From NCBI GenBank assembly GCA_028554795.2, contig CM068842.1, positions 26,384,590-26,448,589 of the forward strand: DNA of 64,000 bases. Direction: 5' to 3'. Position 1 is the stretch's first letter; the number at the start of each line of letters is the position of its first letter. This document shows positions 1 through 64,000 of the stretch, piece after piece. The notes under the pieces are model-generated. The model did no database searches, was not told where the DNA came from, and saw nothing but the letters and a program-made list of their open reading frames with translations. The stretch is from Sinohyriopsis cumingii (Eukaryota; Mollusca; Bivalvia; Unionida; Unionidae). A program made the translations under genes and the position numbers.

Positions 1-442
1 TTTCAAAGAAACACTCATTCCACTTACATAAGATAAGATAAGAATTCTTTATTTCAGACTACATAGTCTATACATCTAAATTAAAATATAGATATAAAGT
101 AAAATCACTGAAAACATAAAAGAGCATATAGAACATAACACAATCACATGCATAGAAAAAATGCACCCATTAAAAAAAATATCAGAAGAGTGAACTGAAG
201 ACGCATGTAATTAAAGAGTGACCACAGAAAAGTACATCCAAACAAGTCGTGCTATATTTCGTAACATGACAAACATAATTTCCATGAGCCGCTCATGGCG
301 TGATCATTTGTCGTTGGGTTCCTATATGCTTGGCTTTCACTTGCCTTGTGAAATATACCAAGTCATTGTCACAACGAGAGGTAGAGAGGGTATATATGGA
401 AAGAATGAACTTGGTTAAATCATTTCTGAATCAGCAATCGAG
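1..442. other. Non-coding DNA upstream of polymerase copy 1
   Basis: No convincing gene. An AATAAA signal on the minus strand near 45-52 could belong to a leftward gene of the same element lying outside the window. A TATATATGG box at 391-399 lies about 50 bases before the region where homology with the second polymerase copy begins, so this is probably the polymerase promoter. Confidence 0.4.
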
Positions 443-3400
443 ATGAAATGATCGCACGATTTCAGTGAGAGAGAAGAAGAACGTAAGAGGCAGCGAAGTG
501 ACGTATCGCCTCACACACGAAAAGAAGTGTTCACTCAAATAGAAGACATGAGTGAACCTGAACCAACACCTTCCACGTCTGCGACCAGACAGAGAGAGTC
601 TACTCCAAACCAAAGTTCACCAGTCAACCCTGAAAAGTACTATCACATTCGAGAGACGGAAAAGCGCTCCTCTAGAAAATTTAGAACCACGGCTTACACC
701 TACACGGTGAAGTTTAAAGATTTCAAGTCCGACGTACCGTTGGAGAAAGCAGAAGGGTTCATCACCGAGATGTGGGATTCTTTGCTCACCACACTCAAAC
801 AACAATGTCAACCCAAAGAAGACGATCGCTTGACACTATCCATACAACACGACAGCTTGAAATCCCCTGTTTGGATCGAGTTTAGCAGACCCGCAGAACT
901 GACCCCTTCCAAAGTCATGGACAAGATACAACAGGTGCAACAATCCAATGACAAGTTTGACATCACCGATGGTAAAGCCACACTGAAAATGGCTCACGTC
1001 TCTCTTCCTCAAGGGACAGGACGCAAAAAGGTCTTATTGGTGAACGACCTTCGCAGCACCAAAAAGAGTCTCGTCCAAATTAACAATCCTCAAGACCAGA
1101 TGTGCTTAGCCCGAGCCATCGTGGTGGGACGAACCTATGCCAACAAGAACGACACGGCAGAATGGAAAAGAGCCTGGAAAACTATTCAACAATCGGACCG
1201 AGCCAAACAACGAAACGAAGCAGAACTCCTGTTGCAACAAGCTGGCCTGTCCAAAGACACACCCTGTGGCATTCCTGAAATGCAAAAATTGCAAGATGTC
1301 CTAGCTCCACGCTACACCTTGAAAGTGCACCCTCAAGAAGTGCGTGGGCCTCTGTTGTTTCGAGGCCAAGATTTTAAGGATGGAAAAGACATTCACCTTT
1401 ATCATCACGATGAACATTTCGATACCATTACCAGTATCACTGGATTCCTGGGATACGTTTATTATTGTGAGAAATGTGACTATGGCCATAAAAATCGAGA
1501 ACAACACAAACATTGTGGATCGAAATGCTCAGGATGTTTGGCCTCTCAACCCTGTCTGGACGAAGGACAAGAACCAGTGCATTGTCCAGCTTGTCAGCGC
1601 ACGTTTGTCAGTCCTACCTGTTACCAACAACATTTGAAAACACAAGGTTCACAGAAGAAATGCGCTTGTCAACTGCTGAGATTGTGCCCCGCGTGTGGAC
1701 AAGGCATACGTACCAATAGTGCCAAGGCACACGTATGTTCAGGAAAGAAAAAATGTCACATTTGTCACCACATCGTGGACTTGGAACATCAATGTTACAT
1801 GCAAAAATACCAACCCCAACAAGAGGAAGATGACGGTCACAAGAAGAAGAAGAAAGGCAATTTCATCTTTTTCGATTTCGAATGCATGCAAGAGACTGGC
1901 ATTCACATTCCTAATTTCTGCGTGGCTCATCGAGCGTGCGAGAAGTGTATTCAAGAACCTATCTTCAGTTATTGCCCTCACTGCAGCAAAATTCCTGGAG
2001 GGCGTGAAAAAATCTTTCGAGGACCAAAGACGCTAGACGATTTTGCCAAATGGGTCTTAGACCCCATCGACAAGACATGGAGCAAAGAGGACATCGAACG
2101 TTACCGAGATTGTCATCGCCATGCCACAGTGATGGCTCACAATTTCTCCGGATACGATGGACAGTTTCTTTTGAGGTACTATACGGAACATGGCACCGAA
2201 CGTCCTAAAGTCACTTTGAACGGAGCCAAAATCATTTTCATGCAAGTGGGACAAGTGCAGTTTAAAGATTCGATGAGTTACTTGGCCATGCCTTTGAGTC
2301 GAATGCCTAAAACGTTTGGAATGACAGAAATGGCTAAAGGTTATTTTCCTCACTTTTTCAATACGGAAGCCAATCAACATGCCGTTCTACCCCATTTGCC
2401 TGAGGCTCACTATTACGACCCCGACAACATGCGTACCGAACAACGAGAAGCTTTCTACGCTTGGTACCAGGCTCACGCCTCCGACCCTTTCGACTTTCAG
2501 GAAGAAATGCTAAAGTATTGTCGTTCCGACGTGGACATTTTACGGCGATGCTGTGGAAAATTTCGAGAACTGTTCATGGAACACGGAGGGGTCGATCCTT
2601 TGAAAGAAGCTTGCACCATTGCCAAAGCGTGTTCCTTAGTGTACCGGCAACGATTCATGCCTGAAAACACAGTGGCTGTCATCAGTCCTCAAACGACCAA
2701 CTATGTCAAACGTCAATACTCGGTCAAAGCCCTACGCTGGTTACATTACTTGTGCGACAAGGAAGGCAAATGGATTCAGCATGCCCGCAACGGAGGAGGC
2801 AAAAAGACCATCGGAACGTATTCGGTCGATGGCTGGGACTTAGAAAACCCCAAGATCGTGTATGAGTTTAACGGTTGCTTATTTCACGGATGTCCCGTCT
2901 GCTACCCTGATCGTGACACTAAAAATCAGTTTTTACAACGGACCATGGAAGACCTGTACCAGGACACTTGTCAGCGACGCTTGAAGTTAGAACAGGAAGG
3001 ATACCAAGTGGTGGAAATGTGGGAACACGAATACGATCACCGTTTGAAAATCGATCCCGAGTTTAAACGTGTCGTGGAAAGTTACAAGCTGATGGACCCC
3101 CTGAACCCGAGGGATAGTTTGCACGGAGGAAGGACCAATGCCACCTGCTTGCTGTACCAAGCCGACGAAGAGAAAGGAGAAGAAATCAAATACTTGGATG
3201 TGTGTTCGCTGTATCCTTACGTGTGAAAATATTGTCACTTTCCTACAGGGCACCCGCGATTGCTGACGGAACACATCGACCTGGTCAACATTCGACAATA
3301 CGAAGGCTTGATCAAGTGCAAAGTTTTGCCTCCCACGAACCTATACCATCCCGTCTTACCTCACCATTGTCAAGGCAAACTGACGTTTCCCTTGTGCGTA

Positions 3401-4584
3401 CTTGTGCCGAAACGTGCAACCAAGATCAGCCTTGTCAGCACACCCAGGAAGAACGGACCTTGACGGGAACCTGGGTCAGCGTAGAATTGTTCAAAGCTAT
3501 GGACATGGGATACCAACTGTTAGAAGTTTTCGAAATTTGCCACTTTCCCAAGACAGAACAATACCACAAGGCTGACCCCACTCAGAAAGGCATTTTCGCA
3601 GACTACGTGGATGCCTTTTTGAAACTGAAGCAAGAAGCCAGCGGCTATCCTTCCTGGTGTCACACTCCCGAAGACCAAATAAAATTCAAAGAGAAATACC
3701 GGGAACAAGAAGGCATCACTTTAGACCACATAGAGAAAAACGAAGGCAGGCGATCGTTTGCCAAAGTGATGTTAAATTGCTTGTGGGGAAAAATGGCACG
3801 ACGACCGTGTTTACCCAAGACGGAATATTTGACAGAACATTTCCGCTACTTCCAGATGATTCACGACAAAACCAAATTCATCAAACACGTGGACGTCGTT
3901 CGCGAGGATTTGATCTTGGTCAATTACGAAGAAGATCTGGACTTTGTACAAGTCGACGCATTTGGAAATGTCATCATTGCGGCTTACGTGACAGCTCATG
4001 CTCGCTTAGAACTGTACGAAGCTTTAGAACTGTTAGGGGATCGCGTCCTGTACTTTGACACGGACAGTTGCATCTACATCGATCGACCGGGTCAGCAACA
4101 CCCTAACATCGAAGGAGACCGTTTAGGAGCCTGGACAGACGAACATCCTGACGACAAGATTCTAAGTTTCGCGAGTGGCGGTCCTAAAAATTACGGCTAC
4201 GAATACCGGGACCCACAAGGAGAAGTGCACACAGAGTGTAAAGTGAAAGGATTGACTCTGAATTATCGTACCAGTCGTGTGGTCAACATTGGCGTATTGA
4301 AAGAAGCCTTGCAGTCTGGAGAGGATGCAAACTTTAAAGTGACCACCTACCAGCCGAACAAGATTGTACGTTTACCCACTCACCACATCGTCAGTCGACC
4401 CTTGGAAAAAGTCTATCAAATCGTGTACCAGAAGCGAGTGCGACTTCCCAACCACTTTACTTTGCCGTACGGTCACATCAGTATTGGTCAGCATATAAAA
4501 AAGGACAACGTCCAAGACCAACAGTTCATTGTCACTACTAAGACCAATCGAGAAAAAATGAATCCCTTCAAACAGCAAGTATAG
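443..4584 (+). pseudogene. Protein-primed DNA polymerase B fossil, copy 1 (Polinton)
   Basis: Family B, protein-primed polymerase that would copy the element from its termini. Visible parts in order: an N-terminal region with KFRTTAYTYTVKF; a cysteine/histidine-rich zinc-binding region; exonuclease motifs FFDFEC, HNFSGYDGQ and YCRSDVDIL; and the polymerase motifs DVCSLYP, KVMLNCLWGKM and YFDTDSCIYI. Motif YFDTDS carries the two catalytic aspartates. The homologue in element A starts at a clear ATG; the matching region here begins near 443, with an ATG at 548 also possible. Broken, about two breaks. It runs opposite in direction to the element A copy and sits close to its element's right end, so the two elements differ in gene order. 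Confidence 0.88.
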
Positions 4585-4619
4585 AGCGTAAGACTCAAGT
4601 CCAACGAGAAACTCGGGTG

Positions 4620-5335
4620 TGATTCTTTGCCTCACTATCACATCACCAATGCAGTAACAGATCTTAGTTATTTATGTACTAACGCCATGACAAACTACGT
4701 GCAACCAGTGAAACTTCCAGACCACAAAACTTTGCCTTATGGACATACTAATATCACCCAGTATAAAAAGGGACGACTTCCAAGAACGACACTTCATTGC
4801 GAGGACAAGCAACGAGAAAGATGAATCACTCTACGCAGATGAAAAAAGAGAAGGAACAAACATCATTGACCTCTTTCACTACCATACCGTCACAGCAAAG
4901 TGCGTCCAAGAAGGGAAAGGATTCAGTAGACCTACAGGAGTATTTTAGCATCCAAATGACTCAGACAGCGACCTCAAGAAAATTTAGAACGACAACTTAC
5001 ACCTACACGGTGAAATTTAGCGACTTCGCGTCTGACATTTCAGCCGAGGAAGTAGCAGGTTTCATTACGGACCTACTTGACTCACTGTTAGAGGAACTCA
5101 AATGTCATTGCCAAGTCAAAGATCGAGGTCGTTTGAGCCTATCTATCACGACAGTTTGAACTCACCTGTATGTCTCGGATTTAGCACACCTGCAGAAATA
5201 ACTTCTTCCAAACGTTTTAGGGCTATTGAAGACGTGCAGTCGATGAGAGGAAAATTTGACATCAACGAAGGAAAAGTAACCATTCATATGGTATACATTG
5301 TACCTCCATGGGAAGAAGACGATGACTGCACTTGA
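4620..5335 (+). pseudogene. Diverged polymerase-derived debris after copy 1
   Basis: Two stretches resemble separate parts of the Polinton polymerase. About 4620-4800 has LPDHKTLPYGH, like the polymerase C-terminus (LPNHFTLPYGH). About 4930-5335 has SRKFRTTTYTYTVKF and GKFDINEGKVT, like the N-terminal region. They are much more diverged from copy 1 than copy 1 is from the element A gene. The order is C-terminal-like before N-terminal-like, as expected if an older copy once lay head to tail here. Broken, several breaks; no function is likely. Confidence 0.65.
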
Positions 5336-5874
5336 TCTGCTTACTGATAAGTGTACCTAGCACGATGGATATAACAGCCGATTTACGAATGAAACGGATT
5401 AAGTGATGGGAAATATCTACGCTGGGACACAAGTGCTAGCTGACCAGATTTTTAACAACGTGTGAGACGAATAGAGAGAGAGAGAAACATGAACTTTGTC
5501 CTATTTGATTGCATGTTACTTGTTTTGTGTTAGCTTTTTCTTATAAATGAACATTAAACGTAAACAGGTTTACTAGAGCCAAGAACTAAATAACTAGTAA
5601 ATAGGTTTGTTTGATGTAGAAATGCTTATGTATTAAATGGATAGTGCTTAGACCAAAGCACAGGCCATAGAGCCCATGTATATACTTGAATAAATGTTTT
5701 GAACCCATACAATAGACTTTTCTTTTTTGAGCCTCTATTCTCTCTGTGAGGTTTGTTTTAGAACATTTCTGTCGTCTTTTCTGTGTGTTTAAATATGTAT
5801 TTGTATGTTTGTCCCTATCTACCTTTTGTCCTTACAAATACATTAAAATCCCTATAAAATGTTTTGACCCTATA
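5336..5874. other. Non-coding, possible 3' untranslated region with poly(A) signal
   Basis: No open frame of note. An AATAAA at 5689-5694 could serve polymerase-region transcripts of element C. The rest is AT-rich without recognisable repeats. Confidence 0.4.
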
Positions 5875-6157
5875 AACCTCATGACGTCACCCAAAGTTCA
5901 ATTCCCATTGATATCCAGGTGATATTCCCATGTTCAATTTCCATTGACGACAAAGTGCAAACCCCATATTTTAACGTTAAAGTCCAATTGACGTTAAAGT
6001 ACCGGTCCTGTTCAATTTCCATGTTCAATTCCCCTTGACGCTCTACAGTTCCATCCATGTTAAAATTTCCCATGTTAAATTCCACTTGACGCCAGAGTGC
6101 ATCGACTGTTTTTGCATGGTAAGTCCCCATGACGCTAGGGTGACCCCATATACTACT
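5875..6157 (+). repeat. Terminal iteron segment of element C
   Basis: Repeated motifs of the form CATGTTAAATTCC-CTTGACGC (variants TTCAATTTCCATTGACG) occur six or more times, then CCCCATATACTACT ends the element at 6157. The same motif family forms the tandem repeats in the termini of element A. A CRE-type palindrome TGACGTCA lies at 5882-5889. These could be binding sites for integrase or replication proteins; that is inference. Confidence 0.6.
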
Positions 6158-6612
6158 ATTAACCATCTAACTAATCCACTTGAAAACATTAAATACTAAC
6201 AGCTCTCTACCAAAGATGACAGCCACCTCACTATGAAAATTACTTGATCCCAAATCTTAAAGTTAATAGGTGGTCCGAACATCAAACACCATCAGGGCCA
6301 ACCAAAAATAACAACAAGTAGGTTACGTAGGACCCCAGAAGCATCAGCTCATATAAGATAGTCTAAGCCCCGGACCATCTGGGCCAGTCACACACGGTGA
6401 CAAAACAGAAAACTGAAATAGCACAAATGTCTGTCATCCAATCTCCACCTAAATAACTAATACAAAAAACAGCACAGTTTTTCTCAAAGTTTCAGTAACT
6501 TTCAGAATTTTTTTTTTTCGGCAATGCTTTCAAAATTCAAAATTCGTGCAAGAGACAAATTTTAGGACAACACCCTGGAAATGAACGCCCCCTGCCTGTC
6601 ATGCAGACTTAA
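6158..6612. other. No gene seen
   Basis: AT-rich single-copy-looking DNA after the Polinton terminus. The six bases ATTAAC at 6158-6163 would be the target duplication of element C if its left end were visible. Confidence 0.4.
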
Positions 6613-6854
6613 GCATGAGTGTGTACTGGGTCTATTCACACTCATGATAGCCCATTATTCAAGTAGCATGGAACAACTTATTCTACCTCACGGCTTAATT
6701 AACAGCACTCACTGAGTGCATTAATACTTGGGGGTTGTGGCTCTAATTCCTTCCCCCAAGAATAATTGTAGCCTGCGGGTGCAGGCCTTAAGCAGTGGCA
6801 CATGCACGGTCGTGCGCACGCCACTTTAATTTAAAGAAGCAATCAATCAATCAG
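6613..6854 (+). repeat. Structured dispersed repeat R1, copy 1
   Basis: About 240 bp, shared with three other places in this window (8434, 14270, 42316), all in the same direction. Predicted hairpins: CATGAGTGTG (6614-6623) with CACACTCATG (6637-6646); GCACTC (6705-6710) with GAGTGC (6714-6719); CTTGGGGG (6727-6734) with CCCCCAAG (6753-6760); GCCTGC with GCAGGC (6771-6786); and a terminal hairpin 6794-6825 with outer stem AGTGGC/GCCACT, internal loop ACAT/GCAC and inner stem GCAC/GTGC. It ends in a short tandem tail (AATC)n, typical of RTE-mobilised retroelements. Likely a SINE-like or non-autonomous retroelement; family unknown to me. Confidence 0.7.
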
Positions 6855-7980
6855 TCTGGCCTCATTCATTCACATTCATTCAGCCGGGATACGTCACAGG
6901 AGTAACACCGGAACGCTGACCACTATTTCGACAAGGGTGGAGACGGGTGCAAAAAAAGCGTGATGCACATGGGCCATGACTAACTACTCAAATAGAAGAA
7001 AAAGGAGCATGGCCATATGCATGTTTAAGCTGCTCGAGGTGACTTTTCTACCCACCTATCGAGTCTAAAGACTAAAGCTTGGACATAATTAGTGACTGGT
7101 GTATTAGTCCAGTATTAACGCTGTGACCGGAAAATTAACATGACTGAGAAAGGAAATGACAGGCTTTATTTAGAGGAGGTGCACCTTAGTATTTGCGTGT
7201 GAGTCGCTGACAAAAATAGAAAGACACCCCCCTCCCCTTTTTTCCTTCTTCTCGTTATCTCTCATAATGAATTTACTGGTTGAAAAACCAGGGATTTTTG
7301 GTAGGTATTTACAGTTTTGATAAATTAAAGTTTCTTGGATACAAATGATATCTGGTTTGTGGTTCGTCTTATTAAGTTTGATCAGTAATTCAGGTTTATT
7401 TGTGTTAAGTTCCCGGCTATTCCATTACCAGATTATTAGTTTGTTTTCCTAGTCTTTTTTTTCCATATGTATATTTTGATATATTGTATTCGTCATATTT
7501 AGTGAATGGAAAAAAGTCTAGAAGCAGTTTGAAAAAGGGGATGCATGGTATTTTATTATTTTGAGTGAGGGTTGTGATACCTGCCAATAAGTTATTTAGG
7601 TAACATATAATGATGGTATGTGAGAAGATTCAGGGGTTGGTATCATTGTGTTACTTGCATTGCTTGTACCTTTGTCCGAGAGAAGCAAGGAGGCAAAGGA
7701 CCCGGCAAAAGGCGCAAGCTCACAGAGCCCTGAAACACCAGCTCGTACTTAATCAATTCTAGTCCAGTTATTTCTAATTAATTCCAATAATGTGTAAGCC
7801 ACCTGTGCAATTAATCAAATCAAATAAGTCAAAACAATTCTTAGTTCATTAATAAAACTTTCTAGCAGCAACCTTTATACTCATAAGTGTGGCTAACACA
7901 GACTTGGTTATAGGGAATCCTAATAATTATACAACTGGGAACAATTTAACATAAAGTATGCCATGGCGTTTCAGGTACGT
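6855..7980. other. No gene seen
   Basis: AT-rich DNA with pyrimidine-rich runs near 7230-7255 and many short stops in all frames. I recognise no family here. Confidence 0.4.
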
Positions 7981-7995
7981 TCCGGCGGCGTTTGG
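7981..7995 (+). repeat. Left target-site duplication of the SINE
   Basis: TCCGGCGGCGTTTGG, repeated exactly at 8233-8247 on the other side of the SINE. Confidence 0.9.
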
Positions 7996-8232
7996 GGCCC
8001 CGAGTGGTCTAAAGCGCTCACCGTTCCGGATCACTGCCATCTCACCTTGTCTACGTGGGTTCGAGTCCAAGGCTCGGCTAGCGTGGATACGTGGGAAAGC
8101 CTGCCAGTAGCTTCTCGTGGGTTGGTGGTTCTTCCCTGGGTTTTCCAGGGTTCTTCCTCCACCAGTTATACTGGCCGCCATGTATAGCCTATCTTGTGCT
8201 GAAAAATGGCGTTAAATCCTAGAACAACAACA
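7996..8232 (+). mobile_element. tRNA-derived SINE (mollusc-type core)
   Basis: The head is tRNA-like: GAGTGGTCTAAAGCGCTC resembles an A box and GGTTCGAGTCC at 8058-8068 is a B box for RNA polymerase III. A conserved body follows (GGTTGGTGGTTCTTCCC, then TACTGGCCGCCATGTATAG and GCGTTAAATCC), and a tail of AACAACAACA. The body and tail resemble SINEs widespread in molluscs, as I recall them. Exact 15-bp duplications flank it, so the copy is full length and the insertion fairly young. The open frame through it is not a gene. Confidence 0.88.
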
Positions 8233-8247
8233 TCCGGCGGCGTTTGG
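8233..8247 (+). repeat. Right target-site duplication of the SINE
   Basis: Exact copy of 7981-7995. Confidence 0.9.
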
Positions 8248-8433
8248 TCCTCTCTTTCCGGGCCCTCTCCTCCCTGCCAACTTGGATATTAAAGACGAGT
8301 GTGTGGGCGGATTCCAACTCGTCTATAAATCAGATGCCCCGAAGAGCGTGTACACACAGAACCGAGGTGACGTCATAAGAGCACTGCCCAATCCTACGAG
8401 ACGTCTTATCCTGTAGTTTACAGACATTTATTT

Positions 8434-8648
8434 ACAATGAGTGCGTGTTGAGTCCACTCCCGCTCATGATAGCCTTTCATACAGGTCGAATGGGACTAAA
8501 TCAAGCAGCACTTTGTGAGTGCATTAATGCGCTGAAGGATGTGTTATCATTCCGTCCCACTCGAAAAAATATATCAGCCCCACCACCACCACCAGCATCA
8601 TGAGGGTATTAACTGGTCGCGCATGCCCTAGTGGGCGAATGCGACCTT
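8434..8648 (+). repeat. Structured dispersed repeat R1, copy 2 (decayed middle)
   Basis: Shares the opening (ATGAGTGCG...CGCTCAT), the hairpin GCACT (8508-8512)/AGTGC (8518-8522), and the terminal hairpin 8615-8646: outer stem GGTCGC/GCGACC, internal loop GCAT/GAAT, inner stem GCCC/GGGC, loop TAGT. Part of the middle is replaced by a (CAC)n run near 8580-8594. The stems differ in sequence from the other copies but still pair. Confidence 0.6.
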
Positions 8649-8665
8649 AATGCAAACGAACGACT

Positions 8666-10095
8666 CGCGCCATCATCATTCATCTTCATCATTCACTTGG
8701 GCGATGTCGTTGGAGCAACATCAGAGCGCCAGCTGGTACTGTAATGGATTTGCATGACGGGTGCATGGAAAAACACGCTGCACGTGCGGACACGGGGACC
8801 CGCAGAAATGTGGAAGAACAAAGATAGTCCGGTGATGCTTGTATGCTAACGAGTCTCTTCATATTGATGAGTGTGCTGCGTTTGTTAAAAGCAAATCTTT
8901 TCTCTGCAGTATTCAAGCAAAAATTACCGGTTTGTGTTAGCAATCCAGTTGTCGGTGTGGACCCTCAGGCGAGGCTTTTTAGGGTGGACCTTCCAGAGTG
9001 GAGCCAACGGATTAATGGTGGACTGACGATATTAGCACTGTTAACCCAGTACTGCCGCACTTCTGATGACCCCCGGTTAAACTCGATATGGAAAAGGTCG
9101 AGTACCTATCAAAATTGCCCAAGTGAATTATGCGGTTTCCATTTTGGCTTGGAAACTGCTTTTGATGATATCTCTATCTTTGGTTCTAATTGATCATTTT
9201 GATGCCACCGTCAAATTTATTATTCTGGTTTAGTTTAATGCGTGATGCAAAATGATACGAGTCATTTAGACTTAGAGGACTGTATTGTTTAGTTTATTCA
9301 AGTGCACTTTGTACACTGAATTCTAACTTCAATAATGAATCAATTAGGACATTTTTTAACGCATTTGATTTGATTAATTGCAAAGGTGGCTTAGACTTTA
9401 TTGGTATTTTAACATTGTCCATTAGAAAAACTGGACTAGATTTTATAAAAGTACGAACTGTCGTTTCAGAACCCTGTTGCGCTTGCGTCATCTGTCGGTT
9501 ACTTGCATCCTTGCCTCGCTCGATCATTCGTACCATGGCGGAGATGTGGAACAATTTCCACCGCCCAAATATCCAGGTGTCCCAATGTGACGTCATAGTC
9601 GTGACCAATCGCGACTGACGTTTCATTCTGTATCACCCAAATTCACTAATGAGGCACAAATCAATGTCGCTGACAGGTTAACTCATTATATACGTTTCTT
9701 TCCTTAATGCATACCTTTTTTCGATATCAATATACGTCTATCATTCCAAACAAAATCAATGTAAACAATAAATAACGCGTGGATCTGAAAATATCGCAAC
9801 CTAAATGCTGTATATAAATACCTACGTTACTGTCGCTAGTGTAATTACGAGCCAATTCTGTCAGATAAAGATGAAAAATAAAACTGAAGATTGAATTAAA
9901 AAGTCTCTGAATCAGTCGTATATACTCATTGAGAAATCTAAAAGCAAATTTTGAATAATTATACCGTGAACATTCATTCACGAGACTTCAGTATGTAGGT
10001 CGCTAAGGTCATGATACAAACATAAACCTTTTTGTGTGTGTAAAACGAGGGTTTTGGGGGAGTATAAAAGGCGCTCAAAATTCACTTGTATCTTT

Positions 10096-10163
<68 letters not shown>

Positions 10164-12100
10164 AATGGTTATTGTTTATGAATGTGATTCTTTTTGTTAC
10201 GGGCCATAGTTTGTGATATTCATTGGTTGTAAAATATGGGACACATACGTTACTTGGTCCAAATAATATGAAATCAAAATCAAAGGATTGAATAAACCCT
10301 TTGAAAATGTAATCATGTTTCATATATGTCTGAAAATAAAATCTTGATAAATCTATCAAGTAATATTCTGACAAATTTTAGCATAAATAATGCTTACGTT
10401 ACCGATACATACGTGACAAAAAATATACTAAACAAAGGAACACGTGAAGATAGCCGGCCAACTTTGCATGCTGAAAGGTGTCATTCCGCCATCTATCAAT
10501 TCTCAGTTTATATATATAAAAAAAATACATCAAGTACAACTAGGACAAGCCAGTAAATTTGTGTTATACTCTATGTACTAAAGCCCACCTATAGATAAGC
10601 GATTCCAATGAAAACTTTTGATTGACACTTACGTTTTTATTGGATAGGAATCAGTGAAAAAGAAAGAGTAGATAGCACACATTAAAATATAGTGACCTCT
10701 TTGTTTATAAGCGATGTAATCACTGTGTATAAAGTACTGATACATACCTTACAGAGCGTAACGTATGTATTAAGACTTAATCCAGAACAAAAATGATTAT
10801 CAGTGTAAAATATGAGTACAATTTAGTTCTTCATTTTAGCTCTACTATACAGCTGTTATTAACAACACAGTGAATATTGTATAAAAAAAATTAAACTTTT
10901 AAAAGTGACTGTGAATGACATTAGTATATTCGGTAACTAATGGCTGAAGGACTAGCATACAAAATATTTAGTGCGAAGGTAAATTATAAACAAACTAGGA
11001 AAAAATTCACTGCAAAGGTAAATTAGAAACAAACCATGCGCTTAAATATTTATTTTTTTTCAAAAAAACTAATTTCAGCAATAATAAATACTTCGCATAA
11101 TAATTTCGTAACATAATATCGATACGTACGTTATTAGTCCCCTACCGGTGAAACCGGGGGTGGGGGGATCTAGGTTTGCACTGACGCGTTCTTGTCTTGT
11201 ATTACGTGTCTAGACTCTAATAAACAGTAACTAGAAAAAAGAGAAGACAACAAGCTTTGTAAAATTTCACAAATAATTTATTTCCCGGGGAAAAAAAAAC
11301 AAGGTAAAAATTAAAAATGGAACTTAGGGTTTTAAGAATCAAATCCAAAAATAATTCAAAAATAATCCAAGAATTAAAAATTAGAAGTTCTAATAATATA
11401 ATGTTCTGAAGAAATTTGAGTTCGAGTCCCGACGAAAATCTAAAATGGAAGGCGATGACGTATACTATAGCTAGTATAGTGCTGTTGTATGTACAGTTCT
11501 TTGTTATTCCACAAAACAATAATATTCCGGTTTTTGGATTCCGAGTACAATTTAAAGAAATGTCTTTGTCCAAGAATTCTGTATTAGCACTAAAATATTT
11601 CCAGGAAAACGAATGAATCTTTTAGAATCCAAATAATTTGAATAAAACTTAAACTGTAACTCCAAACTGGCCACAACAAAACGAACACCTTGACTCAAGT
11701 GTTTTAAGCCCACACTGACTAAATTCTCTATAAACATGCGTATTAACCAAGACTACTGCGCAATTCAGGTAAAACCAGATTTCGAAATAGAGTCTGTTTT
11801 CATCTAAAGTCACGTACTCCCAGTATGATCTTCGAAATCCAATCATTTTACTCAAAGAATAAGATAAAAATAAAAAGTTGTTTACTTGACTCACTGGTTT
11901 CTAAATCAGGGTCGGGAACTAGGCCAGCTTTGGGTGTTTACGACAAAACATTCAGGTCAAACTAATTTCTGGAAAATGCCAAATTCTAATAAACAAAATT
12001 ACATCACTTTAACATGTAATACATTTTTTTTAAACTTGCAGACAATTCAATTAAATTAAACATAAATTAAATCAAATATGCATAACACTTATTTCTTTTA
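8666..12100. other. AT-rich intergenic region, no gene supported
   Basis: Open frames here (for example 8843-9193 and 9294-9626) have no recognisable domain and unremarkable composition. A moderately CpG-rich patch near 9480-9640 holds TGACGTCA at 9588-9595. From about 9820 on, the 13-base motif AYACATACGTTAC recurs in both directions (see findings). Confidence 0.4.
10096..10158. repeat. (AT)n microsatellite
   Basis: About 60 bp of alternating TA repeats. Confidence 0.97.
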
Positions 12101-12330
12101 GAATGGCCAAAACAAAAAAGGAAATGCAAAAGGCCTACAAGGAACGCCAGAAGGCTAAAGGTCCGGAGTTCCTCCAAAAAGAGAGAGCTAGGGAAAGGCA
12201 ATATTATGTGCGATCGTCACAAGTAAGTAAGAAGAAAACGAAGGAGAGAAACATGAAAAATAAATTACGAAACAGACTTTCACGGCTGAGAAAAAAAGAA
12301 AGAAAAGAAAGCAAAGAAAGCATATGTGAA

Positions 12331-12343
12331 CAGAGCAGTGGAT
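12331..12343 (+). repeat. Target-site duplication of the RTE-like LINE
   Basis: CAGAGCAGTGGAT, repeated at 12934-12946. Confidence 0.85.
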
Positions 12344-12933
12344 TAGTTAGTTAGTTTTGCCCGTCACCCCTGCCGGGGTATAGGCCGCCCACAAAAGATC
12401 GCCAGAGGCTTCTGTCTTGTGCCATCCCTTTAAGCTGACTCCAGGTGTGACCCATCTTAGTGATGTCCGCCTCAAAGTCGCGTCGCCAGGTGTTTCTTGG
12501 TCGCCCCCTTCTCCGCTTGCCTTGAGGGTTCCATTTCAATGCCTGTCTGGTAATGTTGGTTGGCAGCTTACGTAGGGTGTGTCCTATCCAACCCCACCTT
12601 CTCTTCTTGATCTCGTCCTCTACTGAAAGCTGGGAGGTTCTCTGCCACATGTTGGTTTTGCTGATGGTGTCTGGCCAGTGGATCTGGAGAATTCCTCTTA
12701 GGCAGCTGTTGATGAAGATCTGAACTCTTTTTACGGTCGACTTGGTGGTTCTCCAGGTCTCTGGTCCATACAGTAGGACTGTCTTCACGTTGGAGTTGAG
12801 CAGTCTGATCTTGGTAGTTAAGGAAATTTCATTGGAGCTCCAGATGTTCTTGAGCTCCATGAAAGCTGCTCTCGCCTTTCCGATCCTTGCCTTGATATCT
12901 GCGTCTGTGCAACCCTGCTGGTTGATAATGCTG
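12344..12933 (-). mobile_element. 5'-truncated RTE-like LINE
   Basis: On the minus strand the sequence encodes the end of a non-LTR reverse transcriptase: INQQGCTDADIKARIGKAR, then TKIRLLNSNVKTVLLYGPET, KKRRWGWIGHTLRKLP, and GKRRRGRPRNTWRRD, ending at GGLYPGRGDGQN. This is the usual C-terminus of RTE/BovB-type LINEs. The 3' end is the short tandem tail (AACT)n at 12344-12356, also typical of RTE. Catalytic reverse transcriptase and endonuclease parts are absent because of 5' truncation. Exact 13-bp duplications flank the insertion, so its borders are firm. It could have been the source of enzyme for repeat R1, which has a similar tail. Confidence 0.85.
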
Positions 12934-12946
12934 CCAGAGCAGTGGA
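12934..12946 (+). repeat. Right target-site duplication of the RTE-like LINE
   Basis: Exact copy of 12331-12343. Confidence 0.85.
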
Positions 12947-13329
12947 TATGACAGAGATATTGTGCCAAGAAATGAAGAGCAGAATGATCACCTGATAGTA
13001 AGGATACCATTTATTACTAAAAGTAACAAAGGAAAAGGTTTGTAGATTATCAGGCTTAGGGCTCTTGCGCGTGCCCACAAAACTATAGGTATTCTAAAAT
13101 CTGACTTTTCAACCCTGAGATGTAAGATAAAGACAAAAAATAAGAAAATTGAGCGACTAAGTAAAAAAACTCAGACTGTTGACAGCACCTAAGGAATTAA
13201 CACCAAGTAACCGAGCCAATGCAGATGATGAAAAATTATATCTAACCTCAAGAAGACGGAATCTTGTAAGAAGAAAACTCCTTGTATGCAATGCAGTTTT
13301 GTCTGAAATAAAGGCGTCAAAACAATTGT

Positions 13330-14268
13330 TTGAACTTTAAAAATATTTCCTTGTTTTACACTACGACACATACGTTACCATTCAACGTTACAAAAACATT
13401 TTACAAAATACATTTCTTATTTTGTTTTATTTTAAAACAATTGTGAATTCACGTAATTAAGCATACAATTTTTAATCATATTATCTTCCTATAAAATATA
13501 AAATAAGTCATAATGGTTATATCAGATCGATGATGCGGTGAATAATGATGATGTTCAACTGTCACATACAGGAGACAAATACTAAATTGACAAATGTACG
13601 TGTTTAATTGGGCTGATCAAACATATTTGTAATAATTTCATGCCATATTTTCATGACCAAAAGGGAACCAAGAAAACTGAGTGAAAATAATTATACTTTA
13701 ATGAACAGTCTCTTGTCGTGTGTATCTGATGCATACGTTATATTTTTGGAGTGACTAAAGTTTTTGATATTTTGACTATTCATTATTATCAATTTAAATG
13801 AAATTTAAAATACGATACATTTTGGTAAAGATGCATTTTACTTTATACACATTTATCTGTCTTTTTTTCATAACTCATAATAGCAAAACGCAATAATGTT
13901 TTGAATAAAATTTATGTGAAATTATCGCAAAATTCCTAATGATACAATTTTCAACCATTTTCCCGGCATAATTGTATTTGTAAATCACAAAAAAAAAATA
14001 CTTTAAAATACGAGAACATCTCTTGTAACGTATGTATTTTGGTTGAGAATTAAGGTTTTGAGACCATATTTGTGAGTAAACATAAACAAAATATGGGTCA
14101 ATTGGTGTTGAAATTTTTACAGTTTAAATTTCAGATATTTCTCTGTAAAATATGTGAATAAAGTTGTTCTTTCTAGATGTTTTTTTTTCTTCTTCCATTT
14201 TTATACGTCTAATTGCGCCTCATTGGTGAACCTGGTACCCCAGTAGAACAGATTGGATATACCTTTGT
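13330..14268. other. AT-rich DNA, no gene seen
   Basis: Homopolymer runs and scattered stops. Three more instances of the ACATACGTTAC motif lie at 13367, 13730 and 14025. Confidence 0.4.
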
Positions 14269-14269
14269 A

Positions 14270-14510
14270 ACACGAGTCCGTGTTAGGTCCATTCTTACTC
14301 ATGAAAATCCTACATTCAGGTCGTTTGGGACTTTATAGTCACACGATCTGATGGTTAAATTTAACAGTGCTCTTTGAGCACATAAATGCGTAGGGGATGT
14401 GGGACAATTCCTTCCCCCACGAATAATTAATTAGTCCGCTGTGCGGACACAAACCAGACGTACATACCCTGATGGGTGAAAACGTCTTTAATTTAATTTA
14501 ACTAATTAAC
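14270..14510 (+). repeat. Structured dispersed repeat R1, copy 3
   Basis: Hairpins in the same order as the other copies: GTGCTC (14367-14372)/GAGCAC (14376-14381); CGTAGGGG (14389-14396)/CCCCCACG (14414-14421); GTCCGC (14434-14439)/GCGGAC (14443-14448); terminal hairpin 14456-14487 with outer stem AGACGT/ACGTCT, internal loop ACAT/GAAA, inner stem ACCC/GGGT and loop TGAT. Every stem differs in sequence from copies 1 and 4 yet pairs fully or nearly so. Confidence 0.7.
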
Positions 14511-14538
14511 ATTCACGCCATTCAGCCTTGACTACAAA

Positions 14539-14766
14539 ATGGCAAACAACCATTTGGAGAAAATGATTAAATTGCAGGAGGTGGTAGATACCCTAGGTAT
14601 GGTGGAGGAAATGCTGGTCGCAATGCATTTTGGGAGTCATGGTCCTCATACGTTGTGTATGGAGATCAATAATTTGAACAAAGGAAAAGGTATATTAAAC
14701 GAAATAATAAAAGAGGAAAAGGAGAAGAAAGCAGATGAAGAAGATAGAATACAAATGAGTGCCTGA
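14539..14766 (+). CDS. Small coiled-coil protein of the Polinton terminal gene family (fragment D)
   Basis: 75 residues from the ATG. The N-terminal helix HLEKMIKLQEVVDTLGMVEEML has the same heptad spacing as the starts of the element A terminal genes (for example LAKLLELHVHLEYARRLLNEL). The C-terminal part KGILNEIIKEEKEKKADEE resembles EDLMRKVMEEEVEKIKEKW of the gene in the element A inverted repeat. A histone-type stem-loop follows on the same strand at 14925. No known domain; function unknown. The fragment it belongs to is a fossil. Confidence 0.45.
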   Translation: MANNHLEKMIKLQEVVDTLGMVEEMLVAMHFGSHGPHTLCMEINNLNKGKGILNEIIKEEKEKKADEEDRIQMSA

Positions 14767-14924
14767 AATGACAAAATTGAAAAAGAAGAGGAGGATGAGA
14801 AGAGCAAGAAAGAGGAGGAGGAGAAATAGGAGGAGGAAAAGAATGAGAAGAAGAAGAATGTAGGACAGAAATAAGAAGTTGTTGGAGAAAAAAAAAGAAA
14901 TAAGAAAATAGAAGAAACCCAAAT

Positions 14925-14938
14925 GCCCTTTTCAGGGC
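14925..14938 (+). terminator. Histone-type mRNA 3' stem-loop SL1
   Basis: GCCCTTTTCAGGGC: five-base-pair stem with TTTC loop, followed by CACTCCA and, about 16 bases after the stem, TAGAAAAGATAG, which fits a histone downstream element. Confidence 0.7.
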
Positions 14939-15039
14939 CACTCCACTGGCTAGAAAAGATAGCTATTCTTTTGCCATATTTGTGTCTTTGTTTTGTGTTT
15001 GTGTTATGCTTTCTTTCCCCCAGCTGTCCCTGATTGGCC

Positions 15040-15265
15040 CGATTGAGGTCAGCCACTTGCAACATTGTTGCCAATGTCCAGTACCGTGACGTCATTCCAC
15101 CTGTTCCATTCCTGTTGTCCCTATGCAATTCCCCACCTATGTTAAATTTCCCATTATGTCCTTTCAGTACAGTCCTATGTGTCCCTATAAAGTTTTTCCC
15201 CATAGTACATCCACTATTTTTAACATTAAGTCCTATGTGTCCCTATAGTGCCCCATATTACTACT
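15040..15265 (+). repeat. Terminal iteron segment of fragment D
   Basis: Repeats of TATGTTAAATTTCCCAT and TCCTATGTGTCCCTATA, ending in CCCCATATTACTACT. TGACGTCA lies at 15087-15094. Same design as the termini at 6157 and 43629. Confidence 0.55.
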
Positions 15266-16003
15266 ATCAGTCTATTCACATCTCCATGCACAATTTCGAT
15301 TGGCATGAAAGAAAAGTCACGTAATTAGTCATTATTTGTATTAAAATGTATTGAAACATTCGAGGAGAATTGAAGATCCATACATCTTGTTTTCTATGAA
15401 ATCGATGATTATTCCTTCTCTAAGAAACTTGTTGAAGTGTTTGTCAAACATAATGCATGTTACATTTTGTACATGTTATCAAATAAATCATATCCGTTGA
15501 TACGCAGTCAGGGTTATAACGACATCTTTTGTACTGGAAATACTAAAATTAGTTCTTTCTCAAATAGTTGTACGTGGAGAGCAACAATCTTCTGTTACAT
15601 GTAGATGATAAAAATATATTTTTTTTCTGTTCGTTTAGTTCTAATAAAAAAATCTTGCAAATTCTTGGTTCTTCTATAAGCAAGAATTGTTTTGCTTTTG
15701 TAAAGTGTTTTCACGCTGTTTTTATTTGATTAATTAAGGAGACGCCAATATTTATTAATTACAAGGCCTTTAGTAGGTAATGAAGATTATATTGTATTAT
15801 GAAAGGAATTGTATTTTTCTCTATCGTACATTTTGTTGTGTTTAAAGCCTCATGTTGAGTAAGACTAAGGGCTTTGTTTAATGCAGAATCAAGTATATAT
15901 GTAGAATAATTTCCATTTTGGAAATCTTTTTAATTCATTCAAATAATTTTATAATTGACAATCGTCTGAAATAATCCGTAGGTATCTTTTGGCCTGGCTA
16001 TAT
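15266..16003. other. Host DNA between two Polinton ends, no gene seen
   Basis: AT-rich, no open frame or known repeat. It is the pre-insertion host sequence left of element A. Confidence 0.5.
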
Positions 16004-16009
16004 TCTGTA
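16004..16009 (+). repeat. Left 6-bp target-site duplication of element A
   Basis: TCTGTA, repeated at 43630-43635 directly outside the right terminus. Six bases is the known Polinton value. Confidence 0.9.
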
Positions 16010-16020
16010 AGTAGTGAATA

Positions 16021-16235
16021 GGGTCACTTTAGCCTCAATGGGAATTAGCATTACAGAGACCCCTGGGTCGTTTTAGCCTCAATGGAAATTTAACATGGAG
16101 AAAAATCGTGGGTCGTTTTAGCCTCAAGGGGAATTTAACATGGAGAAATAGTCTTGGGTCGTTTTAGCCTCAAGGGGAATTTAACATGGGGAATAGAGTT
16201 TGGACTTGTCTAGGGACAAGGGGAATTGAACATGG
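16021..16235 (+). repeat. Five tandem iterons, left terminus
   Basis: Five units of about 42-46 bp, each with GGGTC...TAGCCTCAA-GGG-AATTTAACATGG or a variant. They lie immediately inside the terminus. The inverse set is at 43405-43618. Confidence 0.85.
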
Positions 16236-16334
16236 GATTTTTTTTTTTAAATTTTTTTAAATTTAAATTTAACTTTAAATTTAAAAAAAGGGGTAGGCAA
16301 TTGAAAAGTCATTCTCTTTTCGAGAAATATGGGT

Positions 16335-16350
16335 GGCCCTGAAAAGGGCC
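16335..16350 (-). terminator. Histone-type mRNA 3' stem-loop SL2
   Basis: On the minus strand GGCCCTTTTCAGGGCC, then ACCCA, then after about seven bases CTCGAAAAGAGAATG. The stem of six pairs, TTTC loop, ACCCA flank and purine-rich downstream element all match the metazoan histone consensus. It lies about 20 bases after the small gene's stop. Confidence 0.88.
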
Positions 16351-16369
16351 TTTGGTTTTTTTTCTTCTT

Positions 16370-16696
16370 CTAGCTCCTTAACTTCTTCCACCATCCTCTT
16401 ATTTTTTCCATCATTCCTTTCTTCTTCTTCTTCTTTTCTGTTTCCGGCATCCAGTGCGGGTGACCCATGGCTCGGAACTTCTCTTGGATTTTCATCCAAT
16501 TATTGTTAAGCCGCTCAAACTCTTCCTTTTTCTTTTTGTTTTCCACATCTTTTCTTTCTTCCCTCCATTTCTCTTTAATCTTCTCTACTTCTTCCTCCAT
16601 TACTTTTCTCATCAGATCTTCCCCTTTCTTCACCTTTTCCAATCCCCATTTACATTTCTCCACTCTGTCCAGTACAATATTTTTTCTAGGAAGCAC
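16370..16696 (-). CDS. Basic coiled-coil protein in the left inverted repeat (ORF b)
   Basis: 108 residues, rich in E and K. Core segment GEDLMRKVMEEEVEKIKEKW, then EFERLNNNWMKIQEKFRAM, GHPHWMPETEKKK and a basic tail GWWKKLRS. A diverged homologue is at 35861-36085 with the same landmarks (ERLNQSWIKVQEKFRALGHP). It overlaps ORF a of the same repeat in another frame. The same pair of neighbouring frames occurs in block B, so the arrangement is old. No known domain. A histone-type stem-loop follows. Confidence 0.6.
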   Translation of the reverse strand: MLPRKNIVLDRVEKCKWGLEKVKKGEDLMRKVMEEEVEKIKEKWREERKDVENKKKKEEFERLNNNWMKIQEKFRAMGHPHWMPETEKKKKKKGMMEKIRGWWKKLRS

Positions 16697-16968
16697 CGGA
16701 CATTGATGACATGATCCAGTGCTTCCTTCAAACTTCCCACTCTGAAGTAAGGTGGGTTAATGAAGCCTCTTGACTTATTGACTTCTTCTTCAATCATCCC
16801 TGCTATGATATCTCTTGCTGTCTTTAGGCCTTGAACTTGACTCGTTACAAAGTCTTTCATATCTCCATGCCTCCATTCCTCTTCTATTCTTCCTAAAACA
16901 TATTCTACATCCATTATCCAGAAATAGATGTCTCTCAATAGATTAAATAGAACTGATACTTGAGTCAT
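16630..16968 (-). CDS. Helical protein in the left inverted repeat (ORF a)
   Basis: 112 residues starting MTQVSVLFNLLRDIYFWIM; then KTARDIIAGMIEEEVNKSRG, FINPPYFRVGSLKEALDHVI and NVRCFLEKI. The homologue in block B (36146-36484) keeps LINPAYVKIGMLKEALDNV and VRCFLEGM. The start is set by the ATG about 50 bases after a TATAAG box in the repeated promoter block. Because it lies in the inverted repeat the element carries two near-identical copies. Function unknown; possibly a structural or regulatory helical protein. Confidence 0.6.
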   Translation of the reverse strand: MTQVSVLFNLLRDIYFWIMDVEYVLGRIEEEWRHGDMKDFVTSQVQGLKTARDIIAGMIEEEVNKSRGFINPPYFRVGSLKEALDHVINVRCFLEKILYWTEWRNVNGDWKR

Positions 16969-17020
16969 TTTGTCTCAGTTATTCCTTAGAATGGTTCCAA
17001 CATCAAACTTTGTGGGTTCT

Positions 17021-17126
17021 TATAGTGAAAGCGCGGACGTGATGGAAAACATCCCCCTAAAAACATAAAATTGATCTTACCTAGATCATGACCAAATAAC
17101 GCGCGGACGTGAAGGAAAACATCCCC
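17021..17126 (-). promoter_or_regulatory. Repeated promoter block P1
   Basis: Contains GCGCGGACGTGATGGAAAAC followed by ATCCCCCTA, the palindrome TGATCTTACCTAGATCA, and a second GCGCGGACGTGAAGG copy at 17101. On the minus strand a TATAAG box at its edge points at ORF a of the left inverted repeat. Confidence 0.6.
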
Positions 17127-17346
17127 TACTTTCTCATTTCATATAATAAAACCAAAACTATACTCTCCACATACGCTAAGAAACAATAAAGAAACTACTA
17201 TTCACACAAACTTACGTCAACTGTTACAAACACAAACACACAAACACATACACTCGCACTATCAATAAAGAGTTAGTGTTTATATTCACACTACTCTACC
17301 TACACACATTGGCAAATGGATGGTTATCTTTTCTAGAGTATTGGGT

Positions 17347-17362
17347 AGCCCTGAAAAGGGCT
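17347..17362 (-). terminator. Histone-type mRNA 3' stem-loop SL3
   Basis: Minus strand AGCCCTTTTCAGGGCT, ACCCA, then CTAGAAAAGAT after seven more bases. About 35 bases after the stop of the gene at 17397. Confidence 0.88.
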
Positions 17363-17396
17363 GTTTTTTTTTGTTTGGAACTTCATGGACACCTGG

Positions 17397-17774
17397 TTAA
17401 TGGTGGCACCTTCCAGGCCTGGCGCCACATACACATCTTGTCCCCCAGTTACTTTTTACCTTTTGGGGGGAGAGAGCAGAGGCAGGATATGTGGCTTCAG
17501 AATCCCAATTTTCGCTCTCTGGGATTCTGAAATTTCTTCTTCTTCTCTCCTTTTCCTCCTCCTCCTCTTCTTTGTTTATTCTCTCCTCCTCTTTGTATAT
17601 TCTTTCCTCCTCTTCTTTATATCTTCTCTCCTCCTCTTCTTTGTTTCTTCTTTCCTCCTCCTCTCTCATCCTTCCTTCTTCCACAATGGCTTCCGCGGCC
17701 AGTTCGTTCAACAGGCGCCTGGCATATTCCAGATGCACATGAAGTTCCAACAGTTTCGCCAGTCTCGTGTTCAT
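17397..17774 (-). CDS. E/R-rich coiled-coil protein with CxC-rich tail, paralogue 1
   Basis: 125 residues from ATG at 17774. N-terminal helix NTRLAKLLELHVHLEYARR, then a long E/R/K coiled coil (EEERRNKEEEERRYKEEEER) and a conserved tail: PESENWDSEATYPASALSPQ and RCVCGARPGRCHH. Paralogues at 36866-37240 and 37738-38046 keep both ends while the coil varies in length. TATAAATT at about 17827 in block P2 gives a start region about 50 bases before the ATG. The cysteine/histidine tail could bind metal; that is inference. Function unknown. Confidence 0.65.
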   Translation of the reverse strand: MNTRLAKLLELHVHLEYARRLLNELAAEAIVEEGRMREEEERRNKEEEERRYKEEEERIYKEEERINKEEEEEEKERRRRNFRIPESENWDSEATYPASALSPQKVKSNWGTRCVCGARPGRCHH

Positions 17775-17828
17775 TTTTGGTGTTGATCAATCAACAAGGG
17801 TAGCTAGACTGCCGAGCGAGTTTCAATT

Positions 17829-17930
17829 TATAGTGAAAGCGCGGACGTGATGGAAAACATCCCCCTAAAAACATAAAATTGATCTTACCTAGATCATGAC
17901 CAAAGAAACAACGCGCGGACCTAAAAGAAA
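17829..17930 (-). promoter_or_regulatory. Repeated promoter block P2
   Basis: On the plus strand TATAGTGAAAGCGCGGACGT, then GATGGAAAACATCCCCC, the TGATCT/AGATCA palindrome, and a second GCGCGGACCTAAAAG. Minus-strand TATAAATT points to the gene ending at 17397. Near-identical blocks occur at 17021, 36490, 37300 and 38110. Confidence 0.65.
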
Positions 17931-18213
17931 CACTCACTCACTTTTTTATGCTACCCATTCCTATTCTAAAATTTTTTTCATTAATCACTTCAATAGACTA
18001 TCCACATACTCAAAGCAATCCAATCTAACCCCAAATATACACCTCAAACACCAAAAAAGACATCATTTTGATCTACTATCCATACCAACTTACGTGAGCA
18101 CTTACAAACACATACCCTCACATTTTTTAAAAAAGAGTTAGTGTTTATATTCACACTACTCTACCTACACACATTGGCAAATGGATGGTTATTTCTTTTC
18201 TAGAGTATTGGGT

Positions 18214-18229
18214 AGCCCTGAAAAGGGCT
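18214..18229 (-). terminator. Histone-type mRNA 3' stem-loop SL4
   Basis: Minus strand AGCCCTTTTCAGGGCT, ACCCA, then CTAGAAAAGAAAT. It follows the stop of the gene at 18260 by about 31 bases. Confidence 0.88.
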
Positions 18230-18259
18230 GTTTTTTTGTTTGCTATGGCAATCTTTTTT

Positions 18260-18622
18260 TTAGTTTCTAAGAATGCGATGTCCTCTGAGGATAGACTTTC
18301 TGGCGATAGGTCTGCTTCTTCGGAAAGAGAAGAAGAACTCTTTGGTGTCGATACGACAATCGACAAAGCCTCTGTCAGCTTCAGGTTGCTGCTGCTGTTG
18401 TTGTTGTTGTTGTTGCTGCTGCTGCTGTCTCTGAAGTCTGTACTTCTCTGTCCATTCTTCTTTCTCCCTGTTCACTTCTTCTCTGAAGAGTTCTTCTATC
18501 AGGTCTTCAGTAACTTTTAGCATTCTCACATTCTCTATTTCTTCTGGCTTCGGTATCAGACTGTGTCTGACCCTATGCAAATTCACGTAGGCTTCGTTGA
18601 GCTTAGCTAGTTTGGAGCACAT
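18260..18622 (-). CDS. Small helical protein with glutamine run
   Basis: 120 residues from ATG at 18622. N-terminal helix CSKLAKLNEAYVNLHRVRHS resembles that of the gene at 17397. EDLIEELFREEVNREKEEW resembles EDLMRKVMEEEVEKIKEKW of the inverted-repeat gene, so it links the two kinds of terminal gene into one family. A run of 14 glutamines follows, then a basic end. The promoter copy P3 lies upstream and a histone-type stem-loop downstream. Function unknown. Confidence 0.6.
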   Translation of the reverse strand: MCSKLAKLNEAYVNLHRVRHSLIPKPEEIENVRMLKVTEDLIEELFREEVNREKEEWTEKYRLQRQQQQQQQQQQQQQQPEADRGFVDCRIDTKEFFFSFRRSRPIARKSILRGHRILRN

Positions 18623-18679
18623 CTTCGTAGGAGGATGAGTCGACAATGGATGGTTAGACTGGAAACAACCCCCGGTTCT

Positions 18680-18717
18680 TAAAGTCAAAGCGCGGACGTG
18701 AAGGAAAACATCCCCCA
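18680..18717 (-). promoter_or_regulatory. Repeated promoter block P3 (short form)
   Basis: AAAGTCAAAGCGCGGACGTG followed by AAGGAAAACATCCCCC. The palindrome and second half found in the other blocks are missing. Confidence 0.55.
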
Positions 18718-18845
18718 CACGGTTTTCGAGTCGCAACGTTCAGTGAGTGTCATGAGAGGGATAGTAAGAAATGAAAGAGCATGAATCCAACATTCTTATA
18801 GCTAAACAAACCACAAAGGCATTTTTTTTTCAAAACACAACATTT

Positions 18846-18851
18846 TTTATT
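18846..18851 (-). terminator. Poly(A) signal after the protease gene
   Basis: AATAAA on the minus strand about 120 bases after the protease stop, in AT-rich DNA. No histone-type stem-loop is present here, unlike after the terminal genes. Confidence 0.5.
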
Positions 18852-18967
18852 CAAAAATCTCTTAACACTAACCAACAACAACTCTAACATATTTTTTAAC
18901 AATAATCCAACATTATAACATCAAACATTTTTCTTCAAATAACAAAATTTTTTTCTCAATTCACACT

Positions 18968-19516
18968 CTACTTTAAACAGGGCTGACAACGTTGTGATTT
19001 CCACTGTTGGAAATCATTAGGCCATTGATGGACACTACGTTTCCTAGCTTGAGACAAAAGATAAGCATAATGGTCACAAAACCATCGATCTACTTTCACA
19101 TCATTTCTAGAAGAAGAACGAGGATCAAAATGAGTCACTAAATGTTCTAAGGAATAGCCCAGGCTGCGATGATGCAGAAAATACACACAGTACTGTCCAC
19201 ACACCAAGGAATCTGTGCCTTGTAATTTCACATTATTGAATCGGGTGGTTTGAGCATTTCTTCTCATAAAGTCGATGATATCGTCTTCCAAAGGGGGCAA
19301 TCCGTACGAATCGAAATATTCCACACATCCTTCTTGAGGAAGGTAGACGGCTACCCAGTGGGTTCCTGGGAGATGACTGTCGTCCGTGTTGATCACGTAA
19401 GCTTGATGGTCTTTAGGTTTGCGATGAGGGAGTTCATCTTTAGCACAGACGACAGGATTCCAAGAAGCCGTATACGAACTGTGGTTCAAAAGGTAATAAA
19501 GTTCCCAGGTATCCAT
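18968..19516 (-). CDS. Adenain-like cysteine protease (Polinton PRO)
   Basis: 182 residues, looks whole. Adenovirus-type (C5/C48-like) protease that would cut capsid precursors during virion maturation. Visible catalytic set: His53 in PGTHWVAVYL, acidic Asp69 in EYFDSYG, Gln108 and Cys110 in CGQYCVYFL; spacing agrees with adenain. It starts with MDTWELYYLL at an ATG and overlaps the end of the upstream gene by about 30 bases. It is the leftmost of the virion-type block, next to the capsid genes as in many Polintons. Confidence 0.9.
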   Translation of the reverse strand: MDTWELYYLLNHSSYTASWNPVVCAKDELPHRKPKDHQAYVINTDDSHLPGTHWVAVYLPQEGCVEYFDSYGLPPLEDDIIDFMRRNAQTTRFNNVKLQGTDSLVCGQYCVYFLHHRSLGYSLEHLVTHFDPRSSSRNDVKVDRWFCDHYAYLLSQARKRSVHQWPNDFQQWKSQRCQPCLK

Positions 19517-19929
19517 TGTTTTCTGTGTGGTTTTTTTCTTCTTGACAGGTAATAATACGTTGTCAATTCGATCCTGACTTTTTGCTTGAAAATCTCTGAC
19601 AAATAACCGTTTCTTCGTTTCGTCTCCTCACTCTGATTCAGGAGAGCTTCGATACGATGGATCTCTTGAGTGGTTAATGGTGGACAAGAATGTTCACGCA
19701 AGTCTTTATACCACTGATGCAACACGTCTTTGTCCGAGATGAGACTCCAAGCTTCGTCCAGATACTCGTCCAATTTTTCTTCTTGACTCAACATCAGGCA
19801 TTTATCGTGTTGAATTTGACTGGGATGAGCGTTTTGACATCCATAACACTCTTTCTTGATCAATTCCGTCATTTTTTCGACCAGTGTTTGGCAAAACAGG
19901 AGACTAAATGGGCTTCTTGTTCTGGCCAT
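19486..19929 (-). CDS. Polinton protein with CxxC-HPSQ-H-C motif, function unknown
   Basis: 147 residues, looks whole. Near the N-terminus it has KKECYGCQNAHPSQIQHDKC, a cysteine/histidine motif that I recall from uncharacterised proteins of many Polinton-type elements and that may bind zinc. The rest is helical and charged. Its 3' end overlaps the protease gene in another frame. No enzymatic motif is visible. Confidence 0.65.
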   Translation of the reverse strand: MARTRSPFSLLFCQTLVEKMTELIKKECYGCQNAHPSQIQHDKCLMLSQEEKLDEYLDEAWSLISDKDVLHQWYKDLREHSCPPLTTQEIHRIEALLNQSEETKRRNGYLSEIFKQKVRIELTTYYYLSRRKKPHRKQWIPGNFITF

Positions 19930-20053
19930 CTTGACTTCATTATGACAACTTCTTCGTCTTTGTCTTGAGATTCTTCTCCTTCCACGGTCTCCTCACATTC
20001 CATCTTTAAAGTTTCTCCACTAGGTAAAGAGGGAGAACAGTCTTCCATGGCTT

Positions 20054-21388
20054 CTAATAATCTAGAATGACTTCTCTCAAACTGTTGATTTCTATGGTAT
20101 TATCAAATTCGGCATACAGGATGACGTTCACTGTTGCTGGCAGTTCTTTTGCAAACTGAAGTTCCACACGAATCTGCCCAGATTTTATAGGGTGGAAATG
20201 TCCCTCGTCGCTGCCTTGGTCTGGAGTGAAATCGAAAGCCCACAAAGCATAGCCTCCTGCGTAATCTTCGTACGTAATGCCGTGACTGGTGTTGGTTCCT
20301 AACTGGCCGGTGGCTTCGTACAGGGACAAGTACGATCTCAAGTAATTCATCTTATTCTCGTCGTCACTAAAGACAGGTTAGAAAGGTCGGGTACACAAGG
20401 TCTTGCCATCGCGACTGACTTCGACTTTCTTCACATAAAAGTGTTTAAACTCAAAAGGATTTTCAGCGAAAGCTCCGTTGAAGGCTGAATTCAGGACCAT
20501 ACCAAGGATTAAACGTTTGGGTAACTGTCCTTGGAATAGATGATCTTCGATCATGGAATGCTGTCCAGCAGGAATGGTGAACGTTTTCACTTCCACGCGT
20601 CGTATGGGATACTTGGCGGTCGTTCTGCTCAACGTTTGACTGATGTCATTTCCCACTTTAGGTAACATTTCCACGCGTCGTACGTAGAGTTTGGCCTCCT
20701 CGATTTTACTTTTGTAATCGTCACTATCAGCTATTAAATGGAAAGCGGTACTGCTCCGATTCAGTCTCAAGCGGACATTGACTCCGTTCAGCAAATATTT
20801 CTCTTGCAACCACATGTCCAAATGCAAACGATCCATCAGTTCTAAACTCTTTCCATCTTTGATTTTGTTTCTTCGTTCTATAAATCCCTCATTGACGGTT
20901 ATGTTTGATTTGGGGTCAGGTTCAAGATTTTTTTAATCGAATTCGCCCGCTTCGTCAGGTTCCCATAGCACGCAGGCATTGAGATGGGTGTCCTTGGCGT
21001 CTATTCCGTACGTCAAGAGATTTTCCAGGTAGGCACGGTAAGGGTATGTATCCATGCTGCTGCTGACTAGTTTGTTATTCAAGTACAAGTCCACTCCACT
21101 GAACAAGGAATGCATGAAATTGTTGACGGGAGCTACTTTCTCTTTACCGTCTATACTAGTTCCAGTCTTATCTAGAACTTTGACTTTCAAGTACAAGTAA
21201 CTGCTATTCAGATCGATGTAATCTTCGGGCTGTCCTTCGATTTCAAACTCGATGGGAGCGGAATCGGCCAGTGAGGAGACGGGATGAAATTCCACCCATT
21301 GGGATTCTTGCATCGTCATCATGGTGGGGGGCATGCCAAACAGATCCAGTTCCGTCTTGGAACAAGCGCAAGACTCTCGGTGCATCAT
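20054..21388 (-). pseudogene. Major capsid protein fossil (double jelly roll)
   Basis: Position and sequence fit the Polinton major capsid protein. Near the start: ESQWVEFHPVSSLADSAPIE, then YIDLNSSYLYLKVKVLD, FMHSLFSGVDLYLNNKLVS and YPYRAYLENLLTYG, which are hallmark strands of this family. Further on come RLRLNRSSTAFHLI, LYVRRVEMLP and the C-terminal GGYALWAFDFTPDQ with VNVILYAEFDNTIEI. It would build the icosahedral shell. It sits between the protease side and the minor capsid genes. Broken, about two breaks. Confidence 0.88.
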
Positions 21389-21401
21389 TTTTTTCTCTTT
21401 C

Positions 21402-21821
21402 TCAATAATCGAAAACGTCTAAGTCTCGAACGGTTCTTCTTCTTTTCTTGATCTTTCTAGCTTGAAGTCTGGTGAAAGGGTGTTTTCTTCGTCGTCTCTT
21501 TCTGCCTTGTCCTTGCTGAATGCTTGATTCGGTAGCGTGCAGGGCATTTATAGGTGTGTCTCGTCGGCCTAAAATGTCTTTGCCCGTTTGCAGCAAGACA
21601 TTTTTGCCTGCCCTCATGAAAGCTTCTTTAGGGTTTTGTTTGTCAATGATGACATTTTGGAGAAATTCTTTGCCTTGCGTCAGTGCCGCATCTTTCAAGG
21701 CGTGCAATCCGCGTGTCACCATCGGTTTCAACACCGGGACCACCGAACCAAAGGCGGATTTTAACACGTCTCCTAAACCGTGCCCTCGCTGTCGTGCAAT
21801 CCCTCGGTACACTGGATACAT
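21402..21821 (-). CDS. Small basic capsid-associated protein (pVI/pX-like)
   Basis: 139 residues, looks whole. The N-terminal half has a glycine-rich amphipathic helix stretch (GLGDVLKSAFGSVVPVLKPM, then GLHALKDAALTQGKEFLQNV), like membrane-active or core minor capsid proteins of adenoviruses and Polintons. The C-terminal half is strongly basic (GRKRRRRKHPFTRLQARKIK). It lies just upstream of the major capsid gene on the same strand, the usual place. The link to adenovirus pVI or pX is by pattern only. Confidence 0.65.
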   Translation of the reverse strand: MYPVYRGIARQRGHGLGDVLKSAFGSVVPVLKPMVTRGLHALKDAALTQGKEFLQNVIIDKQNPKEAFMRAGKNVLLQTGKDILGRRDTPINALHATESSIQQGQGRKRRRRKHPFTRLQARKIKKRRRTVRDLDVFDY

Positions 21822-21828
21822 GACTTAC

Positions 21829-22791
21829 TTACGAGTCGTGAGAGAACCGTTTTCGAAAATGGAGTTTCACCGTGACTTTTCCTTTGGTGAATGGAATATT
21901 TTGTCCCAAATCTCCTTTTATAGCAATGTTGACCGTGTCCAAATACGACTTGCTGACAGGCAAATTATGAGGATGGACAAATTCGCGGTGGACGTGATAA
22001 GTGTTTCCACCTTCCTCGTCAGTGGCCGTGGCAGAATTTACTTTGAAAGGAATGACACGCAGTAATGGTACGGAGGTGTGTCCCACCACGTTGTACTCCA
22101 CCACATCGGAGTACACGAAGATCAAATTCATTCCTTGGTTCAGTTCTACCGGGTAACGAAAATACCTTGCAAAATGCATGTTGTTGTCAATGTCTGCCAT
22201 TTTAATTTTTTTGGTGTTCGTATCCCTGACCATTTTGAGGTCTCCACCCAGAATGTCATACAATTCAGGGAAAAATTTAATACTTATACTTCTTTCCTCA
22301 CTTTCCAATTTGATGAGTAGACGGTGAGACAGTTTGTGGTGCTCGATGGTGACACGTTTACCTTCTTTGGTCAGAACTTTGTCAAAGGTTGCATAGAATT
22401 TGTCAGCGATGGCTTACACCAGATGTTGACCACTAAAATAATGGCCTGGGTTAATTTTAAAGCGATAAACGAGAAGAGGAGGAGAAGAAGAGTCACTGCT
22501 GCTGGGTAATAGGTCCTTTGCAAGATGTGAGTTATGCTGAGGACTGCCCGTCATCTTTTGCTGCAGTGCTGGGTCCAGAATTTCGACGTCAAAAGTGTTT
22601 TGAGTTTCAGTGATGTTTTTGATTTGTGTTGGGTGAATCATTTCTACCAAAGCCACTTCCCAATGGGCTTCGTGATCTAAGGGGATGGCCTGAGGTAATT
22701 TGGCCGTGTAATAGCACAACGTGTTGTTTGGAAACACCTCCATGGAACTGTCACTGGGTAAGGTTAAGTAAAATTGGTTTTGGTGACTCAT
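21829..22791 (-). pseudogene. Penton-like minor capsid protein fossil
   Basis: Begins with QNQFYLTLPSDSSMEVFPNN, then LPQAIPLDHEAHWEVALVEM, the hallmark opening of the Polinton minor capsid (penton-type jelly-roll) protein. Later segments include FARYFRYPVELNQGMNLIFV, SVPLLRVIPF and SYLDTVNIAI, as expected for the same family. It would form the fivefold vertices. The start codon overlaps the stop of the upstream membrane-protein gene (ATGA). Broken, about one break. Confidence 0.85.
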
Positions 22792-23201
22792 AATTCCAGA
22801 GTTCTGTGGCTGTCCGAGGGGTTACTGGACGTCAGAGGCGTGTCTCCGCCGAAAATGGGGTTCTGGTTGTGGTTGGACTGGTGACTGGCACTGGCACTGG
22901 ACACAAAGTTCCCGTGGTTCCCGTTCGAGGAGAATTTCAGGGAGGGATTGGGAAGTAGGTAACCGATGCAACTGCTCAATAAAATGGTCCACAATTGTTT
23001 GTCTCCTTGTTGCAAACTCAAATTGGCAATGGCTGCCCCGATGACACAATACACCACGAAGATTTGGCAGAAAAAGACGATTTGCGTTTTAGGCACACGT
23101 TCTCCGCACCACACCCACAAGGGTTGTTTTTGTAAATCTTGCACAGAAGAACTAGGTGAAGGAGCAGTGGTCGACGTAGCTGCGTCTGTGTGAAAGGGCA
23201 T
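22788..23201 (-). CDS. Membrane protein with two hydrophobic segments, Polinton type
   Basis: 137 residues from ATG at 23201, looks whole. WVWCGERVPKTQIVFFCQIF leads into a membrane segment (FVVYCVIGAAIANLSL), then LWTILLSSCIGYLLPNP forms a second. The C-terminal half is serine- and asparagine-rich. I recall proteins with VPK...FFCQ...LLSSCIGYLLPNP from many Polintons and adinto-like viruses, always near the capsid genes. Possibly a virion membrane or assembly factor; not demonstrated. Confidence 0.7.
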   Translation of the reverse strand: MPFHTDAATSTTAPSPSSSVQDLQKQPLWVWCGERVPKTQIVFFCQIFVVYCVIGAAIANLSLQQGDKQLWTILLSSCIGYLLPNPSLKFSSNGNHGNFVSSASASHQSNHNQNPIFGGDTPLTSSNPSDSHRTLEL

Positions 23202-23206
23202 GGTGG

Positions 23207-24044
23207 TCACTTCTTTTTATAGTCGATGACTTGCGAAGCGTCGATCCAAGAATCAAAACTGGGTGGATATCCTTTCCAACGTACTTTGACTTCTTTGACA
23301 CGTCGTTTGCCCACTTTACGGGTTCTGCGTTCGAGAATGCTTTCGATGTCGTACACGTCGTCTTCTTTTTTGGTGACACGTTGTAACTCGGGCAAATTAA
23401 ACGTTCCTTTGAGCACTTCTCCGTTCATGTCTTCCAATTTATAGACGGCAGGATGACGGCCATACACTCGTCCAGTGACACGAAACAATTCGGTCGTCCA
23501 GTTAGGTAAGTAACCTTTGTCGAAAGTGCGTTTGGTTTTGCCAATGCGCACCCAATCTCCTACGACCAACTCTCCACTTTTCTTGGGGACAGCCCTCGTC
23601 GGGGACGTACCAAACAGGCGCTCAAACACCAACACTTCGTTGTCGGGAGTCACGTCTTGCGGGGCACGTCCGATGCTTCGATGGTAAGATTGGTTGTACG
23701 CTTGCACCAGGTGAGGTAAGATGTCGATGTACTTCAGAGTGTGGTGATGCGTAAAATATTTCCACATGCGTTCTTTCAAAGTGCGTTGAAAACGTTCCAC
23801 GATGCTGGCTTTGGTTTCGGGATTCTCGGTGGTAAAAAAATGAATGTCACGTTTCTTTAATTCTTTTTGGAAAGCTTGGTTCAGAAATTCGGTGCCTTTG
23901 TCCGTTTGCCATCGAAGAGGGTGACGACCGCTTTGTTTCAGCACTTGTTGCAGGGCTCGCACTAACTCGCTGCTCGATTTGGAAGTCAAGGGCACGTGCA
24001 GGATGCGAGGGATTGTAGTAAATGCTGGCTAAGACTTTTTCCAT
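23207..24044 (-). pseudogene. Retroviral-type integrase with chromodomain, fossil
   Basis: Polinton integrase that would insert the element and make the 6-bp duplication. It opens with MEKVLASIYYNPSHPA. Visible core segments are PLRWQTDKGTEFLNQAF and NPETKASIVERFQRTLKERM, which carry catalytic acidic residues of the RNase H fold. These are followed by HHTLKYIDILPHLVQAYNQS, an SH3-like part (VGDWVRIGK...FDKGYLPNWTTELFRV) and a C-terminal chromodomain (YDIESILERR...VKVRWKGYPPSFDSWI). The chromodomain may once have steered insertion to certain chromatin. Broken, about one or two breaks. Confidence 0.9.
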
Positions 24045-24072
24045 TTTTTATTTTTTTCTGTTGGTTGGTGTG

Positions 24073-24699
24073 TTAATAAGGCACCCACTCTTGGAAGAGG
24101 CTACTCTTTTTCTCTTGGGGTATTTTCTTGGATTGCAATGCTTTGCGTGTGCGACCGGCAATAGGTGTTGAAGAGGAGGATGTCTGAGCGGGGGATATCG
24201 GTTCTTGTTTCACTTCTGTCTTCACTTTCTTTTTCTCTTGTGATGAAGAAGGGGTGGCCATCATCTTTTTAATCCATCCAATTCTGGAGGTAGGTGGTGT
24301 TGTTAACTTGCGTACTTTTTCTGGTGGAGTTTGAAACCCTTCTTCTTCTTCTTTTCCTTTTTCTGTCTTGGTCACTGGTTGTGGTGGGACTGGTACTGGT
24401 ACTGGTGATGGTGCTGGACTTTTCATCAAGGTCTTAAAATCTTTCAGAGTGGGTAGAACTGTTTCGTCTAAAGCTTTCTGGTGAAAGAGTTGCAGTCGTT
24501 GCAAGAGTTGACCGTACTTTTGCCATTTTTCTGTTTCGGACAAATCTTGGCGATCCATCAAGGACTGCAATTTGTGTTGTAACTGGGACATCTCGCTCAA
24601 ATTGGGATTGGGAGGTAAATGCGGGGTGCGTTGTTCTTGCCACCGATGATATTCCATCCATCGTTTGTAAGGCACTAAAGCTAGTTTTCGTCCTTCCAT
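24073..24699 (-). CDS. Polinton protein of unknown function with RKLALVPY start
   Basis: 208 residues, looks whole. It starts MEGRKLALVPYKRWMEYHRW; a -LVPY- opening is common in a conserved but uncharacterised Polinton protein as I recall. A helical region (LQHKLQSLMDRQDLSETEKW) is followed by a proline/valine run (PAPSPVPVPVPPQP), then a lysine- and serine-rich tail with TPPTSRIGWIKKMM. The low-complexity tail suggests a flexible, perhaps nucleic-acid-binding part. A minus-strand GATAAAAAGG near 24745 may be its promoter. Confidence 0.55.
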   Translation of the reverse strand: MEGRKLALVPYKRWMEYHRWQEQRTPHLPPNPNLSEMSQLQHKLQSLMDRQDLSETEKWQKYGQLLQRLQLFHQKALDETVLPTLKDFKTLMKSPAPSPVPVPVPPQPVTKTEKGKEEEEGFQTPPEKVRKLTTPPTSRIGWIKKMMATPSSSQEKKKVKTEVKQEPISPAQTSSSSTPIAGRTRKALQSKKIPQEKKSSLFQEWVPY

Positions 24700-24748
24700 G
24701 GGGTTGTCAGGGGTCGATTCTGAGATCTTGGGACTTCCGAGGGCCTTT

Positions 24749-25135
24749 TTATCTTGCTCCCACCAGTCCTCCCAACATGGTTCCCAAGACTCCTTTCAGT
24801 ATGGGGCCTAACAAGAGAGGCAAAATGCCTCCACGTTGGACTAACATCTTCTTCTTTTGACGAATGGGAATTTTCTTTCGAACCATTTGGCGAAGAACGT
24901 GATGATGTTTGCTTAAGCATTGTTTCTGGTGTTTGGACAAAGGGATCGTGCCTTTCAAAACGTTCAAACAACATTCGCACACGGTATCGATGACCTCTTT
25001 GGAGGCTGATTGAATGAGTTTTTTTCGTAGAGGTGAAGAAGCTTTGGACAGGACAGATAACATGTCCCCATGTTTGACTAAACGTGGTGGTAGTCCTCTT
25101 CTTTTCTTTCCTTGGGGTTTTCTGGAGGGTGACAT
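24749..25135 (-). CDS. Small basic Polinton protein with hydrophobic C-terminus
   Basis: 128 residues from ATG at 25135. Basic N-terminus, then LSKASSPLRKKLIQSASKEV, IDTVCECCLNVLKGTIPLSK, a lysine-rich region (VRKKIPIRQKKKMLVQRGG) and the end ILPLLLGPILKGVLGTMLGG, which could be membrane active. This layout recurs in Polintons of many invertebrates as I remember; its role is not known to me. TATAAAAAA at 25191-25199 lies about 55 bases upstream, an ordinary TATA distance with a short leader. Confidence 0.65.
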   Translation of the reverse strand: MSPSRKPQGKKRRGLPPRLVKHGDMLSVLSKASSPLRKKLIQSASKEVIDTVCECCLNVLKGTIPLSKHQKQCLSKHHHVLRQMVRKKIPIRQKKKMLVQRGGILPLLLGPILKGVLGTMLGGLVGAR

Positions 25136-25190
25136 CTTTGAGTCTTCAGGAGCACCAAAAAAACACTGATACCCTACTTGGTCACAGGCC

Positions 25191-25199
25191 TTTTTTATA
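25191..25199 (-). promoter_or_regulatory. TATA box for the gene at 24749-25135
   Basis: Minus-strand TATAAAAAA about 55 bases before the ATG. Confidence 0.55.
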
Positions 25200-26121
25200 C
25201 TGGAACGCGTCGCCACTGATTGTCTTTACGTCGTATCAGTTTGAGGACAGGCATGACACGTCGTGCAGGGGTACGCAACGGACCAAATCGAGCCAGTTCT
25301 TGCTTGGACAAATCCAGTAAACTTTGTAACATGCCCGATCTTTCATGGACTTTGATTTTGGGAGAAGGTACTTTGTGAGCAGCAGCCACTGCCGCTAAAT
25401 TAGAGGGTCCTGCCACTGGGGAAGTTCTTTTTGGGGTCATCAACGGAGATGTTCTTGGTGTGATCAACGTCTCCAAGTACTCTTCAGTTCTTGGTGTCAT
25501 TAATGGAGAAGTGGATGAACGTGAGGCTGCCGGTGACCGTGTCACTGCCGTGGCAGGTCGTGGTTTGCGAGTGTAAAGTTGCGTCCTGGCCGAAGTGCCT
25601 CTCTTGCGACTAGTTTTCTTCTGTGGACTTTTCTTTTTCTTGGGGCTTCTTTTCTTTTTCCGGGGTGGTGTCTGGTCAGAGGAGGGTCCCGCCACTGGAG
25701 AAGTTCTTCTCTTTGGGGACCTGGTCTTTTTCTTTTTCTTCTTGGGGCTTCGTTGGATTTTTTTCTTGGGGATATCTTTGGGGGCATTAGGATCCCATCT
25801 TAAGAGTGAGCGAATGATGACCCCTCCTAGAGTACCGCTCCCTCCAGGTTTCAAAATGATTTGTTTTTTGGTTTGAGTGTCGATGAGGGGATCGGCCAGT
25901 TGGACCAAAACGACTTTGTTTCGATCGAAAAAGCGTTTGGTTTGATGAGGAATCTGAATGATTCCTTGGAGTAATTGACGTGCCGTCACCGTGAACCATC
26001 GTAAGACTTCTCTGAGACTAGCTTCTAAGACACGAGCTCGTGTTTGTGGATTTTTTTCTCGACTGATGCCATACAAGGCACGAATCAATTTGACGGGAAG
26101 ATGCGACTGAAGGGACGTCAT
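25195..26121 (-). CDS. SPKK-rich basic protein, possible DNA-condensing core protein
   Basis: 308 residues from ATG at 26121. The first 120 residues look folded (HLPVKLIRALYGISREKNPQ, then LREVLRWFTVTARQLLQGII). The middle is a lysine/arginine-rich tract with repeated SPKK/SPKR motifs (RSPKKKKKKTRSPKRRTSP and KRSPKKKKSPQKKTSRKRG) and repeats of SPLMTPRT. The end is a second ordered stretch (ERSGMLQSLLDLSKQELARF). SPKK is a minor-groove DNA-binding motif known from histone H1 and sperm histones, so a role in packing the genome is plausible. TATAAAAA at 26161-26168 lies about 40 bases upstream. It looks whole. Confidence 0.6.
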   Translation of the reverse strand: MTSLQSHLPVKLIRALYGISREKNPQTRARVLEASLREVLRWFTVTARQLLQGIIQIPHQTKRFFDRNKVVLVQLADPLIDTQTKKQIILKPGGSGTLGGVIIRSLLRWDPNAPKDIPKKKIQRSPKKKKKKTRSPKRRTSPVAGPSSDQTPPRKKKRSPKKKKSPQKKTSRKRGTSARTQLYTRKPRPATAVTRSPAASRSSTSPLMTPRTEEYLETLITPRTSPLMTPKRTSPVAGPSNLAAVAAAHKVPSPKIKVHERSGMLQSLLDLSKQELARFGPLRTPARRVMPVLKLIRRKDNQWRRVPV

Positions 26122-26160
26122 GTTCACACTGTGTGTGAGACAGACAAGAAGGGTCTGAGG

Positions 26161-26168
26161 TTTTTATA
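26161..26168 (-). promoter_or_regulatory. TATA box for the SPKK-rich gene
   Basis: Minus-strand TATAAAAA, 40 bases before the ATG. Confidence 0.55.
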
Positions 26169-26174
26169 GATTTT

Positions 26175-26889
26175 TTATGGGGAGTGAAATGAAGTCGAGG
26201 ACGGAGACGTGTACAGGACAGGCCCTCCGTCTTGGCACCAGTGGTGAAACAAGTGGGTACGAAATCGCAAATCCTCGGGGGTCGTAGGTTTCAAATCGAC
26301 GAGTAAATAGGCGTGTGGCGTTTGAGTGGCATCGTCGTACGCCTGAGTCAGCCAATGCGTTCCTAACTGTTTGGCTAAGACTTGCAATTGCGATTTATCT
26401 CGAGGGCTTTTAAACAAGACCACGTAATGCGCATTGAGACTGATGGTGCGATGGGCTTTACTTTGTTGAAACAAATTTTGGGTGATGTAAACGACACTGG
26501 CATTACGGTGATGCCCTTTGCGCGTGAACCACAGTTTAATTTCTTCTTCGTCTTCTCCTAACATGTCGTCGAAAATGACCAAATGGGTTTGACGAGAGTC
26601 AGAGACGATGCTGTCGTCTTCTTTAGGAATGCCTTCCACAAACACGATGGAATCGCCTTGACTTTCTCGCAAGAGGCTGTACGCCGATTGCCACTCTTTG
26701 TAACACCACACGATCCGCTGAGGTGATCAAACGTTTGACGAATTCGGTTTTGCCTGAACCGCTAGGTCCAGCAATGAGCATGTTAAAAGGATGGCGAAGA
26801 TACAAAGCCTCCCAACTGGCACGATCTAAGTGTTCGTCGATGACTTTGACAGTAGAGGAAGAGTGAGCAGAGACAGCAGAGGTAGCCAT
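26175..26889 (-). pseudogene. Genome-packaging ATPase fossil (FtsK/HerA, A32-like)
   Basis: Walker A GPSGSGKTEFVKRLI follows LRHPFNMLIA; Walker B is HLVIFDDMLGE; a sensor-like ITQNLFQ follows VVYI; then TISLNAHYVVLFKSPRDKSQ, the usual continuation in Polinton ATPases. It would pump DNA into the capsid. It starts at ATG 26889 after TATATAAA at 26936-26943 and lies just downstream of another gene's AATAAA. Broken, about one break. Confidence 0.88.
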
Positions 26890-26935
26890 AGTGTGAGAAA
26901 TGTCACTTGTGACACGAAAACAAACAAGACAAGAG

Positions 26936-26943
26936 TTTATATA
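26936..26943 (-). promoter_or_regulatory. TATA box for the ATPase gene
   Basis: Minus-strand TATATAAA about 47 bases before the ATG. Confidence 0.55.
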
Positions 26944-26958
26944 CTTTTTCAGAACACG

Positions 26959-26964
26959 TTTATT
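26959..26964 (-). terminator. Poly(A) signal after the small membrane-protein gene
   Basis: Minus-strand AATAAA about 16 bases after the stop at 26980 and only about 15 bases before the ATPase TATA box: very tight packing of two transcription units. Confidence 0.6.
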
Positions 26965-26979
26965 GAATGTTTTTTTTTT

Positions 26980-27376
26980 TTAAACATGAATACGAAAGAC
27001 AAAAATACATAAAAGCCAAAGGCTTAAGTACAACGATAAAAGGCACATGATAACCATTAACGTGGAATAAAAACAAGTGTCTGTACAACCACATGTTTTG
27101 GGTAATGTTCTGACCAGTTCTATAGTAGGGGGTAAGGTCACACAAGTGTCCTCCCGAAAGGGTCTTTCAGGCCTGTCCACGACAGTCCCGTCCTGGGTGA
27201 CGGGTTCTTCTGACACCGTCACTAACACGGGTTGAAAAGTAACTTTTTTCCTTGAACAACTCTCGTGCATACTGGGCCACTTCTTGGGTCCAAGCCTCAA
27301 AACCCCATTCTTTCCAGGCACGGACATCTGTCCAATGGGGATGTAAGTCACAAGCTACACACACATCGTCATACAC
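26980..27376 (-). pseudogene. Small membrane-anchored protein fossil, unknown
   Basis: The C-terminal part has a cysteine motif KTCGCTDTC followed by a strong membrane segment (FYSTLMVIMCLLSLYLSLWL) and a short basic end. The upstream part (DDVCVACDLHPHW, WKEWGFEAWTQEVAQYAREL) is hydrophilic. It may be a tail-anchored protein; no family recognised. Broken, about one break. Confidence 0.45.
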
Positions 27377-27388
27377 GTCTTGGGTAGC

Positions 27389-27705
27389 TTAAAGTTGACG
27401 AATCTTTTTTTCCTGTTGAGGTCGAGAAGTATCCAGATGAAAACGTAAGGCTTTGAGGAAAAGGAGTTTTTCGTGACCATTTAAGGCCATTGAGGTGGTA
27501 AGTACTGATCGTAAAGAGTCCACAAAGAATCGGCTGGTAAACGAAATCCCAGAAAACAAGTCACTAAGACACACACCACTTGTCGACCCAAATTGAATGG
27601 ATACAGTTCTTGTAATAATCGATGGTAATGATCCACGGTTTGAATATGGTCATTGAGTTCCTTCCACGGAATCTGTTGGATTACATGCGATAAAAGTCGT
27701 GGCAT
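27389..27705 (-). pseudogene. Small helical protein fossil, unknown
   Basis: It starts MPRLLSHVIQQIPWKELNDH at ATG 27705 and includes VVCVLVTCFLGFRLPADSLW. TATAAAAA lies at 27715-27722, unusually close to the ATG. No family recognised. Broken, about one break. Confidence 0.4.
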
Positions 27706-27775
27706 GGCAGCCTGTTTTTATAGTCTCTTTGTTTCGGAAACAATACACGTACTTTCTAGCCAGACATCTTCGTTC

Positions 27776-28168
27776 TCAAGTAGGGAATTTAAATGTTGCA
27801 TACTGTAACCGAAACGTCAGACTTCGTTTAGAAGCTTCCTCTTCCGCTAAGTAGATTCCACGTAAAATATGTCTGTAATCCTTTAACTTGTCTTCCTCAA
27901 TGTGTTGTACTAGGTGAATCTCGAAGTAACCAAAATAATCAACACGTGGATCATCGGGGGCCTGGAAGTATTGAACAAGGTCTGACCACTGAAACAATTT
28001 CTGACGAATCAGTTCTCTTATACCATTCAGGTACCAGTGCTTAAAAATCTGGTGACGTAACGGATGCAATTGTTCTTTACGTTTGACTTGTATTTTGACC
28101 AGCTCTCGGTAAATGCGTTCTCTCAACTCCACAGGCAAAGCACGAATGTTCTCTAGCAAAGTATCCAT
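27776..28168 (-). CDS. F-box-like small protein, tandem copy 1
   Basis: 130 residues, looks whole. The N-terminus NIRALPVELRERIYRELVKI has the LPxELxxxI pattern of F-box-like adaptor proteins, though it is short and the match is by pattern only. The first 47 residues are almost identical to the neighbouring gene at 28181-28636 while the rest has diverged. The two therefore arose by tandem duplication and then changed in their presumed target-binding part. If the F-box reading is right it would link a target to an SCF ubiquitin ligase. Confidence 0.5.
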   Translation of the reverse strand: MDTLLENIRALPVELRERIYRELVKIQVKRKEQLHPLRHQIFKHWYLNGIRELIRQKLFQWSDLVQYFQAPDDPRVDYFGYFEIHLVQHIEEDKLKDYRHILRGIYLAEEEASKRSLTFRLQYATFKFPT

Positions 28169-28180
28169 GAATAGGTCATA

Positions 28181-28636
28181 CTAAATCCTCTTTGGTCTGA
28201 CACAAGAAATGTACTCTTTGCACAAACATGGTTTTACTTCAGTGTCGAATTTAAATCGTTGAGTCACTAATCTACACATTACAATTCGTTCAGAAGTTTC
28301 CTCTTTCACCAAGTTGACATTGCGTGAAAGATGTTGGTAATTCGTTAACTCTTCTTCTGGAATTCGATGCAGTACGTTTACAATGTAGTAGATAGAATCG
28401 TCAATACCAAACCATTCCTTTTTATAACCAGGAGGTCGTTGATCAATGTCTGTCCAATGGAACAGTTTCAACTCAATCAGTCCTTGTATAGCATTCAGGT
28501 ACCAGTGGTTCAAACACCGGTGACGTAACGGATGCAATTGTTCTTTACGTTTCACTTGTATTTTGACCAGCTCTCGGTAAATGCGTTCTCTCAACTCCAC
28601 AGGCAATGCACGAATGTTCTCTTGTAAAGTATCCAT
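28181..28636 (-). CDS. F-box-like small protein, tandem copy 2
   Basis: 151 residues, looks whole. Same start as its neighbour (NIRALPVELRERIYRELVKI, HPLRH), then a diverged body (LKLFHWTDIDQRPPGYKKEW) and a cysteine-containing tail (CLCKEYISCVRP). About 12 bases separate it from copy 1. No other domain is visible. Confidence 0.5.
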   Translation of the reverse strand: MDTLQENIRALPVELRERIYRELVKIQVKRKEQLHPLRHRCLNHWYLNAIQGLIELKLFHWTDIDQRPPGYKKEWFGIDDSIYYIVNVLHRIPEEELTNYQHLSRNVNLVKEETSERIVMCRLVTQRFKFDTEVKPCLCKEYISCVRPKRI

Positions 28637-28661
28637 GAACAGATTATGGTAAGAAGTTACT

Positions 28662-29300
28662 TCAATGTCTCGGTCCCACTAAGGGTAAGTAATGAGAATT
28701 CGGTGACCATCGAGCATGTTCTACGTAGGCCGAATCTTGCGGTTCCCAGTGGTGAAGTGACACACCGCAACTGAAGCACTTGACTTTATCTCCTTCGCCC
28801 AAGTAGAAAAATCCGGCTCTGGCTAATTCTTCGGGGGTCGGTCCTCCCAGATACTTAGGCCATTTTCCTTTGAACGATTGAAGACGATTTTCAAAGTCGC
28901 AGTATTCCGACAAACGCACAGGAAACGAATATTCGTCTTTCACAGGTTCGTTTCGATGAGGGTTGAGTGACATGGGCAGGAGTTTACTCAGGGCTGGATG
29001 ACATCCGTAGGGGGGTAGACGTGAAGGTGAACATTCCCCTTTAAAACGAAACCCAGTAAAATGTCCAAGAGGACGAGCGGCATCGCTTTCGCATCCCTCA
29101 GGTTTGACACGCACATCATCACTTTCCATGATAGGGGTAGTGACACTAAAGTTCCCATGATGCTTTACGGCATCGCTAAGGTCACAACGTACAGCATCGT
29201 ACCCATCGCAAGGCTCACAATCGCATTCCACTTCCGAAGCCTCACACTTGAATTGTGCCTTTCTAAACAACTTGTTTTGTGTTTCTCTGAAAGTATTCAT
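28662..29300 (-). CDS. BIR-domain (inhibitor-of-apoptosis-type) protein 1
   Basis: 212 residues, looks whole. The first 120 residues are unrecognised, with a CDCEPCDGYD cluster. Then comes a BIR domain at roughly 125-210: FPVRLSEYCDFENRLQSFKG, WPKYLGGPTPEELARAGFFY, VKCFSCGVSLHHW and EHARWSPNSHYL. BIR proteins bind caspases or related proteins and block cell death; large DNA viruses of invertebrates also carry them. No RING domain is present. TATAAAAA at 29359-29366 lies about 60 bases upstream. It was probably captured from a host. Confidence 0.85.
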   Translation of the reverse strand: MNTFRETQNKLFRKAQFKCEASEVECDCEPCDGYDAVRCDLSDAVKHHGNFSVTTPIMESDDVRVKPEGCESDAARPLGHFTGFRFKGECSPSRLPPYGCHPALSKLLPMSLNPHRNEPVKDEYSFPVRLSEYCDFENRLQSFKGKWPKYLGGPTPEELARAGFFYLGEGDKVKCFSCGVSLHHWEPQDSAYVEHARWSPNSHYLPLVGPRH

Positions 29301-29358
29301 CTTGTTTGCTCGGTCTTGGTAGTCCCAATGAACTATCGATCTTGACCATAGCTCCCCC

Positions 29359-29366
29359 TTTTTATA
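29359..29366 (-). promoter_or_regulatory. TATA box for BIR protein 1
   Basis: Minus-strand TATAAAAAG about 60 bases before the ATG; it overlaps the end of the BIR protein 2 gene. Confidence 0.5.
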
Positions 29367-29820
29367 TTTGTCGCAATGCAGTCTCCAGCTTGTACATCTT
29401 TCTTTTTTTACGTTTTTTATGTCTTGTTTCGGAAGGTACCGTCTCTAAGATACCGTCAACATTGTACCGTAGTGTGATGGGTGGAAAGGCCATAGAAAGG
29501 TAAGGGCAATGCGGACACCATCGAGTATGTTCCAGAATAGCTGAATCTTTATAGATACATAGATCCATTCGTAACTTCAGTCCGCAAGCGAAACACTGTA
29601 CCTCGTATCCCAATCCTGACTCAGGTGCCAAGTAGACAAATCTTGTTCTAGCTAAAACATGCGAAGAAGGTAATCCTTCCCTATCCGTAGGCCATTTCTG
29701 AAACGTGTCCAATCGACGGGCACAATCACAATAGTCAGGTAAGAAGACTGGAAAATGGTAGGGTTTGAACTTGGAGTTCTCATCGGGTTTCTCACTCGAT
29801 TCTTGCTGTGGCGAAGTCAT
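29362..29820 (-). CDS. BIR-domain (inhibitor-of-apoptosis-type) protein 2
   Basis: 152 residues, looks whole. One BIR domain at about 18-115: FPVFLPDYCDCARRLDTFQK, WPTDREGLPSSHVLARTRFV, then the zinc ligands in VQCFACGLKL and EHTRWCPHCPYL. A basic tail (RHKKRKKRKMYK) follows. It is diverged from BIR protein 1 next to it, so the pair is either an old duplication or two captures. It may once have delayed apoptosis of the infected cell. TATAAAA at 29856-29862 lies about 37 bases upstream. Confidence 0.87.
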   Translation of the reverse strand: MTSPQQESSEKPDENSKFKPYHFPVFLPDYCDCARRLDTFQKWPTDREGLPSSHVLARTRFVYLAPESGLGYEVQCFACGLKLRMDLCIYKDSAILEHTRWCPHCPYLSMAFPPITLRYNVDGILETVPSETRHKKRKKRKMYKLETALRQI

Positions 29821-29843
29821 CTTTCTGGTGGGTGACTATCCTC

Positions 29844-32800
29844 TTACAACCAATGTTTTATACCAACGTGTCCATACGGCAAAGTAAAGTGGTTGGGTAG
29901 TCGCACTCGCTTCTGGTACACGATTTGATAGACTTTTTCCAAGGGTTGACTGACGATGTGGTGAGTGGGTAAACGTACAATCTTGTTCGGTTGGTAGGTG
30001 GTCACTTTAAAGTTTCCATCCTCTCCCGATTGCAAGGCTTCTTTCAATACCCCAAAGTTGACCACTCGACTGGTACGATAATTCAGAGTCAGTCCTTTCA
30101 CTTTGCACGTCGTGTGCACTTCTTCTTGTTTGTCACGGTATTCGTAGCCGTAATTTTTGGGACCACCACTGACGAAACTTAGAATCTTGTCGTCGGGATG
30201 CTCGTCTGTCCAGGCTCCTAAACGGTCTCCTTCGATGTTAGGGTGCTGTTGACTTGGGTGATCGATGTAGATGCAACTGTCCGTGTCAAAGTACAGGACG
30301 CGTTCCCCTAACAGTTCTAAAGCTTCGTACAATTTTAAGCGAGCATGAGCTGTCACGTAAGCCGCAATGATGACATTTCCAAAAGGGTCGTCTTGTACAA
30401 AGTCCAGATCTTCTTCGTAATTGACCAAGATCAAATTCTCTCCAACGACGTCCACGTGTTTCATGTATTTGGTTTTGTCGTGAATCATCTGGAAGTAGCG
30501 GGAAGGTTCTGTCAAATATTCCGTCTTGGGTAAACACGGTCGTTGTGCCATTTTACCCCACAAGCAATTTAACATCACTTTGGCAAACGATCGCCTGCCT
30601 TCGTTTTTCTCGATGTGGTCTAAAGAGATGCCTTCTTGTTCGTAGTATTTCTCTTTGAATTGTATGTGGTCTTCGGGAGTGTGACACGAGGACGGATAGC
30701 CGCTGGCTTCTTGCTTCAGTTTCAAAAAGGCATCCACGTAGTCAGCGAAAATGCCTTTCTGACTGGGGTCACCCTTGTGGTATTGTTGTGTCTTGGTAAA
30801 GTGGCAAATTTCGAAAACTTCTAACAGTTGGTATCCCATGTCCATAGCTTTGAACAATTCTACGCTGACCCAGGTTCCCGTCAAGGCACGTTCTTCCTGG
30901 CTGTGATGGCAAGGCTGGTCTTGGTTGCACGTTTCGGCACAAGTACGGCACAAGGGAAACAACAGTTTGCCTTGACAATGGTGAGGTAAGACGGGATGGT
31001 ATAGGTTCGTGGGAGGCAAAACTTTGCACTTGATCAAGCCTTCGTATTGTCGAATGTTGACCAGGTCGATGTGTTCCGTCAACAATTGCGGGTGCCCTAC
31101 AGGAAAGCGACAATATTTGCACACGTAGGGATACAGCGAACACACGTCCAAGTATTTGATTTCTTCTCCTTTCTCTTCGTCGGCTTGGTACAGCAAACAG
31201 GTGGCATTGGTCCTTCCTCCGTACAAACTATCCCTCGGGTTCAGCGGGTCCATGAACTGGTAACTTTCCACGACACGTTTAAACTCGGGATCGGTTTTCA
31301 TACGGTGATCGTACTCGTGTTCCCACATTTCCACCACTTGGTATCCTTCCTGTTCTAACTTTAGGCGTCGCTGACAAGTGTCCTGGTACAAGTCTTCCAT
31401 GGTTCGTTGTAAAAACTGATTTTTAGTGCCACGGTCAGGGTAACAGACGGGACATCCGTGAAATAAGCAACCGTTAAACTCGTACACGATCTTGGGGTTT
31501 TCTAAGTCCCAGCCATCGACCGAATACGTTCCGATGGTCTTTTCGCCTCCTCCGTTGCGGGCATGCTGAATCCATGTGTCTTCCTTGTCGCACAAGTAAT
31601 GTAACCAACGTAGGGCTTTGACCGAGTATTGACGTTTGACATAGTGGGTCGTTTGAGGACTGATGACAGCCACGGTCTTTTCAGGCATGAATCATTGTCG
31701 ATACACTAAGGAACACGCTTTGGCAATGGTGCAAGCTTCTTTCAAAGGATCGATCCCTCCGTGTTCCATGAACAGTTCTCGAAATTTTCCACAGCATCGC
31801 CGTAAAATGTCCACGTCGGAACGACAATACTTTAGCATTTCTTCCTGAAAGTCGAAAGGGTCCGAGGCGTGAGCCTGGTACCAAGCGTAGAAAGCTTCTC
31901 GTTGTTCGGTACGCATGTTGTCGGGGTCGTAATAGTGAGCCTCAGGTAAATGGGGTAGAATGGTGTGTTGATTGGCTTCCGTATTGAAAAAGTGTGGAAA
32001 GTACCCTTTAGCCATTTCTGTCATTCCAAACGTTTTAGGCATTCGACTCAAAGGCATGGCCAAATAGCTCATCGAATCTTTAAACTGTACTTGTCCCATT
32101 TGCATGAAAAATGATTTTGGCTCCGTTCAAAGTCACTTTAGGACGTTCGGTGCCATGTTCCGTATAGTACCTCAAAAGAAACTGTCCATCGTATCCGGAG
32201 AAATTGTGAGCCATCACTGTGGCATGACGATGACAATCTCGGTAACGTTCGATGTCCTCTTTGCTCCACGTCTTGTCGATGGGGTCTAAGACCCATCGAG
32301 CGAAATCGGCTAGAGTGTTCGGTCCCCGAAAGATTTTTTCACGCCCTCCAGGAATCTTGCTGCAGTGAGGGCAATGACTGAAGATAGGTTCTTGAATGCA
32401 CTTCTCGCACGCTCGATGAACCACGCAGAAATTAGGAATGTGAATGCCAGTCTCTTGCATGCAGTCGAAATCGAAAAAGATGAAATTCCCTTTCTTCTTT
32501 TGACCGTTCTCTTTCTCTGGTGGGGGTTGGTATTTTTGCACGTAGCATTGGTGTTCCAAGTCCACGATGTGGTGACAAATGTGACATTTTTTCTTTCCTC
32601 GACATACGTGTGCCTTGGCAGTATTGGTACATATGCCTTGTCCACACGTAGGGCACAATCTCAGGAGTTGACAAGCACATTTCTTCTGTGAACCTTGTGT
32701 TTTCAAATGTTGTTGGTAACAGGTAGGGCTGACAAACGTGCGCAGACAAGTTGAACAAGGCACTAGTTCTTCGCTCAGACAGGGTGAAGAGGCCAAACAT

Positions 32801-33882
32801 CCTGAGCATTTCAATCCACAATACTTGTGTTGCTCTCGATTATTATAACCATAATCACATTTCTCACAATAATAAATATATCCCAGGAATCCGGTGATAG
32901 TGGTAATGGCATCGAAATGGTCATCGTGATGATAAACATGAATGTGTTTTCCGTCCTTAAAATCTTGGCCTCGAAACAACAGAGGCCCGCGCACTTCTTG
33001 AGGGTGCACTTTCAAGGTGTAGCGTGGAGCTAGGACATCTTGCAATTTTTGCATTTCAGGAATGCCACAGGGTGTGTCTTTGGACAGGCCAGCTTGTTGC
33101 AACAGGAGTTCTGCTTCGTTTCGTTGTTTGGCTCGGTCCGATTGTCGAATAGTTTTCCAGGCTCTTTTCCATTCTGCCGTGTCGTTCTTGATGGCATAGG
33201 TTCGTCCCACCACGATGGCTCGAGCTAAACACATCTGGTCCTGAGGGTTGTTAATTCGGACGAGACTCTTTTTGGTGCTGCGAAGGTCGTCCACCAATAA
33301 CATCTTTTTGCGTCCAGTCCCTTGAGGAGGAGAGACGTGGGTCATGTCCAGTGTGGCTTTACCATCGGTGATGTCAAACTGGTCATTAGATTGTTGTACG
33401 TGTTGAATCTTGTCCATGACTTTGGAAGCGGTCAATTCTGCAGGGGTGCTAAACTCGATCCAAACAGGGGATTTCAAACCGTCGTGTTGTATGGAAAGTC
33501 TCAAGCGATCGTCTTCTTTGGGTTGACATTGTCGCTTGAGTGCAGTGAGCAAAGAATCCCACACCCCAGTGATAAACACTTCTGCTTTCTCTAACGGCAC
33601 TTCAGCCTTGAAATCTTTAAACTTCACCGTGTATTTGTAAGCCGTGGTTCTAAATTTTCTAGAGGAGCGCTTTTCCGTCTCTCGAATGGAATAGTATTTT
33701 TCAGGGTTGACTAAGGGTAGCGAACTTGGTTTAGAGGGTTCAAATTCTGGTTCACTCATGTCCTCTTCAAAATCACTGGCATGAATTTGTGCCAAGATTT
33801 CAGCCGTGGTACGAGGCGATAGATCACGTTTCTGCCTCTTACTTTCTTCTTCTTTCTTCTCGAATGAATAGGATCGTTTCAT
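29844..33882 (-). pseudogene. Protein-primed DNA polymerase B fossil, copy 2 (element A)
   Basis: It starts at ATG 33882 (MKRSYSFEKKEEESKRQKRD). Then come the KFRTTAYKYTVKF region, a zinc-binding region with many C/H pairs (CEKCDYG, KKKCHICHHIVDLEHQC), exonuclease motifs FFDFDC, HNFSGYDGQ and YCRSDVDIL, and polymerase motifs DVCSLYP, KVMLNCLWGKM and YFDTDSCIYI. This is the replicase that would prime DNA synthesis from a protein. TATAAA lies at 33931-33936. It is divergent from the zinc-knuckle gene at 34017, so the two share a short promoter region. Broken, about two breaks. Confidence 0.92.
29856..29862 (-). promoter_or_regulatory. TATA box for BIR protein 2
   Basis: Minus-strand TATAAAA about 37 bases before the ATG; it lies close to the polymerase gene's 3' end. 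Confidence 0.5.
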
Positions 33883-34016
33883 CTTGAGTGCAAAACGTCA
33901 AATGACTCAAGTTCAAACACCATAGACTAATTTATAGTCATGGCAGACCAGCGTACATAAAAGGGTGTGTGTCTTGTCCTTTCACTATTCATTTCACTCT
34001 CAAGCCGAGCACAACG
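33883..34016. promoter_or_regulatory. Divergent promoter between polymerase and zinc-knuckle gene
   Basis: 134 bases with TATAAA at 33931-33936 for the minus-strand polymerase and CATAAAAGGG near 33955-33965 for the plus-strand gene. It is the only divergent gene pair in the virion block. Confidence 0.5.
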
Positions 34017-34547
34017 ATGGAAGAGACTAACCAAATCGAACGTTTCGTCAGAGCTTTGCGAGGGGTCATTAGAAAATTCTCTTCAGACCAGCCCACAGAC
34101 TACTCTCCTTCCTTTCGAGATAAAAGTCAAGATACTTGCTATATCTGTCAGAATAAAGGGCATTGGTCTTCAGAGTGTCCAGACCGTCAGAAAAGAACAA
34201 AAAGAAGGGCTGAAAAAGACAAAAGTCAAGATACCTGTTATTATTGTAAAGAAAAAGGACATTGGTCTCCAGATTGCCCAAAAAGGAAACAAGAGGAATC
34301 AGAAGAAAAGAGGAATTCTTCAGAAGAAAAGAGGGATTCTTCGGAAGAAGAGAGGGATTTTTTAGAGGAAGAAAGCAGACAGGTGAAGAAAAAGAAACAG
34401 GAGAAGAAAAGAAGAAGGGAAGAAAGTGAGGAGGAAGAAGAGGAAAAGAGTGTGACGGTGAAGAAATTTAAAAAAACAGAGAGACTAAACAAGGAGACAG
34501 AAGAAGTCAATGAACTTTTAATTAAAGCGTTCTGTTGTGAATTGTGA
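34017..34547 (+). CDS. Double CCHC zinc-knuckle protein with acidic/basic tail
   Basis: 176 residues from ATG at 34017. The N-terminal helix (IERFVRALRGVIRKF) is followed by two CCHC knuckles, CYICQNKGHWSSEC and CYYCKEKGHWSPDC, separated by a basic linker. Then comes a long charged region of repeated SEEKR/SEEE units and KKKKQEKKRRRE. CCHC knuckles bind single-stranded nucleic acid. The two knuckles and the DKSQDTC that precedes each are internal duplicates. It is the only virion-block gene on the plus strand; it looks whole. No stem-loop or clear AATAAA follows. Confidence 0.75.
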   Translation: MEETNQIERFVRALRGVIRKFSSDQPTDYSPSFRDKSQDTCYICQNKGHWSSECPDRQKRTKRRAEKDKSQDTCYYCKEKGHWSPDCPKRKQEESEEKRNSSEEKRDSSEEERDFLEEESRQVKKKKQEKKRRREESEEEEEEKSVTVKKFKKTERLNKETEEVNELLIKAFCCEL

Positions 34548-34743
34548 ATTGGATTGTAACAATGGATAAAAGGATAAATTAATGATATAAGGTAAGTGTC
34601 TTTGAGTTATGATTTTAAAATAAGAACGTACACTCACGCACTCATACACAGAGACGTACTATAGGGGGTAAAATGGGCTGTTTAATATTTTTTTTTGAGT
34701 TATTGGCAAATTGAAATTGTATATCTTTTCGAGAAATGTGGGT

Positions 34744-34759
34744 GGCCCTGAAAAGGGCC
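34744..34759 (-). terminator. Histone-type mRNA 3' stem-loop SL5
   Basis: Minus strand GGCCCTTTTCAGGGCC, ACCCA, then CTCGAAAAGATAT. It follows the stop of the Q-rich gene by about 28 bases. Confidence 0.88.
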
Positions 34760-34786
34760 TTTTTTCTTTATGGTGTAGGGGTGAGT

Positions 34787-35281
34787 TTAAGCAATCAACT
34801 TTAACTGCCTTAAGCCTTTGCCACGACCAAGGCCTACTTCTGGACTGCGTAATGTTGATAATGATGATGATTGGGTTGAAATCACTAAGGGTGGTACGGT
34901 AGGCTTAGTCACAGGGTTGACGTGTTTAGCTCGGGAAGGTCGTATTCTCTTCGGTCGTAATAAAGAATTCTGATACATTTGTTTCAGACTTCTTAACTCC
35001 GCTAAAATGTCCAACAGTACCGTGACCGTTTGATTTTCACCCTCTTGTTTCTTTGCTGCTACTTCTTCTTGCTGTTGTTGCTGTTGTTTTTTTCTTACCT
35101 CTTCTTCTTGCTGCTGCTGTAGAAGAAAAGCTTGTTCCGCTTCCTTTTGTCGTTGTATAAATTTCTCCAATTCTTCTTTCTGTCTCTGTCTAAAATTCTC
35201 CACTTGCGGTAATGAAGAAGGTAACGAAGGTTCCGGAACAAATTCTTGCGAGGAGAGTAAATCCACAAAATCCCAATTCAC
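34787..35281 (-). CDS. Q/E-rich coiled-coil protein
   Basis: About 164 residues. NFRQRQKEELEKFIQRQKEA leads into runs of glutamine and glutamate (LLQQQQEEEVRKKQQQQQQE), then a helical part TVTVLLDILAELRSLKQMYQ and a basic end (LLRPKRIRPSRAKH...GLGRGKGLRQLKLIA). No ATG opens this exact frame at its far end, so the start is uncertain; a TTACTTTCAG just upstream could be a splice acceptor. It is the only gene away from a terminus with a histone-type stem-loop after it, and resembles the polyQ gene at 18260 in composition. Confidence 0.5.
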   Translation of the reverse strand: MNWDFVDLLSSQEFVPEPSLPSSLPQVENFRQRQKEELEKFIQRQKEAEQAFLLQQQQEEEVRKKQQQQQQEEVAAKKQEGENQTVTVLLDILAELRSLKQMYQNSLLRPKRIRPSRAKHVNPVTKPTVPPLVISTQSSSLSTLRSPEVGLGRGKGLRQLKLIA

Positions 35282-35426
35282 CTCTTCTGAAAGTAAGTCC
35301 GGGTTCCCTTAGGCAGTCTCCCCTGCTGGTGCACCCCAATGGATCGTTTTCTGAATTTCCGTCATGTTGAATCACTATCGCATAGATTGACTGTACACAA
35401 GCACTAGCGAATCTATATAGACCACG

Positions 35427-35434
35427 TGACGTCA
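35427..35434. promoter_or_regulatory. CRE-type palindrome TGACGTCA
   Basis: Lies between the Q-rich gene and the internal terminus at 35487. TATATAG at about 35413-35419 is next to it, so it may be part of the Q-rich gene's promoter. Confidence 0.4.
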
Positions 35435-35493
35435 CAGACTGCTCTCTTCGGATTGGATGTGGGCTGACTGAATTTTGTAACGCGTGAGTAGTA

Positions 35494-35728
35494 AATGGGG
35501 ATGCATTAGCGACAATGGGAATTAGCATTACAGACCCCCCTGGGTCAGATTAGCGACAATGGAAATTTAACATGGCGAAAAATCGTGGGTCAGATTAGCG
35601 ACAAGGGAAATTAACATGGGGAATAAATCGTGGGTCACTCTAGCGACAAGGGGAATTTAACATGGAACTATAGTGTGGGTCTGTCTAGCGACAAGGGGAA
35701 ATTAACATGGGGAATAGAGTTTGGGCTT
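35494..35728 (+). repeat. Five tandem iterons of block B
   Basis: Units of about 45 bp with GGGTC...TAGCGACAA-GGG-AATTTAACATGG. Compared with element A, the invariant core is AACATGG and the CCTC is replaced by CGAC. Confidence 0.8.
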
Positions 35729-35808
35729 TTGGGATTTTTTTTTTTTTTAAATTTTTTTAAAAAAGGGGTAGGCAATTGAAAGGCTATCTCTTTTCGAGAA
35801 ATATGGCT

Positions 35809-35824
35809 GGCCCTGAAAAGGGCC
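35809..35824 (-). terminator. Histone-type mRNA 3' stem-loop SL6
   Basis: Minus strand GGCCCTTTTCAGGGCC followed by AGCCA (variant of ACCCA), then CTCGAAAAGAGATAG. Confidence 0.82.
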
Positions 35825-35860
35825 TTTGGGTTTCTTCTTCTTCTTCTTCTTCTTCTTCTT

Positions 35861-36085
35861 CTAACACTTCCACTTCTTCAACCATCTTCTCACTTTTGTC
35901 ACTATTCCTGTCTTCTTTTTCTCCTTTTCTGGCATCCAGTCAGGATGGCCTAGAGCTCTAAACTTTTCCTGAACTTTTATCCAACTCTGATTCAGTCTCT
36001 CAAACTCTGCCTGTTTCTTTTTGTTTTCCTCATCCTTTCTTTCTTTACTCCATGTCTCCTTTATCTTCTTTACTTCTTCCACCAT
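35861..36085 (-). CDS. Basic coiled-coil protein, block B homologue of ORF b
   Basis: 74 residues: MVEEVKKIKETWSKERKDEE, EFERLNQSWIKVQEKFRALG, HPDWMPEKEKKK, then RRWLKKWKC. It matches ORF b of the element A inverted repeat along its whole length with many substitutions. Both copies keep the W and HP-WMPE positions, suggesting past protein-level constraint. A stem-loop follows. Confidence 0.55.
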   Translation of the reverse strand: MVEEVKKIKETWSKERKDEENKKKQAEFERLNQSWIKVQEKFRALGHPDWMPEKEKKKTGIVTKVRRWLKKWKC

Positions 36086-36145
36086 TACTTTTCTTATTAA
36101 TTCTTCAGCTTTCTTCAGCTTTTCCAGACCTCTTTTGACAAAGGG

Positions 36146-36484
36146 TCAATCTAGCCATTTCACCATTCCTTCCAAAAAGCACCTTACTTCTACAACATTA
36201 TCCAAGGCCTCTTTTAACATTCCAATTTTGACATATGCAGGATTAATTAACCCTCTCAACTTCTTCACTTCTTCTTCTATTAACTCCTCTATCTTCTCCC
36301 TCGCTACTTTTAGTTTGTTAGCAAGGTCCAGACTGTTTCTTATCCTCCATTCTCTTTCAATTCTTTCCACTACATATTCACTGTCTATCATCCAATAGTA
36401 TGTTTCCTTTAAGTTGTTGAACAGGTCAGATACAGCTACCATTTTCTTTCCGTTATTCCGTAGAATGGTGCGAACGACGAACAC
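36146..36484 (-). CDS. Helical protein, block B homologue of ORF a
   Basis: 112 residues to the first possible start; the true start may be MVAVSDLFNNLKETYYWMID, nearer the position of the element A start. Conserved with ORF a: EEEVKKLRGLINPAYVKIGM, LKEALDNVVEVRCFLEGM. The TATAG/promoter block P4 lies just upstream. Function unknown. Confidence 0.55.
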   Translation of the reverse strand: MFVVRTILRNNGKKMVAVSDLFNNLKETYYWMIDSEYVVERIEREWRIRNSLDLANKLKVAREKIEELIEEEVKKLRGLINPAYVKIGMLKEALDNVVEVRCFLEGMVKWLD

Positions 36485-36489
36485 TGTGG

Positions 36490-36610
36490 GTTCTTATAGT
36501 GAAAGCGCTGACGTGAAGGAAAACATCCCCCTAAAACATAAAATTGATCTTACCTAGATCATGACCCAACAACGCGCGGACGTGAAGGAAAACATCCCCC
36601 TACTTTCTCA
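36490..36610 (-). promoter_or_regulatory. Repeated promoter block P4
   Basis: GCGCTGACGTGAAGGAAAAC with ATCCCCC, the TGATCT/AGATCA palindrome, then a second GCGCGGACGTGAAGGAAAAC. Same two-part layout as P1. Confidence 0.6.
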
Positions 36611-36820
36611 TTTCATATAATAGAACCCTAACTATACTCTTCACATACGCTAAGAAATCCATAATCTACTATTCACACAAACATACCTGAGCTCTTACAA
36701 ACACAAACACACAAACACATACCCTCACATTTTTTAAAAAAGAGTTAGTGTTTATATTCACACTACTCTACCTACACATATTGGCAAATTAATAGTTATT
36801 TCTTTTCTAGAGTATTGGGT

Positions 36821-36836
36821 AGCCCTGAAAAGGGCT
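36821..36836 (-). terminator. Histone-type mRNA 3' stem-loop SL7
   Basis: Minus strand AGCCCTTTTCAGGGCT, ACCCA, then CTAGAAAAGAAAT. Confidence 0.88.
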
Positions 36837-36865
36837 GGTTTTTTTGGAACTTCATGGACACCTGG

Positions 36866-37240
36866 TTAATGGTGGCACCTTCCAGGCCTGGCGCCACATA
36901 CACATCTTGTCCCACAGTTACTTTTTACCTTTTTGGGGGAGAGAGCAGAGGCAGGATATGTGGCTTCAGAATCCCAATTTTCGGTTTCTGGGATTCTGAA
37001 ATTTTTTCTTCTTCTCTCCTTTTCCTCCTCCTCTTCTTTGTATCTTCTCTCCTCCTCTTTATATCTTCTTTCCTCTTCTTCTTTATATCTTCTCTACTCC
37101 TCTTCTTTATTTCTTCTTTCCTCCTCCTCTCTCATCCTTCCTTCTTCCACAATGGCTTCCGCGGCCAGTTCATTCAACAGGCGCCTGGCATATTCCAGAT
37201 GCACATGAAGTTCCAACAGTTTCGCCAGTCTCGTGTTCAT
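36866..37240 (-). pseudogene. E/R-rich coiled-coil protein, paralogue 2 (block B)
   Basis: Near-identical in its first 45 residues to the gene at 17397-17774 (NTRLAKLLELHVHLEYARR), with a coil of different repeat number and the same tail region. The flanking promoter block and stem-loop are also near-identical, so this unit was copied recently between the left end and block B. Broken, about one break. Confidence 0.6.
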
Positions 37241-37294
37241 TTTTGGTGTTGATCAATCAACAAGGGTAGTTAGACTGCCGAGCGAGTTTCAATT

Positions 37295-37395
37295 TATAGT
37301 GAAAGCGCGGACGTGATGGAAAACATCCCCCTAAAAACATAAAATTGATCTTACCTAGATCATGACCAAAAAAACAACAACGCGCGGACCTAAAA
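37295..37395 (-). promoter_or_regulatory. Repeated promoter block P5
   Basis: Near copy of P2, with TATAAATT for the gene ending at 36866, GCGCGGACGTGATGGAAAAC, the palindrome and GCGCGGACCTAAAAG. Confidence 0.6.
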
Positions 37396-37693
37396 GAAAC
37401 ACTCACTCACTTTTTTATGCTACCCATCATTATTTTAAAATTTTTTATAAATCACTTCAATAGACTATCCGCATACGCAAAGCAATCCAATCTAACCCCA
37501 AATATACACCTCAAACACCAAAAAAGACATTATTTTAATCTACTATTGACCCAAACTTACGTGAACTGTTACTAACACAAACACACAAACACATACACTC
37601 TCACTATCAATAAAGAGTTAGTGTTTATATTCACACTACTCTACCTACACACATTGGCAAATTAATAGTTATTTCTTTTCTAGAGTATTGGGT

Positions 37694-37709
37694 AGCCCTT
37701 AAAAGGGCT
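37694..37709 (-). terminator. Histone-type mRNA 3' stem-loop SL8
   Basis: Minus strand AGCCCTTTTAAGGGCT: loop TTTA instead of TTTC. ACCCA and CTAGAAAAGAAAT follow. Confidence 0.82.
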
Positions 37710-37737
37710 GTTTTTTTTCAACTCCAGATGCACCTAT

Positions 37738-38046
37738 CTAATGGTTGCACCTTCCAGGCCTGGCGCCACACACACATCTTTGACTCCAGTCTCTTTTTAC
37801 TTTTTGTCTTGAGAGTGCAGAGGCGGGATGATTCGCTTCAGCCCCCCAGTCCTCTGTCTCGGGAATATTGTACGACATCCTCTCTTCTATTTTCTTGTCC
37901 TCTTCTTCCCTCTCTCTTCTCTCCTCCTCTTCCTTTTTAATTCTTGCTTCTTCTACGATAGCCTCCGCTGATAGTTCATTTACTATGCGCCTGGCATATT
38001 CCAGGTGCATCTGGAGTTCTAACAGTTTCACAATTCTGGTGTTCAT
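37738..38046 (-). CDS. E/R-rich coiled-coil protein, paralogue 3
   Basis: 102 residues from ATG at 38046: NTRIVKLLELQMHLEYARRI, VNELSAEAIVEEARIKKEEE, then PETEDWGAEANHPASALSRQ and RCVCGARPGRCNH. It is diverged from paralogues 1 and 2, mainly in the coil, but the tail is kept. It has its own promoter block (P6) and stem-loop (SL8). It looks whole. Function unknown. Confidence 0.62.
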   Translation of the reverse strand: MNTRIVKLLELQMHLEYARRIVNELSAEAIVEEARIKKEEEERREREEEDKKIEERMSYNIPETEDWGAEANHPASALSRQKVKRDWSQRCVCGARPGRCNH

Positions 38047-38104
38047 TCTTCTGGTGGTGGTGTTGATCAATCAACAAGGGTAGCTAGACTGACGAATGAG
38101 TTTC

Positions 38105-38210
38105 AATTTATAGTGAAAGCGCGGACGTGAAGGAAAACATCCCCCTAAAAACATAAAATTCATCTTACCTAGATCATGACCAAAAAAAAACAAAGCGCCG
38201 ACCTAAAAGA
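38105..38210 (-). promoter_or_regulatory. Repeated promoter block P6
   Basis: TATAGTGAAAGCGCGGACGT, GAAGGAAAACATCCCCC, then the palindrome (one base changed) and GCGCCGACCTAAAAG. Confidence 0.6.
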
Positions 38211-38511
38211 AACACTCACTCACCTTTTATGCTACCCATTCCTATTCTAAAAATTTTTTATAAATATCTTTAATAGACTATCCACATACTCAAATCAATC
38301 TAACCCCAAAATATACTCTCCCACACCTCAAACACCAAAAAAACATCATTTTAATATACTATCCATACTAACGTACGTTATCACTTACAAACACAAACAC
38401 ACAAACACACAAACATTTTTTAAAAAAGAGTTAGTGTTTATATTCACACTACTCTACTTACACACATTGGCAAATGGATGGTTATTTCTTTTCTAGAGTA
38501 TTGGGTAGCCA

Positions 38512-38553
38512 TGGGTCACCCGCACTGGATGCCGGAAACAGAAAAGAAGAATT
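38512..38553 (+). repeat. 42-bp patch of inverted-repeat sequence at a junction
   Basis: ATGGGTCACCCGCACTGGAT and what follows match the plus-strand reading of the inverted-repeat gene region near 43172-43212, with the base found in the left repeat. On its left the histone-type stem-loop is cut after AGCC; on its right the LINE begins. It marks a recombination or repair scar. Confidence 0.75.
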
Positions 38554-38637
38554 CCATTGCCATATTATAATGTTCCGGTTTGTTGTATAATCCATTATTG
38601 GGGTGGTCATTTATTGATTCTTTTGTGTTGAGGGTTA

Positions 38638-39891
38638 TTATGTTAACTTCAAATTTGATTCGATTTTGCTTATTATGCTTATTATCTGTGTTATTTTATC
38701 CACGATGTAGTGGTGGTTGTTGATAAGTTCGGCTTTGATCTCTGTGAGTAACTTTTCTATTGTCGGGTTTGACAGTGATTTGTTTTTGGTGTTAGTGTTA
38801 TCTGATTCTTCGGGGTGGAGTTGTGAGTCTTTGTGGGATCTGATTAAGAATGTATCTTGTTTATTTAATCTTGTTTGATCTTGTTTGACCTTGTTTGACC
38901 TTGGTAGGTTGGGTGTTTGGGCTGTGGTTGCTTCAGTTGCTGGTTTGTTTGGGGTCATGATGTGGTAATTTTTATTACTGGGGGTTAGTTTTTTTGCCGC
39001 ATGATACGGGATTTGCTTGTTGTTCATGATATCTATGGTTTGATATTCCTTGATAGTGTTGGGGCATTCGTGGGATTTAGGTAGGTGCGGGCCCCTGCAG
39101 TTGGTACATTTGGGTGTGGTTCTACAACATACATCTTTGTGGTTTCCCCCACATTTGTAGCATAGTTGGGTATATCTACATCTGTTAGAGAAATGTCCCC
39201 AGTGTTGGCAGTTGCTGCAGAAACTGGGTTTGTTTATGTATGTCTCAAGGCGGTGGCGTGCCCCAGAGTGATCTAGTCTTATCATGGTTGAGAGTGGAGA
39301 ATTTGATTCTAGTATCGCTGTATTGGTTTCCTGTCCTAAATGATTTTTGAGTTTATACGCCCTATTTATGGGGGTACCACTGTCTTTGAGTTTGGCAGTG
39401 AGGGTTTCATTGTTTATCCCTTTATTTTGTCCTGTGAGTTTTAGAACTGCTTTAAATGTGGGGGTGTTCGTGCGGGAGTATGTGGCTAAGTCATTTGTTC
39501 GTGTGTTATTGTTTATTGCCATGAGGGTCTGGTTGCTATTGTGTGTTTTGGTTATTATGTTCTTTGTCCCTATTTGTTTGTGTCTTTCGACGTTAACCCT
39601 AATGTTGTTAATAATTTCAATTTCTAGGAATTTGGCCATTTGACTGCGAGTGCTGCAGTGTACTATTATGTATCTTGTGTTTGGCCTAAATATTTTGAAT
39701 TGTTCTTGATGAACCCTAAGGAGGGCCTGTGTGAGACTGTTAACAGTTAAGTTTATCAGTTTATTGGAGTTGCTACTGATATAAAGTGTGTGTTCTATGG
39801 GGTGGTATGAAAATTTGGCCTGTTTCTTTGGTTCTTTGTGGGGGTGTGAGTTTGAATTATTTTGGGGGGCAGGTTTGTTCTTGGTAAACAT
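38638..39891 (-). CDS. LINE ORF1 protein with three CCHC knuckles
   Basis: About 417 residues from ATG at 39891 (the frame is open a little further up). The middle region has SRSQMAKFLEIE-like RRM-type strands; the C-terminal third has CSNCQHWGHFSNRC, CYKCGGNHKDVC and CTNCRGPHLPKSHEC. This is the gag-like nucleic-acid-binding protein of I/Jockey-group LINEs. The frame is open throughout, so the insertion is young. A lysine- and glutamine-rich tail follows. Confidence 0.82.
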   Translation of the reverse strand: MFTKNKPAPQNNSNSHPHKEPKKQAKFSYHPIEHTLYISSNSNKLINLTVNSLTQALLRVHQEQFKIFRPNTRYIIVHCSTRSQMAKFLEIEIINNIRVNVERHKQIGTKNIITKTHNSNQTLMAINNNTRTNDLATYSRTNTPTFKAVLKLTGQNKGINNETLTAKLKDSGTPINRAYKLKNHLGQETNTAILESNSPLSTMIRLDHSGARHRLETYINKPSFCSNCQHWGHFSNRCRYTQLCYKCGGNHKDVCCRTTPKCTNCRGPHLPKSHECPNTIKEYQTIDIMNNKQIPYHAAKKLTPSNKNYHIMTPNKPATEATTAQTPNLPRSNKVKQDQTRLNKQDTFLIRSHKDSQLHPEESDNTNTKNKSLSNPTIEKLLTEIKAELINNHHYIVDKITQIISIISKIESNLKLT

Positions 39892-40094
39892 GGGTCCCTT
39901 CCCTTTACCCTTGCCATCCCACACGTTAGGTTTTGATTTAGTGGTTGGGTTAGCTTGTGTTTAGTTTCGGCTGCTGAGTAATTGTTCTTCAGTTAAGGGT
40001 TTTGATGGTCCAGGGGTCTGACTGTTATGATATTTCGGTTTGTTGTTACTGATATGAATGGGTGGAGTTATCGTTACCATGGGTTACTTAAACG

Positions 40095-41523
40095 AACCAC
40101 CTGGGGATCCAATCAAGAAACCTTACTAGCTTTATATAAATCGTTAATTAGATCTAAACTAGATTACGGATGCCAAATTTACAACTCGGCACCGCAAAAT
40201 AACCTCAAAAAACTAGATAGCATACAAAGAAAGGCCCTAATTATTTGCACTGGTGCACTACCATCCACATCACTAGTGGAACTTCAAATCTTAACTGGAG
40301 AACTGCCGCTCCACCTTAGAAGACAAGAACTCACCCTCAGATATGCAGCCAGGCTAACAACACACCCCGACACACACCCCACCCGGCTAGCTATAAATAA
40401 ATGCAACATACCTTTTAGAACTAAATTATCACAAAACATACCAGCAGGGAAATTAGTCCATCAATTAGTTGAACAACTTCCTATAGACAAACTCCAAGCA
40501 GAAATTGCAAATCACTATGACAAAGAACCATGGATAAATATCAACCCCACAGTTAACACCCTCATTACGAAATATGGCAATAAAAACGAACAGGAACTCA
40601 AACTAAACACAATCTGTACAGAAGAAATCAACTCAAAATATTGCAACTACATTAAGATTTACACTGATGGATCCAAAATTACAGAACCACCCAGAACAGC
40701 AGCAGCTTACGTAATCCCCGAACTTAACATTAAAGTAGGAAGAAGACTACCTAACCTCTGCTCTATATACACAGCTGAATTCTGGGCCATACTTGAAGCA
40801 CTCAAATGGATCAAAGAGAACAAAATACCCCAAGCGGTAATAATAAGTGACTCGCTAAGCGTCATAAACTCAATACTTAATAACAACACCAAATCAAGAG
40901 AAAACTATCTTAGGCAAACCAATTTATTGTTAAAAATACTGAACAATAATAACTTACAAGTAGAATTTATGTGGATACCATCCCATATTAACATACCAGG
41001 TAACGATATGGCAGATATAACAGCTAAACAAAAACTAAACGAAACCACTCACATCAACCTAGATTATAGCATATGCGAACTCAATAGCATATCTAAAACC
41101 CTCATTGATAATAAATGGCAGGAATTATGGAACACAAGCACTCAAGGCAGGAAACTAAAAACCATCATTAAAGAAGTATGTAGAAATAGGAAACCACCCA
41201 AAACAAAAGGCAGTGAACAAAAATTCATAAATAGAATACTCACGGGCAAAACCAAGCTGGCTAACAGCTTCGGACAGTACATAGGACCACAACCACATAA
41301 CCCTAACTGCTACCACTGCAGGGTCCCAGAAGACATAGAGCATATTTTTAACAACTGCCATACACTTGAAAAAGAAAGGGCTAAGTTTAAAGTTAAACAG
41401 CATAAAATTGGATCCCCTACAACATACCCAGAATTCTTGATGAACACAAACCCCAATATTAATCTAACATTCAAAAATATCATAAGTTTTATACACGAAT
41501 CCAATCTACTCAAAAAAATCTAA
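40095..41523 (+). pseudogene. LINE ORF2 fragment: thumb and RNase H
   Basis: It begins in the reverse-transcriptase thumb: WGSNQETLLALYKSLIRSKL, DYGCQIYNSAP. Then comes RNase H at about residues 200-330: IKIYTDGSKI, IYTAEFWAILEALKWI, IISDSLSVINSI and WIPSHINIPGNDMADITAK, with catalytic D, E, D, D visible. A CCHC-like end YHCRVPEDIEHIFNNC follows. RNase H places it in the I superfamily. The reverse-transcriptase core and endonuclease are missing; the remaining frame is open. The first residues before KRTTWG belong to the inverted segment. Confidence 0.88.
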
Positions 41524-41540
41524 GAAAGTAAATCAAAGAC

Positions 41541-41763
41541 CAGTTAAAAATATAACAAATCACTGTTTGGGAATTATGACGGCCGGCTCGGTCTCGTGGG
41601 TTCACAGACTGACACAGCCGTTCATAGCCCGAATAATAAAAACCAGTTAAGGACGAATATTACAAAATCACTGTTTGGGAATTATGACGGCCTGCTAGGT
41701 CTCGTAGGTTCACAAACTGACACAGCCGTTCATACCCCGAATAATAAAAACCAATTAAGGCCA
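41541..41763 (+). repeat. Tandem duplication in the LINE 3' untranslated region
   Basis: Two units of about 108 bp, each with ATCACTGTTTGGGAATTATG, ACGGCC, TTCACAGACTGACACAGCCG and AATAATAAAA. Confidence 0.85.
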
Positions 41764-42014
41764 CAAAAAATTAAAATAGGAAAATAGGAATTAATTAAAA
41801 CAGGACTCCATAATAACATACAAACAACCATAAAAACAAGTTTTCATTCCAAACCAATAAGATAGGGAATCAAAATAAATAAGGAATTGATGAAAAAAAA
41901 AAAAAAAAAAAAATACTCCTAACCGTCTCCTTGTCTCTTAAACAACATCTGGCTGAACTTTTAAATCAAGCTTCCACAGCTATTTCTACTAACATACTCA
42001 GCCAAATCCAGGCA

Positions 42015-42236
42015 ATGTTGGCAGACGACACTGAAGAATTTGAAACTTCCACGCTGGCAGCGGCCCTGGAAGTATCATCATCCAGCGGCGATGAAGCTGA
42101 TGAACCTGCACCACCCAAACACAGTGGAAAAAAGGAAGGCTCTGTCTACCGGAATATCGGACTGGGAAAGGCAATTGATGATATCAAAAAAGCGGGCCAC
42201 TTCGTCAATGCCACAAGACCGGGTGTCATAATGTGA
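42015..42236 (+). CDS. Small acidic/serine-rich open frame, unknown
   Basis: 73 residues from ATG at 42015; the frame is open further back to the LINE poly(A), so it may be a cut-off gene end. The upstream open stretch reads LKQHLAELLNQASTAISTNI, helical; then EFETSTLAAALEVSSSSGDE, HSGKKEGSVYRNIGLGKAID and DIKKAGHFVNATRPGVIM. No family recognised. It lies between the LINE tail and repeat R1 and does not match the left part of element A. It could be a fragment of a third element or of the original right part of A. Confidence 0.35.
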   Translation: MLADDTEEFETSTLAAALEVSSSSGDEADEPAPPKHSGKKEGSVYRNIGLGKAIDDIKKAGHFVNATRPGVIM

Positions 42237-42315
42237 CCTCATCGCTGCCGACCAATCGTGGCGGGAGTCACATACTGCTTGGTTTGACACCTGGGGCATT
42301 TCAATCCAACTAAGA

Positions 42316-42566
42316 AACACGAGTGTGTGGTGTGACTATTCCCACTCATGTCTATTAGCCTTTCAGTCAGGTTGTTAAGGACTAGTTAGTCCTACACCTG
42401 AGTGGCTAAATTAAAAAGTACTCTTTGAGTACATAAAAGCCTGGGGGATGAGGCTCCTTTTCCTTCCCCCAGGAGTAATTAAAAATCACGCAGTGCGTGA
42501 ATAAAAAAGTGGTACATGTTCAAAAGAACGAAAACCACTATAATCCAACTAACTAACTAACTAACT
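42316..42566 (+). repeat. Structured dispersed repeat R1, copy 4
   Basis: GTACTC (42418-42423)/GAGTAC (42427-42432); CCTGGGGG (42440-42447)/CCCCCAGG (42466-42473); TCACGC (42486-42491)/GCGTGA (42495-42500); terminal hairpin 42508-42539 with outer stem AGTGGT/ACCACT, internal loop ACAT/GAAA, inner stem GTTC/GAAC and loop AAAA. It ends in (AACT)n directly against the right inverted repeat at 42567, so it inserted into or next to that repeat. Confidence 0.75.
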
Positions 42567-42671
42567 CAATTTTATGTTTTTAGGGGGATGTTTTCCATCA
42601 CGTCCGCGCTTTCACTATAAGAACCCACAAAGTTTGATGTTGGAACCATTCTAAGGAATAACTGAGACAAA

Positions 42672-43010
42672 ATGACTCAAGTATCAGTTCTATTTAATCT
42701 ATTGAGAGACATCTATTTCTGGATAATGGATGTAGAATATGTTTTAGGAAGAATAGAAGAGGAATGGAGGCATGGAGATATGAAAGACTTTGTAACGAAT
42801 CAAGTTCAAGGCCTAAAGACAGCAAGAGATATCATAGCAGGGATGATTGAAGAAGAAGTCAATAAGTCAAGAGGCTTCATTAACCCACCTTACTTCAGAG
42901 TGGGAAGTTTGAAGGAAGCACTGGATCATGTCATCAATGTCCGGTGCTTCCTAGAAAAAATATTGTACTGGACAGAGTGGAGAAATGTAAATGGGGATTG
43001 GAAAAGGTGA
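42672..43010 (+). CDS. Helical protein in the right inverted repeat (ORF a)
   Basis: Second copy of the 112-residue gene of the left repeat, with one visible residue change (NQVQ for SQVQ). The promoter part GTTTTCCATCACGTCCGCGC and a TATAAG box lie upstream at 42588-42622. Here the upstream half of the promoter block is replaced by R1, so this copy may have lost normal control. Confidence 0.6.
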   Translation: MTQVSVLFNLLRDIYFWIMDVEYVLGRIEEEWRHGDMKDFVTNQVQGLKTARDIIAGMIEEEVNKSRGFINPPYFRVGSLKEALDHVINVRCFLEKILYWTEWRNVNGDWKR

Positions 43011-43270
43011 AGAAAGGGGAAGATCTGATGAGAAAAGTAATGGAGGAAGAAGTAGAGAAGATTAAAGAGAAATGGAGGGAAGAAAGAAAAGATGTGGAAA
43101 ACAAAAAGAAAAAGGAAGAGTTTGAGCGGCTTAACAATAATTGGATGAAAATCCAAGAGAAGTTCCGAGCCATGAGTCACCCGCACTGGATGCCGGAAAC
43201 AGAAAAGAAGAAGAAGAAGAAAGGAATGATGGAAAAAATAAGAGGATGGTGGAAGAAGTTAAGGAGCTAG
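42944..43270 (+). CDS. Basic coiled-coil protein in the right inverted repeat (ORF b)
   Basis: Second copy of the left-repeat gene, 108 residues, with one visible change (AMSHP for AMGHP). It overlaps ORF a by 67 bases in another frame and is followed by the stem-loop SL9. Confidence 0.6.
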   Translation: MLPRKNIVLDRVEKCKWGLEKVKKGEDLMRKVMEEEVEKIKEKWREERKDVENKKKKEEFERLNNNWMKIQEKFRAMSHPHWMPETEKKKKKKGMMEKIRGWWKKLRS

Positions 43271-43289
43271 AAGAAGAAAAAAAACCAAA

Positions 43290-43305
43290 GGCCCTTTTCG
43301 GGGCC
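43290..43305 (+). terminator. Histone-type mRNA 3' stem-loop SL9
   Basis: GGCCCTTTTCGGGGCC, with a T-G wobble closing the TTTC loop, then ACCCA and CTCGAAAAGAGAATG. Confidence 0.85.
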
Positions 43306-43404
43306 ACCCATATTTCTCGAAAAGAGAATGACTTTTCAATTGCCTACCCCTTTTTTTAAATTTAAAGTTAAATTTAAATTTTAAAAAATTTAAAAAAAAA
43401 ATCC

Positions 43405-43618
43405 CATGTTCAATTCCCCTTGTCCCTAGACAAGCCCAAACTCTATTCCCCATGTTAAATTCCCCTTGAGGCTAAAACGACCCAAGACTATTTCTCCATG
43501 TTAAATTCCCCTTGAGGCTAAAACGACCCACGATTTTTCTCCATGTTAAATTTCCATTGAGGCTAAAACGACCCAGGGGTCTCTGTAATGCTAATTCCCA
43601 TTGAGGCTAAAGTGACCC
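43405..43618 (-). repeat. Five tandem iterons, right terminus
   Basis: Inverse of the set at 16021-16235. Confidence 0.85.
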
Positions 43619-43629
43619 TATTCACTACT

Positions 43630-43635
43630 TCTGTA
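43630..43635 (+). repeat. Right 6-bp target-site duplication of element A
   Basis: TCTGTA, identical to 16004-16009. Confidence 0.9.
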
Positions 43636-43948
43636 TAACTAATTTTCTAATAACAATACTGAATAAAAAAAATTGTTAGAAACACACAACATAGATATTA
43701 TGACTAACAAGAATGCATTTCGAAGAAATACTGCAAGCTTTCCAGGCTCATATTTACTGTTATTTACACGTAGACAGGAGAACTATGATGTTGAATTGTT
43801 TGCTGTTATAAACTACTTTTATTATTGTAATTTCTGTCAAAATGTGACTTGCCGAGTTCGAGGTTGTGGAATTGAATAATAAATCAAATTAAATTCGGAT
43901 AATCAAAGAAATACCCAAATATGAAACGATTTAAGAAAACAAAAATGT
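43636..43948. other. Host DNA between element A and tRNA-Glu, no gene seen
   Basis: AT-rich; it includes a minus-strand T run at 43941-43945 that would end tRNA transcription. Confidence 0.5.
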
Positions 43949-44020
43949 TTCCCAAGCGGGGAATCGAACCCCGGCCGCCGCGGTGAGAGCGCGGAATCCT
44001 AACCACTAGACCACTTGGGA
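43949..44020 (-). tRNA. tRNA-Glu (anticodon CTC)
   Basis: 72 bases. The acceptor arms TCCCAAG/CTTGGGA pair. The D region GTGGTCTAGTGGTTAGGAT matches the A box. The anticodon arm is CCGCG-CTCTCAC-CGCGG with anticodon CTC. The T arm has GGTTCGATTCC (B box) and the discriminator base is A. A run of five T follows about four bases on, a normal polymerase III terminator. No intron. The stems look intact, so it is probably functional. Confidence 0.95.
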
Positions 44021-44405
44021 TTGGCTGAACTTAGTTTGAAGAAACTTTTATAATAAACAAATTTTGTTATACTATTAAGTAGAGAGATAGCTGTACGACA
44101 TGTGGATTTGTATAATTTTATATTAAGACTTTAAATGTTTACTTAATTTATATTTATATAAGCATATATATTAAGTTGGTATTCAAATACATTCATCTTT
44201 TGTCCACTTTATTGACTCTCTGGGTTGAAAGCACTGACTGAAGTGAAATGTAAGGTCAATTTTGATTGGTTTCCCAAAACTATCTGCAATAATGGCTGAA
44301 ATTTGCAGAAGAAAATGAAACGCAAAAAGTTGTAGCTGTTTTCCGCTGCAGCATTGGTTTACGTTTTTATGTGGGTAGACTGTGGAGAAAGACGTTGTGT
44401 TTACA
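44021..44405. other. Upstream region of the host gene
   Basis: It lies between the divergent tRNA gene and the first coding exon. No clear TATA box. An in-frame TAG at 44376-44378 shows the protein starts after it, unless an upstream exon is spliced in. Confidence 0.4.
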
Positions 44406-45073
44406 ATGTCGAATATAGGGCCAGAAACGTGTCAATGGCTTTCTGTAAACGAGGAGACATTATTTCTCCATGACGGCCTTATCCGCGTTACGGATCTGGT
44501 GGAAGTTCCCAAGGATGTCAACAGTGCCCAGGAGGGTGAACATGAAGTCATCACTTTTGATATGAAAAATCCATCCGAGCTGAGTGATCGTCTTTTAGCA
44601 GTTTGCGGCACTCAAAATAATGCATATGCAAAATTATTAGAATATCGCCTAAATGCCCTTCGTGGGTATTGGAATGCTCACAAACAGCTGTCAATCGAGG
44701 AACAAAATGAAAGAGAAAGTAACACAAACGAGGAAGCTATTGCATTGCTGAAAAAGCAAGGCATATGGAAGGAACCCGAGCAAGCATCGTTTTCAACACG
44801 TATAAGTGTGTTATTAGTATTACCATTACTTCAGTCTCAGAGTCTGATTGATCCGTCCTTGTGCGGGGTGACAGCACGAGTGCTCTTGAGTTGTCTTAGA
44901 GATTGTGCTCCACTGAGTCTTTCAAAAGAACCAGGCGACTGTTTGAAAGGACTAGAATCACTTCTATGTAAGTGGTTAGGAGAACAGGAGGACAGAGGTT
45001 CCACTCAACATGTTGGGGACTTGGATCAACGCCAGAATATAGCCTCAGCCCTTGTAGCCTTGACTTGTGCAAG
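44406..45073 (+). CDS. HECTD4: HECTD4-like giant ubiquitin ligase, coding exon 1
   Basis: 222 codons plus two bases, from the first ATG after an in-frame stop: MSNIGPETCQWLSVNEETLF, LHDGLIRVTDLVEVPKDVNS, then a helical region (LLEYRLNALRGYWNAHKQLS) and LVLPLLQSQSLIDPSLCGV. The donor is CAAG|GTGAAA at 45073/45074, leaving phase 2. Together with exons 2-5 the sequence agrees with what I recall of the N-terminal region of HECTD4, a very large HECT-type E3 ligase; the catalytic HECT domain would be far downstream. If the donor is not used, the frame stops at 45077 and an AATAAA at 45265 could give a short transcript. Confidence 0.6.
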
Positions 45074-48000
45074 GTGAAAAATTATATGAGCGTTTTTTTT
45101 AGGATCAGATTATTACTTTAATTTGTTAATTTTAGCAATGTGTTAAATCTCTGAGATCATATCCATGTATTTATGTGCTTGTATTTACCCTGACCACTCT
45201 ATTGTAATGGCCCAGACCCTATAACTTTGTTTTATTGTGTGTAAATGTTGTATCAGTTTTAGAAAATAAATGCTCATTATTTAAATGCTGAAAAATGAAA
45301 GCATTTCTAAAGGTACTAACATTCTTATCCAGTTAATTTTCTTGACATGGTTAGCAAAACATTTTTGTTTAGTTCCCTTAGTGTGAGTTGCATATTATCA
45401 TTGAACACATTCAGATCTCGGTTACCTCATATTACCCATGCTAAAACAGTAAAATCTATTTCAGATGGCTGGCAGATAATTATGGTTGAGTTTTATCTAA
45501 ATATTCCAAATTTAGAGAAATGTGTGACTCTACCACTGAATAAATGCATCACAGGCACAGAAAAGTATATACTTGAAGAAAATAGCAGCATTATAAAACA
45601 TCACAGTACCAAAATTGGGCAGGCTATCCAGATCAGATCACTTCAATTTTGACCTTAATTTACAAAATTTGCATTCAGCCAGAAAGATCCACAACCCTTA
45701 ATTGATAATATTCAGTTTGCTGCATAATTTCTATGGGATTCCTGAGGTCCTGCATACCTTGAGTGAGCCCAAGGGACATTCTCCAACCCACAAAATGTAA
45801 CAAATTCCAATCACCTGCCCATTATAGGGAACATAAGTAGATAATATATTCATCTGGTACTCAACAAAGGTACATCTTAGCATTCTACATTAAACACAGT
45901 TTAATGGTTTTAGCATTTTCATTCAGCATATTGCAGAAGGGGAAAAAATGTTGGTACAGAGCATGCAGACATGTGTCTTCTTGCTACCAAATGTGAGCTT
46001 TGTAATGTTGACAAAGTATAGTCCATTTTTTGCCCCTTCACTAGCCATAGAATTCAGTTTTCTCCATATTTTGAATGTCCGGAAAATTTTGGTACAATTT
46101 TTTTTTTATATTCTTGGAAAATACTGCTGTTTAATGTTTTTATGATTTGGTTCTTTGTCATGATGTTTTCAGTCATTTAGTTGTCCGTTCACTCTGGATT
46201 ATTTGCAACTTTTTAAAATATTTTTGTCTTGTTGGAATATAATTTTTACATGGATCTTACATATTTGCTTAAACGATGCTTATACAATGCATAAAAAAAA
46301 TAGAATACCTATAAATAGTCTGAGTTTCCTCTGACCCTTGCCACCTCGTTTTGGATATTTGGATATTTATGTTGGCATGCAGGGTCAGAGTCCATTCGCT
46401 ATGGAAAAGTTGGAATTCACCGACATCATTTGGTGTCAGCATGGGGTAGCTTACCAGCCTGCCCGCAAACTTGAACAACCTTTCATCGAGATATGCCTGC
46501 ATGAAATCGATATCAGTATGATTTATTTTTTCAGAAATTGGGATTATAGCATTTGTTTTCTTTAATTCGCTGACAGACAAGGTGAAAGGACATCGTTGCT
46601 GAAATTTTTACCTGGATCCGGCCATTTGCATTCCTAGTCACATGACATCACAACTCTTGCATTCTACATGTCAATGACATCAGAGGTCATACCGCCACGT
46701 GATATCATCAAGAAACAATTTTTTGAGTTTCTGTAGGAAAACAAATTGAACATATAAATAAAAGTCGCATAATTTTTATAGAAAAATGAAAAAGAAATAA
46801 ACTTCTCAAAATATTTATTGTGAAAAACAACAGAAAATCTGTAAATGTTGCATCAGTTTGAAGAAAACCAGATTTACTATGCAGAGAGCGCATGACAATG
46901 TGGTAGTCACATGACACCATCAAAAACATTGCTGACACATGCTCGGTACTTCTTGAAAATGGTTATCTCCACCCTGCTGTGATACTGACGGGTTTCTGGT
47001 CATTGTTCTGAGAATAAATATGTTGAGAAATAAGTGTACATTATATTTATTTACAAACATTATGCGACTTCTTTATAATATGTCCAAATTCTATGTACAA
47101 CCACTTTGGAAATTTGTTTAATGTCAATATCATGTGACCATATGATTTATGATGTAATTGACATGTTGGTTACGAGATTTGTATAGTTCTGTGACTCGGG
47201 ATGCAAATGGTCAGATCCAGGTCAAATTTCAGCAACAACGTACTTTCATCTTGCCTGTCACCAGATTAAGCACATGACGAATGCTATTCTCACAATTTTT
47301 GAGAAAATAAATCATATTCCTGTAAATTTCATGCAGGTATATCTTGATGAAAGATCGTTAAGTTTGCTGGGTCGTCTAGTAAGCGGCTACCCCATGCCGA
47401 TACCAAAATAGTGTCAGCAAATTCCAACTTTTCCATAGGGAATGGACTCTGACCCTACACCCCAACATAAATATCGGAGTATCAAAAAATGGGGTGACAA
47501 GGGTCAGAGGAAAGTCAGACTAACCTATAAATTACATCCCATTAACCACTAAACAGAGTAAGGCCAAATTTGACAGAAAGCATCCTGGTTTAAAGGGTTC
47601 TCTACTTGATACAAATCTTTCCAGTCCACCATTAAATGTGGCAGTGATGACTAAAAATATAAAAACCTGCAAGTGTTTTCCTCCTAGAAACCAATGACTA
47701 GATTTTACAAAGAGCTTTACATTTTTAGTTCTTGTCATAGACCAGAAGAGCATATCAGACGGTGTATTTCCCATCATCTGTCTGTCCATTTGTTAGCACA
47801 ATTTCGTTGTTGCTACTCATGGAAAATTGCCAAGAGACTTTACACATACACACACATTCATTCCAAAGTCTAGTTGCTTGTAAATGAAATTGGTGCTGCA
47901 CAGACTTCCAGTATGGCCACTAGGCTGCCTTGAAAATCTTGATAATGCTACTTCTCTTGAATGGGTGGTTCTATCAGCATAGGGTTCTCACTGAAAGACT

Positions 48001-50036
48001 TCTTACATATATGATGTCTAGCACTGCTCGCATGTCAAATATGGCCACTATGGCAGCCACTTGAAACTTTTGTTATTGCTGCTCCTCTGATTAGAAAATC
48101 ATTTTTGACTTTCTGTTCAGGATGATTTTTTTTCCTGATTTTGTATAATACGTTATAAGAGATTGAAATCATATGATTATGCATTTTTCTCCAAGCTACT
48201 TGGGGATGATTACAGTACTGAGATACATTTTCATTGTTCATTTTAGGTGACTCTGTTGCATCATTTACTCCTTTATAAATCATTGGTACAAGAAGCATGC
48301 CTCTCTGTATGGCACACATAAATCCCCAAGACAGTGAATAGAAAGGATTGTTGATTTTAATTAACTGAATGAAGTATATCTCAGACTGGCTTACTGAATA
48401 GAATGCGCTCATTGCTAAGAAGCATAAGGTTGGGAGAAATGTCTTATTGATTTTGATTGGTGTAGGCACCAGATGAGAACATACATTCAGTAATTATGGA
48501 TAGAAAATGTGAAGATGAGAAGATGATTCTGCTTGATATATTACCAAAGTTGTAGACAGGGAAATCAGACTTTAGACTTAAATGTCCCAAAAGAACTCCA
48601 GAGGGGAATCATAACTCAAGCATGAAAAATTCTGATTCTTTTTCCTAAAGCTGGTGGCTGGGTAGTCCAATAATGATACATGTTTGTAGTTTTCTTGAAA
48701 TAAACAAGGAACAGGTAGGATATATGCAACACCTGTTTGTTTCTTTCTAGATGAATTCACTCTTGGTCCTTGTAGGGTCTCCTGGGTTCTACTTCTTCCC
48801 TTTCTGGAGAAAAAACCCCACCTGGTGATATATTGCATTTGTTGCACTCAGTTTCAGTGTCGGCTTTAAAACAGTCAGTGTTTTGCCATTATGTAACAGT
48901 AAAGCTAAATACTTATGATATTTTTGTCTTAGTTAAATAGTAGACAATGGTTGACAGCATAATTTGTTTCTTAGCTTCAACTAACAGTAGAACGGTCACT
49001 GGTGAAAAACGTCTTTCTCCCAAAGCCCATATCTGTTCATTATTGGTCACTTTGTCATTCAAAGTGACACTTCATTAATTTAACCCCATATTGAAAGATA
49101 CAACTTACAGCTAGTTATCTGAGCCTTTGTAGAAAAAATATTTGAAATATATCATGAAATTTTACAAAAGGTCGATACAGTATAAACTGGCTTATAAGTT
49201 GAGTCAAACCTCAAACAACTGAGATCCTGATCTGCAATAAAATAATGCACCTGCTAATCGGAGTCTATCTATTGATTACTCCTAACAAACCACACAGACC
49301 ATGTTCTGCCGGCACAGATCTAGCTCAATGCAGTTTGAAGTTTGACTCTACTTATAAGTGAGTATATATGGTAAGTATGATTAAAAAGAAAATCATGGCA
49401 GTGGAAATGGAGAGTTTTACCAAGTATCAGAGAATCTTGAAAGTCTTTGCGATATGCATATTAGGAAGAGAATCAGTAATTGTGAGCCAAACGGGGATTA
49501 TTCGCTTAACAGTAGGAGTGGTGTTTTCACTATCTCCCCCTCTTCGATCTCATACATGAGAATTATATTGAATACCATATTTAAAAAGTTCATTATCATT
49601 TTAGCATAAAAAAGACATCATCTGTGCATTTAGAACACACTGCAAAATCGTGAACTGTGCAGTTCCAGAACTGGAAATAATAAAACTTTTGCGCTTGAGA
49701 TCTGTCTTCCAGTCACAAAGAATTTTACATTTTTTAGCACCACATTTGATTGGCTAAAAGTGAAAACCTAATCTCAAACTAAAGGTCAGAGTTTTATGAT
49801 TTCCAGATCTGATCTGCCATGGCATAATTCCTTACAGTAGGAGAGGTATCTTCATTACCTCCCCCTCATCAATCTTTGGTGTACATCTTATTGTCAATAT
49901 CACCCTGCATCTGTTTTTTTTAAATGAATGTTACCAGTAGAGCATATCGCTGACCAATTTGTTTTTCATCTGTATGTAATATATTCTATTATGTATCTTC
50001 TTTTCTCTTTCTAATGGTCACATTCTATTTTTTTAG
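45074..50036 (+). other. Intron 1 of the HECTD4-like gene
   Basis: About 5 kb with GT and AG ends in agreement. It contains the foldback element at 46309-47532. Open frames such as 45347-45652 have no recognisable domain. Confidence 0.65.
46309..47532. mobile_element. Foldback element with arms of about 0.5 kb
   Basis: The left arm from 46309 (ATAAATAGTCTGAGTTTCCT, CTGACCCTTGCCACC) pairs with the right arm ending near 47532 (GGTGACAAGGGTCAGAGG, reverse). Matches continue inward: GTCGCATAATTTTTAT at about 46765 pairs with ATTATGCGAC at about 47065. The central spacer is about 150 bp. No transposase is visible, so it is a non-autonomous foldback or palindromic DNA element. The arms differ by many bases and small gaps, so it is old. 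Confidence 0.7.
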
Positions 50037-50251
50037 GGGCCACTTGAAGTCTTTCATACATACTGTACACCTTCTACTGCAACTATCCGACATTGAGAAC
50101 TTACCAGTGGCAGATATTCTTGTCAGACTCTTAGAAACAGAGGGGGGACAAAACCAGTCCTGTACAGTACTTGGCAATAAGCATATTCTTTGTTGGGGGT
50201 ATGAAGACCTACTCAGCAGCACAGAAAAGGAGACTGCAGAGAAGGACAAAG
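50037..50251 (+). CDS. HECTD4: HECTD4-like gene, coding exon 2
   Basis: Acceptor TTTTTTTAG|GGGCC. The first base completes the arginine codon split at exon 1, giving RGHLKSFIHTVHLLLQLSDI, then ENLPVADILVRLLETEGGQN and LGNKHILCWGYEDLLSS. Donor AAAG|GTAATG leaves phase 1. The phase match at both ends supports the model. Confidence 0.7.
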
Positions 50252-53200
50252 GTAATGCTTGTTTTTATGTGTTTTACCTAGAGGATGCTGAAATTGAGAG
50301 TCCCATCTCTATTTCCATTGCTTTTACACTTCCACCATATCTATAGAGCTCAGATAGTGTTTACAATGTCTGTCTGTTTTGTCTAGTAATATCACTTCAC
50401 ATTCAAAGCAGATTTTGTTTACCTCTTTTGGAGGACTGCATAGACTGAAGTCAAGTTTGACATGAGGTTTTACTTTAAGAGTGTGTGAGTGAAATTTCAG
50501 CATATTCATTTATGGCACATTCTACTTGTTAAAGGGGCTAGGAAAGTTTGATTTCAACATTTACACTTATGGCTTGTTTACTCGATTGGGGGGATTTTCA
50601 TAGGCATCACATTGGCATTTATCTTAAATGAACACATTTTTCAGTTAATGTACTTCATTAGCTTGCTTGTACAAAGTACAGGATTGCTTATGCTGTGGCC
50701 CTGCCATTGGTGTTGAGATATGAAAACAGTGGGTTCACTTTTTCATTTAAGGTTTGAATTAAAGCTTATATGAATCACTATGCATTAGACTTCACTGTTA
50801 TTCCAGGTTAAAAATGAACAAGAAATGAGATATGCCTTGCATGCTATAAATGTTCCTTGTCCTTTACATGCAGTCAGAAAATATCTGGTCCATAGTGTTA
50901 CGAAAGAGCATTAAAATTAAAAAAATGTGTGAAGTCTCCTTCAAATGAATGTGAGGTCTTGAACCATCATCCTAAGATGGCATTGATTGCTAGCATAGCT
51001 TGGGACATCATGATGCCCCCACCCCAAAGTGTCATATGATGCATATGGCCACTGTTACATTAGGAGATTTGGCAGAAAAAGGGATGTTGAGTTTTCATCC
51101 CCAAATTTATCTCGGACACTGCTTGAGCTACAAATGCATTTGATGCTGCATATCTGACAATGCATTTGCTAAACTTTGGGCAGTTTCTGCCTTTCCTTGT
51201 ATCATAATCGATAGATAATTTTTTTCTACCTTATGGGGGAGTGTCCTTCATTTCTAGCAGGCCAGTGATTAAGTCCCCCTCCATGTCCGAGCCTGGCCTT
51301 TGGGCCTGTAAGTCCGGGCACATGGGTTTTTTATTAGCTTCTGATGGTCTTTTTCAACATCTTTTCACACTGCACTGTGCCATTCCATATGCTGACCAAC
51401 CACTCCAGTCATCCAGCTGACCATGATGGTGACCACATAACCACTTAAATGAGCCAGACTGCGTACTGACCAATATGGCATGCTGGCAACTGGCAACTGA
51501 GCTGAACACATACCAGTTGTATATCATGCTCTCTAGCCATCCATATTTTCTGAGCCATTTCAACTGGTGGTCCATTTATTTACAGCTTATCCTTTGGAGC
51601 AATACCATAATACATTTAGAGATGATCTCAGTACCTTGCCTATGCCACGATGGACATATTCCCTGATGAAGATAACATGCATAGTAAATGTTGGGATACA
51701 CTTAATGCCTTAACAAACTTAGATCCAACAATGGAATGGACATTATTTAGTTTTATAGGTGGCTGTCAAGGAAATATATAGAATGTTGTACGCTTCTGTA
51801 TGTCTGCCAACTGAGAGCCTGGCCTAGAAGGTCAAGGCATTGTTAGACCTGAAAGATGAGGAGGAAACATCCCTGAGTCCACCTGTTTCACAGTCAGTGA
51901 AAATAAAGGAAATTTCCAACCATTTGTCAGAAATAGTCCTTGACCCATTGAATTCTAAAATGTTTTTCACTAAAAGTCCTTCATGATGAATGTTCCATTA
52001 GATTTTGGAGAAAGCTGGGATTGTGCAGAATTAGATCAGGCCATTCCTTGACAGTCTGGCTGTGGCAATTGTTCACAAACAGAACTCTTTGGGTGGGTGT
52101 ATTCCAGGTTCTTGCTAGTGACAAATGCCAATGGAAAGCTCATGCACATCATTGACCTCAGCCATATCAAAAAATACATTGCAGCACCAAAGTTCAAAAT
52201 GGCAATGGCTCATTCAATCAGACTTCTATCAGAAGGGATGAAGTTTTGATCAGTTTAGACTTTACTGACCCATATTTTAATGTTCTTCATCCAACTGCAT
52301 GCAAGTCCCTAGAGTTTGCCTGCCAAGGAAAAGTGTATCAGTTTCATGCACTCTCACTTGGTCTTGACTAAAGTCCTTGTGCTTTTACAAAAACCATGTA
52401 CTACATAGTCACTCTGTTCTTGTTGATGTTACCAGCGTTGACTGTGGCATATCTGGACTGCATTTTCCAAAACAACTTGGTAACTTCTGTTCTGGTGAAA
52501 ACCAGGAATAGTCTCCTGACTCTTTTAGGTTACCTTGGCTTTTTAATGAACTGGAAATAGTTGGATCTTGATCCATTTCAGCATTTTGTCCCTTTGGTCA
52601 TGGAGTCTATCAACAGTCTCAACATCCTCAGTCTCTCTCACATAAATATATTACAGATTACCAAGCTCAGGAGTGGATTACAGCAAGAGTTCTTGCAAAT
52701 CCTCTTCTTGCTTGATGCAACAAATGATCTGATTCTGCTAGTTTGCCTTTTCATGTGTCCCATGCAAGGCACCCTTCGATCCTAGAACTGCAAGCTATAA
52801 GATCCTTCGAAGATGTACAAATGAGAGTGGCATGCATAAAGGGACTGGTGCAGAGTCAGTAATATTTTACCTCTGAGTGTCTAATTCTCATAGCTGGCTG
52901 ATTTCTTTCTTTGAAACAAAATTAGCCCTGACTGCTATATAAGGCTACCACTCTATTATTTCCATCACCTTCAGGCATCATGGTGGATATTGGTCATGAT
53001 AAAGGTCTGCTGGAACTACCTGCTAATTTTGACTTGAAAAGGCCTTATTCCCTCCCCCTGTTTCTAAGATGGAATCTTCCAGACATGGCTCATTTAAACC
53101 TTTAATCAGAACCTTGCTGAAGCTACAGACATGGAAAACAAGGTTTCTGATAGCCTTAGCTTTATGCAGCATGATCAAGTTACATGCCCTTGCTATCTTC

Positions 53201-54510
53201 AGTTAAGACTGGATGGTTCTGAGGTCTTGATGCAACCAGGCTTTGTAACCAAGAAGACATTGGGCAGTCAGAGTCATCATACATCCATTCAGTACCCTGT
53301 CAGTACCCACAAGCATTACTTGAAGTGCAGAGAAAGAAGCGAGGGAACAAGAAAGTGACTCAGTCTCCTAGGGAAGTTCAGGAAATAAGATATCACTCCC
53401 CACGCCCTATTATCATGGTTGAAGTGAGTTATATGCTTGGTGTGCTCTAAAATCTTAAAGGTCAGAGGTGCCAATTGAAGATTTCAGCTTGTATCTTTGA
53501 GCCTCACTTTAACTTGTTTTTAAATTTAACATTTCAGTCTGAGATGCAGTAGAAGCTGTTGGCTAGCATACCCAGATAACCTTAACAAATATTTATCTCC
53601 TCGGTCTAGCTATGGAGAAATAAGATTTGAAATCATTGAAACCAGAGTCTGCTACTTAGCTTACCACTAGACCCATTTGATGTCAGCAAAACCTAGTTAT
53701 TTGCAGTAATTTGGCACTTTTTGCTGAATTTACCTGTAAAAATGATCATTCAGAAGAGTTCCCTAATTATCTTAACCAGGTATTGTTGTCACAGGTCACA
53801 TGACTGTAGGTTGTGCTGTTTACAAGTTTAGAGAGTAGTCTATCTTTCATATAGGGAATCCAGTCATACTGTAAGAGGAATCCAGTTGTACTGTAAATAC
53901 TCTTAGTGTCTCTTGGATTTTCACTTTGTATTGTAGAGAAATAAATTGCTTGTTGATTTTGCTTTAATTGTTGGCTTGACCGATTATATAGATGATATTT
54001 GTTTGTATTGAGTGATTAACTGGTATATTTTATCTCATAGGTGAAAAACTAGTATTTCACAAGTTTCAAAAGGAAAACCCTTGTGAGAATGCAGTAGTAG
54101 AGTTTTTACCCATTAGATGAAATATGTTATTCATTTTGAAAAGCAGTTTTCTTTTTATTTTATGTTCAAACATGCTTAACAGACTGAATTAGCACTTTTC
54201 TTACAGTAATGTCAGGTGTCTACAGTTTATATTCAGCTGTGTTGTACAGTTACACAGAAAATATGATTTGTGGCATAATTCTCATTCCTAATTCATAGTA
54301 AGTAAGCACATACTTGGATGAAAAAAGTTAATAACAAAAAAATAAAGTTCATAGGATGTAACAGGTTGACCTGCTACCACTCTGCACAAAGTGATTGACA
54401 ACATGGCACTAATTCACAGACTTGTGTAAAATAAATAACATTGAATAGCCTAATAAATATAATCATTCATATATTGTGTGTGCCTGTTGTAATATCATAT
54501 TTCATTTCAG
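50252..54510 (+). other. Intron 2 of the HECTD4-like gene
   Basis: About 4.3 kb. It contains the DIRS-like fossil described separately; otherwise unremarkable. Confidence 0.65.
51980..53600 (+). mobile_element. DIRS-like retroelement fossil
   Basis: Across several frames, pieces recall the reverse transcriptase of DIRS-type (tyrosine-recombinase) retrotransposons: YSRFLLVTNANGKLMHIIDL, APKFKMAMAHSIRLL, then fragments like GKVYQF and LLGYLGFLMNWK. It is broken with many breaks and old. The borders are approximate, and no end repeats could be set. Confidence 0.5.
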
Positions 54511-54622
54511 TTGAACCAGAAACTGGAAGAAGTACAACATGCAATGGTCTTTTTCTGTATACCACAAATTCCTCTGGAAAAGGATTGGCTAAAGTTGGTA
54601 CAGGTCTGCATGGTACTTTAAG
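54511..54622 (+). CDS. HECTD4: HECTD4-like gene, coding exon 3
   Basis: Acceptor TTCATTTCAG|TTGAACC; phase 1 joins to give VEPETGRSTTCNGLFLYTTN, SSGKGLAKVGTGLHGTLR. The stretch NSSGKGL-KVG-GLHGTLR is the part I most clearly recall from HECTD4. Donor TTAAG|GTTTGT leaves phase 2. Confidence 0.75.
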
Positions 54623-54829
54623 GTTTGTTTTGCTTATTATAGTTCTTATGGCAATGGGTCTTCACCTAAACATATAAATGCATGTTCATCCAGTATTGTT
54701 GATATGTACATTGGATTAAATACAGGGAAAAGTGACTGCTATTGCATTCCAAATACATGTAACTGGGTTGTCTGACAGATAAATGGGGTGTAGTCAGACT
54801 GAACAACTTCTAAAAAGCACCAAATTTAA

Positions 54830-55900
54830 TGGCATTCTGGCATGATCTCTTTGAAGTCTGTACCAATGATGCCAAAATGCCATTCAGTATGGCCACCATT
54901 AAAAAAAAAAAAGAACTTTTTAAACAACCACTTCTGAGGTGCTGGTTAAGAGGATTTTATCAGATTTGACAGAAAGTGTTCAGGCATGAAGACCTATCTG
55001 TCTGGCACAGATGATGTTGATCCTCAATCCAGTACAACTGTCATTACTAAAAGAAAAATTTATTTCAATGACTACTTAAAAACTGCTGAACAGAATTTTA
55101 ATAGGTTTGATGGCACAAACACCATTTAAAGTTGTACAAATGACGCTGATCTACCATCAAAATATGACCCTGTTATAAGAAATAGACAAACTTGTATGTG
55201 ACTTTTCTCAAGAACTTTTGGGCAGAATTTTAAATTTTTTTATAGAAAGCATACAGGCATGTAGGTTTTTACATTTGTAGAAATGATACTGACCTGTCAT
55301 CAGATGTATCTGCAATTACTAAATATAGATAACCTTCGTACGACTTTCTGTATAAAAATCTATTTTAAAAAATGATTTGAGTATTTGAGGAAGGGCATTC
55401 TGATCGATAAAGCCTTTAAGGTTTTTTAGTAACAGATGCCATACTTTTTAGCAGCTTATCATGGCTGTGCAAGCAATGCTGATCTGTTATAAAATATGGA
55501 CTCTGTTACTAAAAAGAAATAAACCTGCTGTACAGAAATGGACCAAAATTTGACAGAATGCATACTGGCAAGAAGACCTTTCAGGTTATTAGACACAAAA
55601 TAAACCTGTAATTAAGTTTGGACTAAATTACCAAAAGAATAAAACACAAACAACTTAATGTCTTCTTTGCAATTATTGCTTAGCATAACTTGAACAAATT
55701 TGACAGAAAACAGCTTGCCATGATACTGATACACAATTTAGTATGGCGGTTCATACTAAAAAGGGGGGGGGGACCCTGTAAACAAGAACGTCTCAGAAAC
55801 AAGTCACCAGCAGTTAACCAGATTTGATGGAAGACAACATGGCATGGAGCCTTTCAGTTGTACACAAATGATGCTGGCCCATATTTCTTGGCTAACTGCC
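54830..55900 (+). repeat. Degenerate tandem repeat array, units of about 120-150 bp
   Basis: Recurring pieces in order: TTTGACAGAA-G-AT, then CAGGCATG-AGACCT, ACAAATGATGCTGAT, ATATGGAC-CTGTTACTAAAA. About seven units, strongly diverged. No coding potential. Confidence 0.55.
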
Positions 55901-57459
55901 CTTGAATACAGCTTTTAGGTAGATTTGGCCAGGTGAGCAAAAACAGGCCTGTTTGGGTGTCTTGTTGCATTACATCTAAATGGGTCTTTTTAAATCGTTG
56001 TGTTTATTGTATTAAAATTCTTTTTTCGTACTTTTGTCAGATACAATAATAACTACATTAAATTTTGATTAATTTTCTATCATACTCATGTTTTTTACTT
56101 CCTGGCCAGTATTACCTTGTATATGTTTGGATTAGAAAGTTTCGAATTACACTTAGTGCTTGGAGGTTCAGATTTGAGTTTTTACAGGAATCTTGAAAAA
56201 CATTATACGGGGTACAAGACACGATTATATTGGTGCAAAACAGTTAAATGTAATGAAATTTCTACTGTATGTATCACTTTCATAAATAAATAGTGGCATA
56301 TTTGAATATGGATTGATTGATGAAATGAATTGTATTATCAAAAGTGTCCTGCCCAGAGACAATCCACTATAACTGACCTGGCCTGCTTTGTGCAGGATTA
56401 ATTTTGCCTGAAATGTATCATACCCACACCCATCCCAATGTTGATATACAGTGTATCCCCCAGGAGTGTAAAACTAAGGGTAAAAAAAAAAATTGATGTC
56501 AGAACTGGGGGGTCAAATAAAATATGTGGGGGGTCAAAAATTTACTACATTTTTTCATCTGACTCTTTTCAGCTTGAAATAGGATATTGTAACTTGCACA
56601 ACATACTCTCTCTCTCTCTAAACATACAAATAAACTAACAAACAAATGCATTGTCCATGCAAAGAAAAATTTTATTAGTTCATTTTTCTTTTAAAGTTGT
56701 ACTTTTAACAGTCTCCTTATAATCATTTGAAGCAATATTATAGACCAACACATTACATACAAGTCAGTACAAAAAGCCAAATAAATCTTTTTAACCAAAT
56801 GGCAGTTAATTTACTGCTTGTAATAAAATGTATACTATCATCGGTTTCATTGTACTTCTTCCTAGATCAAATTTATTCAAAACTCAAGGAGGCTAATACT
56901 TCATCTTGTTTCCAATAAGTTACACTTGAACTTTACGATCTTTCTTTTATTGCAGCAAAGTTAAAAATCAACAAAATCTGCAATGATCCCCTGTCTATTC
57001 CAAATAAACGCATTTGTCATGGCAAGTTTACTGATTTCTTTGTTATGAAACTATGTCTTGGGTTATAATGTTTTCTCCAGATATCTTGTGGCGAACGAGG
57101 GCAGATTTTTAAAAATTCTTAAACCCTTCCACGAAAAGGGTATTCACTTTTGCAGTCTTCGCAATTATGCGATCAGAAGTCACACCGGTAATCCTAATGG
57201 ATGTGCCATATTCCAGTCAAGGGAATTATTTTCTCCATTTTTCATTAAACTTAGATCCACAGTTACTCTTTTGTGTTCTGCTTCTTTCACTTTCTTCGCT
57301 AATGATTCTTAGTGCACGACGTTTTAATCTGGAGATTACTTTCTAATGCAACAAGCATTGAGGTTAAACATCAAGATGACATCTTGCTGAGCTCGATGGA
57401 AATCGCGTGAGGGCTCATGACATATGGGGAAGCTACTCCATAGCATTGCCTATGCTAGT

Positions 57460-57549
57460 CTGGTTCCTTATTTCGTATGTTCCCTGCGTTGCACTCCGCT
57501 ATACAAATAGAGGAGCGCAACACAGGGAGTAAACAAAGTGGGGAACCAG
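57460..57549. repeat. Imperfect palindrome, MITE-like hairpin
   Basis: The ends CTGGTTCC and GGAACCAG are perfect inverses; inside, TTCCCTGCGTTGCACTCC faces GGAGCGCAACACAGGGAG. About 90 bp in all. Confidence 0.65.
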
Positions 57550-57867
57550 TCAATGCCTTTGCTCGAAGTATACACGATGCCACCCCTCGTCCAATGCATT
57601 AGATATTAAATAAATCCTGATCGCATTATGCAAATCCTTTACGTAAAAAAAAAAAACGTATGGCAACAAAATGTGTGCGTCAGTTTTCTCCAGCGTGCGT
57701 CCCTGACAAATGTGCGTAAAGGGAAACACTGATATATGAACAAATATTTAGTGTGACAGCAGTGAAACCAATAATTTTTGGACACCTCAGTAAAAAGGAC
57801 ACATGCTCATAATGGACAAGATTAAATGTATCCTTGTTTTTGTGACAAAATTCAACCTCTACACTTG

Positions 57868-58360
57868 TTGAAAGTAGATCCCAATCTCAATGCACATAAA
57901 ACCAACCCAATAGAAATAACCCACTATCCAAATAAAAATGGCCAAATCTCGAATGTAAATAACACAATCTCAGTGAAAATAGACCCCACTTCCCAATTTA
58001 TATAAGCCCAATCCCAAATGAAAATAGACTCAAATCACAATGTAATTAAGCTGCAATCCCAATGTAAATAGGCCCCAATCCCAATGGAATTAGTCCACCA
58101 CCACCATGTATGTAGGCACAATCCCAAATGAAAATAGGTCCTAGTTTCTATAAATAGGCCCCAATCCTAAATGAAAATAGACCTCAATCTCAGGGTAAAT
58201 AGATCCCATTTCCAGTGTAAATAAGGCCAAATCCCAATGAAACTAGTCCTCTATCCAAGTGAAAATGATCCAGAAGGAAAATAGACCCCAATTTCAGTCT
58301 AAATAGGCCCCAGCCCAGTGTAAATAGGCCACTACTCCAATGAAAATATGCTTTCATCCC
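57868..58360 (+). repeat. Minisatellite, unit about 21-24 bp
   Basis: About twenty degenerate units of the form CCCAATCCCAATGTAAATAGGC (GTAAATA alternating with GAAAATA). Confidence 0.75.
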
Positions 58361-58710
58361 ATTGTATAGATTTTCTGCATAATTCCCATTTTCAGCAAGC
58401 TGATTCTGGAAATGTTATACCGAGGTTATTCATTTTTCCAAAATCATGGATGCACTCTCCAATCCAAATTACCCAATAGGAATCTAAGAATTATGCGGAG
58501 CTATTATAAAGAAATTCTCCTTACATGAAAGCCCTAACTTGAAAGACCATTGCTTTAGGAAACTATGTCTAGAAAGATTTGCTTTACTGTAAAACTATCA
58601 TGTGATGACCTATATTGACAGGTCACCAGTTTTAAGAGATCTTTTTTTTGTGCAGAAGGGTAGTCTCTTGAGATGGTTTTAACAGATCACATTTGTTTTT
58701 CACTTTATAG

Positions 58711-58855
58711 GGGGTTGGTTTATTCAAGAATTATTGAGATTGGACCAGGAAAAGTGGCTTATGGAAACAGTCTGCTCCTGTACAGGCCCCAGTCCTTTGA
58801 CCAGGAATCAGAAGTTGCCCATCTCTGTCAAGTGTTGAATCCAAATAATTTTCAG
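58711..58855 (+). CDS. HECTD4: HECTD4-like gene, coding exon 4
   Basis: Acceptor CACTTTATAG|GGGGTTGG; the first base completes the arginine codon, then GLVYSRIIEIGPGKVAYGNS, LLLYRPQSFDQESEVAHLCQ, VLNPNNFQ. Donor TTCAG|GTGAGA, phase 0. Confidence 0.75.
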
Positions 58856-59215
58856 GTGAGATTGAAAAGAAAAGTTGACTTGTGTGTTTGTCACAGATGC
58901 TAACTCAATTTTTGACATTATTATACATGCGGTGGGGAAAATAATGTCCAGTAGCATATATTTGCCTAAGAAAGAATAAAGGAAATTTGGAGCCTGGAAC
59001 ATATTGGATTATACAGCAATATTCAAATAAATGAAAAGAGATTGTATCTGCAAAAAAAAGGGCAAAATAAATAAAGGTAATTTTCAGTATATCCAGGTAC
59101 ATAATGCATTTAATCTACACGGGGGTTTAGTCACAAGCCCAATGGAAAACAGCTATTTACATATTGAAACAGATTCCTCATTTAAACTCCGTTTTATTTC
59201 TTTATTTCTTTACAG
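58856..59215 (+). other. Intron 4 of the HECTD4-like gene
   Basis: 360 bp with GTGAGA and TTTACAG ends. Confidence 0.7.
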
Positions 59216-59383
59216 CCTTTGAAGACAATCACCAAACCAGAGAGTTACATCCAACCTGGAGTTCACACCACTATTGCCTTCTGTAGTGATGGAGCTTATT
59301 TCTATTGGATTTGGTGCCCAGGCAGTCTCTCCGACAAAAACATCAAGGGGCTTAATGTCTATCTGGAGGTCTTTAAATGCCAG
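59216..59383 (+). CDS. HECTD4: HECTD4-like gene, coding exon 5
   Basis: 56 codons, phase 0 at both ends: PLKTITKPESYIQPGVHTTI, AFCSDGAYFYWIWCPGSLSD, KNIKGLNVYLEVFKCQ. The YFYWIW-P-SL motif is characteristic of the same region of HECTD4 as I recall it. Donor CAG|GTAAAG. The rest of the gene lies beyond the window. Confidence 0.75.
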
Positions 59384-62300
59384 GTAAAGTAATGTAAAAA
59401 CTGAGAAATATCACCGGGGACAAATTTACAGCTGAACTATGGCTTGAACTCCGTGATTCATAACTTTATTTCAGTGTTGTGCCTTATATGAGTTACTGTT
59501 TCAAGCTTAATGCCCTTGGCTAGTTTCAGCAACAGAGTGAGACTGTCAGACAGTCACACTATCATCATTACATTAGGAAATTGATATTCTTTCAAAGCCA
59601 AGGTTTTATTTTCATGCCTGTCTATTTACCACAGTGTGAAAGTTATTTTATATGGCTAGCATCTCAAGTAAACTTGGTGGCAGAATTGGATACATCTTAA
59701 TGTATGCAGCACTAATTTACCAAAAGATAAGGGCAGGCCTGTTACAGAGTATTTAATGACTTTAGTTATTTAGTTTAAAAAAATAAGGCAGTATGAATAA
59801 TAAACTTAATTTTACTCAAAAGGCTTTGATCTCTTTTGCAAGTTATATTTATAGTCTCAGTCAGAGAAATGGATTCAGATGGGTTTGACATTCCCCATCC
59901 ACCATACTAATACATATATGTTGACCCCTAGAGAGGTATAACATAATGTAAGTGGCAGAAAAGCATAATCTGAGCATCAAAAGTGTGATCTATATATTGC
60001 ATACCATAATTAGAGGAAACTGTATGAAGATGTACATTTACTGCTAACCTGGATCTGCTGAAATTATTGTCTCAAATGGCAGAATCCATGTGGATTAGTT
60101 CCAGAATATAAATACAAAACATATTGACAAACTATTTATATGCAATACTCACTTTAACTAGCCAACATGTCTGACTTTTGCTGAATGATCATTTAAATCA
60201 AGTCCACCAATAATGTAATGAGCATGACATAGTGCTCAACTGGAATGCTTTATTTCATTACTTTCATATTATTCTTTATAAATTAAAAAGCTATTTATTT
60301 GTCCTTTTTCTGATCCAACATGTTTAGAAAGCTCCTTTAAAAAATTTCAGCCATATAACTTCCAAGAGCCAAATTGGTAGAGCATGTTTCACTTAACAGC
60401 TGGTACCTTTTTCAAATGTATAGACTGGTTCAATACCTAATATATTTATCAAAATGCAATGAATCTGTGACATTAGGTTTCATATTGAGAAAAAACCCAG
60501 TCTGTTTTCATGGAAATTTGACATATGCAGGTACCTTAAATAGCAAATAAGTAAAGTACATGTAGGTCTATGATTGACAAATGTACCCTTACACAATTCT
60601 TATTCGGCATTCTGTTTCAGAAGATTATCAAATATATATGAAGTGTGTGATTAAAGAGATGAGAATGAAAATAACAAACAGTTTTTATTGCTTTATTTTT
60701 ATGTATTTTATTTGTACAAAAATCAATGTACATGTAAGCATATGATGTAATGAGGTGGAACAATGAGTAATGGTTGGCATGTATGCTAAAACACCACGTA
60801 ACAATTTTGTCACATTGTTAGAAAATACTCAGCACAAACAGGAAAAGCACGACTTTGATTTGAATTGATTTGAGTTGAAAAATAACCATGCACAGACATC
60901 ATAGAGAGTACTTAGGGCAGTATGATGCATATGCAGTTGTAAGTATTTATTGACTAAAAAAAATATAAGGTTTGATTGTTTTTTTTATGTTCGTCTTATG
61001 AATGAATGACTGTGATTGAAAACAAGAAATTCTCAGCCACTGATTTCTTATGATGTCGGCAATTACTTACTGGCTAACAATAGTGATGAAGGGAGTTTAA
61101 TTTTAAAGTTATGATGTATATCAGATTATTGGAGCTGGGAAAGTGTTAATGGAGAGACCAATGAGTGATTTTTAACCAGAAAATTCTGTTAAATACTTGT
61201 CCAGTGCAAATGCTTTTTGGCTATAATAGCATGTCGGTCAACCCCTCATTTCAATGGTATTTAAAAATTACATGTTGAAAGGGCAGACTAACAAGCTGAA
61301 TTTTAAAAAACATTTAAAAGCAGAATGCAATTTTCTTTTCTTTTTCCATTACAATTTAGCCCTGCTGGATCTTGTGTTATAAAACCATATAGCCCTAGCA
61401 TGAAAGTTAAGATAAAATTAATAAAATAAAAATCTAAACATGAAATTAACAAGATAATTATTTTGATAAAAATACCTCTGTCTAAACAAGCCGATTAGTG
61501 GACTTAAAATATGATGGAACAGTAAATCTGTCATAGTAGTCAGTAAAGTACTAATTCAAGAAAGGGAAACTTTGGCAGAACTTTTGTTGGTGAAATTTTT
61601 TATTTTGGAGCAGAAGTATCCAAAAGAAATAGCTCTACATAACAACGATAAAGAACAGTTTGGGTTGTTCTGTTTCGTATACTTAATTGATGCCGATTAA
61701 CCTAATGCACCAATACCTACAAAAACTCAGATCACCATAGCTATTGTAAAATCAAGTAGGTCAGAGTTCTCACTAGGATTTTTAAAACTAGGAGTCCAGG
61801 ATCCGTATTTTAGTAAAAACTAGAGTCCCACCAATAAAAGTTGCAATCCCCATAAGCATATTGGGCATACCTGAACTTGCTAAATGTTCAGATGAGAAGA
61901 ACCAGTTTAATTTACCCAATTCTTTGTACCACTGGCATGTAGCTCTTGTTTGTCCTTTAGAATCAGACTCAATTTTGTCAATTAGAGGAAGGCCTCATTG
62001 CAAACACTAAGCCAGGCATCATCCTCTTTCTTACACTTGGCAACTGTTCCATCTGAACTACCAGTTCTAGCAACTTCAACACTCTTCTGAATCTCATTAC
62101 GATCTTCACCAACTTGTCATTTAACGCCAAATACTTATCCAAATTTGTAAACTGCATTTTTTAAAAGTCTGGATGTGTCTTGATTTCAAGGTCACATGCA
62201 CTACTTATTCTGCTACACTAGGAAGTTAACACAATGAAAGCTAAATTTGTTCATTTGCTGTTCTCTTATAATGACGACATGTACATCTCAGGGTCTTTTT

Positions 62301-64000
62301 GCCTCAGAGCTCAGTCATTGTAAATATCAGCACATTTTCCCACCCCTCAGCATCTAGATGAAGTCTATGAACTTGCCCCCTAGCTATTGCATCATGTTCT
62401 TTTGATGTACTCTTATAGTAACATGTATGTCTGGGGGCCTTCCAGCCACTGTATTCTGTCATTATAAATATCAGCACAGCTAAAATGATCAATTACTCAA
62501 CACATTTTCCCACTCAGCGGGTGGTTAAAACTGGGACTGGCAAGCCTTTGAATTTACTATGCAGCTATTGTGTGCATGCTGAGGACTCCTGCAGAAGTGA
62601 TTGTCTGCATCCCACATAAAAAAATTGCATACAAATGCACTTGATGAAGTGTTTCAGAGACATCTGTAGGTAATCAATGAAATGATGGTTTACCTCAAAC
62701 CACCTTTACCTTTCAATATCCACTATGATAATTAACTGTATAAACATCCCAGGGATGATAGTATTCCATGAACATTAAGTATGAAACCATACAAATCCCA
62801 ACTGTTTAGTGTTTATACAGGCTACAGGTTAGGGACTTACATCACAGTATTGAAAATGGTATCTGTATCTTTTTTACTTTTTTATAAGGTTTTTTGGGAA
62901 GTGTGTTTCTATAAACATGACATTACCACTGAGTTTTGTAATTTAAAAAAATCGTTGAATTTGGGATCAGAAGGTCAAAGGTTTAGATAGTAGTGAATTG
63001 AGAAGAAAAATGGTTTCTACACAGTATATTGAGCTTATTGTGTCTCACTTTGGGCAAACTTTGGAGGGCATGCAAATGAAACAATGAAGGCATCTGTTCA
63101 TTTTGGATCCAAAGGTCAAAGTCTCAGGGACTTGAAGAGGAAAAAATGATTTTCATAAAATTTCTTAATTCTTTATTATTGAACTAAGTTTGTTGTTGGC
63201 TTGCATTTAAGATCAGGAAAATACCTATTTGGTTCAAAAGGTCAAAGTCTCTGGGACTTGAAGAGGGAAAAAGGATTTTCTTAAAGGATGCGCTCACCAG
63301 TTATTATGTACTTTTGAGAGAGTGACGTATGTAAGGTGAAGTTGTTTGCATTTAAAACATGCACAATGGAGAGAATGTTGGCATACCTCTATGCTACATT
63401 AATGTAATGTGGATGATATTTCTTTGGATATTGTATTTCTGGAAATTGTACATGATCTAAACACACTGCTAACTAAAATGACTGCTCCCTTGTGCTAAAA
63501 AATCAGCCTGGATTAGTCTAAAGTACACTATCCATAGCAGCTATTAAAATAGGGAAAATGACTTTTGCCAGACTTAACAATACCAGCTTCTGAAAGTGCA
63601 ATGAATGAATTACCAAATATATAAAATGTAAAAAAAAGTTATGGGCTCTTTTTTATACAATTTACTCTGAAGTTCAGGAATGAAAATGACCAAGTGGAGC
63701 TAGCAATTTTTTGAAAGGTGCACGTCTGGAGTAAGGCCAAGCTGTATACTCTATAACTCATATTACACCCATCAATCATACACTGAAATAAAGGGAATTG
63801 AAGGTTCTTTGAATTATACCTAAAATACACAAGGTCTTGTTTAAATAGCCAGTATAACCAGTGAGGAAAGCCGGGGAAATTCTTTTTCTTTAAAATTCTA
63901 ACCCTATGCAAAACTGTAGAGCGCCACCAAAACTACTTAGTTCTATATCATATGATTTTTATGGTTAAGGGCAAAGTCAGAACAACTCCAGGAAGGAAAA
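59384..64000 (+). other. Intron 5 of the HECTD4-like gene (continues past the window)
   Basis: No coding exon recognised in 4.6 kb. It holds a tandem duplication of about 170 bp near 62270-62520 (both with AAATATCAGCACA and ACACATTTTCCCAC) and a diverged triplicate near 62960-63290. Confidence 0.55.
62960..63290 (+). repeat. Diverged tandem triplicate of about 130 bp
   Basis: Each unit has AAAGGTCAAAG, then (in two of them) GGGACTTGAAGAGG and GAAAAA-GATTTTC. Confidence 0.55.

Follow-up and report, generated by a model that had tools for sequence, protein, structure and literature searches.

Background

To our knowledge, histone-type 3' ends are nearly confined to histone genes. The closest described counterparts of the genes analysed here are the replication-dependent histone genes of animals, which share with them the stem-loop, its loop, the HDE core, the spacing and the distance from stop codon to stem, as well as a promoter element common to H2B and H1 of the host; the genes analysed here differ in being non-histone genes within a mobile, virus-like element. 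That element resembles Polintons (Mavericks) and adintoviruses in its TIRs, 6-base target duplication, family B DNA polymerase (PolB), chromodomain gene and putative protease-like and ATPase-like genes. Neither histone promoter elements nor 3' ends of the histone type were found described for any Polinton, Maverick or adintovirus in the open-access papers searched. In adenoviruses, whose linear genome is protein-primed, small regulatory genes (E1 and E4) are located at either end, and the early mRNAs are polyadenylated. By analogy, the terminal proteins of the Polinton may be called E1/E4-like, as small genes at both ends of an element for which a tie to S phase is proposed; the likeness is one of position, and the Polinton terminal mRNAs, unlike the adenoviral ones, are predicted to be free of poly(A).

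Here, a stretch of 64,000 nucleotides from Sinohyriopsis cumingii (the window) was analysed together with the host assembly. With a probability that we put at roughly 0.8 from sequence comparison, the small genes located at the two ends of the Polinton are expressed as genes of the replication-dependent histone type.

Results and discussion

The Polinton and its terminal genes

The window contains a composite Polinton (16010..43629, no strand assigned) that encloses a LINE-like insert as well as a second Polinton end; the 6-base target duplication on either side of the composite element reads TCTGTA (16004-16009 and 43630-43635). Its left and right TIRs (16010..17074 and 42566..43629, likewise unstranded) are 99.4% identical, and these repeats and the target duplication are those of a Polinton/Maverick. 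The PolB gene (29844..33882, minus strand) consists of three open pieces with a broken frame and was identified as a family B polymerase by Pfam (PF03175, E 1.5e-24 over 29844-31688); a second match to the same family was obtained in a neighbouring element (548-3226, E 6e-21). We take the polymerase of the window element to be of the protein-primed type. An adenovirus-type protease-like gene (18968..19516, minus strand) gave a weak match under the cut-off (PF00770, E 0.015), and the ATPase-like gene, in pieces, scored 23.8 bits for FtsK against a cut-off of 24. When the gene at 23207-23767 was tested for a retrovirus-type integrase, a chromodomain alone was recognised (PF00385, E 3.6e-8). Three pieces at 20054-21388, presumably a double jelly-roll capsid protein judging from the gene layout, had no Pfam match, and the one compared with PDB sequences gave nothing convincing.

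The terminal genes are small. The left TIR contains a 112 aa/80 aa gene pair with its hairpin, namely t112 (16630..16968; three long helices predicted) and t80 (16370..16612; 19 nt from stop to stem), both on the minus strand, as are t125 (17397..17774) and the Q-rich t120 (18260..18622). Further inside, and also on the minus strand, are the Q-rich tQ (34787..35305), an open frame of 172 codons, followed by t80-type (35861..36085, 74 aa), t112-type (36146..36442, 98 aa) and t125-type (37738..38046, 102 aa) genes. At the right end, t112 (42672..43010) and t80 (43028..43270) are encoded on the plus strand. A remnant of a t132-type gene (14539..14766, plus strand; 54% identity over 85 aa) is located upstream of the hairpin at 14925.

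Histone-type 3' ends in the window

A preliminary description had reported nine histone-type stem-loops in the window. All nine match the Rfam model RF00032 on the strands proposed, four of them above its gathering score of 34 bits and all with E<=0.12. Stem-loops followed by an HDE were found on the minus strand at 16310..16355 (40.8 bits), 17322..17367 (29.9 bits), 18189..18234 (31.0 bits), 34720..34764 (41.6 bits), 35784..35829 (35.6 bits), 36796..36841 (29.9 bits; the 36821 site) and 37669..37714 (31.1 bits), and on the plus strand at 43285..43330 (38.0 bits). The ninth, at 14919..14964 on the plus strand (22.2 bits, E 0.12, five pairs; the 14925 site), belongs to a decayed neighbouring element, and a tenth, truncated stem-loop with its 3' half remaining was located at 38489..38515 (minus strand). 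A recount agreed with the earlier one for the loop (TTTC at eight sites, TTTA at one), the flank ACCCA (seven of nine) and the motif CT[CA]GAAAAGA (nine of nine).

The distance from stop to stem was 19-36 nt at eight sites; at the 14925 site no open frame of at least 40 codons ends within 120 nt upstream, and the frame preceding the 36821 hairpin has no ATG. Other parts of that account had to be modified. The nine sites are not independent, as they fall into about four groups or kinds, several having been copied via the TIRs and a 2.2-kb duplication. The covariation proposed for the stems is reduced to one pair (G-C versus A-U), likely a single old event. The PolB and protease-like genes indeed lack the hairpin, but the accompanying contrast in polyadenylation signals is weak, since, of the ORFs tested in the window, 4 of 22 non-terminal and 3 of 7 terminal ones have AATAAA or ATTAAA no more than 400 nt from the stop.

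Hairpins across the host assembly

From the host assembly (2.9 Gb), 40 out of 75 scored RF00032 matches were fetched, all 40 of which follow a Polinton terminal gene or what remains of one, and no core histone match was found near the 40 loci. The same position was found for every hairpin within the fetched loci (55 + 20 = 75). Association was counted in 20 loci, using hairpin copies that had not themselves selected the locus. On this basis t125 (10/10), t120 (9/9) and tQ (10/10) carried a hairpin 17-43 nt past the last codon in 29/29 copies, and none was found behind 17 non-terminal genes in the 20 loci (protease 0/7, CCHC 0/7, PolB N-piece 0/3). The 55 hairpins of these 20 loci include 31 above the RF00032 gathering score, 20 of which had selected the loci; an AAAAGA HDE is present about 12 nt past the stem in 51 and a distal TTGCC behind 48. 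AATAAA or ATTAAA follows within 200 nt of the stem in 12 of the 55, and likewise in host H4.

The preliminary description had made its proposal depend on an excess of such stem-loops in related elements. In the host genome this excess is very large: a strict hairpin and HDE pattern gave 25,665 matches genome-wide compared with 0 for the reversed control. This pattern detects roughly one in two hairpins and has no match in the host histone unit. At the level of sequence, the preliminary interpretation is supported by the genome-wide excess, by the restriction to terminal genes, by the likeness to host histone 3' ends and by the promoter element shared with host H2B (see below).

Given their location within or close to the TIRs, the hairpins might instead be DNA-level signals for replication or packaging close to the element ends, with an incidental likeness to histone 3' ends. 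We regard this as very improbable, because hairpin orientation follows the gene, internal copies are one to a few kb away from the end, and the asymmetric flanks and HDE are also seen in the histone genes of the host.

Signals shared with host histone genes

In the histone repeat unit of the host (L083), hairpin, HDE and spacing are of the same kind as in the Polinton terminal genes. Its H3, H4, H2B, H2A and H1 genes have a hairpin each (35.0-39.4 bits; 27-38 nt from stop to stem), and an AAAAGA HDE is present in four of the five. The flank following the stem differs, being ACCCA in Polinton hairpins and ACACA, ACAAA, ATACA or ACTTT in host histones.

A second shared signal was found at the opposite end of the genes. 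In many terminal genes the promoter block includes a 23-base element, GATGTTTTCCATCACGTCCGCGC, which occurs exactly in the host H2B promoter and with one mismatch in the H1 promoter; the best occurrence in simulated sequences (n=40) had 7 mismatches. Compared with the host promoters, the Polinton block adds GGG before the shared element and TTT..TATA-like box after it. As read from the sequence, the block-bearing gene at the left end is t120, t125, t112 or t132, with the histone element followed by the TATA-like box. Within the window, promoter blocks are located on the minus strand at 17019..17057 (ahead of the 112 aa gene, with the host histone element and a TATA-like box), 17827..17865 (125 aa gene), 18678..18716 (120 aa gene, with CTTTAAG replacing CTATAAG), 36493..36531 (98 aa gene), 37293..37331 (a 125 aa-type gene with a broken frame, ending at the 36821 hairpin) and 38107..38145 (102 aa gene), and on the plus strand at 42583..42621 (112 aa gene, right end).

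Promoter blocks stood ahead of terminal genes in 28 of 28 cases (20 loci); tQ and t77 have the hairpin and lack the block. Allowing A or T at one site, the element has 30,227 matches genome-wide (control, 0). Among the first 100 promoter matches listed, 45 are followed by a strict hairpin at less than 800 nt on the same strand and 0 on the opposite strand, against a background of 0.54 per 100 at random places. With hairpin and HDE at the 3' end and the histone element in the promoter, many terminal genes thus have signals of the host's histone genes at either end. The sequence ACGTCCGC may be HINFP/MIZF-like; a literature search on HINFP with CGTCCGC found nothing. A candidate E2F site in the block was dropped, its orientation being unsuitable by eye against the consensus.

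Pairing of the HDE was assessed with vertebrate and fly U7 sequences: with vertebrate U7 it was no better than in shuffles at all nine window sites, and with fly U7 it was better at four of the nine (0-1% of shuffles as good). Searches for U7 and for SLBP in the host found nothing, and the control genomes gave none either. A U7-like stretch in L083 (~5528-5536, minus strand) was rejected for weak pairing and a 3' hairpin that is not firm.

The terminal proteins are not recognisable histones

The terminal proteins are small and partly basic and come with histone signals, and could accordingly be seen as strongly diverged histones that have kept their own signals. This is hardly credible: no Pfam histone match with E<=1 was obtained for t112, t125, t120, t77, t132, tQ, t80 or three paralogues, and a structure model of t112, built from a shallow alignment (mean pLDDT 75.6 for the best model and 49-54 for the other four), consists of three long helices and had no match in PDB at E<=0.001. 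Lacking a histone match, the terminal genes would work like replication-dependent histone genes but are not such genes. No LxCxE motif was found in the nine terminal proteins searched.

In a viral contig collection, two exact hairpin patterns had 0 matches and queries with PolB and t125 found no relative. One viral contig matching a third pattern was attributed to chance (no RF00032 match with E<=1, ORFs phage-like by eye), as were three prokaryote genome contigs matching a 20-base pattern.

Constraint on genes and hairpins

Third positions are in excess in the terminal proteins (61 versus 26 and 24). Comparison of the t112/t80 pair shows 2 differences over the 38 sites of the hairpin against 85 over 172 third positions, and between the TIR and tQ groups hairpin and HDE are kept though only ~58-60 nt are alignable. 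Such conservation, together with the fact that hairpins are confined to terminal genes and keep a constant distance from them, argues against fossil hitch-hiking, in which a histone gene fragment comprising promoter element and 3' end was acquired by an ancestor, spread by duplication and has no present use. That explanation, which we consider improbable, draws on the window sites being partly copies of each other, on the many broken genes among those read, and on 13 tQ copies in which the hairpin (90.7% identity) shows no extra constraint relative to the upstream, mostly coding stretch (94.2%). The t125 pair is uninformative on the hairpin in particular, because the stretch past it is likewise 95% identical (112/118).

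A model for terminal-gene expression

Judging from the histone-type 3' ends of its end genes and the promoter element that many of these carry, the Polinton probably activates them while the cell is replicating its DNA. In this model, G1/S histone transcription factors of the host would use the promoter block, and SLBP and U7 snRNP would direct cleavage past the stem. The resulting mRNAs, without poly(A), would accumulate in S phase and be destroyed once replication stops, so that terminal proteins would be made at the very time that nuclear replication factors are available; the capsid and replication genes would use other 3' ends. Poly(A)-selected RNA-seq would miss such transcripts, which could explain why no report of them was found.

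Expression might alternatively be independent of S phase and take place in the germline or early embryo, from stored mRNA of the histone type, which would favour new insertions in the germline. The very high copy number does show heavy germline spread, and SLBP-independent control of maternal histone mRNA appears as the subject of PMC12803260. As the same kind of 3' end would be used, this rather unlikely alternative is a variant of the S-phase reading.

Conclusions

In the abundant virus-like element described here, histone-type 3' ends distinguish one class of genes, and a host histone promoter element is found at the opposite end of many of the hairpin-bearing terminal genes. It appears fairly probable that a Polinton lineage with about ten thousand ends in one animal genome took on promoter element and 3' end of histone genes together and makes poly(A)-free S-phase mRNAs, and that its histone-type 3' ends, which number more than 25,000 and far exceed those of the host, possibly compete for SLBP and U7. 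If expressed as predicted, the terminal genes would represent a virus-like element reading the DNA-replication clock of its host via histone control, as well as a natural test of which promoter and 3' signals are sufficient for histone-type regulation, and the Polinton could load the SLBP/U7 system of the host.

The Polinton and its hairpins in the window

The Polinton at 16010-43629 is flanked on both sides by the target duplication TCTGTA and bounded by terminal inverted repeats (TIRs) of about 1.07 kb each with 99.4% identity. It carries PolB as three open pieces, a protease-like gene, a chromodomain gene, a packaging-ATPase-like piece and two genes with BIR (inhibitor of apoptosis) domains (28662-29300 and 29362-29820, -), with the small hairpin-bearing genes at its ends. 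Due to a LINE-like insert with RNase H inside it (about 38.6-41.5 kb) and a second Polinton end beginning near 35.5 kb, this copy is composite and broken. A second, inverted PolB copy at 548-4584 (+), 94% identical to the copy at 29868-33712, comes from a neighbouring decayed element. Adjoining PolB on the opposite strand is a CCHC (zinc-knuckle) gene (34017-34547, +) that is kept in other copies and lacks a hairpin. Two small related genes stand in tandem (27776-28168 and 28181-28636, -), the former with nothing above any cut-off in Pfam, and a tRNA gene (43949-44020, -) lies about 320 bases past the element's right end.

The nine histone-type 3' stem-loops (hairpins) that the preliminary description had placed in the window were found where it had put them, on the same strands. 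With Rfam RF00032, four of the nine reached the curated score and all nine had E<=0.12. The 20-base hairpin core, exact in five of the nine, matched three contigs in a 257-Gb prokaryote collection; the nine hairpins represent a large excess over chance. They sort into about four groups (n=9): a TIR type (16310, 43285 and an inner copy at 35784), a type belonging to the terminal gene families t125 and t120 (17322, 18189, 36796, 37669), that of terminal family tQ (34720), and one of a decayed neighbouring element (14919). TIR-type and tQ sequences could be aligned over about 58-60 nt around the hairpin, with nothing beyond.

Hairpins across the host genome

In the host assembly (2.905 Gb), 75 RF00032 hits were scored among 589,472 first-look candidates; all 75 passed the curated cut-off, 69 of them at 42.6 bits or more. 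Forty were fetched, 20 as stretches of 7 kb and the other 20, among them the six with the lowest scores, as stretches of 851 nt. All 40 were positioned behind Polinton terminal genes or their remnants; tblastn (E<=1e-3) for H3, H4, H2A and H2B gave no match in these stretches. A model built on the window's nine hairpins found 55 in the 20 long loci, of which Rfam alone recovered 31 at the curated score, 20 of these being the hairpins that had selected the loci. By tblastn, 36 of the 55 were preceded by a terminal gene at most 600 nt away; for the remaining 19 the preceding ORFs, some shortened or broken, were assigned by eye to two extra terminal families, a 77-aa type (n=13) and a 132-aa type (n=6). 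The former, t77, is an arginine-rich right-end gene found in the L026:3501 region and at 12 other hairpins of the fetched loci L014-L030, with no match in Pfam or, by tblastn (E<=1e-3), in the window.

Because each locus had been picked by one hairpin, specificity was counted with hairpins that did not select their locus. The preliminary description had proposed a covariance-model scan of Polinton and adinto-like genomes for hairpins after terminal-gene stops; run on the host genome, such a scan bore out the association: in the 20 long loci, non-selecting hairpins stood behind 10/10 t125, 9/9 t120 and 10/10 tQ copies (29/29), with 17-43 nt separating the stem from the extrapolated last codon. 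With selecting hairpins included, the counts were 4/4 for t80, 10/10 for t125, 9/9 for t120 and 12/12 for tQ; copies whose match fell short of the C-terminus were left out. Non-terminal genes were counted where over 150 nt of sequence followed them; the hairpin was absent behind protease (0/7) and CCHC (0/7) copies, and behind the PolB N-piece (0/3), a weak count since this piece ends at a frame break. None of five t112 copies had a hairpin within 150 nt, because t80 sits between t112 and the hairpin, which is 272-289 nt off.

A strict pattern of hairpin plus HDE (the element about 12 nt after the stem, a putative U7 pairing site) gave 25,665 genome matches (2.9 Gb) and 0 in the reversed control. 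It detected 28 of the 55 hairpins of the long loci and 5 of the window's 9, and did not match the host histone unit; with so many known Polinton hairpins escaping it, their true genome total should exceed 25,665.

Among the openly licensed papers listed, titles and abstract starts contained no description of histone-type 3' ends or a histone stem-loop in Polinton, Maverick or adintovirus, nor of a histone stem-loop with SLBP for viral mRNA, viral genomes or transposition; in PMC11071296, 'histone' denotes a remotely histone-like viral protein, not a 3' end.

Selection and conservation

Differences at codon positions 1, 2 and 3 were 26, 24 and 61 in the t112-type pair, 16, 10 and 24 in the t80-type pair, and 17, 16 and 47 in the t125-type pair. 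This third-position excess argues that the three products are real proteins with a history of constraint. For the t112/t80 pair, hairpin differences came to 2/38 nt versus 85/172 third positions (p about 1e-7), and the stretch after it had 68% identity (81/119). In the t125 pair the hairpin differed at 1/38, and since the following stretch was much alike too (112/118 identical), no special hairpin constraint was visible. Over 13 tQ copies the hairpin was slightly less kept (90.7%) than the upstream stretch (94.2%), as expected of decaying copies and giving no support for constraint. Stem covariation was seen at one pair, with both sides changed in 14 of 49 distinct rows.

Comparison with host histone genes

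In a host search with PF00125 (150 scored among 662 candidates), most scored matches fell in tandem arrays whose repeat measures about 8.27 kb. The histone repeat unit L083 contains H3, H4, H2B, H2A and H1, and the RF00032 match of every one of these genes scores 35.0-39.4 bits. Host core histone hairpins read GGCCCT-TTTN-AGGGCC, as in the Polinton, and that of H1 GGTCCT..AGGACC. The HDE (CTAGAAAAGA in H3, H4, H2B and H1; CCCGAAAAGGA in H2A), the spacing and the stop-to-stem distance (27-38 nt) likewise agree, whereas the post-stem bases differ (ACACA, ACAAA, ATACA and ACTTT in host histones, ACCCA in the Polinton). A distal TTGCC follows 48 of the 55 Polinton hairpins, compared to 2.6% of random stretches, and among the five host histone genes H2A only.

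The likeness extends to the promoter. Seven hairpin-ended genes or gene pairs of the window are preceded by a block GGGGGATGTTTTCC[AT]TCACGTC[CA]GCGCTTT and, after it, a TATA-like box; no such block was found for hairpins 34720 and 14919, and a looser match (4 mismatches) lies in one place inside a BIR ORF. All 28 blocks in the 20 loci (at most 9 mismatches in 31 bases) stood before t125 (9), t132 (7), t120 (7) or t112 (5), and none before tQ, t77, protease, PolB or CCHC. The host H2B promoter contains an exact copy of GATGTTTTCCATCACGTCCGCGC, a 23-base part of the block, and the H1 promoter a copy with one mismatch; a third copy, with 4 mismatches, lies between H2B and H2A (minus strand). In 40 sequences simulated from the same host stretch by an order-1 Markov model, the best match had 7 mismatches. 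A further motif upstream of the block, GGTCATGATCTAGGTAAGATC, recurs with 0 or 1 mismatch at five places (17073-17093, 17881-17901, 36546-36566, 37347-37367 and 38161-38181, -).

With A or T allowed at one site, GATGTTTTCCATCACGTCCGCGC gave 30,227 genome matches, some of them the histone array's own (one per unit), and the reversed pattern 0. Among the first 100 matches listed, from one chromosome end, 45 were followed on the same strand by a strict hairpin within 800 nt, versus 0 on the opposite strand and 0.54 per 100 at random places. By the genome totals of promoter and hairpin matches, Polinton-type ends are extremely numerous in the host genome; the 100 matches form 45 runs, and scaling from these gives, as a rough order of magnitude, ten thousand element ends.

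Proposed mechanism

At the level of sequence, the signal content of the Polinton terminal genes and its restriction to them are established for the loci read. Searches of the host for U7 (65 of 801,960 candidates scored) and for the SLBP domain found nothing, and the control genomes were without a match too; since the host's own histone array carries such signals, the SLBP/U7 machinery is implied to exist there. This machinery would act on the 3' ends of the terminal genes, and the host's histone transcription factors on their promoter, such that terminal-gene mRNAs would be without poly(A) and their expression may be timed to S phase.
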